Source of the DNA: Saccharomonospora piscinae
GTDB lineage: Bacteria; Actinomycetota; Actinomycetes; Mycobacteriales; Pseudonocardiaceae
DNA: 64,000 bases
Assembly (NCBI RefSeq): GCF_005862235.1
Contig: NZ_VCEK01000005.1
Span: 124,001 to 188,000, forward strand
Reading direction: 5' to 3'
Below, one piece after another: positions 1 through 64,000 of the stretch; positions within the stretch are counted from its first letter, which is position 1, and each line of letters starts with the position of its first letter. The notes below the pieces were generated by a model, which saw only the letters and a program-made list of their open reading frames with translations, was not told the origin of the DNA and made no database searches. The position numbers were made by a program, and so were the translations under genes.

Positions 1-353
1 TCTACGCCGCCATGCCGCCGCTGCACAAGATCACCACGAAGGGCCGCAACGCCGAGACCCACTACACCTACACCGAGCGGGAGATGGAGGCGAAGGTCTC
101 CGAGCTGGAGCGCCGCGGCAAGCAGATCGTCAAGCCGGTCCCGCGCTTCAAGGGCCTCGGCGAGATGGACGCCGACGAGCTGTGGGACACCACGATGAAC
201 CCCGCGACACGTTCGGTGCGGCGCATCACCCTCGACGACGCCGAGGCCGCCGAGGCCGCGCTGGAACTGCTGATGGGCGAGAAGGTCGAGCCCCGGCGCA
301 AGTGGCTCATCACCTCGGCCGAGCGGGTCGACCAGGCCGCGATCGACATCTGA
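1..353 (+). CDS. parE: Type IIA topoisomerase B subunit, C-terminal end (partial)
   Basis: The frame is open from the window edge and stops at TGA 351-353, so only about the last 117 residues are visible. They contain the conserved GyrB/ParE C-terminal stretch RFKGLGEMDADELWDTTM near residues 55-72 of the visible part, which belongs to the TOPRIM region and tail that contact the A subunit and DNA. A gene for the matching A subunit follows after 36 bases, so the two are very likely co-transcribed. The pair is followed by a pseudouridine synthase rather than by the small membrane protein and tRNAs usual after the replication-origin gyrBA, which favours the second (topoisomerase IV-like) set. 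The parE name is inference from context. Confidence 0.85.
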   Translation, partial: YAAMPPLHKITTKGRNAETHYTYTEREMEAKVSELERRGKQIVKPVPRFKGLGEMDADELWDTTMNPATRSVRRITLDDAEAAEAALELLMGEKVEPRRKWLITSAERVDQAAIDI

Positions 354-389
354 CGCGACGGACACACCACAGGAAGCGACGAACAAGTC

Positions 390-2873
390 ATGGCACGGCG
401 CAAGAACACCACCACCCGCGTCGACCCGGCCGCGTTCGACCAGGCCGGTGCGCGCGTCTTCGAGAACCCGGTACGCACGGAGATCGAGGACTCGTACCTG
501 GAGTACGCGTACTCGGTGATCCACTCCCGGGCGCTGCCGGACGCGCGCGACGGGCTCAAGCCGGTCCACCGCCGGATTCTCTACTCGATGCACGAGAACG
601 GCTACCGGCCCAACCACGCCTACGTGAAGTCCTCGCGCGTGGTCGGTGACGTCATGGGCCGCTACCACCCGCACGGTGACACGGCCATCTACGACGCCAT
701 GGTGCGCCTCGCGCAGGACTTCTCCATGAACGTCCCGCTGGTCGACGGGCATGGAAATTTCGGATCTCCGGACGACGGACCGGCGGCCTCGCGTTACACC
801 GAGGCACGCATGTCGCCCGAGGCCATGCACCTGGTCGGGGAACTGGGCGAGGACACCGTCGACTTCCGCCACAACTACGACGGCTCGCTGACCGAGCCGA
901 CCGTGCTGCCGGCCGCGTTCCCGAACCTGCTGGTCAACGGCACATCAGGAATCGCGGTCGGCATGGCGACCAACATGATCCCGCACAACCTCGGCGAGGT
1001 CGTCGCCGCCGCGCGGTGGCTGATCAACCACCCGAACGCCTCGCTCGACAAGCTCATGGAGTTCGTGCCGGGTCCCGACCTGCCCACGGGAGGGCAACTG
1101 CTCGGACTCGACCAGGTCCGCAAGGCGTACGAGACGGGCCGGGGCGTGGTCCGGATGCGGGCCAAGGTCACCACCGGGCCGATCGAGGGCAGCCGCAAGC
1201 AGGGCATCACCGTTACGGAACTGCCCTACGGGGTCGGGCCGGAGAAGGTCATCGAGCGCATCACCGAGGAGGTCAACAAGCGCAAGCGGCTCACCGGGAT
1301 CTCCGACGTCAAGGACCTCACCGACCGCGAGAACGGCACCAAGCTCGTCATCGAGTGCAAGGTGGGCGTCAACCCGCAGGCACTGCTGGCCGATCTCTAC
1401 CGGCTGACGCCGCTGGAACAGTCGTTCGGCATCAACAACCTCGTGCTGGTCGAGGGCCAGCCCAGGACGCTGGGGCTCAAGGAGCTGCTGGAGGTGTTTC
1501 TGGCCCACCGCTACGAGGTGGTGACGCGCCGGACCCGCTACCGCAGGCGCAAGCGTGAGGAGCGGTTGCACCTGGTCGAGGGCCTGTTGAAGGCCCTGCT
1601 CGACATCGACAAGGTGATCAAGCTGATCCGCGGCAGCGAGAACGCCCAGGCCGCCAAGGACGGCCTGATGAAGCGGTTCGCGCTCTCGGAGATCCAGGCC
1701 GCCTACATCCTCGACACGCCGCTGCGCAGGCTCACCAAGTACGACAAGATCGAGCTGGAGTCCGAACAGGACAGGCTGCGCGAGGAGATCGCCGAGCTGA
1801 CCGCGATCCTCGACGACGAGTCGGTGCTGCGGAAGGTGGTGTCGAAGGAGCTCGCCGCGGTGGCCAAGCAGTTCACGGCGCCGCGCCGCACGGCGCTGGT
1901 CGACGGTGATCTCAAGGAGGTGCTCGCCGCGTCGCAGCCCGCGGGCCCGCTGGAGGTCGCCGACGATCCCTGCCAGGTGATCCTCTCGGCCACCGGGCTG
2001 GTCGCGAGGACGGCGGCCGAGTCCGAGGAGGCGGTCGAGGGCCGCAGGCGCAGCGGCCGGGCTCGCCACGACGCCATCGCCGCGATGGTGCACACCACCG
2101 CCCGCGGGCAGGTGCTGCTGGTGACCAACCGAGGCCGGGCGTTCAAGACCGACGTGCTGCCGCTGCCGGTGCTGCCCCAGTCGTCCGGCACGGTGTCACT
2201 GCGCGGTGGCATGACGGTGCGCGAACTCGTCCCGCTGGAGGGAGACGAGCGCGTGGTGGGGCTCGCCCCGCTCGGTGAGCAGGCGGAAGCCTCGCCGGGC
2301 CTGGCGCTCGGCACGCGCCGGGGAGTGGTGAAGGTGTGCGCTCCCGACTGGCCGGTACGGGCCGACGAGTTCGATGTGATCACGCTCAAGGACGACGACG
2401 AGGTGGTGGGCGCCGCCTGGCTCACCGACGGCGCGGAGGAGATCGCCTTCGTGTCCTCGCACGCCTCGCTGCTGCGCTTCGATGTCGCGCTGCTGCGGGC
2501 GCAGGGACTGCGAGGCGGCGGGGTCGCGGGCATCAACCTGACCGGAGACGCCGAGGCGGTGTTCTTCGGGGTGGTGCGCACCGACGACGCCGAACACGGC
2601 GAGCCTCTCGTGGTGACGGCCACGGGCGAGACGGTGAAGGTCACGCCGCTGGCCGAGTACCCGGCCAAGGGGCGCGCGACCGGCGGAGTGCGCGCGCACC
2701 GCTTCCTGAAGGGCGAGACGCGGTTGAGGCTGGCCTGGGTGGGCCCCCGGCCCGCGGGGTCCACGGCCAAGGGCGAGGCCGTGGAGCTGCCCGAGACCGA
2801 CCCGCGCCGGGACGGGTCGGGTGCCGCGCATCCGGGACCCGAGGTGGTGGGGCACCAGATCGAGCGGGCCTGA
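390..2873 (+). CDS. parC: Topoisomerase IV / gyrase A subunit (ParC-like)
   Basis: 827 residues. It is the DNA-cleaving A subunit of a type IIA topoisomerase, which passes one duplex through another. The winged-helix breakage-reunion domain is intact: [18 protein letters not shown] near residue 50, YHPHGD near 92, and catalytic Tyr136 in the [10 protein letters not shown] motif. A coiled-coil tower follows, then a C-terminal beta-pinwheel (about 510-790) with repeated [17 protein letters not shown] blades. At the place where gyrases carry the QRRGG(K/R)G box (residues 550-560) it reads [11 protein letters not shown], so negative supercoiling activity is doubtful and a decatenase role is more likely. 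It lies 36 bases after the B subunit. What speaks against gyrase proper is the missing box and the neighbourhood; a diverged gyrase cannot be excluded. Confidence 0.9.
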
Positions 2874-2886
2874 CGGCCCGCCGTGC

Positions 2887-3831
2887 TCACGGGGTGTCGG
2901 CGGCCCAGGCGGCGTAGTCGGTCCAGGCGAGCAGGCTTCTGCCGCTGGTGAACCGGTGGTGGCGGCCGGTGATCGGGTCGTCGAACTCCAGTGCCCTGGC
3001 CAGCAGTTGCAGCGGGCGGGTGAAGTCGTCGGGTGCGGTCTCGGTGAGTACGGGATAGAAGGTGTCGCCGAGGATCGGCACCCCGAGCCCGCTCATGTGG
3101 ACCCGCAGCTGGTGGGTTCGGCCCGTGGTCGGCAGCAGGCGGTACCGGCCCAGCCCGTTCGCGTGGTCGAGCAGTTCCACATGGGTCTCCGCGTTGGGCT
3201 CGCCCGGCACCGTGCGGGCGGTCAGGACGCCGCGTTTCTTGAGGATGCGGTCGCGCACCGTCCTCGGCAGGTCGAGGCCGTCGTCGTGCGGCGCGACGGC
3301 CTCGTACTCCTTGCGCACCCGGCGGTGCTGGAACAACTGCTGGTAGGGCCGCCGGAGTTCGCGGCGGGTGACGAACAGCAGCAGTCCGGCGGTCACGCGG
3401 TCGAGCCGGTGTACGGGGGTGAGTTCCGGGATGCCGAGGTCACGGCGCAGCCGCACGAGCGCGGTCTCGGTGACGTGGTCGCCGCGCGGGGTGGTGGCGA
3501 GGAAGTGCGGCTTGTCGGCCACCACGAGGTCGTCGTCCTGGTGAACGATGCCGATGTCGAACGGCACGGGGACCTCGTCGGGCAGCTCGCGGTGGAACCA
3601 CACGAACGCGTTCGGCAGGTACGGGGAGTCGGGTGTGACGGGCCCGTCGAGCGTCACGAAGCGGCCTTCGGCCAGCATCGCGTCGATGCGTTCGGGCGGC
3701 AGGCGGTCGAGCCGCCGCACCAGGTAGTCGCGCACGGTGTCCCACGGACCCTTCGCGGGCAGCCGCACCCGGGCCGCGTCGAGGCCGTCCCGCTGCGGCA
3801 GTGGGGACGGTGGGCGCCGCGCACGTCTCAT
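2887..3831 (-). CDS. RluA-family 23S rRNA/tRNA pseudouridine synthase
   Basis: 314 residues. It isomerises uridine to pseudouridine in structured RNA. The catalytic-aspartate motif PVHRLDRVTAGLLLF is clear around residue 140, preceded by VHQDDDLVVADKPHFLAT and followed by YEAVAP and the C-terminal GRTHQLRVHM..LGVPILGD block, all typical of RluA enzymes. The N-terminal part is short and does not show a full S4 domain. I start at ATG 3831 (MRRARRPPS). An upstream in-frame ATG exists, but it would add 37 residues that merely translate the 21-bp repeat array. It converges with parC with 13 bases between the stops. The target uridine cannot be told from sequence. Confidence 0.9.
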   Translation of the reverse strand: MRRARRPPSPLPQRDGLDAARVRLPAKGPWDTVRDYLVRRLDRLPPERIDAMLAEGRFVTLDGPVTPDSPYLPNAFVWFHRELPDEVPVPFDIGIVHQDDDLVVADKPHFLATTPRGDHVTETALVRLRRDLGIPELTPVHRLDRVTAGLLLFVTRRELRRPYQQLFQHRRVRKEYEAVAPHDDGLDLPRTVRDRILKKRGVLTARTVPGEPNAETHVELLDHANGLGRYRLLPTTGRTHQLRVHMSGLGVPILGDTFYPVLTETAPDDFTRPLQLLARALEFDDPITGRHHRFTSGRSLLAWTDYAAWAADTP

Positions 3832-3867
3832 GGCCGCACTGTAACCGGTGCCGACCCCCGTGCCGCT

Positions 3868-3946
3868 CCGTGTCCGCAGCCTGCGTAGCCGTGTCCGCAG
3901 CTCCCGTAGCCGTGTCCTCAGGCTGGGTAGCCGTGTCCGCACCTCA
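3868..3946 (+). repeat. 21-bp repeat array A (4 units)
   Basis: Four tandem copies of GTGTCCGCAG, five variable bases, GTAGCC, with units beginning at 3870, 3891, 3912 and 3933, exactly 21 apart. Variable bases are cctgc, ctccc and gctgg. The last unit is cut short as GTGTCCGCACCTCACGATGG and contains the stop codon (TCA, 3944-3946) of the minus-strand response regulator. The array fills most of the 112-base gap between that stop and the pseudouridine synthase start. Relative to the gene that ends here its orientation is opposite to that of the other arrays. Confidence 0.9.
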
Positions 3947-4612
3947 CGATGGTCCCCCGCCCGGGACGACCAGGCCCGACTCGTAGGCCAACACCACGAG
4001 CTGGGCGCGGTCGCGAGCGCCCAGCTTCGTCATCGCCCTGCTGACGTGGGTCTTCGCCGTCGCGGGGCTGATCACCATGTGCCCGGCGAGCTCGTCGTTC
4101 GACATCCCACGTGCCACGAGCGCCACCACCTCGCGCTCGCGCGGAGTGAGGCCGTCCAGAGCCGCCGGATGCCGCCCCGAAGGGGGCCGCGCCGCGAACG
4201 TCTCCATGAGCCTGCGCGTGATCCCAGGCGAGAGCAACGCGTCGCCCCGTGCGGCGACGCGCACCGAGTGCAGCAGGTCCACCGGCTCGATGTCCTTGAC
4301 GAGAAACCCGCTCGCGCCGGCCCGCAGGGCGTCGAACACGTACTCGTCGAAGCCGTAGTTCGTCAGCATCACGACGTGGACGCCGGACAGGCGGGCGTCG
4401 GTGGCGACCCGCCGGGTGGCCGCGATGCCGTCGAGGCCGGGCAGCCGGATGTCGACCAGGGCCACGTCGGGAACGTGCTCACCGATCGTGGCGAGGCCCG
4501 CCATCCCGTCGGCGGCCTCGGCGACCACCTCGATGTCGTCCTCGGCGTCGAGTAGCGCCCGGAATCCGCCGCGCACGAGGGCCTGGTCGTCGACGAGCAC
4601 CACCCGGATCAT
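3944..4612 (-). CDS. NarL/FixJ-type response regulator
   Basis: 222 residues. The N-terminal receiver domain has the acidic pair D8/D9, phospho-acceptor D54 (VALVDIRLPG), T84 and K106 (GFLVKD). A LuxR-type helix-turn-helix follows (LTPREREVVALVARGMSNDELA..ISPATAKTHVSRAMTKLGA, about 155-200). It should act as a DNA-binding dimer after phosphorylation by the kinase encoded just upstream; the genes overlap by four bases (ATG 4610-4612 inside the kinase end). No neighbouring transporter reveals the regulon. The C-terminal codons and stop lie at the edge of repeat array A, so the last few residues may have been altered by the repeat. Confidence 0.93.
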   Translation of the reverse strand: MIRVVLVDDQALVRGGFRALLDAEDDIEVVAEAADGMAGLATIGEHVPDVALVDIRLPGLDGIAATRRVATDARLSGVHVVMLTNYGFDEYVFDALRAGASGFLVKDIEPVDLLHSVRVAARGDALLSPGITRRLMETFAARPPSGRHPAALDGLTPREREVVALVARGMSNDELAGHMVISPATAKTHVSRAMTKLGARDRAQLVVLAYESGLVVPGGGPS

Positions 4613-5817
4613 CGGCGTTCCCACGGCAGGACGGCCTCGACGGTGAAACCGCCGTTCGGGCGGGGCTGGGCTCGCAGGGTGCCGCCGAGCGCGGCCGTCC
4701 GCTGCCGCATCCCGCGGAGCCCGAATCCGGGGCTCGGGTCGCTGTCCGGGTGGGCCATCCCGTCGTCGTCGATGCGCACGGTGACAGTCTCGTCGCCGTA
4801 ACCGACGCTGACCCTCGCGGTGTCGGTTCCGGCATGGCGCGCGACGTTGGTCAGCGCCTCCTGCACGATGCGGTAGGCCGTCGCGTCGACGTCGGCGGGC
4901 AGCGGCACGGTGTCGCCGTCGACGGCCACCGTGGTCCGCACACCGGCCGCCGACGCGGAGCGCACCAGCTCGGGCAGCCGGGCCAGGCCGGGGCGGGCGT
5001 CGTCGTGCAGCACGTCGAGCGTCGTCCGCAGCTCGTGGCTCGCGTCCCGGCTCGCCCGCAGCACCGCGAGCAGTGCGTCGGGGACGTCCTCGCCGCGCTT
5101 GCGGGCCAGATGCACCGCGACCTCCGCCTGAATCTTGATCACCGAGATCTGGTGCGTGAGCGAGTCGTGAAGGTCGCGCGCGATGCGGAGCCGCTCCTCG
5201 CCGGCGCGGCGCAGGGCGACCTCCTCGCGGGTCCGTTCCGCCTCGGTGGCGCGAGCCTCCACCAGGGCGAGGCGGGCCCGGCGCTGGCGGGTGACCTCGC
5301 CGAGCACGACGGACGCCACGAACCAGCCCACCGGCAGCACCGCGGCCTGCCACGCCCGCGCTGTCGGCAGGTCGCTCACCGAGGCGAGGTTGTCGGCCAC
5401 CGCGAACACCAGCAACGGGCCCGCCACGGAGACCGCCGCGATCCGGTGGCCTGCCGCGACCGCCGTGTAGAGGGCGACGAGCACCGGAACCGTCGCGACG
5501 GGCCCGGGGTCGGTACGGAGGGTGTAGGCGAGCCCGAACGCGAGGGTCGCCGCCAGGACCACCAGCGGCGCGCGTGACCGGGCGACCAGCGCCGCGCAAC
5601 TCGCGAGCAGGAGCCCGAGGTCGAGCACCCCGGTGTCGTGCGGGCCGAGCACGGCGTCGGCCAGGGCGAACCCGGCCACGCCAACGGCCAGGGCCGTGTC
5701 GAGCGCATCGCCCCGCGTCAGGCGGATCGGGCTCGGCACTCGTGGCAGTGACAACGGCACGAGCGAAGCGTAGACCGTGCGCGGCGCTGGGTAATCCCAC
5801 GACGGGCGTACGACCAC
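4609..5817 (-). CDS. Sensor histidine kinase, HisKA_3 type
   Basis: 402 residues from GTG 5817. Several hydrophobic segments (about residues 38-175) form a membrane sensor without a large extracellular loop. A coiled linker follows, then the HisKA_3 dimerisation helix ERLRIARDLHDSLTHQ with phospho-acceptor His217, and a HATPase domain with N-box QEALTNVARHA, DDDG and GFGLRGMRQR. It is the partner of the response regulator, whose start overlaps its end (ATGA-type coupling). The exact start is uncertain: the first 20 residues are not typical, and a GTG further in (VPLSLPRV) would give a shorter N-terminus. The signal sensed is unknown. Confidence 0.92.
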   Translation of the reverse strand: MVVRPSWDYPAPRTVYASLVPLSLPRVPSPIRLTRGDALDTALAVGVAGFALADAVLGPHDTGVLDLGLLLASCAALVARSRAPLVVLAATLAFGLAYTLRTDPGPVATVPVLVALYTAVAAGHRIAAVSVAGPLLVFAVADNLASVSDLPTARAWQAAVLPVGWFVASVVLGEVTRQRRARLALVEARATEAERTREEVALRRAGEERLRIARDLHDSLTHQISVIKIQAEVAVHLARKRGEDVPDALLAVLRASRDASHELRTTLDVLHDDARPGLARLPELVRSASAAGVRTTVAVDGDTVPLPADVDATAYRIVQEALTNVARHAGTDTARVSVGYGDETVTVRIDDDGMAHPDSDPSPGFGLRGMRQRTAALGGTLRAQPRPNGGFTVEAVLPWERR

Positions 5818-5927
5818 GGGAGTACGTCGGGCGGGCGATCGCCGCCGTCGCGCCGACGCGGAGCGGCCCGGGTGACGGCCACTATCGGCACGACGGCGAA
5901 GTGAGCGAGCGAAGGAGGCGGGACATC

Positions 5928-6548
5928 ATGATGCTCGTCGAGGTCCACACCAGGGCTGGCGTGCTGACGGCGGGACAGCGCGCGGAGATCAACCGGCGGT
6001 TCATCCAGAGCACGACGGGTGACGACGGCGAGGGGCACGCGCCCGAGACACTGCGGGAGGCGCGACGGTGGATGCGGCTGGTGTTCCACGAGGCGGCGGA
6101 CAGCTTCGTCGACGAGGAACGCGAGAGCGGCGACGTGCCGCCCCGGTTCCTGGTTCGGGTGAGTGTGCCCGGGGCCTGGCGTAAGGACACGGCGGGGCAT
6201 CTGATCAAGGAGATGACGCGCGCGCTCGCCGAGGTGGCCTGTGGCGACCGGGCGTTCGAGCAGCCCGACGTCTGGGTGCACGTGCTCGGGGTGCCGGAGG
6301 GCGGCATCGGTGTCTTCGGCACGCCGATGGGGGCCGAGGACCTGGTGCGGCTGCTCACTCGGGCGCACCGGGAGTCCCCGCGGCGCCCCGAGCGAATGCC
6401 GGAGGGAAGCGGTTACGACCCGGTGTGCGGCATGGTGGTGCCGCTGCGTCATGCCGCCGCGGTGGCCGAACACGACGGCGAGACGTACGCGTTCTGCAGC
6501 AAGGGCTGCCACCACGTGTTCACCGAGGACACCGTGTCCGCAGACTAG
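5928..6548 (+). CDS. Tautomerase-like domain fused to YHS metal-binding domain
   Basis: 206 residues. ATG 5928 is chosen because GGAGG lies nine bases upstream (5914-5918). Residues 1-150 resemble the tautomerase (4-oxalocrotonate/CaaD-like) fold: a beta-alpha-beta start MLVEVHTRAGVLTAGQRAEI and a second half PDVWVHVLGVPEGGIGVFGTPMGAEDLVRLL. The N-terminal catalytic proline of true tautomerases is not visible after the Met, so that activity is doubtful. Residues 160-200 are a YHS domain (DPVCGMVV..ETYAFCSKGCHHVF) with Cys residues that in relatives bind metal. The final codons (DTVSAD) and the TAG stop are formed by a 21-bp repeat unit. It is convergent with the SorC regulator. A combined function is unknown. 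Confidence 0.8.
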   Translation: MMLVEVHTRAGVLTAGQRAEINRRFIQSTTGDDGEGHAPETLREARRWMRLVFHEAADSFVDEERESGDVPPRFLVRVSVPGAWRKDTAGHLIKEMTRALAEVACGDRAFEQPDVWVHVLGVPEGGIGVFGTPMGAEDLVRLLTRAHRESPRRPERMPEGSGYDPVCGMVVPLRHAAAVAEHDGETYAFCSKGCHHVFTEDTVSAD

Positions 6549-6608
6549 GTAGCCGAGTTCGCACCGCACGATGCGGACACGGCTACGCGGGCTGCGGACA
6601 CGGCGTCA
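6532..6608. repeat. 21-bp repeat array B (head-to-head, 2+2 units)
   Basis: Two forward units (GTGTCCGCAG at 6534, a degenerate one at 6555) and two inverted units (ACACGGCTAC at 6577 and the start of another at 6598) meet around CCGCACGATGCGG. The halves are imperfect inverted repeats about 33 bases long with a short loop. The array spans the stop codons of the two convergent genes: TAG 6546-6548 of the YHS fusion and TGA (complement of 6606-6608) of the SorC regulator. It could serve as a two-way terminator. Confidence 0.85.
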
Positions 6609-7589
6609 GGGGGCGGGCGGGCGGCGGGCGGCCAGGTCGAGAACCTCCCTGGCCGTCTCGGCGTCGGTGATGAGGGTCGTCACCGTCTTCGAGCGCAGCA
6701 CCGCGTCGATGGCCTCGGCCTTCGGGGTGGTGTAGCCGAGCGCGATCACCTCGGGAACGCGGCGGAGTTCGTCGTGGCTGACGGCGAGCACATGGTGCGA
6801 CAGGCCGGTGTCGAGTGCGTTGCCGTCGGCGTCGAACAGCCGGGCGGCCACCTCGGCCTTCGCGCCGCGGGCGCTGATGGCGTCGCGTTCGGCGGCCGAC
6901 AGGGCGTCGTACACGGTGGACTCGCCCTCCCGCCACGCGCCGATGCTGACGACCGCCTTGGTGAGGTTGCGGTAGCGGCGGAAGGTTTCCACGATGCCGG
7001 GCTGGCGGCGCAGGATGTCGGTGGTGCGCCGGTCGGGCAGCACGAGCGGCGCGTAGATCGGATACGACTCGCCGCCGGCGACCGTCGCCAGCCGGGACAC
7101 GGTCTCCACGGTCCGGTCGCGCATGTCCATGCCGGCCTGCACTCCGCAGAGCTGGACGATGGGGCACCGGGGAAGTGCGCGGATGTGCTCGGTCATGACG
7201 TTGACCGACCGGGCCCACGACAGGCCGATGACGTCGTCCCTGGTGGCCAGTTCGGTGAGCAGGCGGGCGGCGACGACGCCGACGCGCTGCCGGAGCTGCG
7301 GCCGGGTCTCCCCGTCCTGCGCTCGTTCGAGCACGAGTGCGCGACGGAGACCGTACGCGGCGCGCAGCTCGCCGGACAGGCCCGGCTCGACGGGTTCGGG
7401 TAGCGAGAACTCGATGCGGACCAGGCCGGTTTCCCTGGCACGGTCGAGGATGCGCGCGATCCGGAACCGGCTGATGCCGAGGTCCTGCGCGATCTCGACC
7501 TTGGAGTCCCCCTGTACGTAGAAGCGGTGGGCGATGGTGGCTGCTTCGACGGCGTCAAGCAGGTTCCACGGGCGATTTCGTCCGCTCAT
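6606..7589 (-). CDS. SorC-family sugar-responsive transcription regulator
   Basis: 327 residues, the usual SorC size. An N-terminal helix-turn-helix (VQGDSKVEIAQDLGISRFRIARILDRARETGLV, about 26-58) precedes a sugar-binding, NagB-like domain (VLERA..VGVVAARLL..GLSWARSV, IVQLCGVQ, and the C-terminal VIALGYTTPKAEAIDAVLRSKTVTTLITD). Regulators of this type tetramerise and respond to phosphorylated sugars or polyols. It is transcribed divergently from the dehydrogenase/ABC operon, and one of three palindromes in the intergenic region covers its own start codon (7587-7589), suggesting autoregulation. Its stop is followed by the same bases, TGACGCCGTGTCCGCAGCCC, that end the NDH-2 gene at 34508. Confidence 0.92.
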   Translation of the reverse strand: MSGRNRPWNLLDAVEAATIAHRFYVQGDSKVEIAQDLGISRFRIARILDRARETGLVRIEFSLPEPVEPGLSGELRAAYGLRRALVLERAQDGETRPQLRQRVGVVAARLLTELATRDDVIGLSWARSVNVMTEHIRALPRCPIVQLCGVQAGMDMRDRTVETVSRLATVAGGESYPIYAPLVLPDRRTTDILRRQPGIVETFRRYRNLTKAVVSIGAWREGESTVYDALSAAERDAISARGAKAEVAARLFDADGNALDTGLSHHVLAVSHDELRRVPEVIALGYTTPKAEAIDAVLRSKTVTTLITDAETAREVLDLAARRPPAP

Positions 7590-7700
7590 CTGAGCAGATT
7601 AGCATCCCGTTACCGAGGTGATGTTGACGTATCGGCCGAAAAAGTCGTTCAATGCCTGCGCATCTGAGAATCAACTAAGGGCAATATGCTCATATGAGCA
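7583..7700. promoter_or_regulatory. Three palindromic operator-like sites, divergent SorC/dehydrogenase promoter region
   Basis: CGCTCATCTGAGCA (7583-7596, over the sorC start), TGCGCATCTGAGAA (7657-7670) and the perfect palindrome TGCTCATATGAGCA (7687-7700) match one another at 11 or 12 of 14 positions. Start-to-start distances are 74 and 30 bp, close to seven and three helical turns. A possible plus-strand promoter is TTGACG (7624-7629), 18 bases, TTCAAT (7648-7653), which would place transcription start at the middle site. They are the likely binding sites of the adjacent SorC protein; this is inference. Confidence 0.65.
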
Positions 7701-7717
7701 GGGGAAGGTGGGCTTCC

Positions 7718-8716
7718 ATGCGTGCGGCTGTCGTGGACGAACCCGGGAGAATCAGGGTCGGTGACGTGGGCGAACCGAAGCCCGGGCCCGCCGACGTCGT
7801 CATCCGCGTGGGCGCGTGTGGCATCTGCGGCACAGACCTGCACATCGCCGACGGCCACTTTCCCCCGACGCCGTATCCGATCGTGCCGGGTCACGAGTTC
7901 GCGGGCGAGATCGTGGAGGTCGGCCAGGACGCCCCCGGCGGGTGGGCGGTGGGTGACCGCGTCGCCGTGGACCCGTCGCTGTTCTGCGGTCACTGCGGTC
8001 CCTGCCGGGCCGGGCACGGCAACCTGTGCGCCAACTGGGGTGCCACCGGAGACACGGTGGACGGTGCGTTCGCCGAGTACGTGGCCGTTCCCGCGTCGAC
8101 CTGTCACCGCATGCCCGAGGGCATGACGTTCGCGCAGGGCGCACTGGTGGAGCCGGTGTCGTGCGCGGTCCACGGCATCCGGCGGGTCGGTGTGGAGGCG
8201 GGGGAGCGGTTCCTCGTCATGGGCGCGGGCACGATGGGCCTGATCCTGCAGCAGTTGCTGCTGCGCGCCGGGGCCAAGGTCACGGTGGTGGACCGCAACG
8301 CGGACCGGCTGCCGAGGGCCACGCGCCTCGGTGCGGACGCCGTCGCGGGCGACGCCGCCGAACTGGACGGTGAGACGTTCGACGCCGCGGTGGACTGCAC
8401 GGGCGCGGTGCCCGCCATCGAGGCCGCCTTCGACCGGGTGCGCCGGGGTGGGCGGCTGCTGGTGTTCGGTGTCGCGCCGGAGGAGGCGCGGGTGTCGCTG
8501 TCGCCGTTTCGCATCTACAACGACGAGATCACCATCGTGGGGTCGATGGCCGTGCTGCACAGCTACGGCGCCGCGCTGGACCTCGTCGCGCAGGGCGCCG
8601 TCGACACCGACGAGCTGGTGACCCACTCGCTGCCGCTGGAGCGCTTCGGTGAGGCGCTGGAGCTGATGCGCGGTGGCACCGGTCTCAAGATCCAGGTTGT
8701 TCCGGGGGGCGAGTGA
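7718..8716 (+). CDS. Zinc-dependent medium-chain alcohol/polyol dehydrogenase
   Basis: 332 residues. NAD(P)-dependent oxidation of a sugar alcohol or related alcohol is expected. It shows the catalytic-zinc ligands GACGICGTDLHIADG and PGHEFAGEIVEVG, the structural-zinc Cys set CGHCGPCRAGHGNLC, and a Rossmann segment VMGAGTMGLILQQLLLRAGAKVTVVDRN. I take ATG 7718 (MRAAVVDEPG), which has GGGGAAGG about ten bases upstream; ATG 7694 is in frame but lies on the palindrome 7687-7700. It heads an operon with a substrate-binding protein and two permeases (four-base overlaps), so it probably oxidises the imported polyol. Sorbitol/L-iditol-type specificity is likely but not proven. Confidence 0.92.
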   Translation: MRAAVVDEPGRIRVGDVGEPKPGPADVVIRVGACGICGTDLHIADGHFPPTPYPIVPGHEFAGEIVEVGQDAPGGWAVGDRVAVDPSLFCGHCGPCRAGHGNLCANWGATGDTVDGAFAEYVAVPASTCHRMPEGMTFAQGALVEPVSCAVHGIRRVGVEAGERFLVMGAGTMGLILQQLLLRAGAKVTVVDRNADRLPRATRLGADAVAGDAAELDGETFDAAVDCTGAVPAIEAAFDRVRRGGRLLVFGVAPEEARVSLSPFRIYNDEITIVGSMAVLHSYGAALDLVAQGAVDTDELVTHSLPLERFGEALELMRGGTGLKIQVVPGGE

Positions 8717-10080
8717 GGATGCGCCGAGCACAGGGTGGACGCCGACGTCGCCGCTTGCCCCTGCTCCTCGTGGCCGCGCTGCTCGCCGTGCCGGGGTGCG
8801 CGGGCGCGGGTGCGCTCGGCGCGGACGGTGGGGCACTGACCATCGCCATCGTGGCCAACCCGCAGATGAACGACGCGATCGCGCTGTCGGACCGGTTCGA
8901 GCGCGAACACGGCGTCGAGCTGAACTTCGTGTCCCTGCCCGAGAACCAGGCTCGTGCCAAGATCACGGCCTCCACGGCGACCCAGGGCGGCGAGTTCGAC
9001 CTCGTGATGATCAGCAATTACGAGACGCCGCAGTGGGCGGCCAACGGCTGGCTGACCGATCTCGGGCCCTATCTCGAGGCGAACCCGGACTACGACGCCG
9101 ACGACTTCATCCCCAGCATCCGGGACGCGCTGTCCTACGAGGACTCGATGTACGCGGTGCCGTTCTACGGTGAGTCGTCGTTTCTCGCCTACCGCGAGGA
9201 CCTGTTCGAACAGGCGGGGCTGACCATGCCGGAGAACCCGACGTGGGAGCAGATCGCCGAGTTCGCCGCCGTCCTCGACGACGACGAGGCCGGGGTGGCC
9301 GGGATCTGCCTGCGCGGCAAACCCGGCTGGGGAGAGAGCCTGGCGCCGTTCACGACGGTGGTGAACACCTTCGGCGGGCAGTGGTTCGACCAGGACTGGA
9401 ACGCGCGACTGACCTCGCCGGAGTTCCGGGAGGCGGCCGAGTTCTACGTGAACCTGGTGCGCGAGCACGGCCAGGTGGGTGCCTCCAACGCGGGATTCAC
9501 CGAGTGCGGCACGCGCTACACACAGGGCGAGGCCGCCATGTGGTACGACGCCACGGTCATGGCCGGGACCAACGAGGATCCCGCCAGCAGCAAGGTCGTC
9601 GGCAAGTCCGGCTACGCGCCCGCCCCGGTGATGGACACCGAGGCGAGCGGCTGGCTCTACACGTGGTCGCTGGCGATCCCGGCGAGCACCGAGGACAAGG
9701 ATCTCGCGTGGGAGTTCCTGAGCTGGATGACCGACAAGGACTACGTGCGCCTGGTCGGTGAGGAACTGGGGTGGAACCGGGTGCCGCCGGGCTGCCGCCA
9801 GTCGACCTACGAGATCCCGGAGTACCTCGAGGCGGCGAGCGCGTACGCGCAACCGACGCTGGACGGGATCTCGCACGCGAACCAGGACGAGACCATGACC
9901 GAACCGGTGCCCTACGAGGGCATCCAGTTCGTGGGCATTCCCGAGTTCCAGGACCTGGGCACCCGGGTGAGCCAGCAGCTCTCCGCCGCCATCGCCGGGC
10001 AGCAGTCCGTGGACGAGGCGCTGCGGCAGTCACAGGAATACGCCGAGACCGTCGGCGAGTCGTACCGGGAGACCCGATGA
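8713..10080 (+). CDS. ABC transporter sugar/polyol-binding lipoprotein
   Basis: 455 residues. The N-terminus is a lipoprotein signal (RRRRRLPLLLVAALLAVPGC) with the acylated Cys in VPGC. The mature protein is a family-1 extracellular solute-binding protein with typical features, for example LTIAIVANPQMNDAIALSDRFE, FDLVMISNYETPQWAANGWLTDL, MYAVPFYGESSFLAYREDLFEQAG and EAAMWYDATV. Start GTG 8713 overlaps the dehydrogenase stop by four bases; ATG 8719 is an alternative. It delivers the ligand to the two permeases that follow. Similarity is to binding proteins for sorbitol/mannitol-type polyols; the ligand is inferred from the dehydrogenase context. Confidence 0.92.
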   Translation: MRMRRAQGGRRRRRLPLLLVAALLAVPGCAGAGALGADGGALTIAIVANPQMNDAIALSDRFEREHGVELNFVSLPENQARAKITASTATQGGEFDLVMISNYETPQWAANGWLTDLGPYLEANPDYDADDFIPSIRDALSYEDSMYAVPFYGESSFLAYREDLFEQAGLTMPENPTWEQIAEFAAVLDDDEAGVAGICLRGKPGWGESLAPFTTVVNTFGGQWFDQDWNARLTSPEFREAAEFYVNLVREHGQVGASNAGFTECGTRYTQGEAAMWYDATVMAGTNEDPASSKVVGKSGYAPAPVMDTEASGWLYTWSLAIPASTEDKDLAWEFLSWMTDKDYVRLVGEELGWNRVPPGCRQSTYEIPEYLEAASAYAQPTLDGISHANQDETMTEPVPYEGIQFVGIPEFQDLGTRVSQQLSAAIAGQQSVDEALRQSQEYAETVGESYRETR

Positions 10081-11009
10081 CGACGACACTGCCCGACACC
10101 ACCACCGTGTCCGCGCCCGGACCCCGGCAACGCGCGCCGCGCCGCGAGGGGGCGTGGCGGCGCAGGGCTCCACTGCTGCCCGCGCTGATCTTCACGATCC
10201 TGGTGACGCAGATCCCGTTCCTCGTGACCGTGGTCTACTCGTTCCAGTCGTGGAACCTCGTGCGGCCCGGATCGCAGCACTTCGTGGGCTTCGACAACTA
10301 CGTCGACGTGCTCGCCGACAGCCAGTTCCGGGGCGCGCTGTTCAACACCGTGGTGCTCACCGTGGTGTGCGTTTTCGTGTCGATGCTGCTGGGGTTGGGG
10401 CTCGCGCTGCTGCTGGACCGGGCGTTTCCCGGCAGGGCGGTGGTGCGCACGCTGATCATCACGCCGTTTCTGATCCTGCCCGCGGCCGGGGCGCTGTTGT
10501 GGAAGACGACGATGTTCGACCCGACGTACGGGCTGGTCAACTTCGTCTTCGGCGGTGACACCGACTGGCTGTCGGCGTATCCGCTGGGGTCGGTGATGGC
10601 GCAGATCGTGTGGCAGTGGACACCGTTCATGACGCTGCTCATCCTCGCGGGGCTGCAGGCGCAGTCACGCGAGGTGCTGGAGGCCGCGCAGGTGGACGGA
10701 GCGGGCCGGTGGCGCACGTTCGCGTCGATCACGCTTCCCCAGCTCGGCCGGTACCTGCAGCTGGCCGCGCTGCTCGGCGCGATCTACATCGTCAACTCGT
10801 TCGACGCGATCTACCTGATGACCCAGGGCGGGCCCGGCACGGCGAGCACCAACGTGCCGTTCTACCTCTACCAACGGGCCTTCGAGGGCTTCGATGTCGG
10901 ACAGTCGTCGGCGATGGGGGTCATCGTCGTGGTGCTGACGTTGCTCGTCGCCACGTTCGCCCTGCGCGTGATGTTCCGGTCCTTCGATGTGAGCGGAGGC
11001 GTGAAATGA
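10077..11009 (+). CDS. ABC sugar transporter permease (MalF-like)
   Basis: 310 residues with about six membrane helices after a 30-residue charged N-terminus. The cytoplasmic EAA loop, which docks the ATPase, is EVLEAAQVDGAGRWRTFASITLPQL near residue 200. The start ATG overlaps the binding-protein stop (ATGA). The C-terminal part has the FDAIYLMTQGGPGTASTNVPFYLY motif of MalF/UgpA-type subunits. It pairs with the next permease to form the channel. Confidence 0.93.
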   Translation: MTTTLPDTTTVSAPGPRQRAPRREGAWRRRAPLLPALIFTILVTQIPFLVTVVYSFQSWNLVRPGSQHFVGFDNYVDVLADSQFRGALFNTVVLTVVCVFVSMLLGLGLALLLDRAFPGRAVVRTLIITPFLILPAAGALLWKTTMFDPTYGLVNFVFGGDTDWLSAYPLGSVMAQIVWQWTPFMTLLILAGLQAQSREVLEAAQVDGAGRWRTFASITLPQLGRYLQLAALLGAIYIVNSFDAIYLMTQGGPGTASTNVPFYLYQRAFEGFDVGQSSAMGVIVVVLTLLVATFALRVMFRSFDVSGGVK

Positions 11010-11815
11010 GGCTCGGTCGCGCGTCCCTGACCGCGTTCACGTGGCTGGTGGCGATCCTGTTCGTGTTCCCCGTCGTGTGGATGGTGGTGACGGCGTTCAA
11101 ACGGGAGGCCGACGCCTACACCGATCCCCCGTCGGTGGTGTTCACGCCGACGATGGAGCAGTTCGCGGGGGTCGTGGAGCGCGGGTTCCTGCCCTATCTC
11201 GCGAACTCGGCGTTCGTCACGGTGACCTCGACGCTGTTCGTGCTGCTGCTGGGTATCCCCGCGGCGTACGCGCTGTCGCTGGCGCCGGTGAAGCAGACGG
11301 CCAACGCGCTGGGCTTCTTCCTGTCGACGAAGATGCTTCCGGTCGTGGCGGCCATCATCCCGCTCTACGTGATCTCGCAGAACGTGGAGCTGCTCGACCA
11401 CGTGTGGGCGCTCGTCATCCTCTACACGGCGATGAACCTGCCGCTGGCCGTGTGGATGATGCGGTCGTTCCTGCTGGAGGTGCCGAAGGAGATGATCGAG
11501 GCGGCGCGCATCGACGGTGCGTCGCTGCCGGTGCTGCTGCGGCGGGTGGTGCTGCCGGTGGTGGCGCCCGGCATCGCGGCGACGGCGCTCATCTGCGTCA
11601 TCTTCGCGTGGACGGAGTTCTTCTACGCCATCAACCTGACCGCCGCCCGCGCGGGCACGGTGCCCGTGTTCCTGTCGGGGTTCATCACCAGTGAGGGGTT
11701 GTACTGGGCCCAGCTGTCGGCCGCGGCGTTGCTGGCCTCGCTCCCCGTCATGATCGTCGGGTGGGTGGCGCAGAAGCACCTGGTGCGCGGGCTGTCCATG
11801 GGCGCGGTGAAGTAG
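11006..11815 (+). CDS. ABC sugar transporter permease (MalG-like)
   Basis: 269 residues with six predicted helices. The EAA loop reads EMIEAARIDGASLPVLLRRVVLPVVAPG, the MalG-type docking site. ATG 11006 overlaps the previous stop by four bases, so the three transport genes are translationally coupled. No ATP-binding protein follows: the next gene, 100 bases on, is unrelated. As in many Gram-positive carbohydrate importers, a shared MsmX-type ATPase encoded elsewhere probably powers the system. Confidence 0.93.
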   Translation: MRLGRASLTAFTWLVAILFVFPVVWMVVTAFKREADAYTDPPSVVFTPTMEQFAGVVERGFLPYLANSAFVTVTSTLFVLLLGIPAAYALSLAPVKQTANALGFFLSTKMLPVVAAIIPLYVISQNVELLDHVWALVILYTAMNLPLAVWMMRSFLLEVPKEMIEAARIDGASLPVLLRRVVLPVVAPGIAATALICVIFAWTEFFYAINLTAARAGTVPVFLSGFITSEGLYWAQLSAAALLASLPVMIVGWVAQKHLVRGLSMGAVK

Positions 11816-11916
11816 CCGCGCCCCGCCTCTCCCGCCCGCCGAGGGTTGATCGCGCGGTCGTCCGGGAACCCGGATGCCACAGCCGTGGTCGCTCTCGGCG
11901 GCGGGAGGTGTGAACC

Positions 11917-12285
11917 GTGCGATCGGTCGCCATCGCGACACTCGCCGTGGTGCTGCTGTGCGGCGTGACCTCGTGCGCCGACGATCCCGGCCCCGGTGGG
12001 CAGGACTCGCCCCCGTCGCCTCCCGCGCGCACCACCACGCCGCCCGACTCCCGCGTACCCGAACCGGTGACGGTGCGCGGCACGGTGGTCGAGGGCGTGG
12101 AACCGAACTGCCTGGTGCTGGAGACCGGCGAGCGCGAGTACCTGCTGCTTGAGGCGGGCGCCGAGGTGCGGCCCGGCGCCGAACTGGTCGTCCGGGGCAC
12201 ACCGCGTCCCGGCCTCGCCACCACGTGTATGCAGGGCACACCGCTCGTCGTCGAGGACACCGGCCCCGTCACGGGAGCGACGTGA
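11917..12285 (+). CDS. Small proline-rich putative lipoprotein
   Basis: 122 residues from GTG 11917, preceded by GGGAGG at 11902-11907. A signal peptide with lipobox GVTSC (Cys near residue 20) is followed by a Pro/Thr-rich linker, then a small beta-rich domain (VTVRGTVVEGVEPNCLVLETGEREYLLLEAG..VVRGTPRPGLATTCMQGTPLVVED) with a pair of Cys that could form a disulphide. The globular part looks like an OB-like fold seen in other actinobacterial lipoproteins of unknown function. It is likely first in an operon with the SPW-repeat and universal stress proteins. Confidence 0.8.
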   Translation: MRSVAIATLAVVLLCGVTSCADDPGPGGQDSPPSPPARTTTPPDSRVPEPVTVRGTVVEGVEPNCLVLETGEREYLLLEAGAEVRPGAELVVRGTPRPGLATTCMQGTPLVVEDTGPVTGAT

Positions 12286-12734
12286 TGCGGCGTGACGCCG
12301 ACCCGCCCCGGCTGCGGCCCGCCGCGCAACCCCCGGTGCCCCACCGGGACGTGCTGGCCGGGCTGGCCGGCGCTGTGGTGTTCCTCGCCGGGGTGTGGCT
12401 GGTGGTGTCCCCGTGGGTGATCGAGCATCCCGCCACCGCGGCGGGGCCGGACTCGGCGGTGACGGACATCGCCGCCGGCCTGCTGCTGGCCCCGCTGGGT
12501 GGCATGCGGGCCGTGTCGCCGTTCGCCGCTTCCTGGCCGGGGTGGGTCGCGTTGATACTCGGAGTGTGGCTCGTCGTCGCGCCGTTCGCGCTGGGCTATC
12601 GCGGGGACGAGGCGGGCGCCGCTCGGGCGAACGATGTCGTCACCGGGGCCGTTGTCATGCTGGCCGCGGTGACCGGGCTGTACCTCGGTGCGCGCTGGGG
12701 CGGCGCAGGACGACGCGGGCAAACGGCGAGATGA
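12285..12734 (+). CDS. SPW-repeat membrane protein
   Basis: 149 residues. Four hydrophobic segments form two similar halves, each carrying a short motif after a helix: WLVVSPWVIEH in the first half and WLVVAPFALGY in the second. This matches the SPW-repeat family of small membrane proteins; function is unknown. The ATG start shares one base with the stop of the lipoprotein gene (TGATG), so translation is coupled. Confidence 0.85.
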   Translation: MRRDADPPRLRPAAQPPVPHRDVLAGLAGAVVFLAGVWLVVSPWVIEHPATAAGPDSAVTDIAAGLLLAPLGGMRAVSPFAASWPGWVALILGVWLVVAPFALGYRGDEAGAARANDVVTGAVVMLAAVTGLYLGARWGGAGRRGQTAR

Positions 12735-12750
12735 GCGGGAGGTCGGCGTG

Positions 12751-13671
12751 ATGGCGAGCTGGTCGGCGGTGGAGGCGCGGGACGCGGTACTCGCCTGCTT
12801 CGACGGTTCCGAGGGAGGCCGCAGGGCCGTGTGGTGGGCCGCGGGTGAGGCGGCGGCCCGGGAACGGCCCCTGCTGATCGCGTGGTCGCTGGAGTGGGAG
12901 CCGCCGCGATCGCAGGAGGAGCTGGCGCAGGCCAACGTCGGCGCGCACGAGATCGTCAAAGAGACCCGGCGGGAGCTGGACGAGGTCGCCGCGGACTGCC
13001 GCGCGCTGTACCCGGGTCTGACGGTACTCACGACACTGCCGGACGGGGCCCCCGAGGTCACGGTGGCGCGACTGGCCGACGAGATCGGTCCCGCGCTCGT
13101 GGTCGCGGGCGCGTCGGGGCGAGGTGCGCTCTCCCGCATGCTGCTCGGGTCCACGGTCGCCTACTTCGCCAGGGCGCTGCGGCAGCCACTCGTGGTGGTG
13201 CGCGGCGAACCGGCCCCGCCGGAGGCACCCGTCGTGGTCGGCGTCGACGGATCGGGGACCAGCAACCGTGCGGTGGACTTCGCGCTGAGCTTCGCCGACC
13301 GGCACGGGGTGCCGCTGCGGGCCGTCCACTCGTGGACCGACTGGCCGCTCGACGTCTACGCCACCGCACCTCCGGCGCAGGTCGGGCTCTACCACATGGA
13401 CGACGCCGTGCAGGAGGCCGCGCGCGAGCAGTTCGAGGAGGTGGCGCGCCGCTACCCCCGGGTATCGGTGCGCTGGGACGGTGTCGCCGACCGTCCCACC
13501 CACGCGCTGCTGGAGCGGGCGGAGGGCGCACGGCTGTTGGTGGTCGGCAGCCACGGCAGGGGGCCGGTGACCAGGGCGCTGCTCGGGTCCGTCAGCCACG
13601 CGGTGCTCTACCACGCGCCCTGCCCGGTGGCGGTGCTGCGGAGCAGGCCGGAGGACGAGGAGAACGGCTGA
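12751..13671 (+). CDS. Tandem-domain universal stress protein (UspA family)
   Basis: 306 residues made of two UspA domains. Each has an ATP-binding signature G-2X-G-9X-G-S: GASGRGALSRMLLGSTVAYF (about 130) and GSHGRGPVTRALLGSVSHAV (about 270), so nucleotide binding is likely in both. ATG 12751 has GGGAGG eight bases upstream; GTG 12748 is possible. In mycobacteria similar proteins respond to hypoxia and nitrosative stress. Here it ends an operon with the lipoprotein and SPW protein, and no dormancy-type promoter was recognised. Confidence 0.92.
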   Translation: MASWSAVEARDAVLACFDGSEGGRRAVWWAAGEAAARERPLLIAWSLEWEPPRSQEELAQANVGAHEIVKETRRELDEVAADCRALYPGLTVLTTLPDGAPEVTVARLADEIGPALVVAGASGRGALSRMLLGSTVAYFARALRQPLVVVRGEPAPPEAPVVVGVDGSGTSNRAVDFALSFADRHGVPLRAVHSWTDWPLDVYATAPPAQVGLYHMDDAVQEAAREQFEEVARRYPRVSVRWDGVADRPTHALLERAEGARLLVVGSHGRGPVTRALLGSVSHAVLYHAPCPVAVLRSRPEDEENG

Positions 13672-13689
13672 GCGGGAAGGGGCCGCGTC

Positions 13690-13923
13690 ATGGCGTCCGG
13701 TCGGCAGAGCGGGGTGATCTCGCCCGGGCTGTACGCGCGAGAGGTCCGGACGCCGGACCCGGTGCGCTCCTGCTCTTCGGGCTCGGCGCGGTGGTGAGTT
13801 TCCTCGTGGTCGAGGCGTCGGCCACTAATCTCTACCGCCGCTCCCTCGGCGGCGACCCGGAATCTGGCGTGAGGCCAACAGGGCCGTCATCGATCAGCAC
13901 GGTGACAGTGTCTCCCGCCCAGA
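13690..13923 (+). pseudogene. Degenerate coding remnants downstream of the stress protein
   Basis: An ATG at 13690 begins MASGRQSGVISPGLYAREV, which runs into a stop. A different frame from about 13762 reads GALLLFGLGAVVSFLVVEAS, a plausible membrane helix, followed by ATNLYRRS. A third frame near 13872-13950 reads WREANRAVIDQHGDS. No single frame joins them. The simplest reading is a small membrane-protein gene broken by frameshift and merged with debris of another gene next to the lower-GC orphan gene. This is a weak call. Confidence 0.35.
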
Positions 13924-14682
13924 TCAAGGTGCAGGTGATGGATTGACACTGTCCGACGACGTCGTGATCCCATTATTCGGATCTGTCGCGATTGTTTCCA
14001 GCAAATCCTGATTCATCATGGCTTCCATGCCGTTGTCATCGATCCCGATGTATGTGCTCTCTAGGTCTATATCAGTGGCGAGAAACCAGCGCCGATCTGC
14101 AGGCCACCACAGGTTCATCGCCTGAAATCTCCACTTGAACACTGATTGCTTTGCCGTGTCGATCGCGCCCTGAAAAACGATGTAGTCCCGACCGGGTAGG
14201 CGCAGGTGTGCCGCTTTGGCGATATCGAGCCTCCGAACATCGGCCCAACCGGACCACAGTGCAAAAAAACAGTTGTCTGGCGTGTCGGTGCACCTGCGCA
14301 ACACTTCGACCACCGATCCTATGATCTCCGGTGGCAGAGTTCCCTGTTCCGGCGGGTCTGTCCAAGGCCCATACTTCCCTTCGTTCTCGTTGATCCCGCT
14401 CTCGTACTGCTGCAACCGTAGTCCCACTAGGTTTGGGAACTGAACCAGTGGATGAAATACGCGATTCGTGTACGCGGCGATCTCTTTCCACTGAACCATC
14501 CGCTTCCCCTTGGGCCGTTCCTGATACGCGGGGTGAAGCAGACGTACGTATTGCGGATACATATCGGGAACCAATGCCCGAATGTTATCCCGCGGGGCGT
14601 CATGGAGAACGGGTGCGAACCATCCCGTCACGTCCGCACTGTTCGATAGTACTTCCCACGGTTCGAATCGCGAGATCGCCAT
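13924..14682 (-). CDS. Actinobacterial protein of unknown function, lower-GC
   Basis: 252 residues. I do not recognise a named domain. It resembles a set of soluble actinobacterial proteins of unknown function with a P.YVRLLHPAY segment, a HPLVQF segment, and a PPEQGTLPPE..VEVLRRCTDTPDNCFFALWSGW block (about 118-160); the latter half is rich in Trp (WRFQAMNLWWPADRRWFLATDIDLESTYIG). Its codons are clearly less GC-biased than those of its neighbours, suggesting recent arrival. ATG 14682 lies seven bases after a perfect TATAAT, so the mRNA is probably leaderless. Both flanks carry broken coding sequence. Role unknown; an immunity-like or phage-related role cannot be judged. Confidence 0.75.
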   Translation of the reverse strand: MAISRFEPWEVLSNSADVTGWFAPVLHDAPRDNIRALVPDMYPQYVRLLHPAYQERPKGKRMVQWKEIAAYTNRVFHPLVQFPNLVGLRLQQYESGINENEGKYGPWTDPPEQGTLPPEIIGSVVEVLRRCTDTPDNCFFALWSGWADVRRLDIAKAAHLRLPGRDYIVFQGAIDTAKQSVFKWRFQAMNLWWPADRRWFLATDIDLESTYIGIDDNGMEAMMNQDLLETIATDPNNGITTSSDSVNPSPAP

Positions 14683-14695
14683 TAGGAGTATTATA
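14682..14695 (-). promoter_or_regulatory. Consensus -10 box with leaderless-type spacing
   Basis: On the minus strand a perfect TATAAT (complement of 14690-14695) is followed by seven bases and then the ATG of the orphan gene, the spacing expected when transcription starts at the initiation codon. No good -35 hexamer is visible, and there is no ribosome-binding site. A consensus -10 is rare in this GC-rich window. Confidence 0.6.
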
Positions 14696-14899
14696 CCGTT
14701 GGCTCGGCCGGTGTGATCCCGGTTCCGCGCAGCTTTTTCGCGATCTCGTCCGCGCTGCTCCGGGAGATCCTGCCAGCAGCCGGGACTGCAAGCGGGTCGT
14801 GAACCCAAGCACGAGGCCGCACGCGACGATGATCGGCGCGTGCGGGAGTGACGAAATCGGGGAAGCCCGTGACCGGACCCCGACGGGGTGCTCCCGCGC
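14696..14899. other. 204-base gap with possible gene debris
   Basis: On the minus strand an open stretch near 14691-14800 reads AGRISRSSADEIAKKL and ends in PAEPTV before a TAA. It looks like the C-terminus of a lost protein but has no start of its own. I see no RNA gene or terminator hairpin in the rest of the gap, which separates the AI-2E family gene from the orphan gene. Confidence 0.3.
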
Positions 14900-16066
14900 T
14901 CAAACCCCCGTGCGGCCGCCGCCGTCCGGGCGGTCGGACTTGTCCTCGCCGTCCTCGGCGGCATCCCCGCCGTCCTCGGCGGTGTCGGCCGGTTCCCGCT
15001 CGGGCTCCGCGGGCGCCTCGCGGGAAGCGTGGTGTTCCGCCACGGCGAGCACCACGCCGCGCACCGCCGCGAGCACCGGCACGGCGAACAGCACGCCGGC
15101 GATGCCGCCCTCGGCGCCTCCGATGACCAGCGCGACCAGTACCACCGCGGGGTGCAGGTTGGAGAAGTTGCCCTGCAACACCGGTTGCAGTACCTGTCCC
15201 TCCAGTTGCTGCACGGCCAGCACCACGCCGAGGATGATCAGCGCGGCGGGCAGGCCGTTGCTCACCAGTGTCACCGCCACGGCGAGAAAACCCGACGCCA
15301 CGGCGCCGACGTAGGGGACGAAGCCGCCGATGAACACCAGTGCCGCGAGCGGGACGGCGAGTGGCACGCCCACGACCGCGAGCCCGATGCCGATGCCGAG
15401 GGCGTCGATGAGGGCCACCAGCGCGGTCACGCGCACGTAGAGCACCACGCCCCGGTAGGCCCTGCGGCCCGCGTCGTCGACGATCTCCCGGGTCCCCGGC
15501 CGCCACGGCAACAGCGTCGCCGCCCACAGCCGGGGCCCCGCGTGCAGGAACATGATGAACAGCACCAGCGCGATCACCAGGCCCACGACGAACGAGCCCA
15601 CCGTGCTGAACGCCGTGAGGGCCTGCGTGAGGACCGTGGACTGGTTGCCGCCGATCCAGTCCTGCGCGCGCCCGACCAGCTCGCCACTGACCGGGAACGG
15701 GCCCTGGTTGAGCCATCGTTGGAGGCGTTCGATGCCCTCCAGGACCCGGCCCTGGAGATCGTCGTACGACTCGATGATCGACAGCACCACGAAGGTGACG
15801 AGCCCGCCGACCACGATCAGTCCGAACACCAGCGCCGCGAGCACGGCCAGGAACCGGGGCCAGCGGCGGCGCGTCAGCCACGACACGACAGGTTCGAGCA
15901 TGGCCGTCAGCAGCAGGGCCACGAACAGCGGAATGAGTACGTAACTGAGGTGCTTGGCCACATTGCGCAGTGCCCAGAGCACGGCGAACACGGCCAGCAG
16001 CTGTACCGAGGTGACGGCGGCGCGACGGAGGGTCCCGGACGTGAACCGCACGGCCGGTTCCGGCAT
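14900..16066 (-). CDS. AI-2E family (PerM/UPF0118) membrane transporter
   Basis: 388 residues. About eight membrane helices are arranged as in the AI-2E exporter-like family: an N-terminal pair (LLAVFAVLWALRNVAKHLSYVLIPLFVALLLTAMLEPVVSWL), a long amphipathic stretch (residues 110-160), and the conserved C-terminal helices with VFIGGFVPYVGAVASGF and QQLEGQVLQPVLQGNFSNLHPAVVLVALVIGG. The last 45 residues are an acidic, hydrophilic tail (EPEREPADTAEDGGDAAEDG). Substrates differ between members (autoinducer, Na+/H+), so none is assigned. It stands alone, divergent from the DUF3040 gene. Confidence 0.9.
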   Translation of the reverse strand: MPEPAVRFTSGTLRRAAVTSVQLLAVFAVLWALRNVAKHLSYVLIPLFVALLLTAMLEPVVSWLTRRRWPRFLAVLAALVFGLIVVGGLVTFVVLSIIESYDDLQGRVLEGIERLQRWLNQGPFPVSGELVGRAQDWIGGNQSTVLTQALTAFSTVGSFVVGLVIALVLFIMFLHAGPRLWAATLLPWRPGTREIVDDAGRRAYRGVVLYVRVTALVALIDALGIGIGLAVVGVPLAVPLAALVFIGGFVPYVGAVASGFLAVAVTLVSNGLPAALIILGVVLAVQQLEGQVLQPVLQGNFSNLHPAVVLVALVIGGAEGGIAGVLFAVPVLAAVRGVVLAVAEHHASREAPAEPEREPADTAEDGGDAAEDGEDKSDRPDGGGRTGV

Positions 16067-16233
16067 GACACCTCCTGCGGGCGCTCGCTGATCCGGGGCA
16101 CGGGTAGCCGGTGCCGTCCCCCGCGAAACCAGCCGTGAGGTGGAGCCCGCGCGTCACCCACCCACCGTTTGCCGTCCCCGGAACGGGGTAATTCTCACGG
16201 GTATCAGCCATTCCGCTTGTCCGGGAGCACGTC

Positions 16234-16527
16234 ATGCTGAGCCACCACGAACGGCGCGAGCTGGAACGGATACAGGACTGGTTCGAGCACGACGACCCGA
16301 GGCTCGCCCGCGAGCTCGGCCAGGCGGGCGCCTCGGCGGCCGTAGGGCGGCGGTCCCGGCTGCTGCGCTACGGTGCGGACGCCCTCGCGGTGGTCATCGT
16401 GCTGCTGGGGGTGGTCACCCTGAACTTCGGTCTGATCTTCTTCGGCGCGGTGTGCCTGGCGGGTGCCGCGTGCCTGCACCTGACGCGCGGCGACGACGGC
16501 GTGCCCCGGCACCGGCGCCTGGAGTGA
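16234..16527 (+). CDS. DUF3040 small membrane protein
   Basis: 97 residues. The N-terminal MLSHHERRELERIQDWFEHDDPRLA is the hallmark of actinobacterial DUF3040 proteins, followed by two adjacent membrane helices (about 48-85) and a short basic tail. Function is unknown; the family is common in GC-rich Gram-positives. It converges with purC, seven bases separating the stops. Confidence 0.9.
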   Translation: MLSHHERRELERIQDWFEHDDPRLARELGQAGASAAVGRRSRLLRYGADALAVVIVLLGVVTLNFGLIFFGAVCLAGAACLHLTRGDDGVPRHRRLE

Positions 16528-16534
16528 GCGCTGC

Positions 16535-17386
16535 TCAGCGCGCTACCGGCCCGCCGGTCCACGGCTGGCCCGTGAGCCGTTCGTACACGTCCACGTAGCG
16601 CTGCCGGGTGGCCGCCACGACGTCGTCGGGGATCGCGGGGCCGGGTGGCGTCTTGTTCCAGCCCGTCGAGGTCGCCCAGTCACGCACGTACTGCTTGTCG
16701 AACGAGTGCTGCGCCCGGCCGGGCCGCCACTCGTCGGCGGGCCAGAACCGCGACGAGTCGGACGTCAGGACCTCGTCGCCCAGCGTCAGTACGCCGTCGG
16801 TGTCCCAGCCGAACTCCAGCTTGGTGTCGGCGACGAGGATGCCCCGCTCGGCGGCGTAGGCGGCGCCCTCGCGGTACAGCCGCAGCGTGATATCCCGCAG
16901 GCGCTCGGCGGTGTCGCGGCCTTCCTGGGCCACGACGTCCTCGAACGTCATGGGCAGGTCGTTCTCGGCCTTGGTGGTCGGGGTGAAGATCGGCTCGGGT
17001 AGCGCGCTGCCCTCGACCAGCCCGTCGGGCAGGGGCACGCCGCACACGGACGAGGTGCGGCGGTACTCCGCGAGTGCCGACCCCGTGAGGTAGCCGCGCG
17101 CCACGCACTCCACCTTGATCATGGTGAGGGGGCGGCAGCGGACGGCGCGGCCCGCGAACTCGGCCGGGACGTCGGTGGCCGAGAGCAAGTGGTTCGGCAC
17201 CAGGTCGCGGAAGCGCTCGAACCACCACACGGAGAGCTGGGTGAGCAGGGCGCCCTTCCCGGGCACGGGGGTGGGCAGCGGCACGTCGTAGACGGACACG
17301 CGGTCGGAGGCGACGAGCAGCAGATCGCCCCGGTCCTCGTACAGATCGCGGACCTTGCCCGCGTGCAGGTGCTTCACGGGCGTCAT
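16535..17386 (-). CDS. purC: Phosphoribosylaminoimidazole-succinocarboxamide synthase
   Basis: 283 residues. It joins CAIR and aspartate with ATP to give SAICAR in de novo purine synthesis. It has the GKVRDLYEDRGDLLLVASDRVSVYD nucleotide-binding start, RPLTMIKVECVARGYLTGSALAEY, the PIFTPTTKAENDLPMTFEDV segment, and LEFGWDTDGVLTLGDEVLTSDSSRFWP, the signature near residue 210. ATG 17386 (MTPVKHLH) gives the normal family length; an in-frame upstream start (17446) would add 20 unconserved residues. No other purine gene lies within the window. Confidence 0.96.
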   Translation of the reverse strand: MTPVKHLHAGKVRDLYEDRGDLLLVASDRVSVYDVPLPTPVPGKGALLTQLSVWWFERFRDLVPNHLLSATDVPAEFAGRAVRCRPLTMIKVECVARGYLTGSALAEYRRTSSVCGVPLPDGLVEGSALPEPIFTPTTKAENDLPMTFEDVVAQEGRDTAERLRDITLRLYREGAAYAAERGILVADTKLEFGWDTDGVLTLGDEVLTSDSSRFWPADEWRPGRAQHSFDKQYVRDWATSTGWNKTPPGPAIPDDVVAATRQRYVDVYERLTGQPWTGGPVAR

Positions 17387-17464
17387 CGTAGTGGCCGCGC
17401 CGAGGGGGCCGGAGCGGACCGCGATCGGCTTTGTGTCGCAGATCACGTCAGCCCATTGTGGACG

Positions 17465-17494
17465 GACGCGGAGTGACGCGGAGCGACGCGGAAC
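17465..17494 (+). repeat. Three 10-bp direct repeats upstream of purC
   Basis: GACGCGGAGT, GACGCGGAGC and GACGCGGAAC follow directly on one another in the 290-base gap between purC and the methyltransferase remnant. They could be activator sites or slippage products. I see nothing else definite in this gap. Confidence 0.5.
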
Positions 17495-17676
17495 GAACGT
17501 CGGGCGACGGGTTTTCCGTTGTCGTGCCCGGAAAGCGAGGCGCCTCGGTGATCGTCACACTGTGCGCTCGGGCCGTGACGTGAAAAGTTTCCCGCCAGTA
17601 GGATCCGGAGGTCGGCTCGGGGGACCAACGTCGGCGCGCGGGCGCGGACGGATCACGTGAGGAGGCGTGCTGGGCC

Positions 17677-18511
17677 GTGGGAGTGCCGCAGGGAGCACCG
17701 AAGCCGGACAACCTCGGCGTCGTCCTGCCCAACATCGCCCGCATTCGGGACTACTGGCTCGACGGCGACCACCACGACGACACCGACCGCGAGATGGCCC
17801 AGCGCATCGAGTTGTGCGGGCCGCACGTTCCCTACCTCGTCCGGGCTCAGCGCGCGCTGGTCCGGCGCCAGGTCGGCTTCCTGGTCGAGCAGGGTGTGAC
17901 GCAGTTTCTCGATCTCGGTTCGGGGCTGCCCACCGGCGACTACGTCCACCAGGTCGCCACGGCGGCGGATCCAGCGAGCCGGGTCGTCTACGTGGACATC
18001 GATCCCTCCATCGAGGCCGACAGCCTGGAACTGATCGCGGGGGGCGGAGAACACGGCGTTCGTGGTGGCGGACTGCCGCGACGTGCGCGGCGTGCTCGAC
18101 CACCCCGACGTGAGCGCCGTACTGGACTCCTCGCGGCCGTTCGCGGTGCTGATGACCGAACTGCTGCTGCACGTGCCCGACGGTGAGGACCCCGACGGAC
18201 TCGTGTCGTCCTACGTCGACGTCCTGCCGGAGGGCAGCTATCTCGCCCTGTCGCACTTCGGCGAGGACGCGCAGGTGCTGTCCGGTTTCCAGATCTTCGA
18301 GGGGCTGCGCTTCGGTCAGTTCCCCGCCGTGAGCCTGCGGTCGCGGGAGCGGGTCGAGAGCTTCTTCACCGGCCTCGACCTCGTGGAGCCCGGCGTGGTG
18401 CCGGTGCCGCTGTGGCGGCCGGAACCCGGCGACGAGGTGGTGCGCAACCCCAGCGAGGTGCGGATGTACACGGGGCTGGCCCGCGTCGGCCGCCGCGCGG
18501 ACACGGCCTAG
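17677..18511 (+). pseudogene. SAM-dependent methyltransferase (DUF574 type), frameshifted
   Basis: The first frame (GTG 17677, GAGGAGG upstream) has the family opening NIARIRDYWLDGDHHDDTDREMA, QVGFLVEQGVTQFLDLGSGLPT (SAM site) and VVYVDIDPSI. It then loses homology after residue about 120. The conserved continuation, NTAFVVADCRDVRGVLDHPDVSAVLDSSRPFAVLM onward to the TAG at 18509, is in another frame. The break falls in a run of six G (18039-18044); five G would join the two parts into one normal protein of about 277 residues. This is either a real inactivating slip, a phase-variable tract or an assembly error. The two stops shared with the UbiA gene come from one CTAG. Confidence 0.85.
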
Positions 18512-19425
18512 CCCGCCGCCAGCGCCACGGCGACGATCGCGACGTCGGCCGCCAGCACCACCGGCATCACGCTCCGGCGCAGCACGGTGGAGCGTGCGCG
18601 CTCTCCCGCGGCCAGCCGCCGCGCGAGCAGGACCACCGTGGCGACGAACACCAGGTGCCCGCCCGCGCCGACCAGGGCCACCACGGGTCCGGCCGGACCG
18701 CCGTACCACCACAGTCCCCACGTCAGGCAGGTCAGCCCCGCCACGAGCACGGGCAGGGCCAGGCCCAGCGCGCGCACGGCCCCGTGCCGCACGCTGGTGG
18801 TGCGCTGTCCCGCGGCGGCGTCGGCCGCGCGGTCGGGCACCGACCACCACACGACCCGGCCCGCCGCCAGCAGCGTCAGCCCCGCGTACACCAGCGCGGT
18901 GGCCGTCCCGACGGTGGGGCTCACCGCGGCGTGGGCGGTGAGGCACGGCAGGGCGACCACTCCGGCCGCGAACACCGCGGCGCCCGGCAGTCCCCGTGTC
19001 TTGAGCCGGACCGGTTCGACGTTGTACAGCACGTGGGCGGCGACCGTGCCCGCCGCCGCCACGGCGCAGAGCCAGTGCCCTGTGTGGACGGACGCGGCCA
19101 CGGCCAGCGCGAACCCGAGCGCGAACTCGGCCGTGGCCAGCCGCAGCCCGGCTCGCCTGCCGAGCCGCCGGGTCGCCGAGGCCAGTGTGCCGCGTTCGGC
19201 GTGCCGCGCGTCGCTGTCGAGGTCGGCCACGGAGTTCAGCACCAGACCGGCCTCCATGAGCACCACGTTGGCCACCACCACGAGCACCGGGCCCACCGCC
19301 AGCATCCCGGCCGGGGCGGTGACGGCGAAGCACGCGCCGAAGAGGGCCTGGCACAGCGTGTTGAGCCAGAACGGGAACTCCAGCCGGTGCACGGCCGCGA
19401 GGTCGCGGGCCGTCAGTCCCGGCAC
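18508..19425 (-). CDS. UbiA-family prenyltransferase or terpene cyclase
   Basis: 305 residues with about eight or nine membrane helices. Both aspartate motifs that bind the prenyl diphosphate through Mg2+ are present: N64-xxx-D68-xxx-D72 (NSVADLDSD) and D198-xxx-D202 (PDRAADAAAGQRTT). The intervening YNVEPVRLKTRGLPG loop, characteristic of UbiA enzymes, is also present. Start GTG 19425 overlaps the P450 end by 13 bases, making it the last gene of a coupled three-gene operon with a class II diterpene cyclase. It may transfer a cyclised or linear prenyl group to an acceptor, or act as a membrane-bound class I cyclase as known for some UbiA relatives. The product is unknown. Confidence 0.88.
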   Translation of the reverse strand: MPGLTARDLAAVHRLEFPFWLNTLCQALFGACFAVTAPAGMLAVGPVLVVVANVVLMEAGLVLNSVADLDSDARHAERGTLASATRRLGRRAGLRLATAEFALGFALAVAASVHTGHWLCAVAAAGTVAAHVLYNVEPVRLKTRGLPGAAVFAAGVVALPCLTAHAAVSPTVGTATALVYAGLTLLAAGRVVWWSVPDRAADAAAGQRTTSVRHGAVRALGLALPVLVAGLTCLTWGLWWYGGPAGPVVALVGAGGHLVFVATVVLLARRLAAGERARSTVLRRSVMPVVLAADVAIVAVALAAG

Positions 19426-20672
19426 GCGGTGACCCGCATTCGCAGCCGCGACGACGGCGCCATGGCGTGCCCTCGCAGCGACAGTCTCGCGGACCCCGGG
19501 TTGAGGCAGCGCCACTCGCGGCGCCGCAACACCGCGGCCACGATCACCCGCAACTCCAGCATCGCGAGCGAGGCGCCGAGGCAGCGCCGCGAACCTCCGC
19601 CGAACGGCAGGTACCGCGCGGGATCGTAACGGCGGCCCACGAACCGGTGCGGGTCGAAGCGCAGCGGATCGGCGAAGGTGTCGTCCTGGCGCTGCGCGAG
19701 GTAGATGCTCGTGGTCAGCGTGGTGCCCTCGGGCAGGTTCCGGCCGAGCAACCGGGCCGGCGCGCGCAGCCTGCGGTTCTCCGCCACCGTCACCGGCGGA
19801 GCCAGCCGCAGCGTCTCGGAGATCACCGACGTCAGCAGCGGGACGGCGGAGGCAGGCGGTGCGGCACGGCCCGCCGCGCCGGGGGCGTCCAGCTCGGCGA
19901 GTACCTCGTCCCGCAGGGCCTCGTCGCACGAGAGCCGGTACAGCGTCCACGCCGCCGCCGAGGCCGTGGTCTCGTGCCCGGCGAACAGCAGCGACACGAG
20001 CTGGTCCCGGAGCTCGCCGTCGGGCAGGTCGGCGAGCGGGCCGTCCGCCTGCCGCAGCAGTGCGGCCAGCGCCGGGGGGTCGGGACGGGATTCGGCGCGC
20101 GCCCACGACACCAGCTCCGCGTCGAGACCGGCACCGGAGCGGGGCAGCCCGCCGCGCAGGAACCGGTGGGCCAGGGTCCGGCGGCGGGAGCCCAGCGCGT
20201 CGTCGATCCAGGCCGTGAACCCGTCGAGAACTCGCTCGGTGCGGGTGTCGAGGTCGCCGAGCACGATCCGCGCGATGATCCGCAGCGCCAGCGCGCGGGT
20301 CCAGTCGGCCAGTCCCACGGTGTCTCCGGGACGCAGGGCCGACACGGCGTCCCGCACGGTGTCGGCGATCAGGCCCTCGTACGCGGACAGCCGCCGCCCG
20401 CGCAGCGGCGGACCGAGCGTCCTGCGATACGCGGTGTGGCGCTCGCCGTCCACCCACAGCAGCGAGTGCGGACCGAACAGGGGCCGCAGGCTGCGGCTGC
20501 CGGGATGGTCCAGCTCGCCGTCGGAGCGGAACAGCCACTCGACGGTCTCGGGGTCCCACACGAGCAGCTTCGGCGGGTCGGCCGCGAGGACGACGTGGCG
20601 AGCGGGCTCCGCCCGGTGGGCGTCGAGGAACGGCAGCGTGCGCAACGCCAGCCGCAACTCGGTGCGGTTCAC
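19413..20672 (-). CDS. Cytochrome P450
   Basis: 419 residues, normal bacterial length. It shows the I-helix oxygen-activation motif LLFAGHETTASA (about 230), the K-helix ExxR (SVISETLRLAPP) and the haem loop PFGGGSRRCLGA with Cys364 as thiolate ligand. It begins at GTG 20672, overlapping the cyclase stop by four bases, and overlaps the UbiA gene downstream. Its likely role is hydroxylation of the diterpenoid made by the operon. It needs separate ferredoxin and reductase partners, none of which is encoded nearby. Confidence 0.94.
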   Translation of the reverse strand: MNRTELRLALRTLPFLDAHRAEPARHVVLAADPPKLLVWDPETVEWLFRSDGELDHPGSRSLRPLFGPHSLLWVDGERHTAYRRTLGPPLRGRRLSAYEGLIADTVRDAVSALRPGDTVGLADWTRALALRIIARIVLGDLDTRTERVLDGFTAWIDDALGSRRRTLAHRFLRGGLPRSGAGLDAELVSWARAESRPDPPALAALLRQADGPLADLPDGELRDQLVSLLFAGHETTASAAAWTLYRLSCDEALRDEVLAELDAPGAAGRAAPPASAVPLLTSVISETLRLAPPVTVAENRRLRAPARLLGRNLPEGTTLTTSIYLAQRQDDTFADPLRFDPHRFVGRRYDPARYLPFGGGSRRCLGASLAMLELRVIVAAVLRRREWRCLNPGSARLSLRGHAMAPSSRLRMRVTACRD

Positions 20673-22351
20673 CCGATCCCCGCGGTGGTCCTGGCGTCGG
20701 CGAGCAGGCCCGCGGTACGCGGGTCGGTGTGCGCGGCGTACAGCGCGGCGATGATCTCCGTCTGGACGATCCGGGAGGGGGTGTAGACGTCCTTGTCGTG
20801 CCACAACGGGGGATGCGGGGTGTCGTCGTCCCAGCGGTGCAGCAGCGAGGCGGCGCCCCGGGCGGCGGCCCGCGCGAGAACTTCCCCGACTTCCCCGGCC
20901 GGGTTGCCCGCCCGCAACAGCGTGCGCACCGCGTAGGCGGTCTCCTCCCTCGTGCCGAACCAGCGGCCCCAGGTGCCGGGCGCGCGTTCGCTGGTCAGCA
21001 CCCAGTCCACGGCCCGGTCGACGGCGGGCCGGGCCGCCGCACCGCCGTACTGGGCGAGTGCCACGGCGCAGCAGGCCGTGGCGTAGTACGGCGAAGCGTG
21101 CCACTTGTCCGACCAGCTGCCGTCGGTGTCCTGGCGCTCGACCAGCCAGCGGCTCACGGTGGCCAGCGCGTCGGCGGCCCGGCCGCGCGGCTCCCCGGCG
21201 AGTCCCGAGCGCGCGGGCGGTGCCGCGAGGGCACTGCCGAGCGCCTGCACGACGTGGGCGTTGGCGGTGGGCGAGGCGGTGCGCTCCTCGGGGAAGCAGA
21301 AGAAGTGATCGCCCCGGTCGAACTGCCACAGGCACTCGATCGAACGCGGGCGCTCGAGCAGTGCGAGCGCGTAGAGGCCGGTGGCGGTGTCGTCGACGTC
21401 GGCGGGGAGCCCGAGTCCACCGGCCGCGCCGTCGTCCGAGAACGCGGCGTGCAGGCTCGTGACGAGCTCGTCGAGCACCGGGCGCGGCGCGGTGAGCGGT
21501 ACACCGGAGTCGGCCAGTGTGGACAGTACCCAGGACCGCTCGAACAGCGTCAGCGGTGCGGCCACCGGCACTCCGCCGTCGGCGTGCCGCACCGAGAGCA
21601 GGTACTCCACCGCGGGGTGCTCGCCGCGCCGGATCGTCTCGTCCCCGAGCCAGGCCGCCGTCGCGGCGGGGGAGCAGCCGACGATGCGCTCGTCCACCGG
21701 GCGCACGAAATCCGCCCCGCTCGCGGCGGGGCCGACGATCTCCAGGGAGTGCAGCAGCTTGTCCGGCAGAGCGTGACCGTGTGCGGCGGCGCCGCGAACG
21801 GCGTCGAGCAACTCGGCGCGGGTGCCGTCGGGCAGCGGCAGTGGGCGGCGGCCGAGCCGTGCCAGGTGGACGTTCACGTCCGCCACCAGCGCGGGGACCA
21901 TGATCTCCACGGCGACGGTGTCGGGCAGGGTGGTGGTGGACCGCAACCTGCGGGACAGTGCCGTCAGCCCGCGTTCGGCGCCGTGGGCGGCGCCGGGATG
22001 CGCTCCCGGTCGATCCCGCTCGGTGAGCAGGGCCTCGGTCGCGCTGAGCGTCGTGACGATGTCGTAGTCCCCGGGCCCGCCCCAGCGCCCGTCCGCCTGC
22101 TGCGTGCCGAGCAGGTAGCGCACGCGGCGGTCGTGCCCCGGAAGCGACGGCGCCAGCGTCACCAAGCGGCCCGTTTCGTAGGCACATGACTCGAACTGCC
22201 CGTTCGGGTCGGCGGCCATGTCGGTCAGCAGCGTCCGCACCGTCTCGTCCGTACGGTCCAGCCAGGACACCCGCGGCGTCATGCGCAGCACTCCGCTCGT
22301 CGACTCCGTGTTGAGTTGATCGAGTAGTCGATCGAGCACCGAACGTAGCAC
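20669..22351 (-). CDS. Class II diterpene cyclase (copalyl/halimadienyl diphosphate synthase-like)
   Basis: 560 residues from GTG 22351; ATG 22282 is an alternative start. It has the alpha-barrel beta-gamma architecture of class II cyclases, with the protonating DxDD motif DVDD at 318-321, the conserved CSPAATAAWLG segment (about 226), and QW-like repeats QQADGRWGG, RHADGGVPV and QDTDGSWSDKW. No class I DDxxD domain is present. The expected reaction is protonation-initiated bicyclisation of geranylgeranyl diphosphate with the diphosphate retained. It is the first gene of the cyclase-P450-UbiA operon. The carbon skeleton (labdane, halimane, clerodane) cannot be predicted. Upstream is an AT-containing stretch with nested GATC(G) repeats near 22316-22340. 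Confidence 0.88.
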   Translation of the reverse strand: MLRSVLDRLLDQLNTESTSGVLRMTPRVSWLDRTDETVRTLLTDMAADPNGQFESCAYETGRLVTLAPSLPGHDRRVRYLLGTQQADGRWGGPGDYDIVTTLSATEALLTERDRPGAHPGAAHGAERGLTALSRRLRSTTTLPDTVAVEIMVPALVADVNVHLARLGRRPLPLPDGTRAELLDAVRGAAAHGHALPDKLLHSLEIVGPAASGADFVRPVDERIVGCSPAATAAWLGDETIRRGEHPAVEYLLSVRHADGGVPVAAPLTLFERSWVLSTLADSGVPLTAPRPVLDELVTSLHAAFSDDGAAGGLGLPADVDDTATGLYALALLERPRSIECLWQFDRGDHFFCFPEERTASPTANAHVVQALGSALAAPPARSGLAGEPRGRAADALATVSRWLVERQDTDGSWSDKWHASPYYATACCAVALAQYGGAAARPAVDRAVDWVLTSERAPGTWGRWFGTREETAYAVRTLLRAGNPAGEVGEVLARAAARGAASLLHRWDDDTPHPPLWHDKDVYTPSRIVQTEIIAALYAAHTDPRTAGLLADARTTAGIG

Positions 22352-22392
22352 CGATCACGGGCGAGTGACACGATCTTGGTCCGAACGGAGCA

Positions 22393-22420
22393 GTGCCGGG
22401 GCGGCCGACCGCCCCGGCAC
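22393..22420 (-). terminator. Strong hairpin after the ceramidase gene
   Basis: A perfect 12-bp stem (GTGCCGGGGCGG, 22393-22404, with its complement 22409-22420) and the loop CCGA lie 13 bases beyond the ceramidase stop. There is no T-run, as is common for GC-rich actinobacterial terminators. It insulates the terpenoid operon that starts about 40 bases further on. Confidence 0.75.
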
Positions 22421-22432
22421 CCCGAACCGTGG

Positions 22433-24496
22433 TCAGTCGGCGGCCGACACCCGGAACTCGTCGCTGGTCCCGGTGAAGTCGCGGACCGCTCCGGACAGTC
22501 CCTTCGCGTCACCGTGATAGCGAATCCGGTACGGACCGGGCCCGGCGTCGTCGGGCACGTCCCAGCTCACCGTCACCTCGGACGCCGACAGCCCGCGGCG
22601 GCTCCACCGCAGTGTGGTGGACCAGTCGCCGTCGTCGGCGATCCGCAGCCACTGCCCGTCGACTCGCTGCTGCACCTCCAGAAACGTGCCACCACGGTGC
22701 AACTCGTTCGAGGGATGCGCGCCCGCGAACACCGTCGTCACCCGTTCCCCGGGGAGGTAGGTGCCCCTGGGCTGGGTCAGCACGTCGCCGAACGCGCGCC
22801 CCAGCGGCGGCGTGTCGAGCACCACCCCGGGTTGCAGGCTCAGCTTCCCGCCCGGCTCGTCCGGCGGTGCGGGCCCCGACGGACCCGGTGTCCCGTCGCG
22901 CATCGCGGTGGCCAGCTCGTGCGCGGTCTGCCGGAGCGCGCCCAGCTGCCAGCGCCCGAACAGCGTCGACCCTCCCTCGTACTGCTGGGTGTCGTACTCC
23001 TCCGGGGTCGTGACGTAGTGCAGGTAGCCGTTGCTGTACCCGGCGACGAGCACGTCGCGCACCTCGGCCCCCACGGCCTCGGCCACCGTGCGCCGCAGCC
23101 GCAGGCCGGCCGCGATCGTCACCTCGCCCGGAATCGCGACCAGGTGCAGCGACCCGATGCGCACGAGCTGCACGGGCACCGTCTCGGCCACCCACGGGTA
23201 GAGCGCGTTCATCGCGCCGATCGGCACCACCACGCCCTTCGGTGCCTGGCACTGGCGCAGTTCGGGCGACGCCTCGTACAGGATGCTGTCGGAGACCAGG
23301 TCGAACAGCGGGTTGTCGCCCTCGGCGAACAGCGGGAAGGCGGGGCCGTCCTCGGTGCTGCCCGCCGCCATCGCCGCCCCGACCGCCGCGTCACAGGTGC
23401 GGTGGGTCCGGCCGTCGGTGGTGAACTCCGGGCGCACCGTGACGTCCGAGAGGTCCACGTGAACGGCCCGGGAGTCCACCCCGCCCCGTAGCGGCTCGCC
23501 CGCCCGCGAGAGCTGTGCCGACGCGGCGTCGTACTGCCGCAGGCCGATCTCCTCGGTGCGGTGGAAGTCCTCCGGGGTGGACGGTGGGCTCAGGTCGAGG
23601 TTGGGCGACATGTCGCCCGCGTTGGTCTGGGCGAAGGCCGCCACGAACCCGGGTGGCTCGCCGTCGAGATAGTCCTCGCCCTCGACCCGCCGCTCCCAGT
23701 GGTAGGCGGCATAGCCCTTGTTGTCCGAGCTGATCAGCCGGTTGTCGCCGGACATGCTGGTGTTGTGCGTGGCGAACCAGTTGATCACGCCGACCGGGCG
23801 GCCGTCCCGCTCGATCCGCAGCACCGTCGACTGCGGGTCCACCGCGTCGGGGAAGAAGGCGCGCTCGTGGTCCGGGTTGGCCTCGAACGCCTCCCGCGAG
23901 CGGTTGGCGCTCGCGGTGGTGAGTTCGCCGTGGGTCAGGCGCAGGGTGGACGGCGCGAGGTCGTCGTGCGCGTGGTGGACCGACTCCAGGACGCCGTCGG
24001 CGATGGCGTCGAACGTCCGCTCGTGGTAGCCGAGTGTGGTGAGGTTGTAGAGCAGGTGGTGCGCGTAGCCGCCGGGGCCCGCGTGGGTGTGCGTGGCGGT
24101 GATGAGCACGTTGCGCTCGTCGTAGGTGTCGCCGTAGGCGTCGGCGAGCCTGCGCAGCACCTCCTGCCGCGCGCTGGAGAAGATCATCGGGGAGTCCACG
24201 ACCACCAGCAGCACCCGCTCGCCGGTGGGCCGGTCGACGATGACGAACGACCGCGCCCGCAGCCGGGTGTGCAGTCCCTCGGCCTGCTGGTCGAGCCTGC
24301 CATAGCCCATCATGCCGACCTCGGCGATCTCGCCGGTGGCATCGGCGATCCCGCGTCCCACCAGGTAGTCGCCCGCGACGGCGGGGTCGCGGTGCGGTGC
24401 GGCGGTGGCAGGGGCCGCCACCACGGTGACCGCGGCGAGCGCGGCGGCGACGCCCAGCGCGAGCAGCCGTGGCCGCCGGGTCGCTCGCCCCCTCAT
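22433..24496 (-). CDS. Secreted neutral ceramidase
   Basis: 687 residues. A basic N-terminus and hydrophobic core end in APATAAPH, a likely Sec signal. The mature part matches neutral/alkaline ceramidases: GMMGYGRLDQQAEGLHTRLRAR at the start, zinc ligands in THTHAGPGG and FATHNTSMSGDN, and the active-site segment NAGDMSPN (GDxSPN) with the serine nucleophile at about residue 290. A C-terminal Ig-like domain (about 540-687) is present. It hydrolyses the N-acyl bond of ceramide. As actinobacteria rarely make sphingolipids, the substrate is probably from outside. The ATG start overlaps the stop of the propeller gene by four bases. Confidence 0.93.
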   Translation of the reverse strand: MRGRATRRPRLLALGVAAALAAVTVVAAPATAAPHRDPAVAGDYLVGRGIADATGEIAEVGMMGYGRLDQQAEGLHTRLRARSFVIVDRPTGERVLLVVVDSPMIFSSARQEVLRRLADAYGDTYDERNVLITATHTHAGPGGYAHHLLYNLTTLGYHERTFDAIADGVLESVHHAHDDLAPSTLRLTHGELTTASANRSREAFEANPDHERAFFPDAVDPQSTVLRIERDGRPVGVINWFATHNTSMSGDNRLISSDNKGYAAYHWERRVEGEDYLDGEPPGFVAAFAQTNAGDMSPNLDLSPPSTPEDFHRTEEIGLRQYDAASAQLSRAGEPLRGGVDSRAVHVDLSDVTVRPEFTTDGRTHRTCDAAVGAAMAAGSTEDGPAFPLFAEGDNPLFDLVSDSILYEASPELRQCQAPKGVVVPIGAMNALYPWVAETVPVQLVRIGSLHLVAIPGEVTIAAGLRLRRTVAEAVGAEVRDVLVAGYSNGYLHYVTTPEEYDTQQYEGGSTLFGRWQLGALRQTAHELATAMRDGTPGPSGPAPPDEPGGKLSLQPGVVLDTPPLGRAFGDVLTQPRGTYLPGERVTTVFAGAHPSNELHRGGTFLEVQQRVDGQWLRIADDGDWSTTLRWSRRGLSASEVTVSWDVPDDAGPGPYRIRYHGDAKGLSGAVRDFTGTSDEFRVSAAD

Positions 24497-25674
24497 GACG
24501 ACAGCACGTCGGCGGGCACCGTGTACCCGCGGACCCGCTGGGGGTGGTCACCGACCGGAATGCGCGTCACCTCGGTCGGATCGTCGTAGGACACCACCGA
24601 GATGTCGTCGCTGTCGCTGTTGGAGAGGAAGCAGTACCGGCCGTCCGGCGTGGTGGCCGCCCAGTACGGCTTGTCGCCGGTCTCCACGATCGCGTCGACC
24701 GTGAGCGAGGGCACCGAGAGGATCGCGGCGTAGTCCGAGATCGTGCCCGCGTTGCAGATCTTGGTGTTGTCGTTGTTCATCGCGAGGCCGTGGTGGGCGG
24801 AGTCCAGCGGATAGTCGCGCCGCTTCAGCTCCTTCGCCTCGTCCGACAGCGGCAGGTGGACCGTGCGGGTACGGCGCTGCTCGGCGAGGTCGTACTCGAT
24901 CAGTCCGTTGTGGAACGACAGTTGGGCGTACATGGTGCGGTCGTCGGGCAGCACCACGAAGGGCCGGATGCCGACGCCGAAGTCGATGACCTGCTCGACC
25001 TCCAGGGTCTCCGCGTCGATCACCGTGAGTTCGCGCTTGCCCTTCAACGGGTCGAGCAGCTCGGAGTCGGGCGCGATCACGTTGCCGATCGAGGCGTTGT
25101 AGATGGTCTCGCCGTCGGCGGAGTACCGGTTCTCGTGCGGGAAGTCGCCGGTCGGCACGGCGGCGAGCACCTCGCCGGTGGCGGTGTCGAGGACGTTGAG
25201 GACGTCGGCCGTGGTGGCCGACACCAGCAGCCGCGTGCCGTCGGGGGACAGCGCCATGTGATCGGACCGGTAGCCGTCCACGCGGCGGTGCCAGCGAGCG
25301 TCGCCGGTGGCGATGTCGAACGCGGCGACGTCGCCGAGGCTGGGCCGGGAGACGTACATCGTGCGCCCGTCGGGGGAGACCATGATGTCGTCCACGAGCT
25401 GGTCGTGCCCCTCGCCCGCCGTCTCGCGGATGACCCGCATGGCGATGCGCTGGTCGAGCCGCATCTCCGCCATGCGCTCGTCGAGGTCTCCCGCGACGTC
25501 GATGCGCTGGTACTTCTCGAACGTGCGGGCGTCGATCACGTCGACGGTGCCGTCCCAGTTGTTGCCGACGAACATCACGTCGCGGGTGGGGTCGGCGTGG
25601 GCGGCCGGAGACAGTGTGAACACCAGTGCGGCTGTCGCGGCGAGGGCCGCGGATCGCCGGAATCGCTTCCGCAT
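24493..25674 (-). CDS. Secreted YncE-like beta-propeller protein
   Basis: 393 residues. The signal peptide RSAALAATAALVFTLSPAAHA is followed by repeated blades of the YVTN/YncE type: VGNNWDGTVDVIDARTFEK, SPDGRTMYVSRPSLGDVAAFD, SPDGTRLLVSATTADVLNVLD, SADGETIYNAS, LPDDRTMYAQLS and TPDGRYCFLSNSDSDDISVVS. Seven blades are likely. There is no catalytic motif; it probably binds a ligand or partner protein. It is the first gene of an operon with the ceramidase (ATGA overlap), so a joint role at lipid surfaces is suggested. A 15-base dyad sits 26 bases upstream of its start. Confidence 0.88.
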   Translation of the reverse strand: MRKRFRRSAALAATAALVFTLSPAAHADPTRDVMFVGNNWDGTVDVIDARTFEKYQRIDVAGDLDERMAEMRLDQRIAMRVIRETAGEGHDQLVDDIMVSPDGRTMYVSRPSLGDVAAFDIATGDARWHRRVDGYRSDHMALSPDGTRLLVSATTADVLNVLDTATGEVLAAVPTGDFPHENRYSADGETIYNASIGNVIAPDSELLDPLKGKRELTVIDAETLEVEQVIDFGVGIRPFVVLPDDRTMYAQLSFHNGLIEYDLAEQRRTRTVHLPLSDEAKELKRRDYPLDSAHHGLAMNNDNTKICNAGTISDYAAILSVPSLTVDAIVETGDKPYWAATTPDGRYCFLSNSDSDDISVVSYDDPTEVTRIPVGDHPQRVRGYTVPADVLSS

Positions 25675-25699
25675 CGCGCTTACCTACTCCGTCGTAGAT

Positions 25700-25714
25700 A
25701 TGAATGGGATTCAT
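25700..25714 (-). promoter_or_regulatory. ATGAAT-CCC-ATTCAT dyad upstream of propeller/ceramidase operon
   Basis: A perfect inverted repeat with 6-base arms and a 3-base centre lies 26 bases before the propeller start, in the short AT-containing region between tmsB and this operon. Size and position fit an operator for a small dimeric repressor; metal-responsive regulators use dyads of this size, but I cannot assign one. Confidence 0.45.
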
Positions 25715-25763
25715 GATTCTGACGACGGCAGCCGGGTGACGCAAGGGGCGAATCGGGGGACGC

Positions 25764-27119
25764 TCACACTCCCCAGTCGGGCCGCAACGGCATCGCCGCG
25801 TGCCCCGAGGCCGAGGTGCGCACGCCGAGGACCTGGTGCAGCTCGATGCCACGCCGCTCGAACGCGAGTCGGGAGGCCGCCATGTACAGCGCCCACACCC
25901 GCGCCCGGCGCACGCCCGCCTCGCCGACCGCCTCGGACCAGTGCGCGTCCAGGTTCGCGCACCACGCCGCCAGCGTCCGCGCGTAGTGTTCGCGCAGGTT
26001 CTCCGAGTGCCGGACCTCGAACCCGTTGTCCTGCATGGCCGAGGCGACGGTGCCCACGCCGGCCAGCTCCCCGTCGGGGAAGACGTAGCGGTCGATGAAC
26101 GGGCCCGTGCGGTGCCGCTCGCGCGTCGTGGGCCGGGTGATGCAGTGATTGAGCAGCCTGCCGCCCTCCCGCAGCCGGGAGCACAGGAACCGGAAGTAGC
26201 CGGGCAGGTTGCCCGCGCCCACGTGTTCGGTGAGGCCGATGGACGACACCGCGTCGAAGCCGGACTCCGGCACGTCCCGGTAGTCGCCGTGCCGCACCTC
26301 AGCACGGTCGGCCAGCCCGCGCCGGAGCAGGTCCTCCCGCGCCCACCGTGCCTGCTCCCGCGACAGGGTCACCCCCACCGCGTGGACGCCGTAGTGCTCG
26401 GCGGCGTGCGCCACCATGCCGCCCCACCCGCAGCCGACGTCGAGCAGCCGCATCCCCGGCCGCAGCCCCAGCTTGCGGCACACGAGGTCGAACTTGTGGA
26501 ACTGCGCCTGCTCCAGGCCGGCCGAGTCGGTCGGGTAGCACGCGCACGTGTAGGCCATCGACGGGCCGAGCACCAGCTCGTAGAAGCGGTTGGACACGTC
26601 GTAGTGCCGCGAGATCGCGTCGCTGTCGCGGGACCGGGAGTGGCGCAGCCCGAGCGCGGCCCTGCGCAGCCTGCCCGGAGCCTCCTCGGGCGGCGGCGGC
26701 ACCCACCGCAGGTGCCGGGGGCCCAGCTCACGCACGATCGCGAGACGTTCGGCCGGGCGCAGCCCACCCGCCATGTCGGTCATGGTCCGCAACACGTCGT
26801 ACAGGTGCCCGGTCACACCGAGGTGCCCGGCCACGTACGCCCGCGCCAGCCCCAGCTCGCCGGGTGCGGAGAGCAGGTAGCTCAGTGCCGACGGCGAACG
26901 CACCTCGACGCGCGACGGCGCCGTGGGATCTCCGGCCAGGCTGCCGTCGTAGGCGGTGATGGCCACGGGCGCGCTCGCGGTGAGATACCGCGCGAGCACG
27001 GTGCAGACCCCGGTCGCCGTCCGTGCTCCGGCCGGGGCGGCCCGCCGCCGGTGACCCGCGTCCGGCGCCGCCGGGCGCACCGTCGTCGTGCCGGGTGCCG
27101 ACTCGCTCACCTGATTCAC
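25764..27119 (-). CDS. tmsB: SAM-dependent methyltransferase for 10-methylene fatty acyl synthesis (TmsB/CFA-like)
   Basis: 451 residues of the cyclopropane-fatty-acid synthase family. The SAM motif is LLDVGCGWGGMVAHAAEHYGV (about 220), preceded by AISRHYDVSNRFYELVLGPSMAYTCAC, which binds the lipid and shapes the active site, and followed by SSIGLTEHVG and FIDRYVFPDGEL. In actinobacteria, members encoded next to an FAD reductase methylate the double bond of phospholipid oleate to a 10-methylene intermediate. The TmsA partner gene lies 22 bases upstream on the same strand. The N-terminal 30 residues are unconserved. Assignment rests on pairing and similarity; a plain cyclopropane synthase is the alternative. 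Confidence 0.85.
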   Translation of the reverse strand: MNQVSESAPGTTTVRPAAPDAGHRRRAAPAGARTATGVCTVLARYLTASAPVAITAYDGSLAGDPTAPSRVEVRSPSALSYLLSAPGELGLARAYVAGHLGVTGHLYDVLRTMTDMAGGLRPAERLAIVRELGPRHLRWVPPPPEEAPGRLRRAALGLRHSRSRDSDAISRHYDVSNRFYELVLGPSMAYTCACYPTDSAGLEQAQFHKFDLVCRKLGLRPGMRLLDVGCGWGGMVAHAAEHYGVHAVGVTLSREQARWAREDLLRRGLADRAEVRHGDYRDVPESGFDAVSSIGLTEHVGAGNLPGYFRFLCSRLREGGRLLNHCITRPTTRERHRTGPFIDRYVFPDGELAGVGTVASAMQDNGFEVRHSENLREHYARTLAAWCANLDAHWSEAVGEAGVRRARVWALYMAASRLAFERRGIELHQVLGVRTSASGHAAMPLRPDWGV

Positions 27120-27141
27120 CCTCCTCCTTCGCCGCCGGGCG

Positions 27142-28551
27142 CTACCGGTCGGCGACGCACTTGTCGTAGAGGTTCAGCAGCCGGCCTCGCGGGTCGTAGC
27201 GGCTCCGCAGCCGCTCGTACGCCGCGCCGTTGTAGAGCCGCCAGAAACTCTGCTCGTCGTAGAAGGTCTCCGAGTACAGCGACTTCCGTCCGCCCAGCTC
27301 GGTGACCTTGTCCTCCACCAGCCGGTTGTGCCTGCTCCCGCCGCCCGGGTTCGGCACGGTCCCCCAGAACCCGAAGTTGACGTACAGCACGTCCGGGTCC
27401 AGTTCGTACAGCGGCCACTGCCGGTCGGGATGACGCTGCCGGACCGGGCAGATCCACACGGGACTGAGCGGGATCTCGCGGTGCAGGAAATCGAGGAACT
27501 CCGCCGCCGCGTTCACCGGGACCTCGACGTCGGAGATCACGGCCTCGTGTGGTGGCCCGCCGAGCAGGCGGCGCACGCGGTTGGACAACTGGTGCCGCCG
27601 GTCGAAGGCGACGACCTTCCAGTAGACGTCCGAGCGCAGCCTGCGCGGACCGAGCAGCAGCCGCACCGCCCGGTGCTGGACCCCGAGCGCACGGGAGCAC
27701 CAGAACCAGTCGGTGTCCCAGCGCCACAGGTAGTCGCGGACGGGAAGATAGTCGATGTCGTGCTCGCGGATCGAGCGGTAGTAGACGTCGAGCCAGGTGT
27801 AGTCGCTGACCCGCGGTGCCTCGCCGGTGAACGTGCCCAGCGTCAGGTACAGCTCGTCGGGCCCGAAGACGGTGCCGTCCACGAAGTCGGCCACACCCTC
27901 GGCGCAGCTGCGTGCCAGCTCGTCGAAGTAGGCCGAGGGGTCCCGGAACCGCACGTGCCGCAACCGCACGTAGGGACGCACGGGCTCCAGCTCGACGCGC
28001 AGCCGCAGCGCGTACCCGAGTGTGCCGTAGGAGTTGGGGAACCCGAAGAACAGCGCCGCGTGCTCGTTGTCGGGGCGGGCGAGTACCACCTCACCGTCGC
28101 CGGTGAGTACCTCCAGCTCCAGCACCGACTCGTGCGGCATCCCGCTCCGGAACGACGACGACTCGATGCCCAGCCCGGTCACCGCGCCGCCCACCGTGAT
28201 GGTCTTGAGCTGCGGCACCACCAACGGCATCAGACCGTGGGGCAGCGTGGCGTCGACGAGCTGCTCGTAGGTCACCATGCCCTCGACGTCGGCGGTGCGC
28301 GACACCGGATCGACCTCGAGGACGTGGGTCAGCGACGAGACGTCCAGTCCGGGCGCGGTCGTGCGCGCCCGGGGGCGGAAGAGGTTGGACGTCCGCTTCG
28401 CCAGCCGCACGGGCGCGTCGGGGGGCAGGGCGCGCAGCTGGTCGCGCAGGAGCCCGGTACGCGCGTCGTGGCCCGCCCTCGGGGTGAGCGGATGTGGATC
28501 GCGCGGCGAGTCCGGGCGCGGTGGCGACGCTGACGGCTTGTCCAGCACCAT
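27142..28551 (-). CDS. tmsA: FAD-dependent 10-methylene fatty acyl reductase (TmsA)
   Basis: 469 residues, FAD-binding-4 family related to DHCR24-like reductases. It shows the FAD segment VDPVSRTADVEGMVTYEQLVDATLPHGLMPLVVPQLKTITVGGAVTGLGIESSSFR (about 80-135) and a long C-terminal substrate domain ending in SRYDPRGRLLNLYDKCV. Next to the CFA-type methyltransferase it fits the two-step synthesis of 10-methyl (tuberculostearic-type) fatty acids, in which it reduces the 10-methylene group with NADPH. The third gene of such clusters (tmsC) is not here. The operon starts about 50 bases from a MerR-type regulator encoded on the same strand. Confidence 0.85.
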   Translation of the reverse strand: MVLDKPSASPPRPDSPRDPHPLTPRAGHDARTGLLRDQLRALPPDAPVRLAKRTSNLFRPRARTTAPGLDVSSLTHVLEVDPVSRTADVEGMVTYEQLVDATLPHGLMPLVVPQLKTITVGGAVTGLGIESSSFRSGMPHESVLELEVLTGDGEVVLARPDNEHAALFFGFPNSYGTLGYALRLRVELEPVRPYVRLRHVRFRDPSAYFDELARSCAEGVADFVDGTVFGPDELYLTLGTFTGEAPRVSDYTWLDVYYRSIREHDIDYLPVRDYLWRWDTDWFWCSRALGVQHRAVRLLLGPRRLRSDVYWKVVAFDRRHQLSNRVRRLLGGPPHEAVISDVEVPVNAAAEFLDFLHREIPLSPVWICPVRQRHPDRQWPLYELDPDVLYVNFGFWGTVPNPGGGSRHNRLVEDKVTELGGRKSLYSETFYDEQSFWRLYNGAAYERLRSRYDPRGRLLNLYDKCVADR

Positions 28552-28602
28552 GTGTCGATGGTCGCCCTCGCCGGAGGGAGGTGCCAGGCGAGCGCGGGGC
28601 TT

Positions 28603-28953
28603 TCACCCCGTGCCGTCCTCGGTTGGCCCGTCCGGGTGGCTCCGCTCGCGTCCGCCGAGCCGGGCCCGGAGCCGGTCGAGTTCGGCCCGCGTGTCGGCCA
28701 GCTCGGTTTCGAGCGCGAGGATGCGCTGCGCCGACGCGAGGGTGTGACCCTCGTCGAACAGCTCCCTGAGCCTGCCCGCCCTGCCGAGCTGGTGGCGGGA
28801 GTAGCGCCGGTGTCCGCCGCTGGACCGCTCGGGCGTGACGGCTCCGGCGTTGTCGAGGCTGCGCAGGAAGGGCTGTTCCACGCCCAGCAGTTCGGCGGCC
28901 TGTCCCGTGCTGAAAGCGGGGTAGTGCTCGTCGTCGAGCTTCCGCAGGTTCAT
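28603..28953 (-). CDS. MerR-family transcription regulator
   Basis: 116 residues. A MerR winged helix-turn-helix (FSTGQAAELLGVEQPFLRSLDNAGAVTPERSSGGHRRYSRHQLGRAGRLRELFDEG, about 14-70) is followed by a dimerisation coil (ASAQRILALETELADTRAELDRLRARLG) and no effector domain or cysteine set, so it is not a metal sensor of the MerR/CueR type. ATG 28953 has CAGGGAG about nine bases upstream. It lies just upstream of tmsA, and its promoter shares a -35 region with the divergent gene at 29092. It may control either neighbour. Confidence 0.85.
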   Translation of the reverse strand: MNLRKLDDEHYPAFSTGQAAELLGVEQPFLRSLDNAGAVTPERSSGGHRRYSRHQLGRAGRLRELFDEGHTLASAQRILALETELADTRAELDRLRARLGGRERSHPDGPTEDGTG

Positions 28954-28998
28954 CGCGCACGCGCTCCCTGCCACGTTTCTTCCGACACCGTCGCGTCC

Positions 28999-29047
28999 AG
29001 TGTAACTGTGGTGGGCGGTTGACCCAATCTGCATTGATCGGTATATG
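28999..29047. promoter_or_regulatory. Overlapping divergent promoters (MerR gene / hypothetical gene)
   Basis: Plus strand: TTGACC (29019-29024), 17 bases, TATATG (29042-29047). Minus strand: TTGGGT (complement of 29022-29027), 17 bases, TACACT (complement of 28999-29004). The -35 boxes overlap by three bases, so the two promoters should exclude each other or share control. Both spacings are the standard 17, not the stretched 19 typical of MerR-activated promoters. Confidence 0.6.
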
Positions 29048-29091
29048 TTTCTTGCGATCGACAGGCAGGTAACCGGATACGCTCAGTGGAA

Positions 29092-29559
29092 ATGGGTGAC
29101 ACCGACGTGACTGTTCTGGACCAGCGGGTGCCCGAGCGGCACCGATCGACCGGCAGCGCCACACCGGGTGGCGGGCGAGACGCCGGTGCCGCGGTGCGCC
29201 GCGCCGAGGAAAGCTTCCGCAGCGCGTGTGCGGCGCTGACCCGGCAGGAGCCGGACGCGCGTGCTCTGCGCGCCGCCGTCCACGGCACCGCCCGGCTGAC
29301 CCGCACGCTGGCCACGACGATCGACAGTCTCGTCGAGGCCGTGCGGTCGTCACCCCGTGCGGTGGGCGACGAGCACACGACCGACGACCTCCTCGCGGAC
29401 CTGCGCGCTCTGCGCCACTGCCTCACGGCGGGCGCGGCGGTGATCGACCCGGCGCTCGACGACCTGCGCGACGCGACCGGCGGTGAGGTGGAGGCCGACT
29501 TCGCGCGCCGTTACCGCGAATGGGCCACCGCTACTCCCGCGACCGGCTCGCCGCTGTGA
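29092..29559 (+). CDS. Hypothetical helical protein
   Basis: 155 residues from ATG 29092 (GTG 29086 would add two). I recognise no family. The first 25 residues are disordered (RHRSTGSATPGGGRDAG). The rest is predicted helical, with regularly spaced leucines and alanines (AAVRRAEESFRSACAALTR, ARLTRTLATTIDSLVEAVRS, LLADLRALRHCLTAGAAVIDPALDDL), like a small four-helix bundle. No signal peptide or membrane helix. It is transcribed from a good promoter divergent from the MerR gene, and its last 29 bases overlap the convergent FAD oxidase gene. Confidence 0.7.
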   Translation: MGDTDVTVLDQRVPERHRSTGSATPGGGRDAGAAVRRAEESFRSACAALTRQEPDARALRAAVHGTARLTRTLATTIDSLVEAVRSSPRAVGDEHTTDDLLADLRALRHCLTAGAAVIDPALDDLRDATGGEVEADFARRYREWATATPATGSPL

Positions 29560-30946
29560 AGATGCGCTGACCCGGCGCCAGGACCCCGGCAGGGTCGAAC
29601 CGGTGGCGGGCGGCCTCGAACCGTTCCCAGGCGTCGCCGAAGTGCGCCGTCCAGTCCACGGTGCCGTGAGGCAGGGCCCCGGACGGGTAGAGGGTGCCGC
29701 CCGCCGCCGTGGCGCGGCCGTACCACTCCGCGTGGTGTTCGAGGCGCCGCGCCAGCGCCACCGGATCGTGCGGGTCGGCGACGTCGAGCACGGCGAACAA
29801 CCAGACCGTGCCCTCCCGGTCGCCGCGCGGGAGCCGCAGCAGGGGAGTCGTGATCCGCTCTGCCCGCAACGGATACAGCAGCACCAGCCCTGAGGCGCCG
29901 AGGCCCGGCAGGTCGGCCAGCGTGTGCTCGACGACCTCGGCCACCGCGTCGTCGGGCAGGAGCACGGTGAGCCACGGGTGCGGGCGGTACCAGTCGCCGC
30001 TCTCGCGCTGTGCCGCCGCGCCGGGTGCCATGCGGTCGCAGAACTCGCCGTACCCGCACTCGGCGACCTCGGCCGTCTCCGGGTCGAAGCTCAGCCCGTC
30101 GCGAACGGCGGCCTCGTGGTCCTCGTTCGCCTCCGTGGGCAGGGTGAACGTTGTGGTGGCGTCCAAGCGGAAGGACCAGCCGCCGGACGCAGCGGAGTCG
30201 TCGGGCAGCGCCCTGCCCTCGACGTGGTCGAACCGCTCGTCAGCGACCACGGTGCGCTGGTCGGCCAGGAACGCTTCGAGGTCGCGGTAGTACAGCTTGC
30301 GGCGCCGGACCCGGCCGCGCGCCCTGCCCAGGGCGAGGGTGGCGCGCGTGATCACACCGCACTGCCCCAGCCCCGCGCGGACGGCGTCGAACAGCGCCGC
30401 GTGCTCGTGGGCAGAGCAGCGCACGACCTCGCCCGCGCCCGTCACGACCTCCAGTTCCGTGACCAGGTCGGTCTGGGCGCCGTGGCGGTGGCTCGCTCCG
30501 CCGAGCCCGCCGACCGACAGCGTGCCGCCGACCGACAGGTCCAGCGAGTCGGGCAGCACCTCGGGCGTCAGCCCCCGGGCGAGAGCCGAGTCCGTCACCC
30601 GGCGCCACGTCGCCCCGCCGTCGGCGACCAGAGCCGTGCCCTGGCCGGGATGGACCCGTCTCAGCCCGCCGAGGTCGAGCACGATCCCCGCCTCGGCCTG
30701 GCTCTGCCCGAACGCCGAGTGGCCCGTGCCCCGGGGCGCGACCGCGATGCCCGCGTCGGTGGCGAACGCGAGCACGGCCGCGACGTCGGCGGTGTGCGCG
30801 GGGCGCACCACCGCCGACGGTCGCGTGTGGACGAGCCCGCCCCAGTCCCGCGCGAACCGCGCGAGCGTCGCGTCGTCGTCGGCCACGGCGCCGTCGAGGC
30901 GCGGCAGCAGGTGGGACAGCGGAGGGGCACTCGGCGGCAGCGGCAC
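29531..30946 (-). CDS. Cytokinin dehydrogenase-like FAD oxidase
   Basis: 471 residues from GTG 30946. VAO-type FAD domain: VRPAHTADVAAVLAFATDAGIAVAPRGTGHSAFGQSQ, where the His of GTGHS is the expected covalent FAD site as in plant cytokinin oxidases, then LSVGGTLSVGGLGGASHRHGAQTDLVTELEVVTG. The C-terminal domain ends in RFDPAGVLAPGQRIF, the cytokinin-dehydrogenase ending. It may oxidise amines or cytokinin-like adenines, but substrate residues cannot be judged by eye. No signal peptide. It overlaps the convergent gene by 29 bases. Confidence 0.82.
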   Translation of the reverse strand: MPLPPSAPPLSHLLPRLDGAVADDDATLARFARDWGGLVHTRPSAVVRPAHTADVAAVLAFATDAGIAVAPRGTGHSAFGQSQAEAGIVLDLGGLRRVHPGQGTALVADGGATWRRVTDSALARGLTPEVLPDSLDLSVGGTLSVGGLGGASHRHGAQTDLVTELEVVTGAGEVVRCSAHEHAALFDAVRAGLGQCGVITRATLALGRARGRVRRRKLYYRDLEAFLADQRTVVADERFDHVEGRALPDDSAASGGWSFRLDATTTFTLPTEANEDHEAAVRDGLSFDPETAEVAECGYGEFCDRMAPGAAAQRESGDWYRPHPWLTVLLPDDAVAEVVEHTLADLPGLGASGLVLLYPLRAERITTPLLRLPRGDREGTVWLFAVLDVADPHDPVALARRLEHHAEWYGRATAAGGTLYPSGALPHGTVDWTAHFGDAWERFEAARHRFDPAGVLAPGQRIFTAASRSRE

Positions 30947-31104
30947 GGGCGTGACTGTAGCGAGCCGCCGTGCCGTCGCCGGCGCCGCCCGTACCGCGTA
31001 CTTGACCGATTTTCACCGTGTCGTGACGGCGGGCCGGTGTGTTTTCCGTCTCCCTGCCCGGGTATATCCCAAGATCATCCACTTGCCCCCGAAAGGAGCG
31101 AGCG

Positions 31105-31257
31105 ATGCCTCCTATCGACATCGACACCACCCCTGCCGAGGCCGTCGAGCCGGTCGACACCGTGTCCGCCGGGCTGCCCGCCGCGAGTGGAGCCGGTGCC
31201 GTCGTGATCTCCGAGGACGATGACCTCGAACCGACCATCGTGCGCGGTCGAGAGTGA
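31105..31257 (+). CDS. 50-residue acidic peptide
   Basis: AAGGAG lies six bases before ATG 31105, and a strong hairpin follows the stop, so this is a real short gene. The peptide is acidic with no Cys, Ser-rich core or membrane helix; it begins MPPIDIDTTPAEAVEPVDT and ends ISEDDDLEPTIVRGRE. I do not recognise it. It could be a RiPP-type precursor or a small regulatory protein, but no modifying enzyme is encoded nearby. The hydroxyacyl-CoA dehydrogenase gene starts 75 bases after the hairpin. Confidence 0.55.
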   Translation: MPPIDIDTTPAEAVEPVDTVSAGLPAASGAGAVVISEDDDLEPTIVRGRE

Positions 31258-31263
31258 TGCAGG

Positions 31264-31306
31264 GAAGGCCACCCTCACTGCGTGAGGTGCGGCGAGGGTG
31301 GCCTTC
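31264..31306 (+). terminator. Hairpin after the 50-residue peptide gene
   Basis: GAAGGCCACCCTC (31264-31276) pairs perfectly with 31294-31306 across a 17-base loop, and flanking GCAG/CTGC can extend it past one mismatch. It begins six bases after the stop. Confidence 0.75.
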
Positions 31307-31380
31307 GCTGCACCAGACACGGCGGCGGGCGGTAGGTTTCCGGCACCCGGACACCGACCGCCGCACCGCGAGGAGCCTCG

Positions 31381-32604
31381 ATGACCGACGCCGCATCCGC
31401 CGTCCTCGACCGGCCGACCGAGGCGCAGGTCGCCGCCGCGCACGCCTACCTGGCCGAGGCCGAAGCACGGGCGGGGCACGGACCCGACGTCGGCCCGAGG
31501 CCGGTCGCGCACGTCGGGGTGGTCGGAGCGGGAACCATGGGCGCCGGGATCGCCACCGTGTTCCTCCGAGCCGGGCTCGCGGTGACGGTGGTGGAGCGTG
31601 GCGAAGCCGAGCTGGCCCTCGGCCGCGACCGCATCGCCGGTCAGCTGGACCGCGCCGTGGCGAAGGGCGCACTGGACAGGCAGGACGCCGACCGGGCGTG
31701 GGGCAACCTCACCGCGGCCACCGACCTCGGCAGTCTCGCCTCCGCGGACCTCGTGGTGGAGGCCGTCTTCGAGGACTTCGACCTCAAGGCGGGGGTGCTG
31801 ACCCGCCTGGCCGGGCTCGTGCGGGAGGACGCGGTGCTGGCGTCCAACACGTCGTACCTCGACCTCGACGCGCTGGCCGCCGCCACCGGCCGGCCCGAGG
31901 ACGTGGTCGGGCTGCACTTTTTCAGCCCGGCGCCGGTGATGCGGCTGGTCGAGGTGGTGCGCGGGGCCCGCACCGGCGACGACGTGCTCGCCACCGCGCT
32001 GGCGCTGGCCCGGCGTTGCGGCAAGCTCCCGGTGGTCGCGGGCGTGTGTGACGGCTTCATCGGCAACCGGCTCTACAACGCCTACCGCACGCAGTGCGAG
32101 TTCATGGTCGAGGACGGCGCCCTTCCTCAGGAGGTCGATGCCGCGCTGGAGACCTTCGGGTTCCGGATGGGGCCGTTCTCGGTGTGGGACATGTCCGGGC
32201 TGGACATCGCGGCGGCCCACCGCCGGGACACCGCGCACCGCCGCGCGCCCGGCGTGCGCGTTCCGGTGCTGCTCGACGAGCTCTGTGCCCGCGGCCGACT
32301 CGGCCGCAAGACCGGCGCGGGCTGGTACCACTACCCGGACGGCGCACGGCGGGGCCACATCGACCCCGCCGTCACCGACCTCGTGCTGTCGATCGCGGCC
32401 GAGCACGGCATCCGGCGACGGACGTTCACGGCCTCGGAGATCGTCACGCGGGTACTCGACACGCTCACCGCCGAGGCCGACGCGCTACTGGCCGAGGGCA
32501 TCGCCGCCCGCGCCTCCGACATCGACGTGGTGCTCGTCAACGGCTACGGCTTTCCCCGCGACCGGGGCGGCCCGCTCCACTGGCGGCGCCAAGCCGCGGA
32601 CTGA
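31381..32604 (+). CDS. 3-hydroxyacyl-CoA dehydrogenase
   Basis: 407 residues. It oxidises L-3-hydroxyacyl-CoA with NAD+. The N-terminal Rossmann motif is HVGVVGAGTMGAGIATVFLRAGLAVTVVER (about 45), followed by DLVVEAVFEDFDLK, SNTSYLDLDAL, the catalytic LHFFSPAPVMRLVEVV and GFIGNRLYNAYRTQCEFMVEDGALP. The C-terminal half ends in VLVNGYGFPRDRGGPLHW, as in FadB/MFP enzymes, but the enoyl-CoA hydratase domain of FadB is absent. The first 40 residues are an extra helix like a relic of that linker. It stands alone, downstream of a terminator. Confidence 0.92.
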   Translation: MTDAASAVLDRPTEAQVAAAHAYLAEAEARAGHGPDVGPRPVAHVGVVGAGTMGAGIATVFLRAGLAVTVVERGEAELALGRDRIAGQLDRAVAKGALDRQDADRAWGNLTAATDLGSLASADLVVEAVFEDFDLKAGVLTRLAGLVREDAVLASNTSYLDLDALAAATGRPEDVVGLHFFSPAPVMRLVEVVRGARTGDDVLATALALARRCGKLPVVAGVCDGFIGNRLYNAYRTQCEFMVEDGALPQEVDAALETFGFRMGPFSVWDMSGLDIAAAHRRDTAHRRAPGVRVPVLLDELCARGRLGRKTGAGWYHYPDGARRGHIDPAVTDLVLSIAAEHGIRRRTFTASEIVTRVLDTLTAEADALLAEGIAARASDIDVVLVNGYGFPRDRGGPLHWRRQAAD

Positions 32605-32634
32605 CGGTCCGCGGGCCCGCGCCGTCCAACTGTC

Positions 32635-32808
32635 TCAGCGCTCCGGCTCCTCGTCGAACGGCGGCGCCGGACGGTCGTCGTCGGCGGGCGGCTCGGGGTC
32701 GTTCCACTCCTCGGCCCTGGTCGGCCGGTTGGCCTTCAGCATTCCCTGCATCTCGGCCTTGAGTTCCTCGTCCTCGCGAGCACTGTGGGTGTCGCTCTCG
32801 CGGTGCAT
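32635..32808 (-). CDS. Conserved 57-residue hydrophilic protein
   Basis: ATG 32808 has AAAGGAG six bases upstream. The sequence has the segments MHRESDTHSAREDEELKAEM and QGMLKANRPTRAEEWNDPEP, then an acidic proline-rich tail. This resembles a small soluble actinobacterial family with an ExLKxE..RAEEW(R/N)xPEP core; function is unknown. It converges with the hydroxyacyl-CoA dehydrogenase gene and is divergent from the DUF6480 gene. Confidence 0.75.
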   Translation of the reverse strand: MHRESDTHSAREDEELKAEMQGMLKANRPTRAEEWNDPEPPADDDRPAPPFDEEPER

Positions 32809-32946
32809 GTGCGACTCCTTTCGTCGGCGGGGCTTGGCCTACCCCTGGGGCGGCGCCGCGAAACGCCGGGTTGGCGATCGCCCACGTGGGTATCCGCCGG
32901 GCGGAGACGACAGTGCCGACGCCGCGCCGTACGGAAGGCGGGAGCC

Positions 32947-33183
32947 ATGAGCGCGCAGGGTCCCGATCCGGACCCGGACACCACACCGGGACTGGAACCG
33001 GGTGGCGGGGTCAGCCCCGGCGACACACCCCCCGACTCGGGGCAGACATTCGCCACCACGCACCGCGAACCACGCCAGTCGCGGGCGATGTCCGCGGCCT
33101 GGGTGGTGGCCGTGATCGTCACGGTGGCGCTCGTCGCGGGGTTCTTCCTCGCTTACCTGATCGTCTCGCTGGTCAACAACTAG
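32947..33183 (+). CDS. DUF6480-like single-span membrane protein
   Basis: 78 residues. A Pro/Asp-rich N-terminus (GPDPDPDTTPGLEPGGGVSPGDTPP) is followed by SAAWVVAVIVTVALVAGFFLAYLIVSLV, a single membrane helix near the C-terminus that leaves only two Asn outside. This layout matches DUF6480. Function is unknown. The NDH-2 gene follows after 34 bases and may be co-transcribed. Confidence 0.75.
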   Translation: MSAQGPDPDPDTTPGLEPGGGVSPGDTPPDSGQTFATTHREPRQSRAMSAAWVVAVIVTVALVAGFFLAYLIVSLVNN

Positions 33184-33217
33184 GTCGTGACCCGACACGG
33201 CTTTCGAGGAGGTCCGT

Positions 33218-34510
33218 GTGCCCCATCGCATTGTGATCGTCGGAGGAGGCTATGTCGGCCTCTACACCGCGCTGCGGCTGCAGAAGGGACTGCGGCAGGG
33301 CGAGGCCGAGGTGACGGTGGTCAACCCCGAGAACTTCATGGCCTACCGGCCGCTGTTGCCGGAGGTCGCCTCCGGCACCCTCGAACCCCGGCACGCGGTG
33401 GTGCCGTTGCGCGCGGTCCTGCGGGGGACGCACTTCATCTGCGGTGCCCTGACCGGCATCGACTCCGAGCGCCGGGTCGCGACGGTGCAACTGGAGGCGG
33501 GCCCGCCGCGTGAGCTGGAGTACGACCAGCTGGTGCTGGGGCTCGGCGCGACGTCGAAGCTGTTGCCCGTGCCGGGACTCGCCGAGCGGGGCATCGGCTT
33601 CAACTCGCTCGCCGAGGCGGCCCACCTGCGTGATCACGTGCTGGGCCAGCTGGAGATCGCGGCGGCCACCACCGACCCCGAGCTGCGGCGTTGCGCACTG
33701 ACGTTCGTGTTCGTGGGCGGCGGCTACACCGGTGTGGAAGCCATCGCGGAACTGCAGGACATGGCGCTCGACGTGCTGGAGGGCTATCCGGAACTCGACC
33801 GCACCGAGATGCGCTGGATTCTCGTGGAGGCGATGGACCGCATCCTCGGCACCGTCAGCGAGGACCTCGCCGACCTGGCGGCCACCGAACTCACCGCACG
33901 CGGCATCGACATCCGCACCGGCACGCTGCTGGAGTCGGCCGAGAACGGTGTCCTCCAGCTCTCGGACGGCACCAAGCTCGCGTCCGACACGCTCGTGTGG
34001 GTCGCGGGCACGCGACCGCAGAGCATCGTGGGCAGGCTCGGGCTGCCCGTCGACGAGCGCGGGAGGCTCGTGGTCGACGACACCCTCCGGGTACACGGGC
34101 GCAGCGACGTCTGGTCGGCGGGGGACTGCGCCGCGGTGCCCGACCCGGAGCAGGGCGGCACGTGCCCGCCCACCGCTCAGCACGCCGTGCGCCAGGCCCA
34201 GCAACTCGGCGACAACCTGCTGCTGACGGTGCGCGGGCAGGCCGTGAAGCCGTTCCGCTACAACAGCAGGGGCGAGTTCGTCACGCTGGGGAAGAACAAG
34301 GCGGTGGGCGAGGTGCTCGGGCGAAAGGTCAACGGCACGCTCGCGTGGACGCTGCGCCGCGCCTACTACGCCACGCAGATCCCGACGTGGAACCGCACGG
34401 TGCGCGTACTCGGCGACTGGGCCGTCGGTATGCCCTTCGGCCACGACGTCGTGGACTTCGGCTCGCGTGAGCAACCCCGGGGCGCGTTCCAGGAGGCCGC
34501 CGACCGCTGA
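33218..34510 (+). CDS. Type II NADH dehydrogenase (NDH-2 family)
   Basis: 430 residues from GTG 33218 with GAGGAGG upstream. Membrane-associated flavoprotein that passes electrons from NADH to quinone without proton pumping. It shows the FAD motif RIVIVGGGYVGLYTALRLQ, the NADH site FVFVGGGYTGVEAIAELQD (about 165) and SDVWSAGDCAAVPDPEQGG..PPTAQHAVRQ, the quinone-site region with the AQHAVRQ motif. The C-terminal amphipathic segment is RRAYYATQIPTWNRTVRVLGDW. The stop at 34508 is directly followed by repeat array C. Confidence 0.93.
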   Translation: MPHRIVIVGGGYVGLYTALRLQKGLRQGEAEVTVVNPENFMAYRPLLPEVASGTLEPRHAVVPLRAVLRGTHFICGALTGIDSERRVATVQLEAGPPRELEYDQLVLGLGATSKLLPVPGLAERGIGFNSLAEAAHLRDHVLGQLEIAAATTDPELRRCALTFVFVGGGYTGVEAIAELQDMALDVLEGYPELDRTEMRWILVEAMDRILGTVSEDLADLAATELTARGIDIRTGTLLESAENGVLQLSDGTKLASDTLVWVAGTRPQSIVGRLGLPVDERGRLVVDDTLRVHGRSDVWSAGDCAAVPDPEQGGTCPPTAQHAVRQAQQLGDNLLLTVRGQAVKPFRYNSRGEFVTLGKNKAVGEVLGRKVNGTLAWTLRRAYYATQIPTWNRTVRVLGDWAVGMPFGHDVVDFGSREQPRGAFQEAADR

Positions 34511-34656
34511 CGCCGTGTCCGCAGCCCACGTAGCCGTGTCCGCAGCTCCCGTAGCCGTGTCCGCAGCCCACGTAGCCGTGTCCGCAGGCTGGGTAGTCGT
34601 GTTCGCAGGCTGGGTAGTCGTGTTCGCAGGCTGGGTAGTCGTGTTCGCATTTCGCG
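34511..34656 (+). repeat. 21-bp repeat array C (7 units)
   Basis: Seven units start at 34515, 34536, 34557, 34578, 34599, 34620 and 34641, all exactly 21 apart. The first four carry GTGTCCGCAG with GTAGCC, and the fifth onward GTGTTCGCAG with GTAGTC, so two subtypes have each been amplified. Variable bases are cccac, ctccc, cccac, then gctgg three times. The array begins directly after the NDH-2 stop, in the same orientation as that gene, and ends 25 bases before the DinB-like gene. Confidence 0.93.
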
Positions 34657-34681
34657 TAGGGCTGCCTGACATGATCACCGG

Positions 34682-35188
34682 ATGACGAGCCACCGACCGT
34701 CTCCACCGCTGCGGGCGGGCGAACGGGAAACGCTGCGTGCCTTCCTCGGCTACCACCGCGCCACGCTGGCGTGGAAGTGCGAAGGCCTTTCCGACGACGC
34801 CTTACGCCGTCGGTCCATGCCGCCGTCGACGTTGACGCTGCTCGGACTGGTGCGGCACCTGGCCGAGGTCGAACGAGCCTGGTTCCGTCGCGTGATCAAC
34901 GGCGAGGACGTGCCACTCGTCTGGTCTGCTGGCGGGGACTACCAGGCGGCTTACGACGTCGGCGCGGCCACACGGGCCAGCGCGTTCGCCGCGTGGCAGA
35001 CCGAGACCGAACACGCGAGGCGAATCGAGCGGGAAGCGGACTCGCTCGATGTCACCGGCTACCACCGGAGGTCCGGGGAGACCGTGTCGCTGCGGCTGGT
35101 GATGCTGCATCTGATTCACGAATACGCCCGCCACAACGGACACGCCGACCTGTTACGCGAGGGAGTGGACGGCACCGTCGGCGTGTGA
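34682..35188 (+). CDS. DinB/DUF664-family metal-binding protein
   Basis: 168 residues, four-helix bundle of the DinB/YfiT superfamily. The metal-ligand histidines are in LTLLGLVRHLAEVERAWF (about 55) and in MLHLIHEYARHNGHADLLRE near the C-terminus. Related actinobacterial proteins are mycothiol-dependent enzymes or of unknown function, and no reaction is assigned. It lies between two repeat arrays with no partner gene. Confidence 0.88.
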   Translation: MTSHRPSPPLRAGERETLRAFLGYHRATLAWKCEGLSDDALRRRSMPPSTLTLLGLVRHLAEVERAWFRRVINGEDVPLVWSAGGDYQAAYDVGAATRASAFAAWQTETEHARRIEREADSLDVTGYHRRSGETVSLRLVMLHLIHEYARHNGHADLLREGVDGTVGV

Positions 35189-35207
35189 TCCGCTCCCGTG
35201 GCCGCCG

Positions 35208-35325
35208 ATTCCGCTACACAGCCTGCGGACACGGCTACGCAGGCTGAGGACACGGCTACGCAACCTGCGGACACGGCTACGCAGGCTGAGGACACGGCTA
35301 CGCAGGCTGAGGACACGGCTACTTC
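35208..35325 (-). repeat. 21-bp repeat array D (5-6 units)
   Basis: Units on the minus strand, seen on the plus strand as ACACGGCTAC, begin at 35229, 35250, 35271, 35292 and 35313, exactly 21 apart, with a degenerate sixth at 35208. Four variants have GTGTCCTCAG and two GTGTCCGCAG. The stop codon TAG of the Gre-like gene (complement of 35319-35321) is supplied by the GTAGCC end of the first unit. Orientation is the same as that gene. Confidence 0.93.
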
Positions 35326-35780
35326 GGGAGGACCAGGCTCACGATCTCCGCTGTGGCCTCGCCGCGCGGGGTTCGGTAGGTGATGGTGTCGCCCTCCTGG
35401 TGGTCCGCGATGGCGTGACCGAGGGGGCTGTCGGCCGTCAGCGTCGAGGTGTCGTCCTCCGCCTCGTCGGCGACGCCGACCACGAGCATGTCCTCGGTGC
35501 TGCCGTCGTCGAAGCGCAGCGTCACCCTCGTGCCCGACGGCAGCCCGGTCTCCGGCTCGACCGTGGCGGCCCCGTGCAGCAGGTCGGTCACCTCGCTGAT
35601 CCGGCGGTCGAGCCGGGAGGCCACCTCGGCGCGTTCGAGCAGGTCGGCCTGGTCGGCGCTGTCGCCGAGCGGGTCGTCACCGAGCCGGGGTGCCAGTGCG
35701 GCGCGCTGCTGGCGCAGCTGCTCCAGTTCGCGCTCCAGCCGCGCACGGGTGGCCGGGCTCAGGCCTGGGGTCGACGTCAT
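35319..35780 (-). CDS. GreA/GreB-like transcription factor
   Basis: 153 residues. The N-terminal antiparallel coiled coil (ATRARLERELEQLRQQRAALAPRL, then LLERAEVASRLDRRISEVTDLL) has an acidic tip DDPLGDSADQADLL, comparable with the catalytic tip of GreA that enters the RNA polymerase secondary channel. The C-terminal Gre domain is GTRVTLRFDDGSTEDMLVVG..LTADSPLGHAIADHQEGDTITYRTPRGEATAEIVSLV. It may rescue backtracked polymerase or act as a Gre paralogue with another role. Start ATG 35780 is chosen at MTSTPGLS; upstream in-frame codons look non-coding. The stop lies in a repeat unit. Confidence 0.86.
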   Translation of the reverse strand: MTSTPGLSPATRARLERELEQLRQQRAALAPRLGDDPLGDSADQADLLERAEVASRLDRRISEVTDLLHGAATVEPETGLPSGTRVTLRFDDGSTEDMLVVGVADEAEDDTSTLTADSPLGHAIADHQEGDTITYRTPRGEATAEIVSLVLPK

Positions 35781-35824
35781 GGCCCCATTGTCCGGCCAGT
35801 GAACCCGGCTCGCCACGTGTCCCG

Positions 35825-38209
35825 TCAGCGCCGGTAACCGGCCTTGCGGAGAGCATCGGCCATCGCGCCACCGGCCGGTGGTGTGCGGTCCTGACGCTGG
35901 CGGCCACCCTTGCCACTCTTGCCGCTCTGGCCCCCCTTGCCGCCAGCACCGCCCTTGCCGCCGTGACCGCCCTTGCCGTCCCGGGCCTCCCTGCCGCCGC
36001 CGCGGCCGTTGTCCGGCTTACCGCCCCCGGCCGGGACGTCGTCGTCGAGGCGCAGCGTGAGGGAGATCCGCTTGCGGGCCACGTCCACGGCCAGCACCTT
36101 GACCGTCACGACGTCGCCGGGTTTGACGACCTCGCGGGGGTCCGACACGTACCGGTGCGACAGGGCGGAGACGTGGACGAGGCCGTCCTGATGGACGCCG
36201 ATGTCGACGAAGGCGCCGAACGCGGCCACGTTGGTCACCACACCCTCCAGCCGCATACCGGGTTCGAGATCGCCCAGCGTGTTCACACCCTCGGCGAAGG
36301 TCGCCGTGGCGAAGCCGGGCCGAGGGTCGCGCCCTGGCTTCTCGAGCTCGGCCAGGATGTCGGTGACGGTGGGCAGGCCGACGGCGTCGTCCACGAACCG
36401 CTCGGGCCGCAGCGCGCGCAGGGCGCGGGTGTTGCCGATCAGCTCGTGGATGCCGAGTTTCGCCTCGTCGAGGATGCGCCGCACGACGGGGTAGGACTCC
36501 GGGTGTACGGCGGAGGCGTCCAGCGGGTCGTCGCCGCCGGGGATGCGCAGGAAGCCCGCGCACTGCTCGAACGCCTTCGGCCCGAGCCGTGCGACGTCGG
36601 TGAGCGTTCGACGGCCTCGGAAGGGCCCGTTGCCGTCGCGGTGGGCCACGATGTTCTCCGCGAGGCCGGTGCCGATGCCGGAGACGCGGGCGAGCAGCGG
36701 CGCGGACGCGGTGTTGAGGTCCACCCCCACGGCGTTGACGCAGTCCTCCACGACGGCGTCGAGTGAACGCGACAGCTTCGACTCGGCCACGTCGTGCTGG
36801 TACTGGCCCACGCCGATCGACTTCGGGTCGATCTTCACCAGTTCGGCGAGCGGGTCCTGCAGGCGCCGGGCGATCGACACCGCGCCGCGCAGCGACACGT
36901 CGAGGTCGCCGAGCTCCTGCGCCGCGTACGCCGACGCGGAGTACACCGACGCGCCCGCCTCCGACACCATCACCTTGGTCAGCGACAGGTCGGGATGCTG
37001 CTTCGTGAGCTCGCCCGCCAGCTTGTCGGTCTCCCGCGAGGCGGTGCCGTTGCCGATGGCGACGAGCTCGACGCCGTGGGCGCGCGCCAGCCGTTCCAGC
37101 GTCGCGAGGGCCTGGTCCCAGCGCGCCTGCGGTTTGTGCGGGTAGATGGTGTCGGTGGCGACGACCTTGCCGGTGCCGTCGACGACGGCGACCTTGACGC
37201 CGGTGCGGTAGCCGGGGTCGAGGCCCATGGTGGGCCGGGTGCCCGCGGGTGCGGCCAGCAGCAGGTCCCGCAGGTTGGCGGCGAACACGCGCACGGCCTC
37301 GTCCTCGGCGGCCTGGCGCAGGCGCATCCGCAGGTCGATGCCCAGGTGCAGGAGGATCTTGGTGCGCCACGCCCAGCGCACGGTGTCGCGCAGCCACCGG
37401 TCGGCGGGACGGCCCTGGTCGGTGACGCCGTAGCGCTCGGCGATGCGGTCCTCGTACCCGTCGGCCTCGGTTCCCGGCTCGGCCGGTTCGGTGGTGACGT
37501 CGAGGACCTCCTCCTTCTCCCCGCGGAACAGGGCGAGGACGCGGTGCGACGGCAGCTTGGCCAGCGGCTCGGCGAAGGAGAAGTAGTCGGCGAACTTGGC
37601 GCCGTCGGTCTCCTTGCCCTCGCGGACCTTGGCGGTCAGCCAGCCGCGTGACCACATGGTCTCGCGCAGCTCCCCGATGAGGTCGGCGTCCTCGGCGAAG
37701 CGCTCGACCAGGATGGCCCGCGCCCCGGTGAGGGCGGCGGCGGCGTCGGCGACTCCCTTGTCGGCGTCGACGTACGCCTCGGCGGTGGCGGTGGGGTCCT
37801 GTCCGGGGTCGGACAGCAGTCCGTCCGCGAGCGGTTCGAGGCCAGCCTCCCGCGCGATCTGGGCCTTGGTCCGGCGCTTGGGCTTGTACGGCAGGTAGAT
37901 GTCCTCCAGGCGCGCCTTCTCCTCGGCGGCCAGGATGCGGGCTTCGAGTTCACCGGTGAGCTTGCCCTGGGACCGGATCGAGTCGAGGATCACCGTGCGC
38001 CGTTCCTCGAGTTCACGCAGGTAGCGCAGGCGTTCCTCCAGGGTGCGCAGCTGGGTGTCGTCGAGCCCCCCGGTCACCTCCTTGCGGTAGCGCGCGATGA
38101 ACGGCACCGTCGACCCGTCGTCCAGCAGGGTCACGGCGGAGCGGACCTGCTCGGTGCGGGCGCCGAGCTCGCCGGCGATCTTGTCGTGAAGGGACATGCT
38201 GTCAGCCAC
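35825..38209 (-). CDS. tex: Tex-like S1 RNA-binding transcription accessory protein
   Basis: 794 residues. Domains in order: Tex N-terminal helical region ([26 protein letters not shown]), the YqgF/RNase H-like domain ([24 protein letters not shown], about 330), a helix-hairpin-helix pair ([31 protein letters not shown]) and an S1 domain ([36 protein letters not shown], about 640-710). A low-complexity Gly/Lys tail ([19 protein letters not shown]) is likely disordered and RNA-binding. GTG 38209 gives [13 protein letters not shown] 38197 is an alternative. It lies eight bases after the divergent ilvD region and just upstream of the Gre-like gene on the same strand: two polymerase-associated proteins together. 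Confidence 0.95.
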
Positions 38210-38253
38210 GACACGGATTGTGCCTGCCCCCGCTCCGCGCCCATGATGGCCCC

Positions 38254-39924
38254 ATGACCGAAGTCGATCCGAGACCGCGCAGCCGCGAGGTCACCGACGG
38301 CCTGGAACGCACGGCGGCACGGGCGATGTTGCGTGCCGTGGGCATGACCGACGACGACTTCACGAAGCCGCAGGTGGGTGTGGCGTCGTCGTGGAACGAG
38401 ATCACGCCGTGCAACCTGTCGCTGCGCAGGCTCGCCGAGGCGAGCAAGCAGGGCGTTCACGCGGGCGGCGGCTACCCGCTGGAGTTCGGCACGCTCTCGG
38501 TCTCCGACGGGATCAGCATGGGCCACCAGGGGATGCATTTCTCGCTGGTGTCGCGGGAGGTCATCGCCGATTCGGTGGAGACGGTGCTGGAGGCCGAGCG
38601 GCTCGACGGCGCCGTGCTGCTCGCGGGCTGCGACAAGAGCCTGCCCGGAATGCTCATGGCCGGGGCCCGCACCGACGTCGCCGCCGTGTTCGTCTACGCG
38701 GGCTCCACCCTGCCGGGCCGGGTCGACGGCCGCGAGGTGACGATCATCGACGCCTTCGAGGCCGTCGGAGCGTGCGCGCGTGGCCTCGTGAGCCGTGAGG
38801 AGGTCGAGCGCATCGAGCGCGCGGTGTGCCCCGGCGAGGGCGCGTGCGGCGGCATGTACACGGCCAACACGATGGCGTGTGCCGCGGAGGCGCTGGGCAT
38901 GTCGTTGCCGGGGTCGGCGAGCCCGCCGTCGGTCGACCGCCGCCGCGACGGGGCGGCGCGGGCGGCGGGGGAGGCCGTGGTGGAGCTGCTGCGGCGGGGG
39001 ATCACGGCAAGGGACATCCTCAGCCGGGAGGCGTTCGAGAACGCGATCGCGGTGGTCATGGCGCTGGGTGGGTCCACAAACGCCGTGCTGCACCTGCTGG
39101 CGATCGCGCACGAGGCCGGGGTGCCGTTGTCGCTGGACGACTTCTCGCGGATCGGTGACGCGGTGCCGCACCTGGCGGACGTCAAGCCGTTCGGGCGGCA
39201 CGCGATGAACGCCGTGGACCGCGTGGGCGGCGTGCCGGTGGTGATGCGGGCACTGCTGGACGCGGGGCTGCTGCACGGCGACTGTCTCACGGTGACGGGC
39301 CGCACGGTGGCGGAGAACCTGGAGTCGCTCGCGCCGCCGGAGCTGGACGGCACGGTGCTGCACGCGCTCGCCGATCCGCTGCACCCGACGGGCGGGGTGA
39401 CGATCCTGCACGGCAGCCTCGCGCCCGAGGGGGCGGTGGTGAAGAGCGCGGGATTCGACTCGGCGCGCTTCGAGGGCACGGCGCGGGTGTTCGACGGCGA
39501 GCAGGACGCGATGGCCGCCCTCGACGGGCTCGCGCCGGGCGACGTGGTGGTGATCCGGCACGAGGGCCCCAAGGGCGGGCCGGGCATGCGGGAGATGCTG
39601 GCCGTCACGGGCGCCATCAAGGGTGCCGGGCTCGGCCGGGACGTGCTGCTGCTGACGGACGGGCGCTTCTCCGGTGGCACGACGGGACTGTGTATCGGCC
39701 ACGTCGCGCCGGAGGCCGCGCACGGTGGGCCGATCGCGTTCGTGCGCGACGGCGACCCCATCGTCGTTGACATGTCGACAAAGACGCTCGATCTCCTGGT
39801 GGACGACGACGAGCTGGCCCGCCGCGCCCAGGGCTGGCGGCCACCGCCGGTCGAGCATCGCGGGGTGCTCGGCAAGTACGCGCGGCTGGTGCGGTCGGCC
39901 TCGCTCGGTGCCGTCTGCTCGTGA
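38254..39924 (+). CDS. ilvD: Dihydroxy-acid dehydratase
   Basis: 556 residues. It dehydrates 2,3-dihydroxy-3-methyl acids in valine, isoleucine and pantothenate synthesis using an Fe-S cluster. The cluster cysteines lie in TPCNLSL (about 56), [14 protein letters not shown] (about 128) and [18 protein letters not shown] (about 200); the C-terminal [23 protein letters not shown] is the substrate/Mg signature. ATG 38254 ([10 protein letters not shown]) gives the usual length. The gene stands alone and converges with the AAC(3)-family gene, seven bases apart. Confidence 0.96.
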
Positions 39925-39931
39925 CCCGCGC

Positions 39932-40780
39932 TCAGCCGCCGAACCGGCGTTCCAGCCATCGCACGCCGAACTCCACGACCTCGGCCGCCTCGAACAGGTG
40001 ACTGCGAGCCGCTCCGACCCGGCCGGTGCGGCCGGAGCCCGCCGTGAGCAGTTCCGTCATGATCACCTCGAACGGATCGCGCCCCTCGGGCACGACCGGC
40101 TCGTAGTCGAACGCGCCGCGCTCGGAGTCGATGTCGTGGAACTCGCGCCACACCCGCTCGCCCGCCACGAGGATCGGCTGGCTGTGCCGCACGAACCGCT
40201 TGCCGGGGGCGTCGGCGATCGCCTCGGCGTGGTGCAACAACGTCACCGTGTCGAGTGGCGCGCCCAGCAACAGCACTCGCCCGCCCGAGCCGGCAAGCCG
40301 GGCGAGCGGACTGTCCGGGCCGTGCGGGTCGTCCCACGGCTGGTTGGCCAGCAGCGGCTCCGCCGACGGTCCCAGCGCGGCGAAGCTGATGTCCGGATGC
40401 CGGCTGCGCACCGCCCCCGGACGCCGCCGCAGCGACTCGGGCAGCCTGCCGTTCGCGTGCTCGGCCTCGCTGCGGGCCGGATTGAAGGCGGGGTGCTCGG
40501 CGCGCACGATCTCCTGCCACCGTGCGGGCCAGGTGCCGAAGTCGTAGGGCACCGCGTCGTTCCAGCCGCAGAACGCCACCAGCGTCCCCTGTGGTCCGAC
40601 GACGTCGGCCAGCGCGTCCAGCACCACGTCCGCCCCGCCCGCGACATAGCCGAGCGCGGAAAGGCGAGTGTGGAACAGCACCGTGTCCGACCGGCGAAGC
40701 CCCAGCGCGGTCAGGTCGTCGACGAGCCTGCCTCGGGAGACGGGCCCGTCCGACCGGCGAAGAAGCTCCTGATGGTCCAC
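39932..40780 (-). CDS. AAC(3)-family N-acetyltransferase
   Basis: 282 residues of the antibiotic_NAT family. It shows LVDDLTALGLRRSDTVLFHTRLSALGYVAGGADVVLDAL, GTLVAFCGWND, FNPARSEAEHANGRLPESLRRRPGAVRSRHPDISFAALG (the conserved PE..R..G..RS.HP segment, about 100-130) and RVLLLGAPLDTVTLLHHAEAIA with the catalytic His region. Characterised members acetylate the 3-amino group of 2-deoxystreptamine aminoglycosides with acetyl-CoA. Chromosomal homologues are frequent in actinobacteria, and actual resistance is not shown by sequence. Confidence 0.9.
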   Translation of the reverse strand: MDHQELLRRSDGPVSRGRLVDDLTALGLRRSDTVLFHTRLSALGYVAGGADVVLDALADVVGPQGTLVAFCGWNDAVPYDFGTWPARWQEIVRAEHPAFNPARSEAEHANGRLPESLRRRPGAVRSRHPDISFAALGPSAEPLLANQPWDDPHGPDSPLARLAGSGGRVLLLGAPLDTVTLLHHAEAIADAPGKRFVRHSQPILVAGERVWREFHDIDSERGAFDYEPVVPEGRDPFEVIMTELLTAGSGRTGRVGAARSHLFEAAEVVEFGVRWLERRFGG

Positions 40781-40919
40781 AATCGCGGATGGTAGCCCGG
40801 AAACCCGACCGGATGAATCGGTTCGCCCGGTGTGGGAAACCCGGCCCGGCAGCGCGGGATTCTGTCCGCCCCCGCTGATAGTTCAGAGGGCACCACATCA
40901 CCACACAGGGGAGGCAGCG

Positions 40920-41306
40920 ATGGTGAAGGCACTGGTGGCCACGTCGGCGACCCAGGGGTTCCGGGACAGCGACTATCACTGGTGTGTCGAGGGGGAGTTG
41001 GTGTGGATCGCCCCCACGTGCGTCAAGGACCGCGACGACCCGGACGGTGGCTGCGGGTGCGGGCGGGGCTTCGCGGGGCTGTCCTCCCACCGGGCGACCA
41101 CCACCGCGATGGTGAGCACGCTGCACGGCATCAGCCGCGACGACTACGTGATGGTGCTGCGGTCGAGTGTGGAGGAACAGGGTTACGACCTGGCCGACGT
41201 GACAGGGCTGGCCGACTCGTTGCTCGACCTGGTCGCCGACCTGCCCGACGGTGCCGTGCTCGAACACCGTCTCGACTATGTGCAGGTCAGGCAGGGGGTT
41301 CCGTGA
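40920..41306 (+). CDS. Conserved actinobacterial protein of unknown function
   Basis: 128 residues. ATG 40920 has AGGGGAGG seven bases upstream. The N-terminal part MVKALVATSATQGFRDSDYHWCVEGELVWIAPTC precedes a Cys-rich loop (DPDGGCGCGRGFAGLSSHRATTTAMV). The second half, VEEQGYDLADVTGLADSLLDLVADLPDGAVLEHR, looks helical. Three or four cysteines close together suggest a metal site, but no ligand pattern is familiar. No signal or membrane helix. It overlaps the convergent PPOX gene by 20 bases. Confidence 0.75.
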   Translation: MVKALVATSATQGFRDSDYHWCVEGELVWIAPTCVKDRDDPDGGCGCGRGFAGLSSHRATTTAMVSTLHGISRDDYVMVLRSSVEEQGYDLADVTGLADSLLDLVADLPDGAVLEHRLDYVQVRQGVP

Positions 41307-41874
41307 CGCCGCCCGCCTCGCTGCGGTCGGCCAGCGCGGGCAATCCGTCGATGCTGTGAGCGTTCCTGGTCCGCTGGTATTCGGCCAGGTTCTCCGGCGT
41401 CCTGCGGCCGTTGTGCCGGGACAGCAGGTCGCGGTCGCCCTGGTAGGCGAGTAGGGGGACGGCGAACCCGCACGAGTCGCTGATCCGCTCCACGGAGACG
41501 TCGATGATGGCCCGCAGGGCGGGATGCGGCGTGGTGTCGAAGCTCTCGAGGAGGTCGTCGAAACCGGGCGAGTCCGCGAATACCGGCGTGCCGGTGCCGT
41601 GCAGGCGCACGATGTTCGGTGGGCCCTCGAAGGCGCAGAACATCAGCACGATCCGGCCGTTGTCCCGCAGGTGAGCGATGGTCTCCGCGCCGCTGGCCGT
41701 GTAGTCGAGATAGGCGACGCGATGATCGCCGAGAATCGCGAGGCTGCCCGCGAGACCCTTCGGGGAGACGTTGACGTGCCCGTCGGTGGCGGTGGGCGCG
41801 GTGCCGACGAAGAACACCGGCTGCGCGAGCACGAACTCCCGGAGCCGTTCGTCGAGACGGTCGTGCAGCTTCAT
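41287..41874 (-). CDS. Pyridoxamine 5'-phosphate oxidase-family flavin protein
   Basis: 195 residues from ATG 41874 (MKLHDRLDERL). Split-barrel flavin fold: FVLAQPVFFVGTAPTATDGHVNVSPKG, LGDHRVAYLDYTASGAETIAHLRDNGRIVLMFCAFEGPPNIVRLHGTG. This subgroup is annotated as PPOX-class or general-stress FMN-binding proteins in actinobacteria. Substrate is unknown; F420 or FMN use cannot be told by eye. The C-terminal NGRRTPENLAEYQRTRNAHSIDGLPAL is typical of the subgroup. Confidence 0.88.
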   Translation of the reverse strand: MKLHDRLDERLREFVLAQPVFFVGTAPTATDGHVNVSPKGLAGSLAILGDHRVAYLDYTASGAETIAHLRDNGRIVLMFCAFEGPPNIVRLHGTGTPVFADSPGFDDLLESFDTTPHPALRAIIDVSVERISDSCGFAVPLLAYQGDRDLLSRHNGRRTPENLAEYQRTRNAHSIDGLPALADRSEAGGVTEPPA

Positions 41875-42017
41875 CGGAACTCCGTTCGCGTGGTGCCAGG
41901 CGCTCGTGACCCTACGCTCGTGCGCGAGGGTGCGGAACCGTCGACGTCTGGTCACGAACCCGGCACGTTGCCTTCCTAGCGTGAGGGTCGACCGTTCGAT
42001 CGACCTGGGGAGAGCCG

Positions 42018-43766
42018 ATGTCCGTCGCCGTGGAGGAAGCGCCCGTCAGGCGGGCAGGTGACATCGCCGAACGAGTGCCGCCCCGGCGGGACGGCACGGG
42101 CCGCTTCCTCCCGGGGACGGCCGCGGTGCTGGGAGGTACCGCCGCCATCGCGGGGCACGCCTCGCTCTACGGCAACTGGCTCGTCGACGACGCGGCCATC
42201 ACCTTCGCCTACGCGCGCTCGCTCGCCGAGGGCTTCGGGCCGGTGCTGCAGCCCGGAGCCGAGCCGGTCGAGGGGTTCTCGAATCCGAGCTGGCTGCTGC
42301 TGCTCGCCCTCGGACGGCTACTCGGGCTGTTCGACCGGGGCACCATCGCGGGGATTCCCGACTACGTGCTCTTCCCGAAGGGGCTCGCGCTGCTGTGCTG
42401 CGCGGGGATTCTGGTGCTCTGCCACCTGGTGTTCCGCCGGGTGGTGCGGCGGGCGTGGCTCGCGACCGCGCTGGCAGGCGCCGCGCTGGCGGCCCTGCCG
42501 TCGTTCGTGATCTGGAGTTTCTCGGGACTGGAGAACTCCCTGTACGCGCTGCTGGTCACCGCACTGGCGAGTGTTCTGGTCCGAGCGGTGCTGGACGGGA
42601 GAACGCTGGCCGTGCCGGTGGCCGTCGGCGCGGGTGTGCTGGCGGCTCTCGCGGCCCTGACCCGCCCCGACGGACTGATCTACGTCGCGGCGTACCCGAT
42701 CGTGGCCGTGTGGCTGGGGCGCGGCCGCTGGGTGACGGTGGCGCGTCGCGCCGGGCTGTCGGTGCTGACGTTCGCCGTCCCCGTGACAGCGTTGCTGGTC
42801 TGGCGGCTCGTCGTGTTCGGCCGGTGGCTGCCGACCACGTCGGTCGCCAAGCGACAGGACCTGCCGACTCCGGCGGACATGATGGCGACCGGGGACCTCG
42901 TGGCCTACGCCGGGGCGCCCGCCGTGCTCGCGGTCGTCGCGCTCGTTGTCACGGTGCGGGCGCGCAGGCCGTGGTGGTGGCCGGTGCTGGCTGTGCTGTT
43001 CGTGCTCGCGGGACTGGCCGCGGCCGCGTACTCGGTCCTGGAGCGGGACTGGATGGCACAGCACCGCTTCGCCACACCGCTGTGGGTGCTGACGGTGCTG
43101 ATCGGCACGCTCGTCGTGGCCGAGGTGCTGCGTCGTTCCCGCGGACGGCGGCGGATCGTGGTGACGGCGACGCTCGTCGTCGCGGCGAGCGGGTCACTGA
43201 CGTCCTACGCGCAGAGCGCGCACGACTTCCGCGAGCAGGTCGATGTCCCGGCCTGTTATGTCGCCGACCGGCTGGGGCGCGGCTTCAACGCCTACGCCGA
43301 CATCCTCGGCGTCGAGCGGGGCACACTGCTGTTGCCGGACCTGGGCGGATCGGCCATGACCAGCAGGTTGCGGCTCGTCGACATGGCCGGGCTGGCCGAA
43401 CCCACGATCGCCGCCTTCCTCCGCGACAGCGACAAGAGCGGGTTGCGCGACTACGTTCTCGACGAGGTCAAGCCCACTTTCATCCACTCGCGGGGCCCGT
43501 GGAGCGCGGGCAACGGCATCCCGTCGGACCCACGCCTGAGCCGCGACTACCACGTGCTGTACCGGTATCCGAACGATGACCCACCGAACGGTGACTGGGT
43601 CCGCAAGGACGCGGTGAGCAGTCAGCAGGCGCTGGCCGAAGCGCGGGAGTACGGACAGCGCGTGCTGGGGGAGGTGGATCGTCGGTCCGGTGGCTGGGAC
43701 ACCCGGCACTGCGGAGCGACCCTGCATCCCGGCCAGACGGAAGTGGGCACGCTGGTCCTCGACTGA
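42018..43766 (+). CDS. GT-C membrane glycosyltransferase, AftB-like
   Basis: 582 residues with about ten membrane helices then a C-terminal periplasmic domain (about 405-582). The GT-C acidic motif follows the first helix: NWLVDDAAITFAYARSLAEGFGPVL (DDA, about 55), then EPVEGFSNPSWLLLLALG. This matches the polyprenyl-phosphate-arabinose-using AftB group, which caps arabinan with beta-1,2 arabinofuranose. A second conserved spot is LTRPDGLIYVAAYP. Twenty bases upstream is the inverted repeat GGTCGA..TCGACC (41986-42005). It sits in an envelope gene neighbourhood with the Emb protein at 46021. AftB identity is inference. Confidence 0.8.
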   Translation: MSVAVEEAPVRRAGDIAERVPPRRDGTGRFLPGTAAVLGGTAAIAGHASLYGNWLVDDAAITFAYARSLAEGFGPVLQPGAEPVEGFSNPSWLLLLALGRLLGLFDRGTIAGIPDYVLFPKGLALLCCAGILVLCHLVFRRVVRRAWLATALAGAALAALPSFVIWSFSGLENSLYALLVTALASVLVRAVLDGRTLAVPVAVGAGVLAALAALTRPDGLIYVAAYPIVAVWLGRGRWVTVARRAGLSVLTFAVPVTALLVWRLVVFGRWLPTTSVAKRQDLPTPADMMATGDLVAYAGAPAVLAVVALVVTVRARRPWWWPVLAVLFVLAGLAAAAYSVLERDWMAQHRFATPLWVLTVLIGTLVVAEVLRRSRGRRRIVVTATLVVAASGSLTSYAQSAHDFREQVDVPACYVADRLGRGFNAYADILGVERGTLLLPDLGGSAMTSRLRLVDMAGLAEPTIAAFLRDSDKSGLRDYVLDEVKPTFIHSRGPWSAGNGIPSDPRLSRDYHVLYRYPNDDPPNGDWVRKDAVSSQQALAEAREYGQRVLGEVDRRSGGWDTRHCGATLHPGQTEVGTLVLD

Positions 43767-43767
43767 C

Positions 43768-45237
43768 CTACTCGGCGACGGCGGTCTCGGCGGCCAAGGT
43801 GGCCTCGGCGGGCTCGCGCGGCAGCCGCACCGTGAACACCGCGCCACCGGAGTTCGCCACCGTGATCTCGCCTCCGTGCGCGGCGATGTTCGCCGAGGCG
43901 ATCGCCAGGCCCAGGCCCGTGCCGTCTCCGCCGCGAGCGCGTTCGCCCCGCGTGAAGCGGTCGAAGAGCACGGGCAGCAGGTTTTCGGGGACACCGGGGC
44001 CCCGGTCCGCGACGCGGATCAGCACCGCGTCCGGGCCGGTGCCGTCGATCTCGACCGAGACGGGCGGGGCGCCGTGCGCCAGCGCGTTGGCGACCAGGTT
44101 GCCGATCACTGTGTGCAGGCGGCGAGGATCGGCCGTCACCGCGACCTCGCCGGTGGCGCTGACCCGTACGTCGGCACCCGGGGCCAGCAGCGAGACGGCG
44201 TCGTCGACCAGGCCGGGCAACTCGATCCGGTCGGTCCGCAGCTCGGCCGTGCCCGCGTCGAACCGCGAGATCTCCAGCAGGTCCTCGACGAGGCGGGCCA
44301 GCCGCCGGGTCTGGGCGGCGAGCAGGTCGGCGGAGGTGTCCCGCGTCGCGGGGTCGCGGAGGCTGTCGACCGACGCCACCATCGTGGCGACCGGAGTGCG
44401 CAGGTCGTGCGCGGCGTCGGCGACGAATCGCCGCTGCTGCTCGTCCTTGACATGCAACTGGCCGATCACCTCACCCAGCCGTTGCGCCATGTCGTTGAAC
44501 TCCCTGGCGAGCTCGGCCAGCTCGTCGTGGCCGCGGACCGGCAGGCGCACGTCGAACTCGCCCGCGCCGAACCGCCGGGCGGCCTGGGCCGTGGCCCGCA
44601 CCGGCCGCTGGGCGAAGTGCGCCGCCACGACCGCGGCCAGCACCGACACCGCTGTCACCGCCCCGGCGACCACCGCGAGAGTGTGCCGCAGCGTCGACAG
44701 ATCGTCGTGCAGCCGCCGCATGCTGTACTGCTCGACGAGAACCAGGTCCGGCTCCAGGAGTCCCGCCACCAGGTACACCGGGCCGTGCTGGTTGCGCCAC
44801 GCGACGGAGGTGGTCTCACCCGTGCGGGCTCGCTGCGCTAGCCACGCCGGAATGGCGAACTCCAGCGAGCGAACCGAGACGGTGTCGGAATCGGTGGTGG
44901 AGTAGGTGGCCTGATGAGGAACGAAGCGCTGGTCCCCGGTCTCGAAGACGTAGACCGCCCACTCCATACCCTGCCGCTGGTCGACGAACCGCACGACCTG
45001 CTCGATCCGGTTGCCGCTCGTGCTGTGGACCCGGGCCCGTGCCTGTTGGAGGTCGGAATCGAACCCGACCTCCGCCGAGGTAATGAAGCGCTCGGTGGCG
45101 GAGTCGGACTGCAGCTCGTACACCACCAGCCCCATCGTGGTCGTTCCCGCGGCGCACACCACGGCGACGGCGACGGCGATGCGGGCACGCAACCCGAGGC
45201 GGCGCCTGCTCCGGCGTCCGGGGCGGCGTCGCGTCAT
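43768..45237 (-). CDS. Sensor histidine kinase with HAMP domain
   Basis: 489 residues. Two membrane helices (about 20-40 and 187-208) bracket a 145-residue extracellular sensor. HAMP (RPVRATAQAARRFGAGEFDVRLPVRGHDELAELAREFNDMAQRL) leads to HisKA with phospho-acceptor His277 (FVADAAHDLRTPVATM) and HATPase (NLVANALAHGAPP, RVADRGPGVP, FTRGERARGGDGTGLGLAIA). The response regulator gene upstream overlaps by four bases. It converges with the GT-C gene with a single base between the stops. The sensor shows no known domain; an envelope signal is plausible given the flanking arabinan genes. Confidence 0.93.
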   Translation of the reverse strand: MTRRRPGRRSRRRLGLRARIAVAVAVVCAAGTTTMGLVVYELQSDSATERFITSAEVGFDSDLQQARARVHSTSGNRIEQVVRFVDQRQGMEWAVYVFETGDQRFVPHQATYSTTDSDTVSVRSLEFAIPAWLAQRARTGETTSVAWRNQHGPVYLVAGLLEPDLVLVEQYSMRRLHDDLSTLRHTLAVVAGAVTAVSVLAAVVAAHFAQRPVRATAQAARRFGAGEFDVRLPVRGHDELAELAREFNDMAQRLGEVIGQLHVKDEQQRRFVADAAHDLRTPVATMVASVDSLRDPATRDTSADLLAAQTRRLARLVEDLLEISRFDAGTAELRTDRIELPGLVDDAVSLLAPGADVRVSATGEVAVTADPRRLHTVIGNLVANALAHGAPPVSVEIDGTGPDAVLIRVADRGPGVPENLLPVLFDRFTRGERARGGDGTGLGLAIASANIAAHGGEITVANSGGAVFTVRLPREPAEATLAAETAVAE

Positions 45238-45923
45238 GGCTTCGTCAACCGGTAGCCGAGGCCGCGCACCGTCTTGAGCACGGCGGGCTTGCCCGGATCA
45301 TCCTCGATCTTCGCCCGCAGCCGCGCCACCGCGGCGTCCACCAACCGGGAGTCGCCGACGTAGCCGTAGTCCCACACGCGCCGCAACAGCGACTGCCGGG
45401 ACAGCACCTGACCGGCGTGGTCGGCGAACTCCAGCAACAGCCGCGTTTCGACGGCGCTCAGCGCCAGTTCCTCCCCGTGCCGCGTCGCCACCATCGCGGC
45501 GCGGTCGATCTCGATGGACCCGACCCGCAACACCGGTGGAGTGGCGGCGGACGGGGCCGAGACCCGGCGCAGCACGGCTTTCACCCTGGCGTCGAGCACG
45601 CGCGGTTCCGCGGGTTTGACCACGTAGTCGTCGGCGCCGCACTCCAGGCCCGCCACGACGTCGATGGGGTCACCTCGCGCGGTGAGCAGGATGATCGGTG
45701 TGGTGAGGGAGCCGCGCGCGCGTCGGCACACCTCGAAGCCGTCCACGCCGGGAAGCATGAGGTCGAGCACCACGACGTCGATGGCACGGCGTTCGTGCAG
45801 CAGTGTCCGCAGTGCGGCTTCGCCGGAACGCTCCACCGTCACGTCGTGGCCCAGCCGGGTCAGCGCGAGGTCGAGCGCGGTCGCCAGTGCGTCGTCGTCC
45901 TCCACCAGCAAGATCGCGGGCAT
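45234..45923 (-). CDS. OmpR/PhoB-type response regulator
   Basis: 229 residues from ATG 45923. The receiver has the acidic triad in LLVEDDD, phospho-acceptor D54 (VVLDLMLPGVDGFEV), TARG and the KPAEP loop. A winged-helix DNA-binding domain follows (LALSAVETRLLLEFADHAGQVLSRQSLLRRVWDYGYVGDSRLVDAAVARLRAKIEDDPGKPAVLKTVRGLGYRL). Note KPAEP in place of the usual KPF. It is co-transcribed with the kinase. Upstream is repeat array E, which belongs to the end of the Emb gene. Confidence 0.94.
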   Translation of the reverse strand: MPAILLVEDDDALATALDLALTRLGHDVTVERSGEAALRTLLHERRAIDVVVLDLMLPGVDGFEVCRRARGSLTTPIILLTARGDPIDVVAGLECGADDYVVKPAEPRVLDARVKAVLRRVSAPSAATPPVLRVGSIEIDRAAMVATRHGEELALSAVETRLLLEFADHAGQVLSRQSLLRRVWDYGYVGDSRLVDAAVARLRAKIEDDPGKPAVLKTVRGLGYRLTKP

Positions 45924-45965
45924 GGGTGGCGAGCTTAGTGCGGTCGTTCTTGGCGGATCGCGGGA

Positions 45966-46023
45966 GCTGCGGACACGACTACGTGGCCTGCGGACACGGC
46001 TACGCAGGCTGCGGACACGGTTA
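45966..46023 (-). repeat. 21-bp repeat array E (3 units)
   Basis: Minus-strand units, seen as ACACG(A/G)CTAC on the plus strand at 45973, 45994 and as ACACGGTTAC at 46015, are exactly 21 apart. The stop codon TAA of the Emb gene (complement of 46021-46023) is formed by the GTAACC variant end of the first unit. The array separates the Emb gene from the response regulator promoter and follows the Emb gene's orientation. Confidence 0.92.
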
Positions 46024-49000
46024 CGGGGGTGGGGTCCACCAGCCTGGGCGGACGTGGCTGCTGCGGTGGATGGTCGGCGTGGTACCGGGTTCGTAGGGGC
46101 GCACGGCGTACAGTGCGCCCCAGGGCTGCTCGGGTTCGCCGGCCAGGTAGCCGGGGATCTCGGGCTTCGCCGCGAGTTCGTCGAGCACGCCGCGCAGGCC
46201 ACCGGCCTCGGCGCTGGCCCATCCCGCCTCGTCGGCCAGCGGACCCGCCGTGAGGTGGTAGTCGGGTACTTCCAGGATGCCGTCGCGGATCGTGGCGGGG
46301 CGCACGCACGGGTACACGAACGAGGCAGGCCAGTCCACGTACACCGGTGCGTCACCGACCTTGCCGGTCAGCGTGGTGAACGTCGGTGTGCGGGGCGCGG
46401 CCGCCGCGATCCAGCCGTCCTCGGTGAGGTCGTCGTCGGTCAGCACCACGCGGACGGCGTCGGCCTCGCGTGGCATATCGGCGCGCGAGACCCGCGCGTC
46501 CTCCCACTCTCCGCTGCCCGCGCCCGGCGCGAGTACCGGCCGGGTGCCGAGGGGCCGCACCTCGTCGCCGGTGCGGCTGCCGAACTCCAGCTCGGCTCCG
46601 GTCGCCTTACCCTGCGGTGCGGCCACGGCGACGACCACCTGGCCCGCCCCGCCGATCGGGTACCAGGCGGAGTGCAGCCGTCCCGTCGGGACCCCGTCGG
46701 TGTCGTCGGTGTCGCCGGCTCGGTAGCTGCTCCACATCGGTGTGGCCTCGGCCGTGAACCCGTGTGGAGGGCCGTCCAGCGGGTCGTCGGTGCCGACCGG
46801 GCGGGAGTGGAAGCCGTTGCCGGTGGCGGTGGAGCCGGGCAGCGGATCGGCCACCCCGGCCGCCGGGTCCCGCTCCACCATCACCTCGTCGCCGAGGCCG
46901 CACCGCTGGCCGGTGAGGTGGGCGAGGTTGGCGGCGCCGAGGCTGTAGGTGCCCCGTTGCTCGGCCATCACCTTGACCATGCTGCCGATCTCGGCGAGCA
47001 CCACCAGCCCGCAGATCACCACGATGGCCGCCGAGCCCCGGCCCAGTGCCGCGCGCCTGCGTTCCGGGCGGGCCGGGGCGCCGGGTCTGCCCGCGCGCAC
47101 GTGCTCCGCGAAGGCGATCAGCCCGGCGAGCACGGCGGCGATGGTGAGCAGGGTGGCCAGCGTGACGCCGCCGAGTTCCGGTGGCCGGTCGAACCAGGGC
47201 ACGCCGATCTGGGAGACGAACCAGTACGCGTTGGGCCCGGTCGCCGAGGCCGCCGCCACGAGCAGCAGCCCCGCGAGGAACGCGGCGCGGTTGCGGCGCG
47301 AGCGCAGGACCGAGGCGCTCGTGGCCAGCGCGGTCAACGCGGCCATGGCGGCGCCCACGGCGGCGAACGCGCCGAAGTGGTGGGTCCACTTCGTCGGGGT
47401 GAGCGCCAGCAGCACGAAGAAGACGACGACCGTGCCGATGAGCCTGCGGCTGGGCCCCAGCGCGGCCCCGGGAATGCGGCCCCGCCGCAGCAGCACGGCC
47501 AGGCACGTCGCCGTACACAGCACCAGCAGCAGCACGGGAAAGCGCCGGGTCAGCGCGCCGTCGGCGCCCTGGCCGAACAACAGCTGGTAGCGGGCCAGCT
47601 CCTCGTACCACGACATGCTCGGCCCCACCCGGTCGCGCAGCCGGATGGCCTCGGTGACGCTCGCGTAGGTCTGGTCGGCGAACACCACCAGCAGCACGAG
47701 CAGCCCGGACGCCGCGAGCGGGACCAGCGTGGCCGCCCGGCCGTGCCGGGTGTGGTGCCGCACCAGCGTCAGCAGTGGCCGCGCCGCGACGAGGAAGGGC
47801 GCCACGGCGATGAGTCCGGTCGGGGTGGCGGCCAGGGTGAACGCGGCCACCGCCACCCCGAGGCAGACGGGCAGCAGTCGCCGGGTCGCGAGCGCGCGCT
47901 CGACCGCGCAGAGGGCCAGCAGCGAGCCGACCACGGCGACCGGTTCGGGTCGCACGCCGTTGTCGTACGGCAGCCACCACACGCAGAACACGGTGGCGGC
48001 GGCCCAGCCCGCCGCGCGGCTGCGGCGCACGGGCGCGCCCAGCCGGGGCAGCACCGCCCTGCTGACCAGCAGCCAACTCACCACCCCGAGCAGGAACGAC
48101 GGCAGCCGGATCCACGGTGGCGCGACACTGACCCGCGCCAGGAGCTCGTAGACGTGGTAGAACCAGCCGAACGGTGCCTCGGCCACCCCGAACCAGCGGT
48201 GGTAGTTGGTGAGGTAGCCCGCGTCCTCGGCGACGCGCGCCATCGTGAGGATGTAGCCGTCATCCGAGGTGACCGGGCCGATGAACACCCATGCGCCGAG
48301 CACCCCGATCACCGCGAGGTCCCGGCCGGTGGGCCGCCACCAGCCGCCGGCCGCCCACCGGGGCGCGCGGCGGGCCAGCAGGGCGTCGCGCCGGTTCACC
48401 GCACCGAGACACAGCAGGGCCGCGACGACGCCGAGCAGGGCGACGGCGCCCTTCGTCGGCGTGGGCGACGACTGGTACCGCGTGTCCGGGGTGATCGACA
48501 CGGTGGTTCCGGCCACGGGATCGCGCGCGCCGTCGAGATCGGAGTAGACGCCGATGATCCGGGGCCGCACGTCGCCGTCCTGCCGGGAGGCCGGGACACC
48601 GCCGACGGTGATCGTCGTGCTCCCCGGGTCGGAGAGCACCCCGACGTCACAGCCCCGGTCGGGCAAGGTCAGCCGCACCACCTGCTCGCCCCGGTTGACG
48701 GCGGCGAGTTCGCCGTCGCTGACGGTCAGCCGCAACCCCACCCCGGAGTCCTCGCGCGCGGGCGGGACCGTCGCCAGCAGCAGCGCGGAGCCGGAGGTGC
48801 GCGCGTCGAGTGAGCGCACGGCGGCGCAGGGCAGCTCGGCGCGCGCGTCGAGCGCCCAGTACCCGGCCAGCGGTGTGTTCACGGCGGTGGTGTCACCGCC
48901 GGTGGGCCAGGTGATGCGGGCGCTGTCCTGCACGACGGGCAGGAACGGGAACGCGAGCGCGCACAGCACGGCGACGAGCCCCGAGACGGTGGCCGTCCGT

Positions 49001-49041
49001 CGCAGGCGGCCGTCCCGGACGGCGGCCTGCGACAGCTCCAT
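46021..49041 (-). CDS. EmbA/B/C-family arabinosyltransferase
   Basis: 1006 residues. It polymerises arabinofuranose from decaprenyl-phosphoryl arabinose onto cell-wall arabinan. A first helix and an Ig-like extracellular domain (about 35-190) precede a GT-C core of about 13 helices with the catalytic loop IGPVTSDDGYILTMARVAEDAGYLTNYHRWFGVAEAPFGWFYHVYELL (about 250-300). The proline motif region TPTKWTHHFGAFAAVGAAMAAL follows, and the C-terminal carbohydrate-binding domain runs about 700-1006 (GFTAEATPMWSSYRAGD, GEWEDARVSRADMPREADAVRVVLTDDD, YVDWPASFVYPCVRPATIRDGI). Which of EmbA/B/C it corresponds to is not resolved. In Corynebacterium a single Emb exists; this may be similar. It is the ethambutol target family. 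The stop lies in a repeat unit. Confidence 0.93.
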   Translation of the reverse strand: MELSQAAVRDGRLRRTATVSGLVAVLCALAFPFLPVVQDSARITWPTGGDTTAVNTPLAGYWALDARAELPCAAVRSLDARTSGSALLLATVPPAREDSGVGLRLTVSDGELAAVNRGEQVVRLTLPDRGCDVGVLSDPGSTTITVGGVPASRQDGDVRPRIIGVYSDLDGARDPVAGTTVSITPDTRYQSSPTPTKGAVALLGVVAALLCLGAVNRRDALLARRAPRWAAGGWWRPTGRDLAVIGVLGAWVFIGPVTSDDGYILTMARVAEDAGYLTNYHRWFGVAEAPFGWFYHVYELLARVSVAPPWIRLPSFLLGVVSWLLVSRAVLPRLGAPVRRSRAAGWAAATVFCVWWLPYDNGVRPEPVAVVGSLLALCAVERALATRRLLPVCLGVAVAAFTLAATPTGLIAVAPFLVAARPLLTLVRHHTRHGRAATLVPLAASGLLVLLVVFADQTYASVTEAIRLRDRVGPSMSWYEELARYQLLFGQGADGALTRRFPVLLLVLCTATCLAVLLRRGRIPGAALGPSRRLIGTVVVFFVLLALTPTKWTHHFGAFAAVGAAMAALTALATSASVLRSRRNRAAFLAGLLLVAAASATGPNAYWFVSQIGVPWFDRPPELGGVTLATLLTIAAVLAGLIAFAEHVRAGRPGAPARPERRRAALGRGSAAIVVICGLVVLAEIGSMVKVMAEQRGTYSLGAANLAHLTGQRCGLGDEVMVERDPAAGVADPLPGSTATGNGFHSRPVGTDDPLDGPPHGFTAEATPMWSSYRAGDTDDTDGVPTGRLHSAWYPIGGAGQVVVAVAAPQGKATGAELEFGSRTGDEVRPLGTRPVLAPGAGSGEWEDARVSRADMPREADAVRVVLTDDDLTEDGWIAAAAPRTPTFTTLTGKVGDAPVYVDWPASFVYPCVRPATIRDGILEVPDYHLTAGPLADEAGWASAEAGGLRGVLDELAAKPEIPGYLAGEPEQPWGALYAVRPYEPGTTPTIHRSSHVRPGWWTPPP

Positions 49042-49118
49042 GGCAGTTCACGCTAGCCGCGCGCTTCCGGGTTTTCGGCGCGACGGACACCGCCCGGGTG
49101 ACCCTCGTCAGGTGCGGG

Positions 49119-49919
49119 TCAGGTGCTGAGCCCGACGAACATCGCCAGCGCGGCGGCTTCGATGCACGCCCCGAGGACGTCGCCGGTGATGCCGCCGAAC
49201 CGCGTCACACAGCGGTGCAGCAGCGCGCCGGCCGCGGCGAACCCGAGCACGACCGCGACTGGTCCCTGCCACCACGGCAGGCCGGGCAGCAGCGCGGCCA
49301 CTGCCGCGAGCACCACGCCGACCGTGACCGCGACGAGCGGCGGCACGGTGCCCGCGACCATCACGCCCAGCCCGGAACGCTGGGCGGCTGGCACCCCGCG
49401 CGCGCAACAGGCCGGTACCACCGCGCGGCTGGCGACCAGTGCCAGCACGACGGCGGCGACGCCGTGCCCGGACGCGACCGCACCGGCCAGCGCGGCGCAC
49501 TGCGCCAGCAGGACGAGCACCAGCGTCGCGGCGCCCATCGGGCCCGCGTCGCCGCGGTGCATGACCTCCAGCGCGCGTTCGCGGTCGTAGGACGCGGCCA
49601 GCGCGTCGGCGGTGTCCGAGAGCCCGTCGAGGTGCAGGCCCCGGTTGCCGAGGCAGACCGACCCCACGGCGAGGGCGGCGGTGAGCAGCGGCGGCAGACC
49701 CAGCACGTCGCCGGTGTACACCACCAGGCCCGCGAGCACGGCGAGCGGAATCGCCGCCATCGGTGCCAGCAGCATCGCGACGCCGCCCACCGCGCGGTCG
49801 ATGGCACGCGGCGCGGGCACGCGCCACGCGGTCAGCGTGCCCAGTGCCATCAGGGCGCCGTCGGCGAGGACCCGCCTGCCCGGGGCGGACGTTGCGGCGC
49901 GCGGCGCCTCAGCGGCCAT
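49119..49919 (-). CDS. cobS: Adenosylcobinamide-GDP ribazoletransferase
   Basis: 266 residues, an integral membrane protein with about six helices. It joins adenosylcobinamide-GDP to alpha-ribazole (phosphate) in the last step of cobalamin assembly. Recognised by LGTLTAWRVPAP near the start, GNRGLHLDGLSDTADALAASYDRERALEVMHRGDAGPMGAATLVLVLLAQ (about 93-145; the HLDGLxDTADal and DGxxG-type motifs), and VTRFGGITGDVLGACIEAAAL at the end. It starts 11 bases inside the cobN end, so it is coupled to cobN. No CobU/CobT is encoded in the window. Confidence 0.94.
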   Translation of the reverse strand: MAAEAPRAATSAPGRRVLADGALMALGTLTAWRVPAPRAIDRAVGGVAMLLAPMAAIPLAVLAGLVVYTGDVLGLPPLLTAALAVGSVCLGNRGLHLDGLSDTADALAASYDRERALEVMHRGDAGPMGAATLVLVLLAQCAALAGAVASGHGVAAVVLALVASRAVVPACCARGVPAAQRSGLGVMVAGTVPPLVAVTVGVVLAAVAALLPGLPWWQGPVAVVLGFAAAGALLHRCVTRFGGITGDVLGACIEAAALAMFVGLST

Positions 49920-52900
49920 CTTCGAGATCTCCCTCGATCCGCAGGTACACCTCGCGCATCGCCTCGAGCAGCTCGGGATCGGGTTCGGACCACAGTCCGC
50001 GCTCGGCCGCCTCGGACAGCCGTTCCACGATGCCGCGCAGCGCCCACGGGTTGGACTGCGCCAGGAAGTCCTGGTTCTGCTTGTCCAGCACGTAGTCGCG
50101 GGAGAGCCGCTCGTACATCCAGTCGTCGACGACCCCGGCCGTGGCGTCGAAGCCGAACAGGTAGTCCACGGTGGCGGCCATCTCGAACGCGCCCTTGTAG
50201 CCGTGCCGCCGCATGGCCGCGAGCCAGCGCGGGTTGACCACCCTGGCGCGGAACACCCGTGCCGTCTCCTCGGCCAGCGACCGGGTGCGCACCGAGTCGG
50301 GGGTGGTGCTGTCACCCACGTAGGAGGCCGGTGCGCTGCCGGTGAGGGCCCGCACCGTGGCGACCATGCCGCCGTGGAACTGGAAGTAGTCGTCGGAGTC
50401 GGCGATGTCGTGCTCGCGGGTGTCGGTGTTCTTGGCCGCCACCACGATCCGCCGGTAGGAGCGCTCCATGTCCTCCCGCGCCGGGGCACCGGCCAGCCCG
50501 CGCCCGTAGGCGTAGCCGCCCCAGGCGGCGTAGACCTCGGCGAGGTCGGCGTCGTCGCGCCAGTTGCCCGCGTCGATGAGCTGCAGCAGGCCCGCGCCGT
50601 AGGTGCCGGGCTTGGAGCCGAAGATCCGGGTGGTCGCACGCCGCTCGTCGCCGTGCGCGGCGAGGTCGGCACGGGCGTGGGCGCGCACGAAGTTCTCCGA
50701 GTCCGGCTCGTCGAGCCCCGCCACCAACCGCACGGCGTCGTCGAGCAGGTCGACCACGTGCCCGAAGGCGTCGCGGAAGAACCCGCTGATCCGCAGTGTG
50801 ACGTCCACGCGCGGCCTGCCCAGCTCCGGCAGCGGGATCGCCTCGATGCCCGTGACGCGGCGCGAAGCCTCGTCCCACACCGGCTGCACGCCGAGCAGGG
50901 CGAGCACCTCGGCGGCGTCGTCGCCCGCCGTGCGCATGGCCGAGGTCCCCCACGCCGACAGTCCCACCGAGCGCGGCCACTCGCCGTGTTCGGCGCGGTA
51001 GCGCTCCAGCAGCGAGTCGGCCAGCGCCCTGCCGGTCTCCCAGGCGAGCCTGCTGGGCACGGCCTTCGGGTCGACGGTGTAGAAGTTGCGTCCCGTGGGC
51101 AGCACGTTGACCAGCCCGCGCAGCGGTGACCCGCTCGGTCCCGCCGGGATGTAGCCGCCGTCGAGCGCGTGCAGCACGGCGTCGAGTTCGCCGGAGGTGC
51201 CAGCCAGCCGGGGCACCACCTCGGTGGCGGCGAAGCGCAGCACGTCGGCCACGGCGGCGGGGTGCCCGGCCGCGACGCCGTCGACGCCGTCGACGGCCTC
51301 GACGGCCCAGTCGCGGGCCTCCATGCCCTCCACCAGCGACCGTGCGGTGGCCTCCACGGCGTCGACCTCGGCGGTCGCCGCGCCGTCGGCCAGCCCGAGT
51401 GCGCTGCGCAGTCCCGGCAACGCGGCGTGGGTGCCGCCCCAGATCTGCTGGGCACGCAGGATCGCCAGCACGAGGTTGACACGCGGCTCGCCGGTGGGCG
51501 CCTCGCCGAGCACGTGCAGGCCGTCGCGGATCTGCGCGTCCTTCACCTCGCACAGCCAGCCGTCCACGTGCAGCAGGAAGTCGTCGAACTCGGCGTCGTG
51601 CGGGCGCTCGTCGATGCCGAGGTCGTGGTCCAGTTTCGCCGCCTGGATCAGAGTCCAGATCTGCTGCCGGATCGCGGGCAGCTTCGGCGGGTCCATCGCG
51701 GCGATGTTGGCGTGCTCGTCGAGCAGTTGCTCCAGCCGGGCCATGTCGCCGTAGGTCTCGGCGCGCGCCATCGGCGGCACGAGGTGGTCGACGATCGTGG
51801 CGTGGGCCCGCCGCTTCGCCTGCGCGCCCTCGCCCGGGTCGTTGACGAGGAACGGGTAGATCATCGGGAGGTCGCCGAGCACCGCGTCGGGCGCGCAGGC
51901 GGCCGAGAGCCCCGCGTTCTTGCCCGGCAGCCACTCCAGCGAGCCGTGCTTGCCGAGGTGGACCACGGCATCCGCGCCGAACTCCTCCTCCAGCCAGCGG
52001 TAGGTGGCGAGGTAGTGGTGGCTCGGCGGCAGGTCGGGGTTGTGGTAGATCGCCACCGGGTTCTCGCCGAACCCACGCGGCGGCTGGATCATCAGCAGGA
52101 CGTTTCCGGCCCGCAGGGAGGCCAGCACGATGTCGTCGCCGTCGACGTACAGCTCGCCGGGCGGCGGGCCCCAGTGCTCGACCATCGCCTCGCGCAGCTC
52201 GTCCGGCAGGGCGGCGAACCATTCCCGGTAGCGCGCGGCGGGAACGCGGATCGGGTTGCCCGCGAGGTGCTCCTCGGTCAGCCACTCCGGGTCCTGACCC
52301 CCCGCTTCGATGAGGGCGTGGATCAGCGCGTCGCCGTCGGGCTGGTCGGTGCCAGTCGGTGCGACGCCGGGTAGCGCGGCGACACCGTCCTCACCGAAGT
52401 CGTAGCCCCGCGCGTGCATGCGGCGCAGCAGCTCCACGGCCGATGCGGGCGTGTCCAGCCCGACCGCGTTGCCCACGCGGGAGTGCTTGGTCGGGTAGGC
52501 CGACAGCATGACGGCCACCCTGCGCCGTTCGGGTGATGTGTGCCGCAGCCGGGCGTGGGCCAGTGCGATCCCGGCGACCCGGGCGGCGCGCTCGGGGTCG
52601 GGCACGTAGCGCGGCAGGCCGTCGGTGTCGGTCTCCTTGAAGGAGAACGGCACGGTGATGAGCCTGCCGTCGAACTCGGGCACCGCCATCTGGTTGCCCG
52701 CGTCCATCGGGGACAGACCGTCGTCGTTGTCCTCCCAGGTGGCGCGGTCGCTGGTCAGGCACAGCGCCTGCAACGTCGGCACGTCGAGCGCGGCCAGCTC
52801 GGCCACGTCCCACGACTCGTCGTCCTCGCCCGCCGAGGCGCCAGCGGGGCGGGTGCCGCCCGCGGCGAGGACGGTGACCAGGAGCGCGTCGGCACCGCGC

Positions 52901-53505
52901 AGCTCGGCCATCATCTCCGGCGGGCGGGACCGCAGCGACGCGCAGTAGATCGGCAGCGGCCTGCCGCCCTTGGAGCGCACCGCCTCGGCGAGCGTCTCGA
53001 CGAACGCGGTGTTGCCCGCCAGGTGGTGTGCCCGGTAGTACAGGATCGCGACCACCGGCCCCTGGCCCGCGTCGGCCGGGTAGCCGTCGAGAATCCCCCA
53101 GTCCGGCTGCGGCACGGGCGGGGCGAAGCCCTCGCCCGAGAGCAGCAGCGTGTCGGACAGGAACCGGTGCAGCTCGGTGAGGTTGTCCGGACCACCGTGG
53201 GCGAGGTAGGCGTGCGCCTCCGTCGCGATCCCCGCCGGCACGGTGGACAGCGCCATCAGCTCCGCGTCGGGGGCCTGCTCACCACCGAGGACGACGACGT
53301 GCGCGCCGCTGTCGCGCACCGCGCGAAGGCCCTCCTGCCACGTGCGTTCGGTGCCGAGGATGCGCACCACCACGATCGGGGCATCCCGCAGCAGCTCCGG
53401 TAGCTCGGCGAGGTCCAGCCTGGCGGGATTGGCCAGGCGGTATCCGGCACCGCTGGCACGCGCACTGAGCAAATCGGTGTCCGATGTGGACAGCAGAACA
53501 AACAC
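49909..53505 (-). CDS. cobN: Cobaltochelatase subunit CobN
   Basis: 1198 residues from GTG 53505 with AAGGGAGGG upstream. It is the large subunit of the ATP-dependent chelatase that inserts Co2+ into hydrogenobyrinic acid a,c-diamide (aerobic route). It shows VVAILYYRAHHLAGNTAFVETLAEAVRSKG, VAVMLSAYPTKHSRVGNAVGLDTPASAVELL, AIYHNPDLPPSHHYLATYRWLEEEFGADAVVHLGKHGSLEWLPGK (metal/tetrapyrrole region, about 485-530) and the C-terminal MVATVRALTG..VNPRWLAAMRRHGYKGAFEMAATVDYLFGFDATAGVVDDWMYE. It is divergent from cobG. The AAA partner subunit is encoded at the other end of the locus (63728). Confidence 0.95.
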   Translation of the reverse strand: MFVLLSTSDTDLLSARASGAGYRLANPARLDLAELPELLRDAPIVVVRILGTERTWQEGLRAVRDSGAHVVVLGGEQAPDAELMALSTVPAGIATEAHAYLAHGGPDNLTELHRFLSDTLLLSGEGFAPPVPQPDWGILDGYPADAGQGPVVAILYYRAHHLAGNTAFVETLAEAVRSKGGRPLPIYCASLRSRPPEMMAELRGADALLVTVLAAGGTRPAGASAGEDDESWDVAELAALDVPTLQALCLTSDRATWEDNDDGLSPMDAGNQMAVPEFDGRLITVPFSFKETDTDGLPRYVPDPERAARVAGIALAHARLRHTSPERRRVAVMLSAYPTKHSRVGNAVGLDTPASAVELLRRMHARGYDFGEDGVAALPGVAPTGTDQPDGDALIHALIEAGGQDPEWLTEEHLAGNPIRVPAARYREWFAALPDELREAMVEHWGPPPGELYVDGDDIVLASLRAGNVLLMIQPPRGFGENPVAIYHNPDLPPSHHYLATYRWLEEEFGADAVVHLGKHGSLEWLPGKNAGLSAACAPDAVLGDLPMIYPFLVNDPGEGAQAKRRAHATIVDHLVPPMARAETYGDMARLEQLLDEHANIAAMDPPKLPAIRQQIWTLIQAAKLDHDLGIDERPHDAEFDDFLLHVDGWLCEVKDAQIRDGLHVLGEAPTGEPRVNLVLAILRAQQIWGGTHAALPGLRSALGLADGAATAEVDAVEATARSLVEGMEARDWAVEAVDGVDGVAAGHPAAVADVLRFAATEVVPRLAGTSGELDAVLHALDGGYIPAGPSGSPLRGLVNVLPTGRNFYTVDPKAVPSRLAWETGRALADSLLERYRAEHGEWPRSVGLSAWGTSAMRTAGDDAAEVLALLGVQPVWDEASRRVTGIEAIPLPELGRPRVDVTLRISGFFRDAFGHVVDLLDDAVRLVAGLDEPDSENFVRAHARADLAAHGDERRATTRIFGSKPGTYGAGLLQLIDAGNWRDDADLAEVYAAWGGYAYGRGLAGAPAREDMERSYRRIVVAAKNTDTREHDIADSDDYFQFHGGMVATVRALTGSAPASYVGDSTTPDSVRTRSLAEETARVFRARVVNPRWLAAMRRHGYKGAFEMAATVDYLFGFDATAGVVDDWMYERLSRDYVLDKQNQDFLAQSNPWALRGIVERLSEAAERGLWSEPDPELLEAMREVYLRIEGDLEDGR

Positions 53506-53627
53506 GTCGGCCCTCCCTTATCCGCTTCACTGTCGTGGCTGCGCAGTCGTGGCGTCAAGGTGATCTCGGTGGGTGACGGCTCACGCGCGGCCCCGGCGCC
53601 CCCATCCGACGCTCTACAGTGGGGGCC

Positions 53628-54851
53628 GTGATCCCTGTCCCCCGATCGCGTGACTCGCGCGCCGATGCCTGCCCCGGTGTCGTCGCCACGCACGACGCCG
53701 CTGACGGAGCCCTGGCGAGGGTGCGGTTGCCGGGCGGCGTGCTGACGCCCGCGCAGGCCGGGCTTCTCGCGGAGTGCGCCGACGAGTGCGGCGACGGTGA
53801 GATCCACCTCACGTCGCGGGGCAACCTCCAGCTGCGCGGCGTGCGCGACGCGAGCGAGCTGGCCGGGCGGCTCGCGGCGGCGGGGTTGCTGCCCAGCGCA
53901 ACCCACGAGCGGGTGCGTAACGTCCTGGCCTCCCCACTCAGCGGCCTGGCCGGGGGCCGGTGCGACGTCCGCGCGCTCGTGCCACGCCTGGACGCGGCGA
54001 TCTGCGCCGCACCCGGCCTCGCGGAGCTGCCGGGGCGCGTGCTGTTCGCGCTCGACGACGGGCGTGGCGACGTGGCCGCCGAGCGTCCCGACGTCGGCTG
54101 GCAGGCGGTGTCTCCTGGGGCGTCGCCCGGGGGCACTCTCGGTGCGCTCCTGCTGGCGGGGCAGGACTGCGGGCTGCGCGTCCGGTGCCCGGACGCGGTG
54201 GCGGCGCTCGTGCGGGCGGCCTCGGAGTTCGCCGTGGTGCGCGGGACGGCATGGCGGGTGGCCGAACTCGACGACGAGGCCCGCGCGGCGGTGCGCGAGG
54301 CGGTACGGCCGCTGGCCGCCGGAGCGTCGCAGCGGCCGGGCGGGCTCGCGCGAACGGAGCCGCCGCCACCCGGGCCCGTCCGTGTCGCCGACGACGCCGG
54401 TGACGCCGGTGACGCCGTGGTGGCGGCTCCCGCGTTCGGGCGGCTGAGCGCGGAGACGGTGCGGCGGCTCGGCCGCCGCTGTGCCACGCCGCTGCTGGTG
54501 ACTCCGTGGCGCTCGCTCGTGGTGCGCGGTGTGCCCGCCGCCGAGCTCGCCGCCCTCGGTTTCGCGGTCGACGCCGCCGACGCCCGTGCGAGGGTGAGCG
54601 CCTGCGTCGGCGCACCCGCCTGCGCGAAGTCGCGGCGCGACGTGCGCACGGAAACCGCCGCCGCGTTGCCCGAGCTGGGTGACGCGGGCGCGGTCCCCGC
54701 TCACGTGAGCGGGTGCGAGCGGCGCTGCGGGCGGCCCCGGGGACCGCACGTCGACGTCCTCGCCGAGGACGACGGATACCGGATCGACGGGCTTCTCGTC
54801 GGAGTGGACGAACTCGCCGCAAGGCTGAAGGGAACGAGGGACACGCTGTGA
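53628..54851 (+). CDS. cobG: Precorrin-3B synthase (CobG)
   Basis: 407 residues. O2-dependent oxidation of precorrin-3A to 3B, the step that defines the aerobic pathway. It is a nitrite/sulfite-reductase-like protein: half-site [19 protein letters not shown] (about 65), a second half [13 protein letters not shown], and the Fe4S4/sirohaem-type cysteines [12 protein letters not shown] and [14 protein letters not shown] (about 330-375). GTG 53628 is seven bases after TACAGT (53615-53620), compatible with a leaderless start; GTG 53619 would add three residues. It is the first gene of cobG-cobH-cobIJ, divergent from cobN by 122 bases. Confidence 0.92.
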
Positions 54852-55501
54852 CCGACCCGACTGACGCGATCGGCTCGATCGACTACCTCCGCGACGGCGC
54901 GGAGATCTACCGCCACTCGTTCGCGACGATCCGGGAGGAGGCCGACCTGGCCGCGCTGCCCGGCGACGTGGCCACCGTCGCGGTCCGCATGATCCACTCG
55001 TGCGGGATGGTCGACCTGGTCGGCGACCTCGCCTACACCGCCGACGTCGTGGCGGCGGGCCGCGCCGCGCTGGAGGCGGGCGCCCCGGTGCTCTGCGATG
55101 CGCAGATGATCGCCAGCGGCATCACCCGCAAGCGGCTGCCCTCGGACAACGACGTGGTCTGCACCCTCTCCGATCCCCGCGTACCCGCGCTGGCCGAGCG
55201 CCTGGGCACCACCCGGTCGGCCGCCGCGCTGGAGTTGTGGCGCGACCGGCTCGACGGCGCGGTCGTGGCCATCGGCAACGCGCCCACCGCGCTGTTCCGG
55301 CTGCTCGAACTTCTCGGTGAGGGCGCGGGCGTCCCTGCCGCGATCATCGGGGTTCCGGTGGGCTTCGTCGGAGCCGTGGAGTCCAAGGAGGCGCTGGCCG
55401 GGGCCGCGCCCGCGCCGTACCTCGTGGTGCGCGGGCGGCGGGGCGGCAGCGCGATGGCGGTCGCGGCCGTGAACGCGATCGCGACGAAGGAGGAGATGTG
55501 A
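54848..55501 (+). CDS. cobH: Precorrin-8X methylmutase
   Basis: 217 residues. It moves the C11 methyl to C12, giving hydrogenobyrinic acid. It has the catalytic-His segment [20 protein letters not shown] (about 40), [26 protein letters not shown], and [37 protein letters not shown]. The GTG start overlaps the cobG stop (GTGA), so the genes are translationally coupled. Typical length. Confidence 0.95.
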
Positions 55502-57051
55502 GCACCGGCACGCTCTACGGGGTCGGACTCGGTCCCGGTGATCCCGAGCTGCTGACCGTGCGCGCGGCGCGCCTGATCGGTGCGGCCGACGTGGTCGCCT
55601 ACCACTGCGCCCGGCACGGCCGCAGCATCGCCCGCTCGGTGGCCGAGCCGTACCTGCGGGAGGGCCAGCACGAGGAACGGCTGATGTACCCGGTGACCAC
55701 CGAGACCACCGACCATCCCGGCGGCTACGAGGGCGCGATCGCGGACTTCTACGAGTGGGCGGCGAAGCGGCTCGCCTCGCACCTCGACGCGGGCCGCGAC
55801 GTGGTGCTGCTGTGTGAGGGCGACCCGTTCTTCTACGGCTCCTACATGCACATGCACGAGCGGCTGGCCGGGACCTATCCCGCCGAGGTGGTGCCCGGCG
55901 TGACGTCGGTGAGCGGGGCGGCGGCGCGGATCGGCGCGCCGCTGGTGGAGCGCGACGAGGTGCTCACCGTGCTGCCCGGAACGCTGCCCGCGCCGGAGCT
56001 GGCCCGGCGGCTGGCCGACACCGACGCCGCCGCCGTGCTCAAACTCGGCCGCACGTTCGGTGGGGTGCGCGACGCGCTGGCCGAGGCGGGCAGGCTCGAC
56101 GAGGCCGTCTACGTCGAGCGCGCCACCTGGCGGGCGGAACGGGTGGAGCCGTTCGCGGAGGTGGACGCGGGCAGCGTGCCGTACTTCTCCGTGGCCGTGG
56201 TGCCCAGCCCCGCCGCCGCCGCGAAACGGCGTGGCGAGACCGTGGGTGCGCCGGAGTCGGCGGCTGCCGCGGCCTCGAAGACGTCGACGACATCGGAGAC
56301 GGCGGGCGAGGTCGTGGTCGTCGGCCTCGGCCCGGCGGGGCCGGACTGGGCCACGCCCGAGGCGGAGCGCGAACTCTCCCGCGCCGAGCACCTGGTGGGC
56401 TACGGCCCGTACCTGGCGCGGGTACCGCAGCGGGCGGGGCAGCGGCGGCACGCCTCGGGTAACCGCGTGGAGGCCGACCGCGCGGCCGAGGCACTCGACC
56501 TCGCGCGCGACGGCGCGACGGTGGCGGTGGTGTCGTCGGGCGACCCCGGCGTGTTCGCGATGGCCTCGGCCGTGCTGGAGCGGGCGGAGGACCCGCGCTG
56601 GGCGGACGTGGCGGTGCGGGTCGTGCCCGGCATGACCGCCGCCTCGGCAGCCGCGTCGCGCGTGGGTGCCCCGCTGGGCCACGACTACTGCGTGCTGTCG
56701 CTGTCCGACCGGCTCAAGCCGTGGGAGGTCATCGAGCGCAGGCTGCGGGCGGCGGGGGAGGCCGACCTGGTGGTGGCGCTCTACAACCCGGCCTCCCGCA
56801 GCCGCCGCGACCAGGTGGAGACCACCCGGCGGGTGCTGCTGGAACACCGTGATCCCGGCACGCCCGTGGTGCTCGCCCGCGCGGTCGGCACCGACGAGGA
56901 GTCGGTGCGGGTGGACACCCTGGCCGGCTTCGACGCCGAGGCCGTGGACATGCGGTGCCTGGTCATCGTCGGGTCGTCCCGCACCCGCGTCCGCGAGCAG
57001 CGCGACGGCACCCGGCTGGTGTGGACGCCGCGCAGCTACCCTCCGGAGTGA
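55498..57051 (+). CDS. cobIJ: Bifunctional precorrin-2 C20- / precorrin-3B C17-methyltransferase (CobI-CobJ fusion)
   Basis: 517 residues, two SAM-dependent tetrapyrrole methylase domains. CobI part: [63 protein letters not shown]. An Ala/Ser/Thr linker (about 242-265, [16 protein letters not shown]) leads to the CobJ part: [85 protein letters not shown]. Such fusions are known from actinobacteria. GTG 55498 overlaps the cobH stop. It uses a strong downstream RBS (AGGAGG, 57051-57056) for a now-truncated frame. Confidence 0.95.
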
Positions 57052-57061
57052 GGAGGTGGCG

Positions 57062-57148
57062 ATGAGCGAGGACGACGCGGATGCTACGGAGCCGAGGTCC
57101 AGCAGAAACGCCCCGTGTCCGACTAGCCCGCGAATGTGGGCGAACTGA
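57062..57148 (+). CDS. 28-residue frame behind a strong RBS, probably a truncated gene
   Basis: AGGAGG at 57051-57056 and ATG 57062 are well spaced after cobIJ. The product, beginning MSEDDADATEPRSSRNAPC, ends after 28 residues, just before the toxin-antitoxin unit. It contains a solo repeat-like piece (CCGTGTCCGACTAG, 57107-57120). I read it as the start of a former cob-operon gene cut by insertion, but a genuine small peptide is possible. Confidence 0.35.
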   Translation: MSEDDADATEPRSSRNAPCPTSPRMWAN

Positions 57149-57190
57149 AGTGGTTCGGCCTGCGATTCGCTCCCTGACTGACACCCTCGC

Positions 57191-57208
57191 GGTATCAGAT
57201 CTGATACC
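57191..57208. promoter_or_regulatory. Palindromic operator of the toxin-antitoxin operon
   Basis: GGTATCAGATCTGATACC is a perfect 18-base palindrome nine bases before the antitoxin ATG. TACCAT (57205-57210) overlaps its right arm and is a possible -10 box six bases before the ATG, so a bound antitoxin would block the promoter. Autoregulation is the norm for such operons. Confidence 0.75.
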
Positions 57209-57216
57209 ATTGTGCT

Positions 57217-57420
57217 ATGCCTATGACATTGCGTCTCACGGAAGACGAATCGGTGGCGCTGCGCCAGCAGGCCGAGCTCGAGTCACGGTCGATGCACGAG
57301 GTCGCTCGGGAGGCAATCCGCGAATACGTGGAGAACCATAGTCGAGCTGAACTTCTCGACCGGGTGCTCGACGAGGGACTGCCGCGCTACGCCGAAGCGC
57401 TGGAGCGCCTAGGTCGATGA
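57217..57420 (+). CDS. Ribbon-helix-helix antitoxin
   Basis: 67 residues. MTLRLTEDESVALRQQAELESRSMHEVAREAIREYVENHS is a CopG/Arc-type ribbon-helix-helix DNA-binding fold; the rest (RAELLDRVLDEGLPRYAEALERLGR) is a helix likely to bind and neutralise the toxin. ATG 57217 (or 57223) follows the palindrome at short distance. Its last four bases overlap the Doc start (ATGA). It is not a Phd-type antitoxin, the usual Doc partner. Confidence 0.88.
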   Translation: MPMTLRLTEDESVALRQQAELESRSMHEVAREAIREYVENHSRAELLDRVLDEGLPRYAEALERLGR

Positions 57421-57800
57421 TCTATCTGCGGATGCCCGAACTGTTGCACGTGCTACGGCGAACACTCGGTCACGATGTGACGGTCCGCGATCACGGGCTG
57501 CTGGAGGCGGCATTGGCAAGGCCGCAAGCCACCGTTTTCGGCAACGATGCCTACAAGACGCTGGCGGAGAAGGCTGGGGCGTTGCTGCACTCGCTCGCCC
57601 GCGATCACGCCCTGATCGATGGGAACAAGCGCCTCGCCTTGGCTGCCACCGTCGCGTTTCTCGGTGTCAATGGTCGCATTATGACCCTGTCCAATGACGA
57701 AGCGTACGAACTCGTCATGTCGGTGGCTACTGGTGAACTTGACGATGTCGCAGTGATCGCCAAGCACCTCGAACAGGGGAGCCGAACACACAGGTGGTGA
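57417..57800 (+). CDS. doc: Doc-family (Fic fold) toxin
   Basis: 127 residues. The Fic/Doc signature is HALIDGNKRLALAATVAFL (about 62-80): H-x-x-(I/F)-D-G-N-K-R, the P-loop-like site used by Doc to phosphorylate EF-Tu. The N-terminal YLRMPELLHVLRRTLGHDVTVRDHGLLEAALARPQATVFG is typical of the family. It is co-translated with the RHH antitoxin. GC content is lower than in the flanking cob genes. It converges with cobK. Confidence 0.92.
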   Translation: MIYLRMPELLHVLRRTLGHDVTVRDHGLLEAALARPQATVFGNDAYKTLAEKAGALLHSLARDHALIDGNKRLALAATVAFLGVNGRIMTLSNDEAYELVMSVATGELDDVAVIAKHLEQGSRTHRW

Positions 57801-57829
57801 GCGCCACACCGTCCCCGCCCGGGTCGATC

Positions 57830-58579
57830 TCAGCGCGCCGGGGTCGCGGCCCACGTGCGGGCGGCCTCGACGTCGGCCACGGTCGGCACCTCCGGGCGTG
57901 GCGGGCGGCGCACCACGACCACGGGCAGGCCGAGCCGCCGGGCCGCGACGAGCTTGCCCTCGGTAAGGGTGCCGCCGCTGTCCTTGGTGACCAGCACGTC
58001 GATGCGGTGCTCGCGCAGCAGCGACTCCTCGTCGTCGGCGTGGTAGGGGCCACGGCGCAGCAGCACCTCGGCCTGGGGTGGCAGCGGCGGGCCGGGCGGG
58101 TCGACGCAGCGGACGAGAAACCACACGCCGGTGACGCCCGCGAACGCCGCGAGTCCCTGCCGACCGCTGGTGAGAAACGCGCGCGAACCGAGGCGGGGCA
58201 CGAGCGCCGCCGCGTCGGCCAGCGCGTCGACCCAGTGCCAGTCGTCGCCGTCGGCCTGCCGCCAGCCCGGTCGTGCGAGCCGCAGCAGCGGCACGCTCGT
58301 GCTCGCGCACGCGGCGGCGGCCGAGGCGGAGATGCGGTCGGCGAACGGGTGGGTGGCATCCACCACCGCCGTCACGCGGTGTTCGTCCAGCCACCGTGCC
58401 AGCCCGTCCGGGCCGCCGAAGCCGCCCACCCGCACCGTGCCCTCCGGTAGCCGGGGCGCGGCCACCCGGCCTGCCAGGGACGACGTCACCGGGACGCCGT
58501 CGGCCACGAGCGCGGCGGCGAGCGCGCGGGCCTCGGAGGTGCCGCCGAGGACGAGGACGTGCTGGGCGATACTGGACAC
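57830..58579 (-). CDS. cobK: Precorrin-6A reductase
   Basis: 249 residues. NADPH-dependent reduction of precorrin-6A. It shows HVLVLGGTSEARALAAALVADGVPVTSSLAGR, GGPDGLARWLDEHRVTAVVDATHPFADRISASAAAACASTSVPLLRLARPGW (the ATHPFA motif), FLTSGRQGLAAF, and the C-terminal DVLVTKDSGGTLTEGKLVAARRLGLPVVVVRRPP. GTG 58579 lies nine bases from the divergent cbiD start, so each gene's promoter must lie within the other. Confidence 0.94.
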   Translation of the reverse strand: MSSIAQHVLVLGGTSEARALAAALVADGVPVTSSLAGRVAAPRLPEGTVRVGGFGGPDGLARWLDEHRVTAVVDATHPFADRISASAAAACASTSVPLLRLARPGWRQADGDDWHWVDALADAAALVPRLGSRAFLTSGRQGLAAFAGVTGVWFLVRCVDPPGPPLPPQAEVLLRRGPYHADDEESLLREHRIDVLVTKDSGGTLTEGKLVAARRLGLPVVVVRRPPRPEVPTVADVEAARTWAATPAR

Positions 58580-58588
58580 GGTGAGAGT

Positions 58589-59659
58589 GTGACCGAACTG
58601 CGCTACGGCTGGACCACCGGTGCCTGCGCGACGGCGGCGACCACGGCCGCCTGGACCGCGTTGCTGACCGGTGAGTTCCCCGACCCCGTGCCGGTCGAGC
58701 TGCCGAAAGGCAGGCGGCCGGGTTTCGCGCTGGCCACCGAGGAACTGCGCGGTGACCACGCCAGTGCCGGGGTGATCAAGGACGCGGGCGACGACCCGGA
58801 CGTCACCCACGGCGCGCTGGTGGTCTCCACCGTGCGGCGCGGTGAGCCCGGCACCGGGGTGACGTTCCGCGCGGGCCCCGGCGTGGGCACCGTCACGCTG
58901 CGTGGCCTGCCGCTGGCGGTGGGCGAACCGGCGATCAACCCGGTGCCGCGCGAGCTGATGACCGACGCGGTGCGCCGGGTCGCGGCCGAGCACGGCGCCG
59001 CCGCCGACGTGGTGGTGGAGATCTCCGTGCCGGACGGCGAGGAGCTGGCACGGCACACCTGGAACCCGCGCCTCGGCATCGTGGGCGGGCTGTCGGTGCT
59101 CGGCACCACGGGCGTGGTGGTGCCGTACTCGTGCTCGGCGTGGATCGACAGCATCCGCCGAGGTGTGGACGTGGCGCGGGCGCTCGGGCACGAGCACGTC
59201 GCCGCCGCCGTGGGCAGCACGTCGGAGAAGGTGGTCACCGAGCTGCACGGCCTGCCGGACACGGCGCTGCTCGACATGGGCGACTTCGCGGGCGCGGTGC
59301 TGAAATACCTGCGCCGTCATCCGGTGCCGAGGCTGTCGCTGGCAGGCGGGTTCGCCAAGCTGTCCAAGCTCGCCGCGGGCCATCTCGACCTGCACTCGAA
59401 GCGCTCGCAGGTGGACCTCGGCGTGCTCGCGGCGCTCGCGCGGCAGGCGGGGGACGACGCGCTGGCCGACGCCGTGGCCGGGGCCAACACCGCCCTGCAC
59501 GCACTGGAACTCGCAGGCGAGCGCGGGGTGCCACTGGGCGACCTCGTCGCCGAGGGCGCGCGCGCCACCGCGCTGGACGTGCTGGCCGGAGCGCCCGTCG
59601 CGGTGGACGTGGTCGCGATCGACCGCGCGGGCACCATCGTCGGCCGCGCCGGACCGTGA
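58589..59659 (+). CDS. cbiD: Cobalt-precorrin-5B C1-methyltransferase-type protein (CbiD)
   Basis: 356 residues. It methylates C1 during ring contraction, replacing CobF. The hallmark is YGWTTGACATAATTAAWTALLTGEFPDPVPVELPKG near the start, then ISVPDGEELARHTWNPRLGIVGGLSVLGTTGVVVPYSCSAWIDSIRRGVDVARALG and GNFVKW-like LDMGDFAGAVLKYLRRHPVPRLSLAGGFAKLSKLA. CbiD is usually linked with the anaerobic route, while CobG, CobN and CobK here define the aerobic one; mixed sets are known from actinobacteria. The GTG start is nine bases from that of cobK. Confidence 0.94.
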   Translation: MTELRYGWTTGACATAATTAAWTALLTGEFPDPVPVELPKGRRPGFALATEELRGDHASAGVIKDAGDDPDVTHGALVVSTVRRGEPGTGVTFRAGPGVGTVTLRGLPLAVGEPAINPVPRELMTDAVRRVAAEHGAAADVVVEISVPDGEELARHTWNPRLGIVGGLSVLGTTGVVVPYSCSAWIDSIRRGVDVARALGHEHVAAAVGSTSEKVVTELHGLPDTALLDMGDFAGAVLKYLRRHPVPRLSLAGGFAKLSKLAAGHLDLHSKRSQVDLGVLAALARQAGDDALADAVAGANTALHALELAGERGVPLGDLVAEGARATALDVLAGAPVAVDVVAIDRAGTIVGRAGP

Positions 59660-59698
59660 GCGTCAGGAACCCGGGAACCGGAAGGTGCGACGGCGCCA

Positions 59699-60664
59699 CT
59701 ATCCGGCTTGGGCCACGAGCTCGCTTCGCCTGGCGATGTCGCGACGGTACTGGCTGGGGCGCACTCCGTACTCGCGATGGAAGGCCGCGCTCAGGGCGTA
59801 GGCGCTGGAGTAGCCGACCTCGCGCGCGACGGATTCGACCGTGATGTCGCCTCGCTCGAGAAGATCGGCGGCCACGCACAGCCGCCACCCGGCCAGATAG
59901 GACATCGGCGGCTCTCCCAGCAGCTCGGTGAACCGCCGTGCCAGCGTCGCTCGCGAGACGTGCGCCTGACGAGCCAGCAGCTCGATGGTCCACGGCTGGT
60001 CATACGTGTCGTGGATGGCCGCGAGCGCGGTCCCCACGACCGGATCCGAGGCCGCCTGGTACCAGCCGGGGGCCTGCACGTCGGGGAGCGCGAACCAGTC
60101 CCGCAGGGCGCCTACCAGCACCAGATCCAGCAGCCGGTCCAGAACCGCCTGTTGACCGGGCTCCTCGCGGGCGATCTCGGCTTCCAGCAGTCGCAGTCCC
60201 GCGGTGCGCTGGGCGCCCCGCGGTACGACGACCACTCGCGGTAGGGCGCTCAGCAGCCGGTCGGCTACGCGTCCCGCGACGGTGAAGGATCCCGTCAGCA
60301 TGGCGTCATCGGCATCCAGTTGGGTTCCGCAGGTGCGCGTGCCCAGCCCGATGCTGTCGGCGGTATCGCCCGCATCGTCGAGGCAGATCCCGGCCTCGGT
60401 CTGGATGTACAGGGGCGCGGGGCTTGCGTCGGGGTCGCTGGTCACATCGAAGGCAGCAGGCCCCACGACGATGGCGATGTCGTGTGGCTCCAGCCGGTAG
60501 GAAGCGCTGCCGTCCACGATCCATGCCTCGCCGCGCAGCATCGTGACCAGGGAAAGGGAGGCCCGTTCCGCGAACGTGGCCGACCAGGGTGGGTTCGCCA
60601 GAGTCCGGCCCAGCAGTGCTCCGGACGAGCGGATGTGGTTGAGCACATCGGTCAGGGTGTCCAC
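59699..60664 (-). CDS. AraC-family transcription regulator
   Basis: 321 residues from GTG 60664. The N-terminal cupin-type domain (cupin_6: NPPWSATFAERASLSLVTMLRGEAWIVDG..LEPHDIAIVVGPAAFDV) is followed by the two-helix-turn-helix AraC domain (WTIELLARQAHVSRATLARRFTELLGEPPMSYLAGWRLCVAADLLERGDITVESVAREVGYSSAYALSAAFHREYGVRPSQYRR, about 225-310). Proteins of this type often control a divergent oxidoreductase gene; here that is the quinone reductase at 60745. Neither has a role in cobalamin synthesis, so the pair looks like an insertion between cbiD and cobM. Confidence 0.92.
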   Translation of the reverse strand: MDTLTDVLNHIRSSGALLGRTLANPPWSATFAERASLSLVTMLRGEAWIVDGSASYRLEPHDIAIVVGPAAFDVTSDPDASPAPLYIQTEAGICLDDAGDTADSIGLGTRTCGTQLDADDAMLTGSFTVAGRVADRLLSALPRVVVVPRGAQRTAGLRLLEAEIAREEPGQQAVLDRLLDLVLVGALRDWFALPDVQAPGWYQAASDPVVGTALAAIHDTYDQPWTIELLARQAHVSRATLARRFTELLGEPPMSYLAGWRLCVAADLLERGDITVESVAREVGYSSAYALSAAFHREYGVRPSQYRRDIARRSELVAQAG

Positions 60665-60682
60665 GACGCCAGCTTAGACGCT

Positions 60683-60702
60683 GGATTATCGATCTGATAC
60701 CA
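60683..60702. promoter_or_regulatory. Imperfect dyad between AraC and quinone reductase genes
   Basis: The segment contains GATCTGATACCA (60691-60702), identical to the right half of the toxin-antitoxin palindrome at 57198-57209. The left part TGGATTATC is a degenerate copy of the other arm (TGG and TATC separated by two extra bases). It lies in the 80-base divergent region and may be the AraC site or a second target of the RHH antitoxin. Confidence 0.4.
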
Positions 60703-60744
60703 CAGGCCATTCTCCGTCTCACGGAATTCAGGTGTGCTGGACGC

Positions 60745-61542
60745 ATGACCACGTTCCACGCACCGACCCCCGGCCGTGCTCACTGGGTCTACACCCACCC
60801 CCGACAGGATTCGCTGAACCGGCACCTGCTCCGCGCGGGACGTGCTGCGCTGGCCGAGCAGTATGAGGTGACCGTCTCCGACCTCTACGCCGACAAGTTC
60901 AGCCCGGTGCTCGGCGAGCGCGACCTGGGAAGCCTCTCCGAAACCCCCGGCAACCTCGCCGAGTTGACGGGCAGGGCCTATGCGCGGGGAGAGGTGGAAC
61001 CCGAAGTGCGACGGGAACAGGAGCGGCTGGCCGCCGCCGAGCTGCTGGTACTCCAGTTTCCCCTCTGGTGGTATGGACCTCCGGCGATGCTGAAGGGGTG
61101 GCTGGATCGCGTGCTGCAAACCGGATTCGCCCAGGGCGAGTTCGACGAGACCACAGGTCTGCCGCGTCGATACGGGGACGGACTTCTGCTGGGTCGCAAG
61201 GCGCTGATCATCGTCACCGCCGGCGATGATCAGCGCACCCTGGGACCGCGCGGTGTCAGCGGTGACCTGGAATCGCTGCTGTTCCCCCTGACTCACGGGG
61301 CCCTCTGGTACGTGGGAATCGAAGCGCTGGACCTGCACGTGGTCCACGACGCGGACGGCGTCGACAGCGCGGGACGTCATAAGCAGGCCGAGCGACTCGG
61401 CAAGCGGATCATCGGCCTGTCCGGCGAGCGAGGCCGACCGTATCGCCGGCTGCTGGACGGCGACTACGGCCGACAGAGCCGCGCCCTGCGTGAGGACATC
61501 CACCCTGGACGCACCGACCTGTCCATCCACTACGCGGACTGA
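60745..61542 (+). CDS. NAD(P)H:quinone oxidoreductase (flavodoxin-like)
   Basis: 265 residues. Flavodoxin-like fold of the NQO1/KefF/MdaB group: WVYTHPRQDSLNRHLLRAGRAALAEQYEVTVSDLYADKFSPVL at the N-terminus, ELLVLQFPLWWYGPPAMLKGWLDRVLQTGFAQG (about 95-125, FMN/FAD site), and GRKALIIVTAGDDQRTLGPRG. It should carry out two-electron reduction of quinones, limiting redox cycling. It is divergent from the AraC regulator, which probably controls it in response to quinones or electrophiles. Confidence 0.93.
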   Translation: MTTFHAPTPGRAHWVYTHPRQDSLNRHLLRAGRAALAEQYEVTVSDLYADKFSPVLGERDLGSLSETPGNLAELTGRAYARGEVEPEVRREQERLAAAELLVLQFPLWWYGPPAMLKGWLDRVLQTGFAQGEFDETTGLPRRYGDGLLLGRKALIIVTAGDDQRTLGPRGVSGDLESLLFPLTHGALWYVGIEALDLHVVHDADGVDSAGRHKQAERLGKRIIGLSGERGRPYRRLLDGDYGRQSRALREDIHPGRTDLSIHYAD

Positions 61543-61594
61543 GAATCCAGAGCCACAGGCAGACGCGCCGCTGACGGTTCCGGGGTCCGGGTCC

Positions 61595-62353
61595 TCAGCC
61601 CGCCTCGCGGCCCGCCCGCTCCCGGCCCACCGAGTACAGGAAGCTGTCGGGGAACTTCTCCGCGGCCAGCACCGCGCCCACGATGATCACGGCAGAGCGG
61701 GTGATACCCGCCTCCCGCAGGCGGGGTGCGATGTCGCCGAGGGTGCCGCGCACCACGATCTCGCCGGGCTGGGTGGCGTGGGCGACCACGGCGGCCGGGC
61801 AGTCGGCGCCGTAGTTCGGCAGCAGCTCGGACACGGCCTGCTCGATGCGGTTGACGGCGAGGTGCAGCACCAGCGTGGCGCGGCTGGCGCCCAGCGTGGC
61901 GAGCGTCTCGCCGTCCGGCATCGACGTCGATCGCGCCTGGGCCCGGGTGAGGATCACGCTCTGGCCCACGGTCGGCACGGTCAGCTCACGGCCCAGCACC
62001 GCCGCGGCGGCGGCGAACGCGGGCACGCCCGGCGTGACGTCGTAGGGCACGCCCGCCGCGTCGAGGCGGCGCATCTGCTCGGCTACCGCGCTGTAGACGG
62101 CGGGATCACCCGAGCACAGCCGGGCCACGTCGTGCCCGTCGGCGTGTGCCCGCGCCAGCTCGTCGATGATCTCGTCGAGAGTCAGGTCGGCGGTGTCGAT
62201 CAGCCGCGCGTCGTCGGGGCAGTGCGCGAGCAGGTCGGTCGGGGTCAGGCTCCCCGGATACAGGCACACTCCGCAGCGCGCGAGCTGCTCGCGCCCTCGC
62301 ACGGTGATCAGGTCGGCGGCTCCGGGGCCTGCACCGATGAAATGCACGGTCAT
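61595..62353 (-). CDS. cobM: Precorrin-4 C11-methyltransferase
   Basis: 252 residues, tetrapyrrole methylase fold: VHFIGAGPGAADLITVRGREQLARCGVCLYPGSL at the N-terminus, DVARLCSGDPAVYSAVAEQMRRL, YDVTPGVPAFAAAAAVLGRELTVPTVGQSVILTR, and a late ATQPGEIVVRGTLGDIAPRL..AVIIVGAVLA. It transfers the C11 methyl from SAM. The ATG overlaps the cobL stop by four bases, so the two are translationally coupled. Confidence 0.95.
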   Translation of the reverse strand: MTVHFIGAGPGAADLITVRGREQLARCGVCLYPGSLTPTDLLAHCPDDARLIDTADLTLDEIIDELARAHADGHDVARLCSGDPAVYSAVAEQMRRLDAAGVPYDVTPGVPAFAAAAAVLGRELTVPTVGQSVILTRAQARSTSMPDGETLATLGASRATLVLHLAVNRIEQAVSELLPNYGADCPAAVVAHATQPGEIVVRGTLGDIAPRLREAGITRSAVIIVGAVLAAEKFPDSFLYSVGRERAGREAG

Positions 62354-63546
62354 ACACGCACGCTCCACTGGGTCACGGGGCGCGCGGGTTCCCAGCTCGT
62401 GAAGGTCCCGAGTGGGGCCGCGCGCTGAACGGACAACCTGGTCAACTCGCCCCCATAGGCGGTGTGGGCCTCGGCCAGCGCCCGCTCCGCCTCGATGGTC
62501 ACGCCGTGGGCGACGATCCTGCCGCCCGGCCCGAGGACGTCGTGGCACGCGGGCAGCAGGCCCGGCTCGCTCACCCCGCCCCCGACGAACACCGCGTCCG
62601 GCCGGGGCAGCTCGCCCAGCACGCCCGGGGCGCTGCCGTGTGTGACGCGGACAGCCGCGCCGTGCCGTTCGGCGTTGTGGCGGATGCGCTCGGCCCGGTC
62701 GGCGCGCGCCTCGACGGCCACGGCGCGGTTGGCGGGATGCAGCCGCGCCCACTCGACGGCCACGCTGCCGGAGCCGGACCCCACGTCCCACAGCAACTCG
62801 CCCGGCCGGGGCGCCAGTGCGGCGAGTGCCGTGGCGCGCACGAGCGACTTGGTGAGCTGGCCGTCGTGGGCGAAGGCGTCGTCCGGCAGGCCGGGTGTCA
62901 GCGGCGGGGCTTCGGGCCCCGCGACGGCGACGGCCAGCACGTTGAGTGGTGCGACGGGCTGGTGGGCCCAGTCGCGCGCCAGGCCGTCCAGCCTGCGTTC
63001 GTCGGCCGCGCCCAGGTTCTCCAGCACCGTGAGCCTGCTGTCGCCGAATCCGTGGCGCGCCAGCAGGTCCGCCACCGCACCCGGCGTGTCGCCGTCGGCG
63101 CTGAGCACGAGCACCCGGCCGCCGTCGCCCGCCGCGCGCAGCACGGGTGACACGTCGGTGCCGGTGATCCGCACGACCTCGGCTGTCTCGGCACCGTCGG
63201 CCGGCCAGCCCAGCCGGGCCCGTGCCAGCGCCACGGATGACACCGACGGCACCACCCGCACGGCCTTTGCTCCGAGGCGGCGCACGAGCGTGCCGCCGAT
63301 GCCCGACAGCAGCGGATCACCGCTGGCGAGCACCCCGACCCGGCGCCCGGCGTACTCGCGGAGCAGGCCGTCCAGCGCGGGCAGCAGGGGACTCGGCCAC
63401 GGCACCTGCTCGGCGCCGGTGTCGGGGACGAGGTCGAGCTGGCGCCGCCCGCCCAGCAGCACGTCGCAGCGGGTGAGTTCCGTGCGCGCGGCCGGGGGCA
63501 GTCCCGCCCAGCCGTCCGCCGGAATCCCCACTACGACAATCGTCAC
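62350..63546 (-). CDS. cobL: Precorrin-6Y C5,15-methyltransferase (decarboxylating)
   Basis: 398 residues from GTG 63546. Two domains: an N-terminal CbiE-type methylase ([58 protein letters not shown]) and a C-terminal CbiT-type methyltransferase ([38 protein letters not shown], with the SAM glycines at DVGSGSG, about 265). It methylates C5 and C15 and decarboxylates the C12 acetate. It is divergent from the riboswitch/chelatase gene at 63728. Confidence 0.95.
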
Positions 63547-63571
63547 GATCGGCCACTGTAGTTCAGGTGTG

Positions 63572-63685
63572 TGCGATGATCGGTGCGCGGTCGTCGTGGA
63601 ACCCGGTGTGAATCCGGGACGGTCCCGCCACTGTGACCGGCCTCGCGCCGGGAGTCAGAGCTTCGGCGTCCGCCTTGGAACTGCT
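63572..63685 (+). ncRNA. Cobalamin riboswitch
   Basis: The leader contains the conserved class core: GGAA (63598-63601), CCGGTGTGAATCCGGGACG, GTCCCGCCACTGTGACCGG (to 63640), and the B12 box GCCGGGAGTCAGAGC (63647-63661). A hairpin CGTGGG/CCCACG (63691-63710) lies between it and the GTG start at 63728 and may be part of the expression platform. Adenosylcobalamin binding should reduce expression of the chelatase gene that follows. Outer limits are approximate. Confidence 0.9.
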
Positions 63686-63727
63686 GGTGACGTGGGCGAG
63701 GACACCCACGCTGGCGTTGGGAGAGCT

Positions 63728-64000
63728 GTGCGGCCGTATCCCTTCACCGCCGTGGTCGGCATGGCCGATCTGCGGCTGGCTCTGGTGCTGTCCGCCGTGG
63801 CGCCCGCCGTGGGCGGCGTGCTCGTGCGGGGCGAGAAAGGCACCGCGAAATCGACGATGGTGCGCGCGCTCGCCGGGTTGCTGCCCGACGTGACCGTGGT
63901 GCGCGACTGCCGGTTCTCGTGTGATCCGGCGGAGCCCGACGCGGAGTGCCCGGACGGGCCTCACCCGGACGGCGCAACCGGGAGGACCCGGCCCGCGCGG
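63728..64000 (+). CDS. Cobalto-/magnesium-chelatase AAA+ subunit, N-terminal part (partial)
   Basis: 91 residues before the window edge. [54 protein letters not shown] is the ChlI/BchI-type start with the Walker A motif GEKGTAKST (about 37-45). The later [17 protein letters not shown] has the two-Cys insert found in actinobacterial forms. In these organisms the gene is usually a fused ChlI-ChlD protein that serves CobN as ATPase subunit. GTG 63728 is chosen because homology begins at once; GGGAG lies upstream at 63719-63723. It is preceded by the B12 riboswitch. Confidence 0.9.

Follow-up and report, generated by a model that had tools for sequence, protein, structure and literature searches.

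Hundreds of gene-oriented 21-bp repeats behind genes in some actinobacteria look, from their sequence, like an undescribed protein-read gene-end signal

The stretch of Saccharomonospora piscinae DNA analyzed here (64,000 nt; GCF_005862235.1, NZ_VCEK01000005.1, positions 124,001-188,000, forward strand), hereafter the window, raises the question of what five dispersed arrays of 21-bp tandem repeats are and do. An earlier note on this DNA had described about 23 units in exact 21-bp phase, and had considered a terminator, a protein-binding array or a mobile miniature repeat. Inspection of the sequence found all five arrays in place and the exact phase kept in each, with 4 + 3 + 7 + 5 + 3 = 22 nine-base boxes plus one degenerate box (6555-6563). 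A search for the unit pattern with up to two mismatches gave 20 matches in the window, 18 of them inside the arrays (17 exact, one with a single mismatch); the other two, at 18955 and 46132, have 2 mismatches each and look like chance, which is expected to yield 0.31 matches, with a maximum of 2 in 100 shuffles. The arrays are as follows.

Array 1: 3870..3949, + strand; three full units (3870-3932) and a fourth box (3933-3941), then half of a head-to-head centre (3942-3949, CCTCACGA); at the 3' side of a response-regulator gene (3944-4624, - strand) and antisense to it.
Array 2: 6534..6603, both strands; head-to-head between convergent genes, with a + unit (6534-6554), the degenerate + box (6555-6563), the centre (6564-6571) and - boxes at 6572-6580 and 6593-6601; the + strand YHS-domain gene has its stop (TAG, 6546-6548) within the first unit, and the stop of the - strand gene (6606-6608) is 4 bp beyond the last box.
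Array 3: 34515..34649, + strand; six units plus a seventh box, in sense orientation, beginning 4 bp past the stop of an oxidoreductase gene (33218-34510).
Array 4: 35212..35322, - strand; five boxes, sense to a GreA/GreB-like gene (35319-35816, - strand), whose stop TAG (35319-35321) is contained in the array's GTAG.
Array 5: 45968..46023, - strand; three boxes, sense to an arabinosyltransferase gene (46021-49041, - strand), whose stop TAA (46021-46023) lies within the GTAACC immediately before the first box.

Thus, three stop codons (TAG 6546-6548, TAG 35319-35321 and TAA 46021-46023) overlap an array, either in its first unit or in the partial unit immediately ahead of the first box. Array 1 is probably the surviving arm of a once two-armed array. 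The idea that arrays are carried into proteins is not supported, since none of 50 arrays sampled in the genome of the window (G000; 4898 kb) and 1 of 96 over ten genomes lies within a predicted gene, and a coding repeat was therefore rejected. At gathering score, Rfam 15 gave no match at the arrays, and its sole match in the window was an AdoCbl riboswitch (63571-63719).

The search for further arrays that the earlier note had recommended returned 321 exact units in G000 and none with the reversed-pattern control. The fixed 16-base frame that it had proposed holds in this genome and in two relatives but not beyond them, the two-unit GTAGYC form being present in 3 of the 390 genomes surveyed from the family (Pseudonocardiaceae). 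The feature kept from genus to genus is an 8-base box, GTGTYBGC (mostly GTGTCCGC), in strict 21-bp phase, and the spacer drifts: GTAG occurs in most G000 units, and GCACGC and GTACGC types dominate G001, G002 and G003. The core-only pattern CGTGTCCGC-N12-CGTGTCCGC gave at least 27 matches in 12 of the 390 genomes. In the G000 sample, 242 of 250 same-strand box pairs up to 70 bp apart are spaced by 21, 42 or 63 bp, and none by 20 or 22 bp; a 21-bp spacing puts the boxes on the same face of the helix.

Placement and polarity were counted for 96 arrays over ten genomes, 87 of which were classed by gap type. The earlier note had also called for comparing placement with gene ends, naming random placement or a lack of further arrays as what would refute it; neither was observed, and placement is non-random and follows gene 3' ends: convergent gaps hold 33 of the 87 arrays vs 15% of the intergenic bases (p=3e-7), and divergent gaps hold 9 of 87 vs 36% (p=7e-8), both p-values coming from a run that left one end out. 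The box nearest to a gene 3' end was sense in 82 cases and antisense in 29 (111 ends, ten genomes), and no preference was observed at 5' ends (33 to 30). In a profile over 1731 gene ends, the 10 bp immediately past the stop held 38 boxes in sense and 2 in antisense orientation. Two-armed arrays were head-to-head in 29 cases and tail-to-tail in 1, and 57 of the 87 arrays had a single polarity; among single-polarity arrays in tandem gaps the sense excess was modest (23 to 9, p=0.02).

Intrinsic terminators, too, lie directly behind genes and are enriched between convergent ones, and the arrays might halt RNA polymerase without any protein if the head-to-head centre and the units folded in the RNA. 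The centre does fold, at -18.9 kcal/mol (z -5.2), and among idealised four-unit arrays those of G001 (z -3.75), G003 (-2.99) and G010 (-2.75) fold more stably than their shuffles, all of which favors such terminators. Over the seven genomes, however, the z-scores range from -3.75 to +0.98, and the arrays of G000 (-0.17), G389 (-0.21) and G386 (+0.98) fold no better than shuffles; therefore, the hairpin seen in the earlier note is a possible pairing but not one common to the arrays of different genomes. Moreover, over 63 head-to-head centres of one fixed spacing, in which only four pairs can vary, paired cells amounted to 87.6% vs 87.4% with shuffled letters and cells with double changes to 26 vs 25.8. 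The three regions covering the five window arrays contained no terminator-like site (a GC-rich stem with a T-run behind it), and most array ends are not two-armed. The lack of covariation in the centre and of a T-run after the window arrays suggests that sequence, rather than RNA structure, is conserved; a conserved RNA hairpin is not supported, given the inconsistent folding between species, and we consider intrinsic termination quite improbable.

Strong hairpins in convergent gaps were defined by a cut-off of -25 kcal/mol with shuffled controls, because -18 kcal/mol was passed by 86% of random windows and was therefore non-discriminating. Gaps lacking arrays contained a strong hairpin in 70 of 142 cases vs 10 of 142 when shuffled. 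Array-bearing gaps contained one in 12 of 27 cases, which agrees with intrinsic termination, and it lay outside the array in 1 of 27. Since the non-array DNA of these gaps is short (median 23 bp; at least 40 bp in 8 of 27, one of these eight with a strong hairpin), the argument that arrays replace hairpins is a weak one.

Arrays could also be a selfish interspersed repeat devoid of host function that persists behind genes, where it is harmless, with its phase arising from slippage and its polarity from its mode of origin. The distribution is patchy, as such a repeat would predict: 12 of the 390 family genomes are array-rich, 8 of them among the 12 of the window's own genus, and since the other four species of the genus lack arrays the element is not essential. 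In G010, one composite array is present at three distant loci (identity 100% over 155 bp and 97% over 220 bp), the similarity stopping about 3 bp from the outermost boxes and the flanks being unrelated, and several G000 arrays sit at gene ends that are empty in relatives. The mobile repeat of the earlier note was half borne out: copying of an entire array from locus to locus did occur, but the one copied locus that could be checked has boxes in four other species, which suggests replacement of an old array as much as insertion. No consistent target-site duplication, as expected of a non-autonomous transposon (MITE) with terminal inverted repeats, was visible by eye at the three copies, for which there was no alignable empty site for comparison. 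Relatives are mostly 75-84% identical where they can be aligned and intergenic gaps cannot be aligned, so that exact insertion sites are unreadable.

Some array positions are common to several species, which speaks against a selfish repeat, and their unit content is species-specific; at the oxidoreductase gene end of Array 3, for instance, an array is found in 8 of the 12 genus genomes. Sharing of positions, analyzed with gene-end orthologs after conservation of adjacent gene pairs had yielded just one or two positive cases per species, reached significance for three of five relatives and, when only gaps of at least 60 bp were counted, for one of five. The preference for sense orientation and the distance of 2-4 bp between stop and array start exceed what tolerance needs, and no transposase tracks the arrays: PF01797 (Y1_Tnp) was detected in three of the eight array-rich genomes of the genus and in one of its four array-poor ones, and G010, with its many arrays, has none. 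A selfish repeat without host function appears unlikely.

The strict helical phase would also suit an array that organizes DNA, such as sites for a nucleoid or segregation protein like WhiA, lying behind genes since DNA is free there. WhiA binds a short, asymmetric site, GACAC, as a monomer (PMC3781837, in the portion consulted), and GACAC lies within the complement of the GTGTC of the box, a motif resemblance only. In agreement with such a role, G010 loci are sparse in the terminus-centred half of the chromosome (10 of 48, p=6e-5 in the run that left one end out; dnaA at 98-1892). Nevertheless, the G000 stretch that corresponds by synteny to the G010 terminus region gave no sign of an origin-side bias; its 440 kb, of 4898 kb in all, contain 33 of the 321 exact units, a density close to average. 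In addition, polarity follows the genes, GTGTC is absent from the boxes that have GTGTT, that portion of the source places WhiA sites at promoters and does not describe them as 21-bp arrays (PMC3781837), and WhiA is described as present throughout Gram-positive bacteria, whereas the arrays are not. A DNA-organizing role is very improbable.

Among the three functions first considered, protein binding fits best. We tentatively favor, with a confidence somewhat short of probable, that the arrays are polar, protein-read 3'-end elements (terminators or insulators) homogenized by recombination. Each GTGTYBGC box would be read by sequence, on DNA or on nascent RNA, by a putative protein, and a sense array right behind a stop codon would stop or insulate transcription; between convergent genes, the two arms would stand head-to-head so that each transcript enters its own sense arm. 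Recombination between arrays, for which we infer gene conversion as the copying route, would swap content among loci, and such an exchange would leave some positions old and the unit sequences homogenized within species. The 29 of 111 3' ends with an antisense array and the 9 of 87 arrays in divergent gaps count against this explanation.

Several known systems resemble the arrays in part. The DNA uptake sequences of Neisseria, a short fixed word found as inverted pairs behind genes that can act as terminators, share the fixed word and the head-to-head arrangement at gene ends but are not known to form tandem 21-bp arrays. Mycobacterial interspersed repetitive units (MIRU), which are tandem and intergenic and can abut stop codons, are likewise actinobacterial, but their units are far longer, and they are not known to have a box-and-spacer phase or a head-to-head centre. 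Bidirectional intrinsic terminators also lie between convergent genes, and the array centre can fold as a hairpin; the arrays, however, show no T-run or covariation, consist of repeated phased boxes and are mostly of single polarity. REP elements are described, in the part of the source consulted, as 20-40 bp palindromes with a GTAG or CGTC tag, the GTAG-tagged ones often giving flanking ORFs a TAG stop (PMC3733652). Like the REPs and BIMEs of that excerpt, the arrays are short, extragenic, present in many copies, found at gene ends and arranged both head-to-head and in tandem, and the GTAG of Array 4 likewise supplies the TAG stop of its gene (PMC3733652). In contrast, the unit here is an asymmetric box plus spacer in strict 21-bp phase, its pairing is not conserved, and GTAG is missing from the units of most relatives. 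Neither a REP with its RAYT, given the distribution of PF01797, nor a REP-like palindromic stem-loop, given that unit folding is inconsistent between species and that the varying pairs of the folding centre do not covary, was retained. CRISPR arrays, which have unique spacers and adjoin cas genes and whose repeats measure 24-48 bp (PMC3733652), were rejected since the period here is 21 and the spacers recur and are partly conserved at many loci. Literature searches on the box, on Pseudonocardiaceae or Saccharomonospora, on 21-bp actinobacterial or homogenized repeats and on bidirectional terminators returned no description of the element among the matches listed.

Taken as a whole, the arrays may represent an undescribed, polar, protein-read signal for ending transcription, built of helically phased tandem boxes and occupying gene ends where relatives can have hairpin terminators, with recombination keeping copies alike, a spacer dialect in each species and a box fixed across genera; this fuller claim is possible but doubtful. 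Many gene ends in high-GC actinobacteria lack a classical hairpin with a T-run, and the ending of transcription in these organisms is therefore poorly explained. If the proposal is true, a sequence-constrained, polar, repeated 3'-end element would offer a concrete handle on it, the box serving as protein bait and the arrays as test terminators, and an exchange of content among many short, dispersed loci that keep shared positions would be an unusual homogenization in a bacterial chromosome.

The five arrays of the 21-bp repeat that the earlier note had described in the window were borne out in both their coordinates and their exact 21-bp phase, and they lie as follows relative to their neighboring genes (sense and antisense refer to the direction of the box, the conserved GTGTYBGC that heads each unit; in head-to-head arrays two arms of opposite polarity meet at a center).

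Array 1, 3868-3946: antisense, 3' of a response regulator; the exception among the five, terminating in half a head-to-head center.
Array 2, 6532-6608: head-to-head, flanked on one side by a YHS-domain gene and on the other by a gene whose product has a sugar-binding regulator domain.
Array 3, 34511-34656: sense to an oxidoreductase gene.
Array 4, 35208-35325: sense to a GreA/GreB-like gene.
Array 5, 45966-46023: sense to an arabinosyltransferase gene.

In arrays 2, 4 and 5 the first unit, or a partial unit preceding it, overlaps a stop codon. With up to two mismatches allowed, the unit pattern matched 20 times in the window, 18 of them inside arrays (0.31 expected). The exact pattern occurred 158 + 163 times in the whole S. 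piscinae genome (4.90 Mb, 11 contigs), so that further arrays do exist, and the pattern read backwards as a control occurred 0 times in the same genome. The window also holds an AdoCbl (cobalamin) riboswitch (63571-63719, 60.7 bits) upstream of a plus-strand gene at its edge. Two S. piscinae contigs start inside arrays (C3, L036:1-120; C4, L068:1-175), and therefore breaks of the draft assembly may fall at arrays; the one at the C3 start has six boxes with the deviant spacer TGCGGACAC gactccctgact. A full Y1_Tnp gene (C4:159916-160278; open frame of 227 aa vs 136-138 aa in relatives' copies) lies about 2 kb from a head-to-head array, and a partial one lies at C7:48201-48344.

The gene predictions used to place the arrays came, for all genomes, from a home-made codon-model finder with S. 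piscinae as its training genome, and are more reliable at stops than at starts. The earlier suggestion that arrays can be carried into proteins did not hold, since none of 50 arrays in the S. piscinae sample was intragenic, despite 90% of the DNA being predicted as coding, and only 1 of 96 over ten genomes lay inside a predicted gene. The 87 arrays that could be classed (eight had a missing neighbor or a gap above 900 bp) fell into 33 convergent, 45 tandem and 9 divergent gaps, which hold 15, 49 and 36% of intergenic bases, respectively (gaps of at least 40 bp); this is an excess in convergent gaps (p = 3e-7) and a deficit in divergent ones (p = 7e-8), in a sample partly selected for arrays (stretches L058-L075 and other genera) with base shares from the identical stretches. 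The box closest to a gene 3' end was sense in 82 cases and antisense in 29, and at 5' ends there was no orientation preference (33 vs 30). Placement is thus non-random with respect to gene ends, contrary to the refuting outcome named in the earlier note.

This polarity was also seen around 1731 gene ends in stretches not chosen array by array (the window, C3:1-440000 of S. piscinae and the syntenic stretches of five relatives). Sense boxes numbered 8 over the 60 bp preceding the stop and 38 over the 10 bp directly following it, with more peaks at 20-29, 40-49 and 60-69 bp, and only 2 antisense boxes fell within those same 10 bp. Half of the array 5' ends (63/126) lay within -25 to +15 bp of a sense stop; in 16 of the 63 the box starts at +4 bp, and in 9 at +2 bp. 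On the chromosome of the relative G010, 10 of 48 array loci lie in the half centered opposite dnaA (98-1892), the terminus half (p = 6e-5); array density in the S. piscinae stretch syntenic to that region is about average.

Among the 87 classed arrays, 29 were head-to-head, 1 tail-to-tail and 57 of single polarity. The head-to-head center, GTGTYCGC-R-YCGYRCGR-Y-GCGRACAC, was found in Saccharomonospora, Prauserella and Amycolatopsis arida; counting once each place that the raw listing gives on both strands, centers at fixed spacing numbered 24 in S. piscinae and 63 across the eight array-rich genomes of the genus, with none in the remaining four genomes or in the control. The center folds at -18.9 kcal/mol (z -5.2), a predicted stability that would suit a hairpin terminator. 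Nevertheless, the hairpin proposed in the earlier note found no support: in the 63 centers (55 distinct) pairs matched in 87.6% vs 87.4% with shuffled letters and double changes were not in excess (26 vs 25.8), only 4 of 11 pairs being free to vary and the others fixed by the search pattern; idealized single-polarity arrays folded well in some species (the relative G001, z -3.75) and poorly in others (the Actinophytocola MAG G386, z +0.98); and the surroundings of the window arrays yielded no stem with a T-run. A strong hairpin was present in 70 of 142 array-free convergent gaps vs 10 of 142 shuffled, and outside the array in 1 of 27 array gaps, where the remaining DNA is small (median 23 bp).

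Conservation is instead in the box word and the phase, a pattern that points to sequence-based recognition. Of same-strand box pairs up to 70 bp apart, 242/250 in the S. piscinae sample and 73/75 in other genera were spaced by 21, 42 or 63 bp, with lower shares in five relatives (38/47 to 59/65, except 47/62 in G010 and 28/37 in G011). The fixed 16-base frame described earlier kept its 21-bp phase but not its letters, because orthologous gene ends in relatives carry 21-bp arrays of a different frame, e.g. GTGTCCGCAGCCTGTGTACGC in G003 and GTGTCCGCGAGTTGCGCACGC in G001. The core-only pattern CGTGTCCGC-N12-CGTGTCCGC matched in 25 of 390 family genomes, with at least 27 matches in 12 of them (8 of the 12 Saccharomonospora genomes, Qaidamihabitans albus, Prauserella shujinwangii, the Actinophytocola MAG and A. 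arida), 4 in G184, 3 in G127 and one each in 11 genomes; its reversed control gave at most 1 match per genome and strand. Further carriers among the matches listed were Saccharomonospora sp. NB11 and MAG DX1.bin91, together with single matches in unrelated taxa, and a triple-box pattern matched S. piscinae and, one time, G405 among 394 genomes from the class. In carriers the two free box positions strongly prefer C (GTGT and the final GC are set by the search pattern itself), and the G eight bases past the box is near-constant, Actinophytocola excepted, while the spacer mostly drifts. The Actinophytocola MAG (L118-L122) has the most divergent dialect, with a spacer near GCCCCAG and this G missing.

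At the array 3 gene end, 8 of the 12 genus genomes carry an array, starting at +2 or +4 bp from the stop (by eye). Among reciprocal-best orthologs, an array in S. piscinae predicted one in G001 (4/11 vs 3/140, p = 5e-4), G002 (3/3 vs 2/34, p = 0.001) and G011 (3/3 vs 2/28, p = 0.002), with no clear relation in G003 (2/9 vs 4/106, p = 0.07) and G010 (1/6 vs 2/89, p = 0.18); with gaps of at least 60 bp, p was 0.03, 0.13, 0.17, 0.23 and 0.29 for G001, G002, G011, G003 and G010, respectively. Therefore, some array positions are old and others have been gained or lost. Several S. piscinae C3 arrays occupy sites empty of arrays in relatives, and at some of these the relatives have a GC-rich inverted repeat in its place (both by eye).

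Array content does not track position. Spacers matched non-orthologous units of their own genome better than orthologous arrays of other species (0.62 vs 0.52, at five hand-picked loci), the own-genome match being greater in 129 of 167 non-independent comparisons. Three G010 loci (534, 803 and 3423 kb) share one two-armed array (100% identity over 155 bp, 97% over 220 bp); the similarity stops about 3 bp or less from the shorter copy's outermost boxes, and the flanks are unrelated. At the 803-kb position boxes are also present in S. piscinae, G001, G002 and G008, the four genomes with a long flanking-gene match (six searched; no match in G003, only 50 bp in G011), although reduced in G002 and G008, and because of these boxes it is likely that an old array was replaced there by a copy of another. 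Insertion of new arrays may occur at other places. Two Prauserella arrays about 21 kb apart (L108:10608 and L109:11545) have upstream flanks that are alike, unlike the G010 copies, and perhaps represent a gene duplicated along with its array. A selfish repeat, tolerated behind genes, is a serious rival explanation for the family.

A literature search, with most subscription papers outside its scope, found no description of this family among the papers listed. The accessible text of one study gives the WhiA site as GACAC (PMC3781837), the complement of the GTGTC in array boxes, which would make WhiA a candidate reader, as a lead only. The boxes might be read by a putative protein either on DNA, favored because the phase is strict (slippage by itself keeps the period too), or on RNA, favored because of the sense bias. 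Of the explanations considered, the likeliest is that the arrays form a polar, putatively protein-read 3'-end element, for which any of three roles would be compatible: ending transcripts, protecting their 3' ends or insulating genes against converging transcription.
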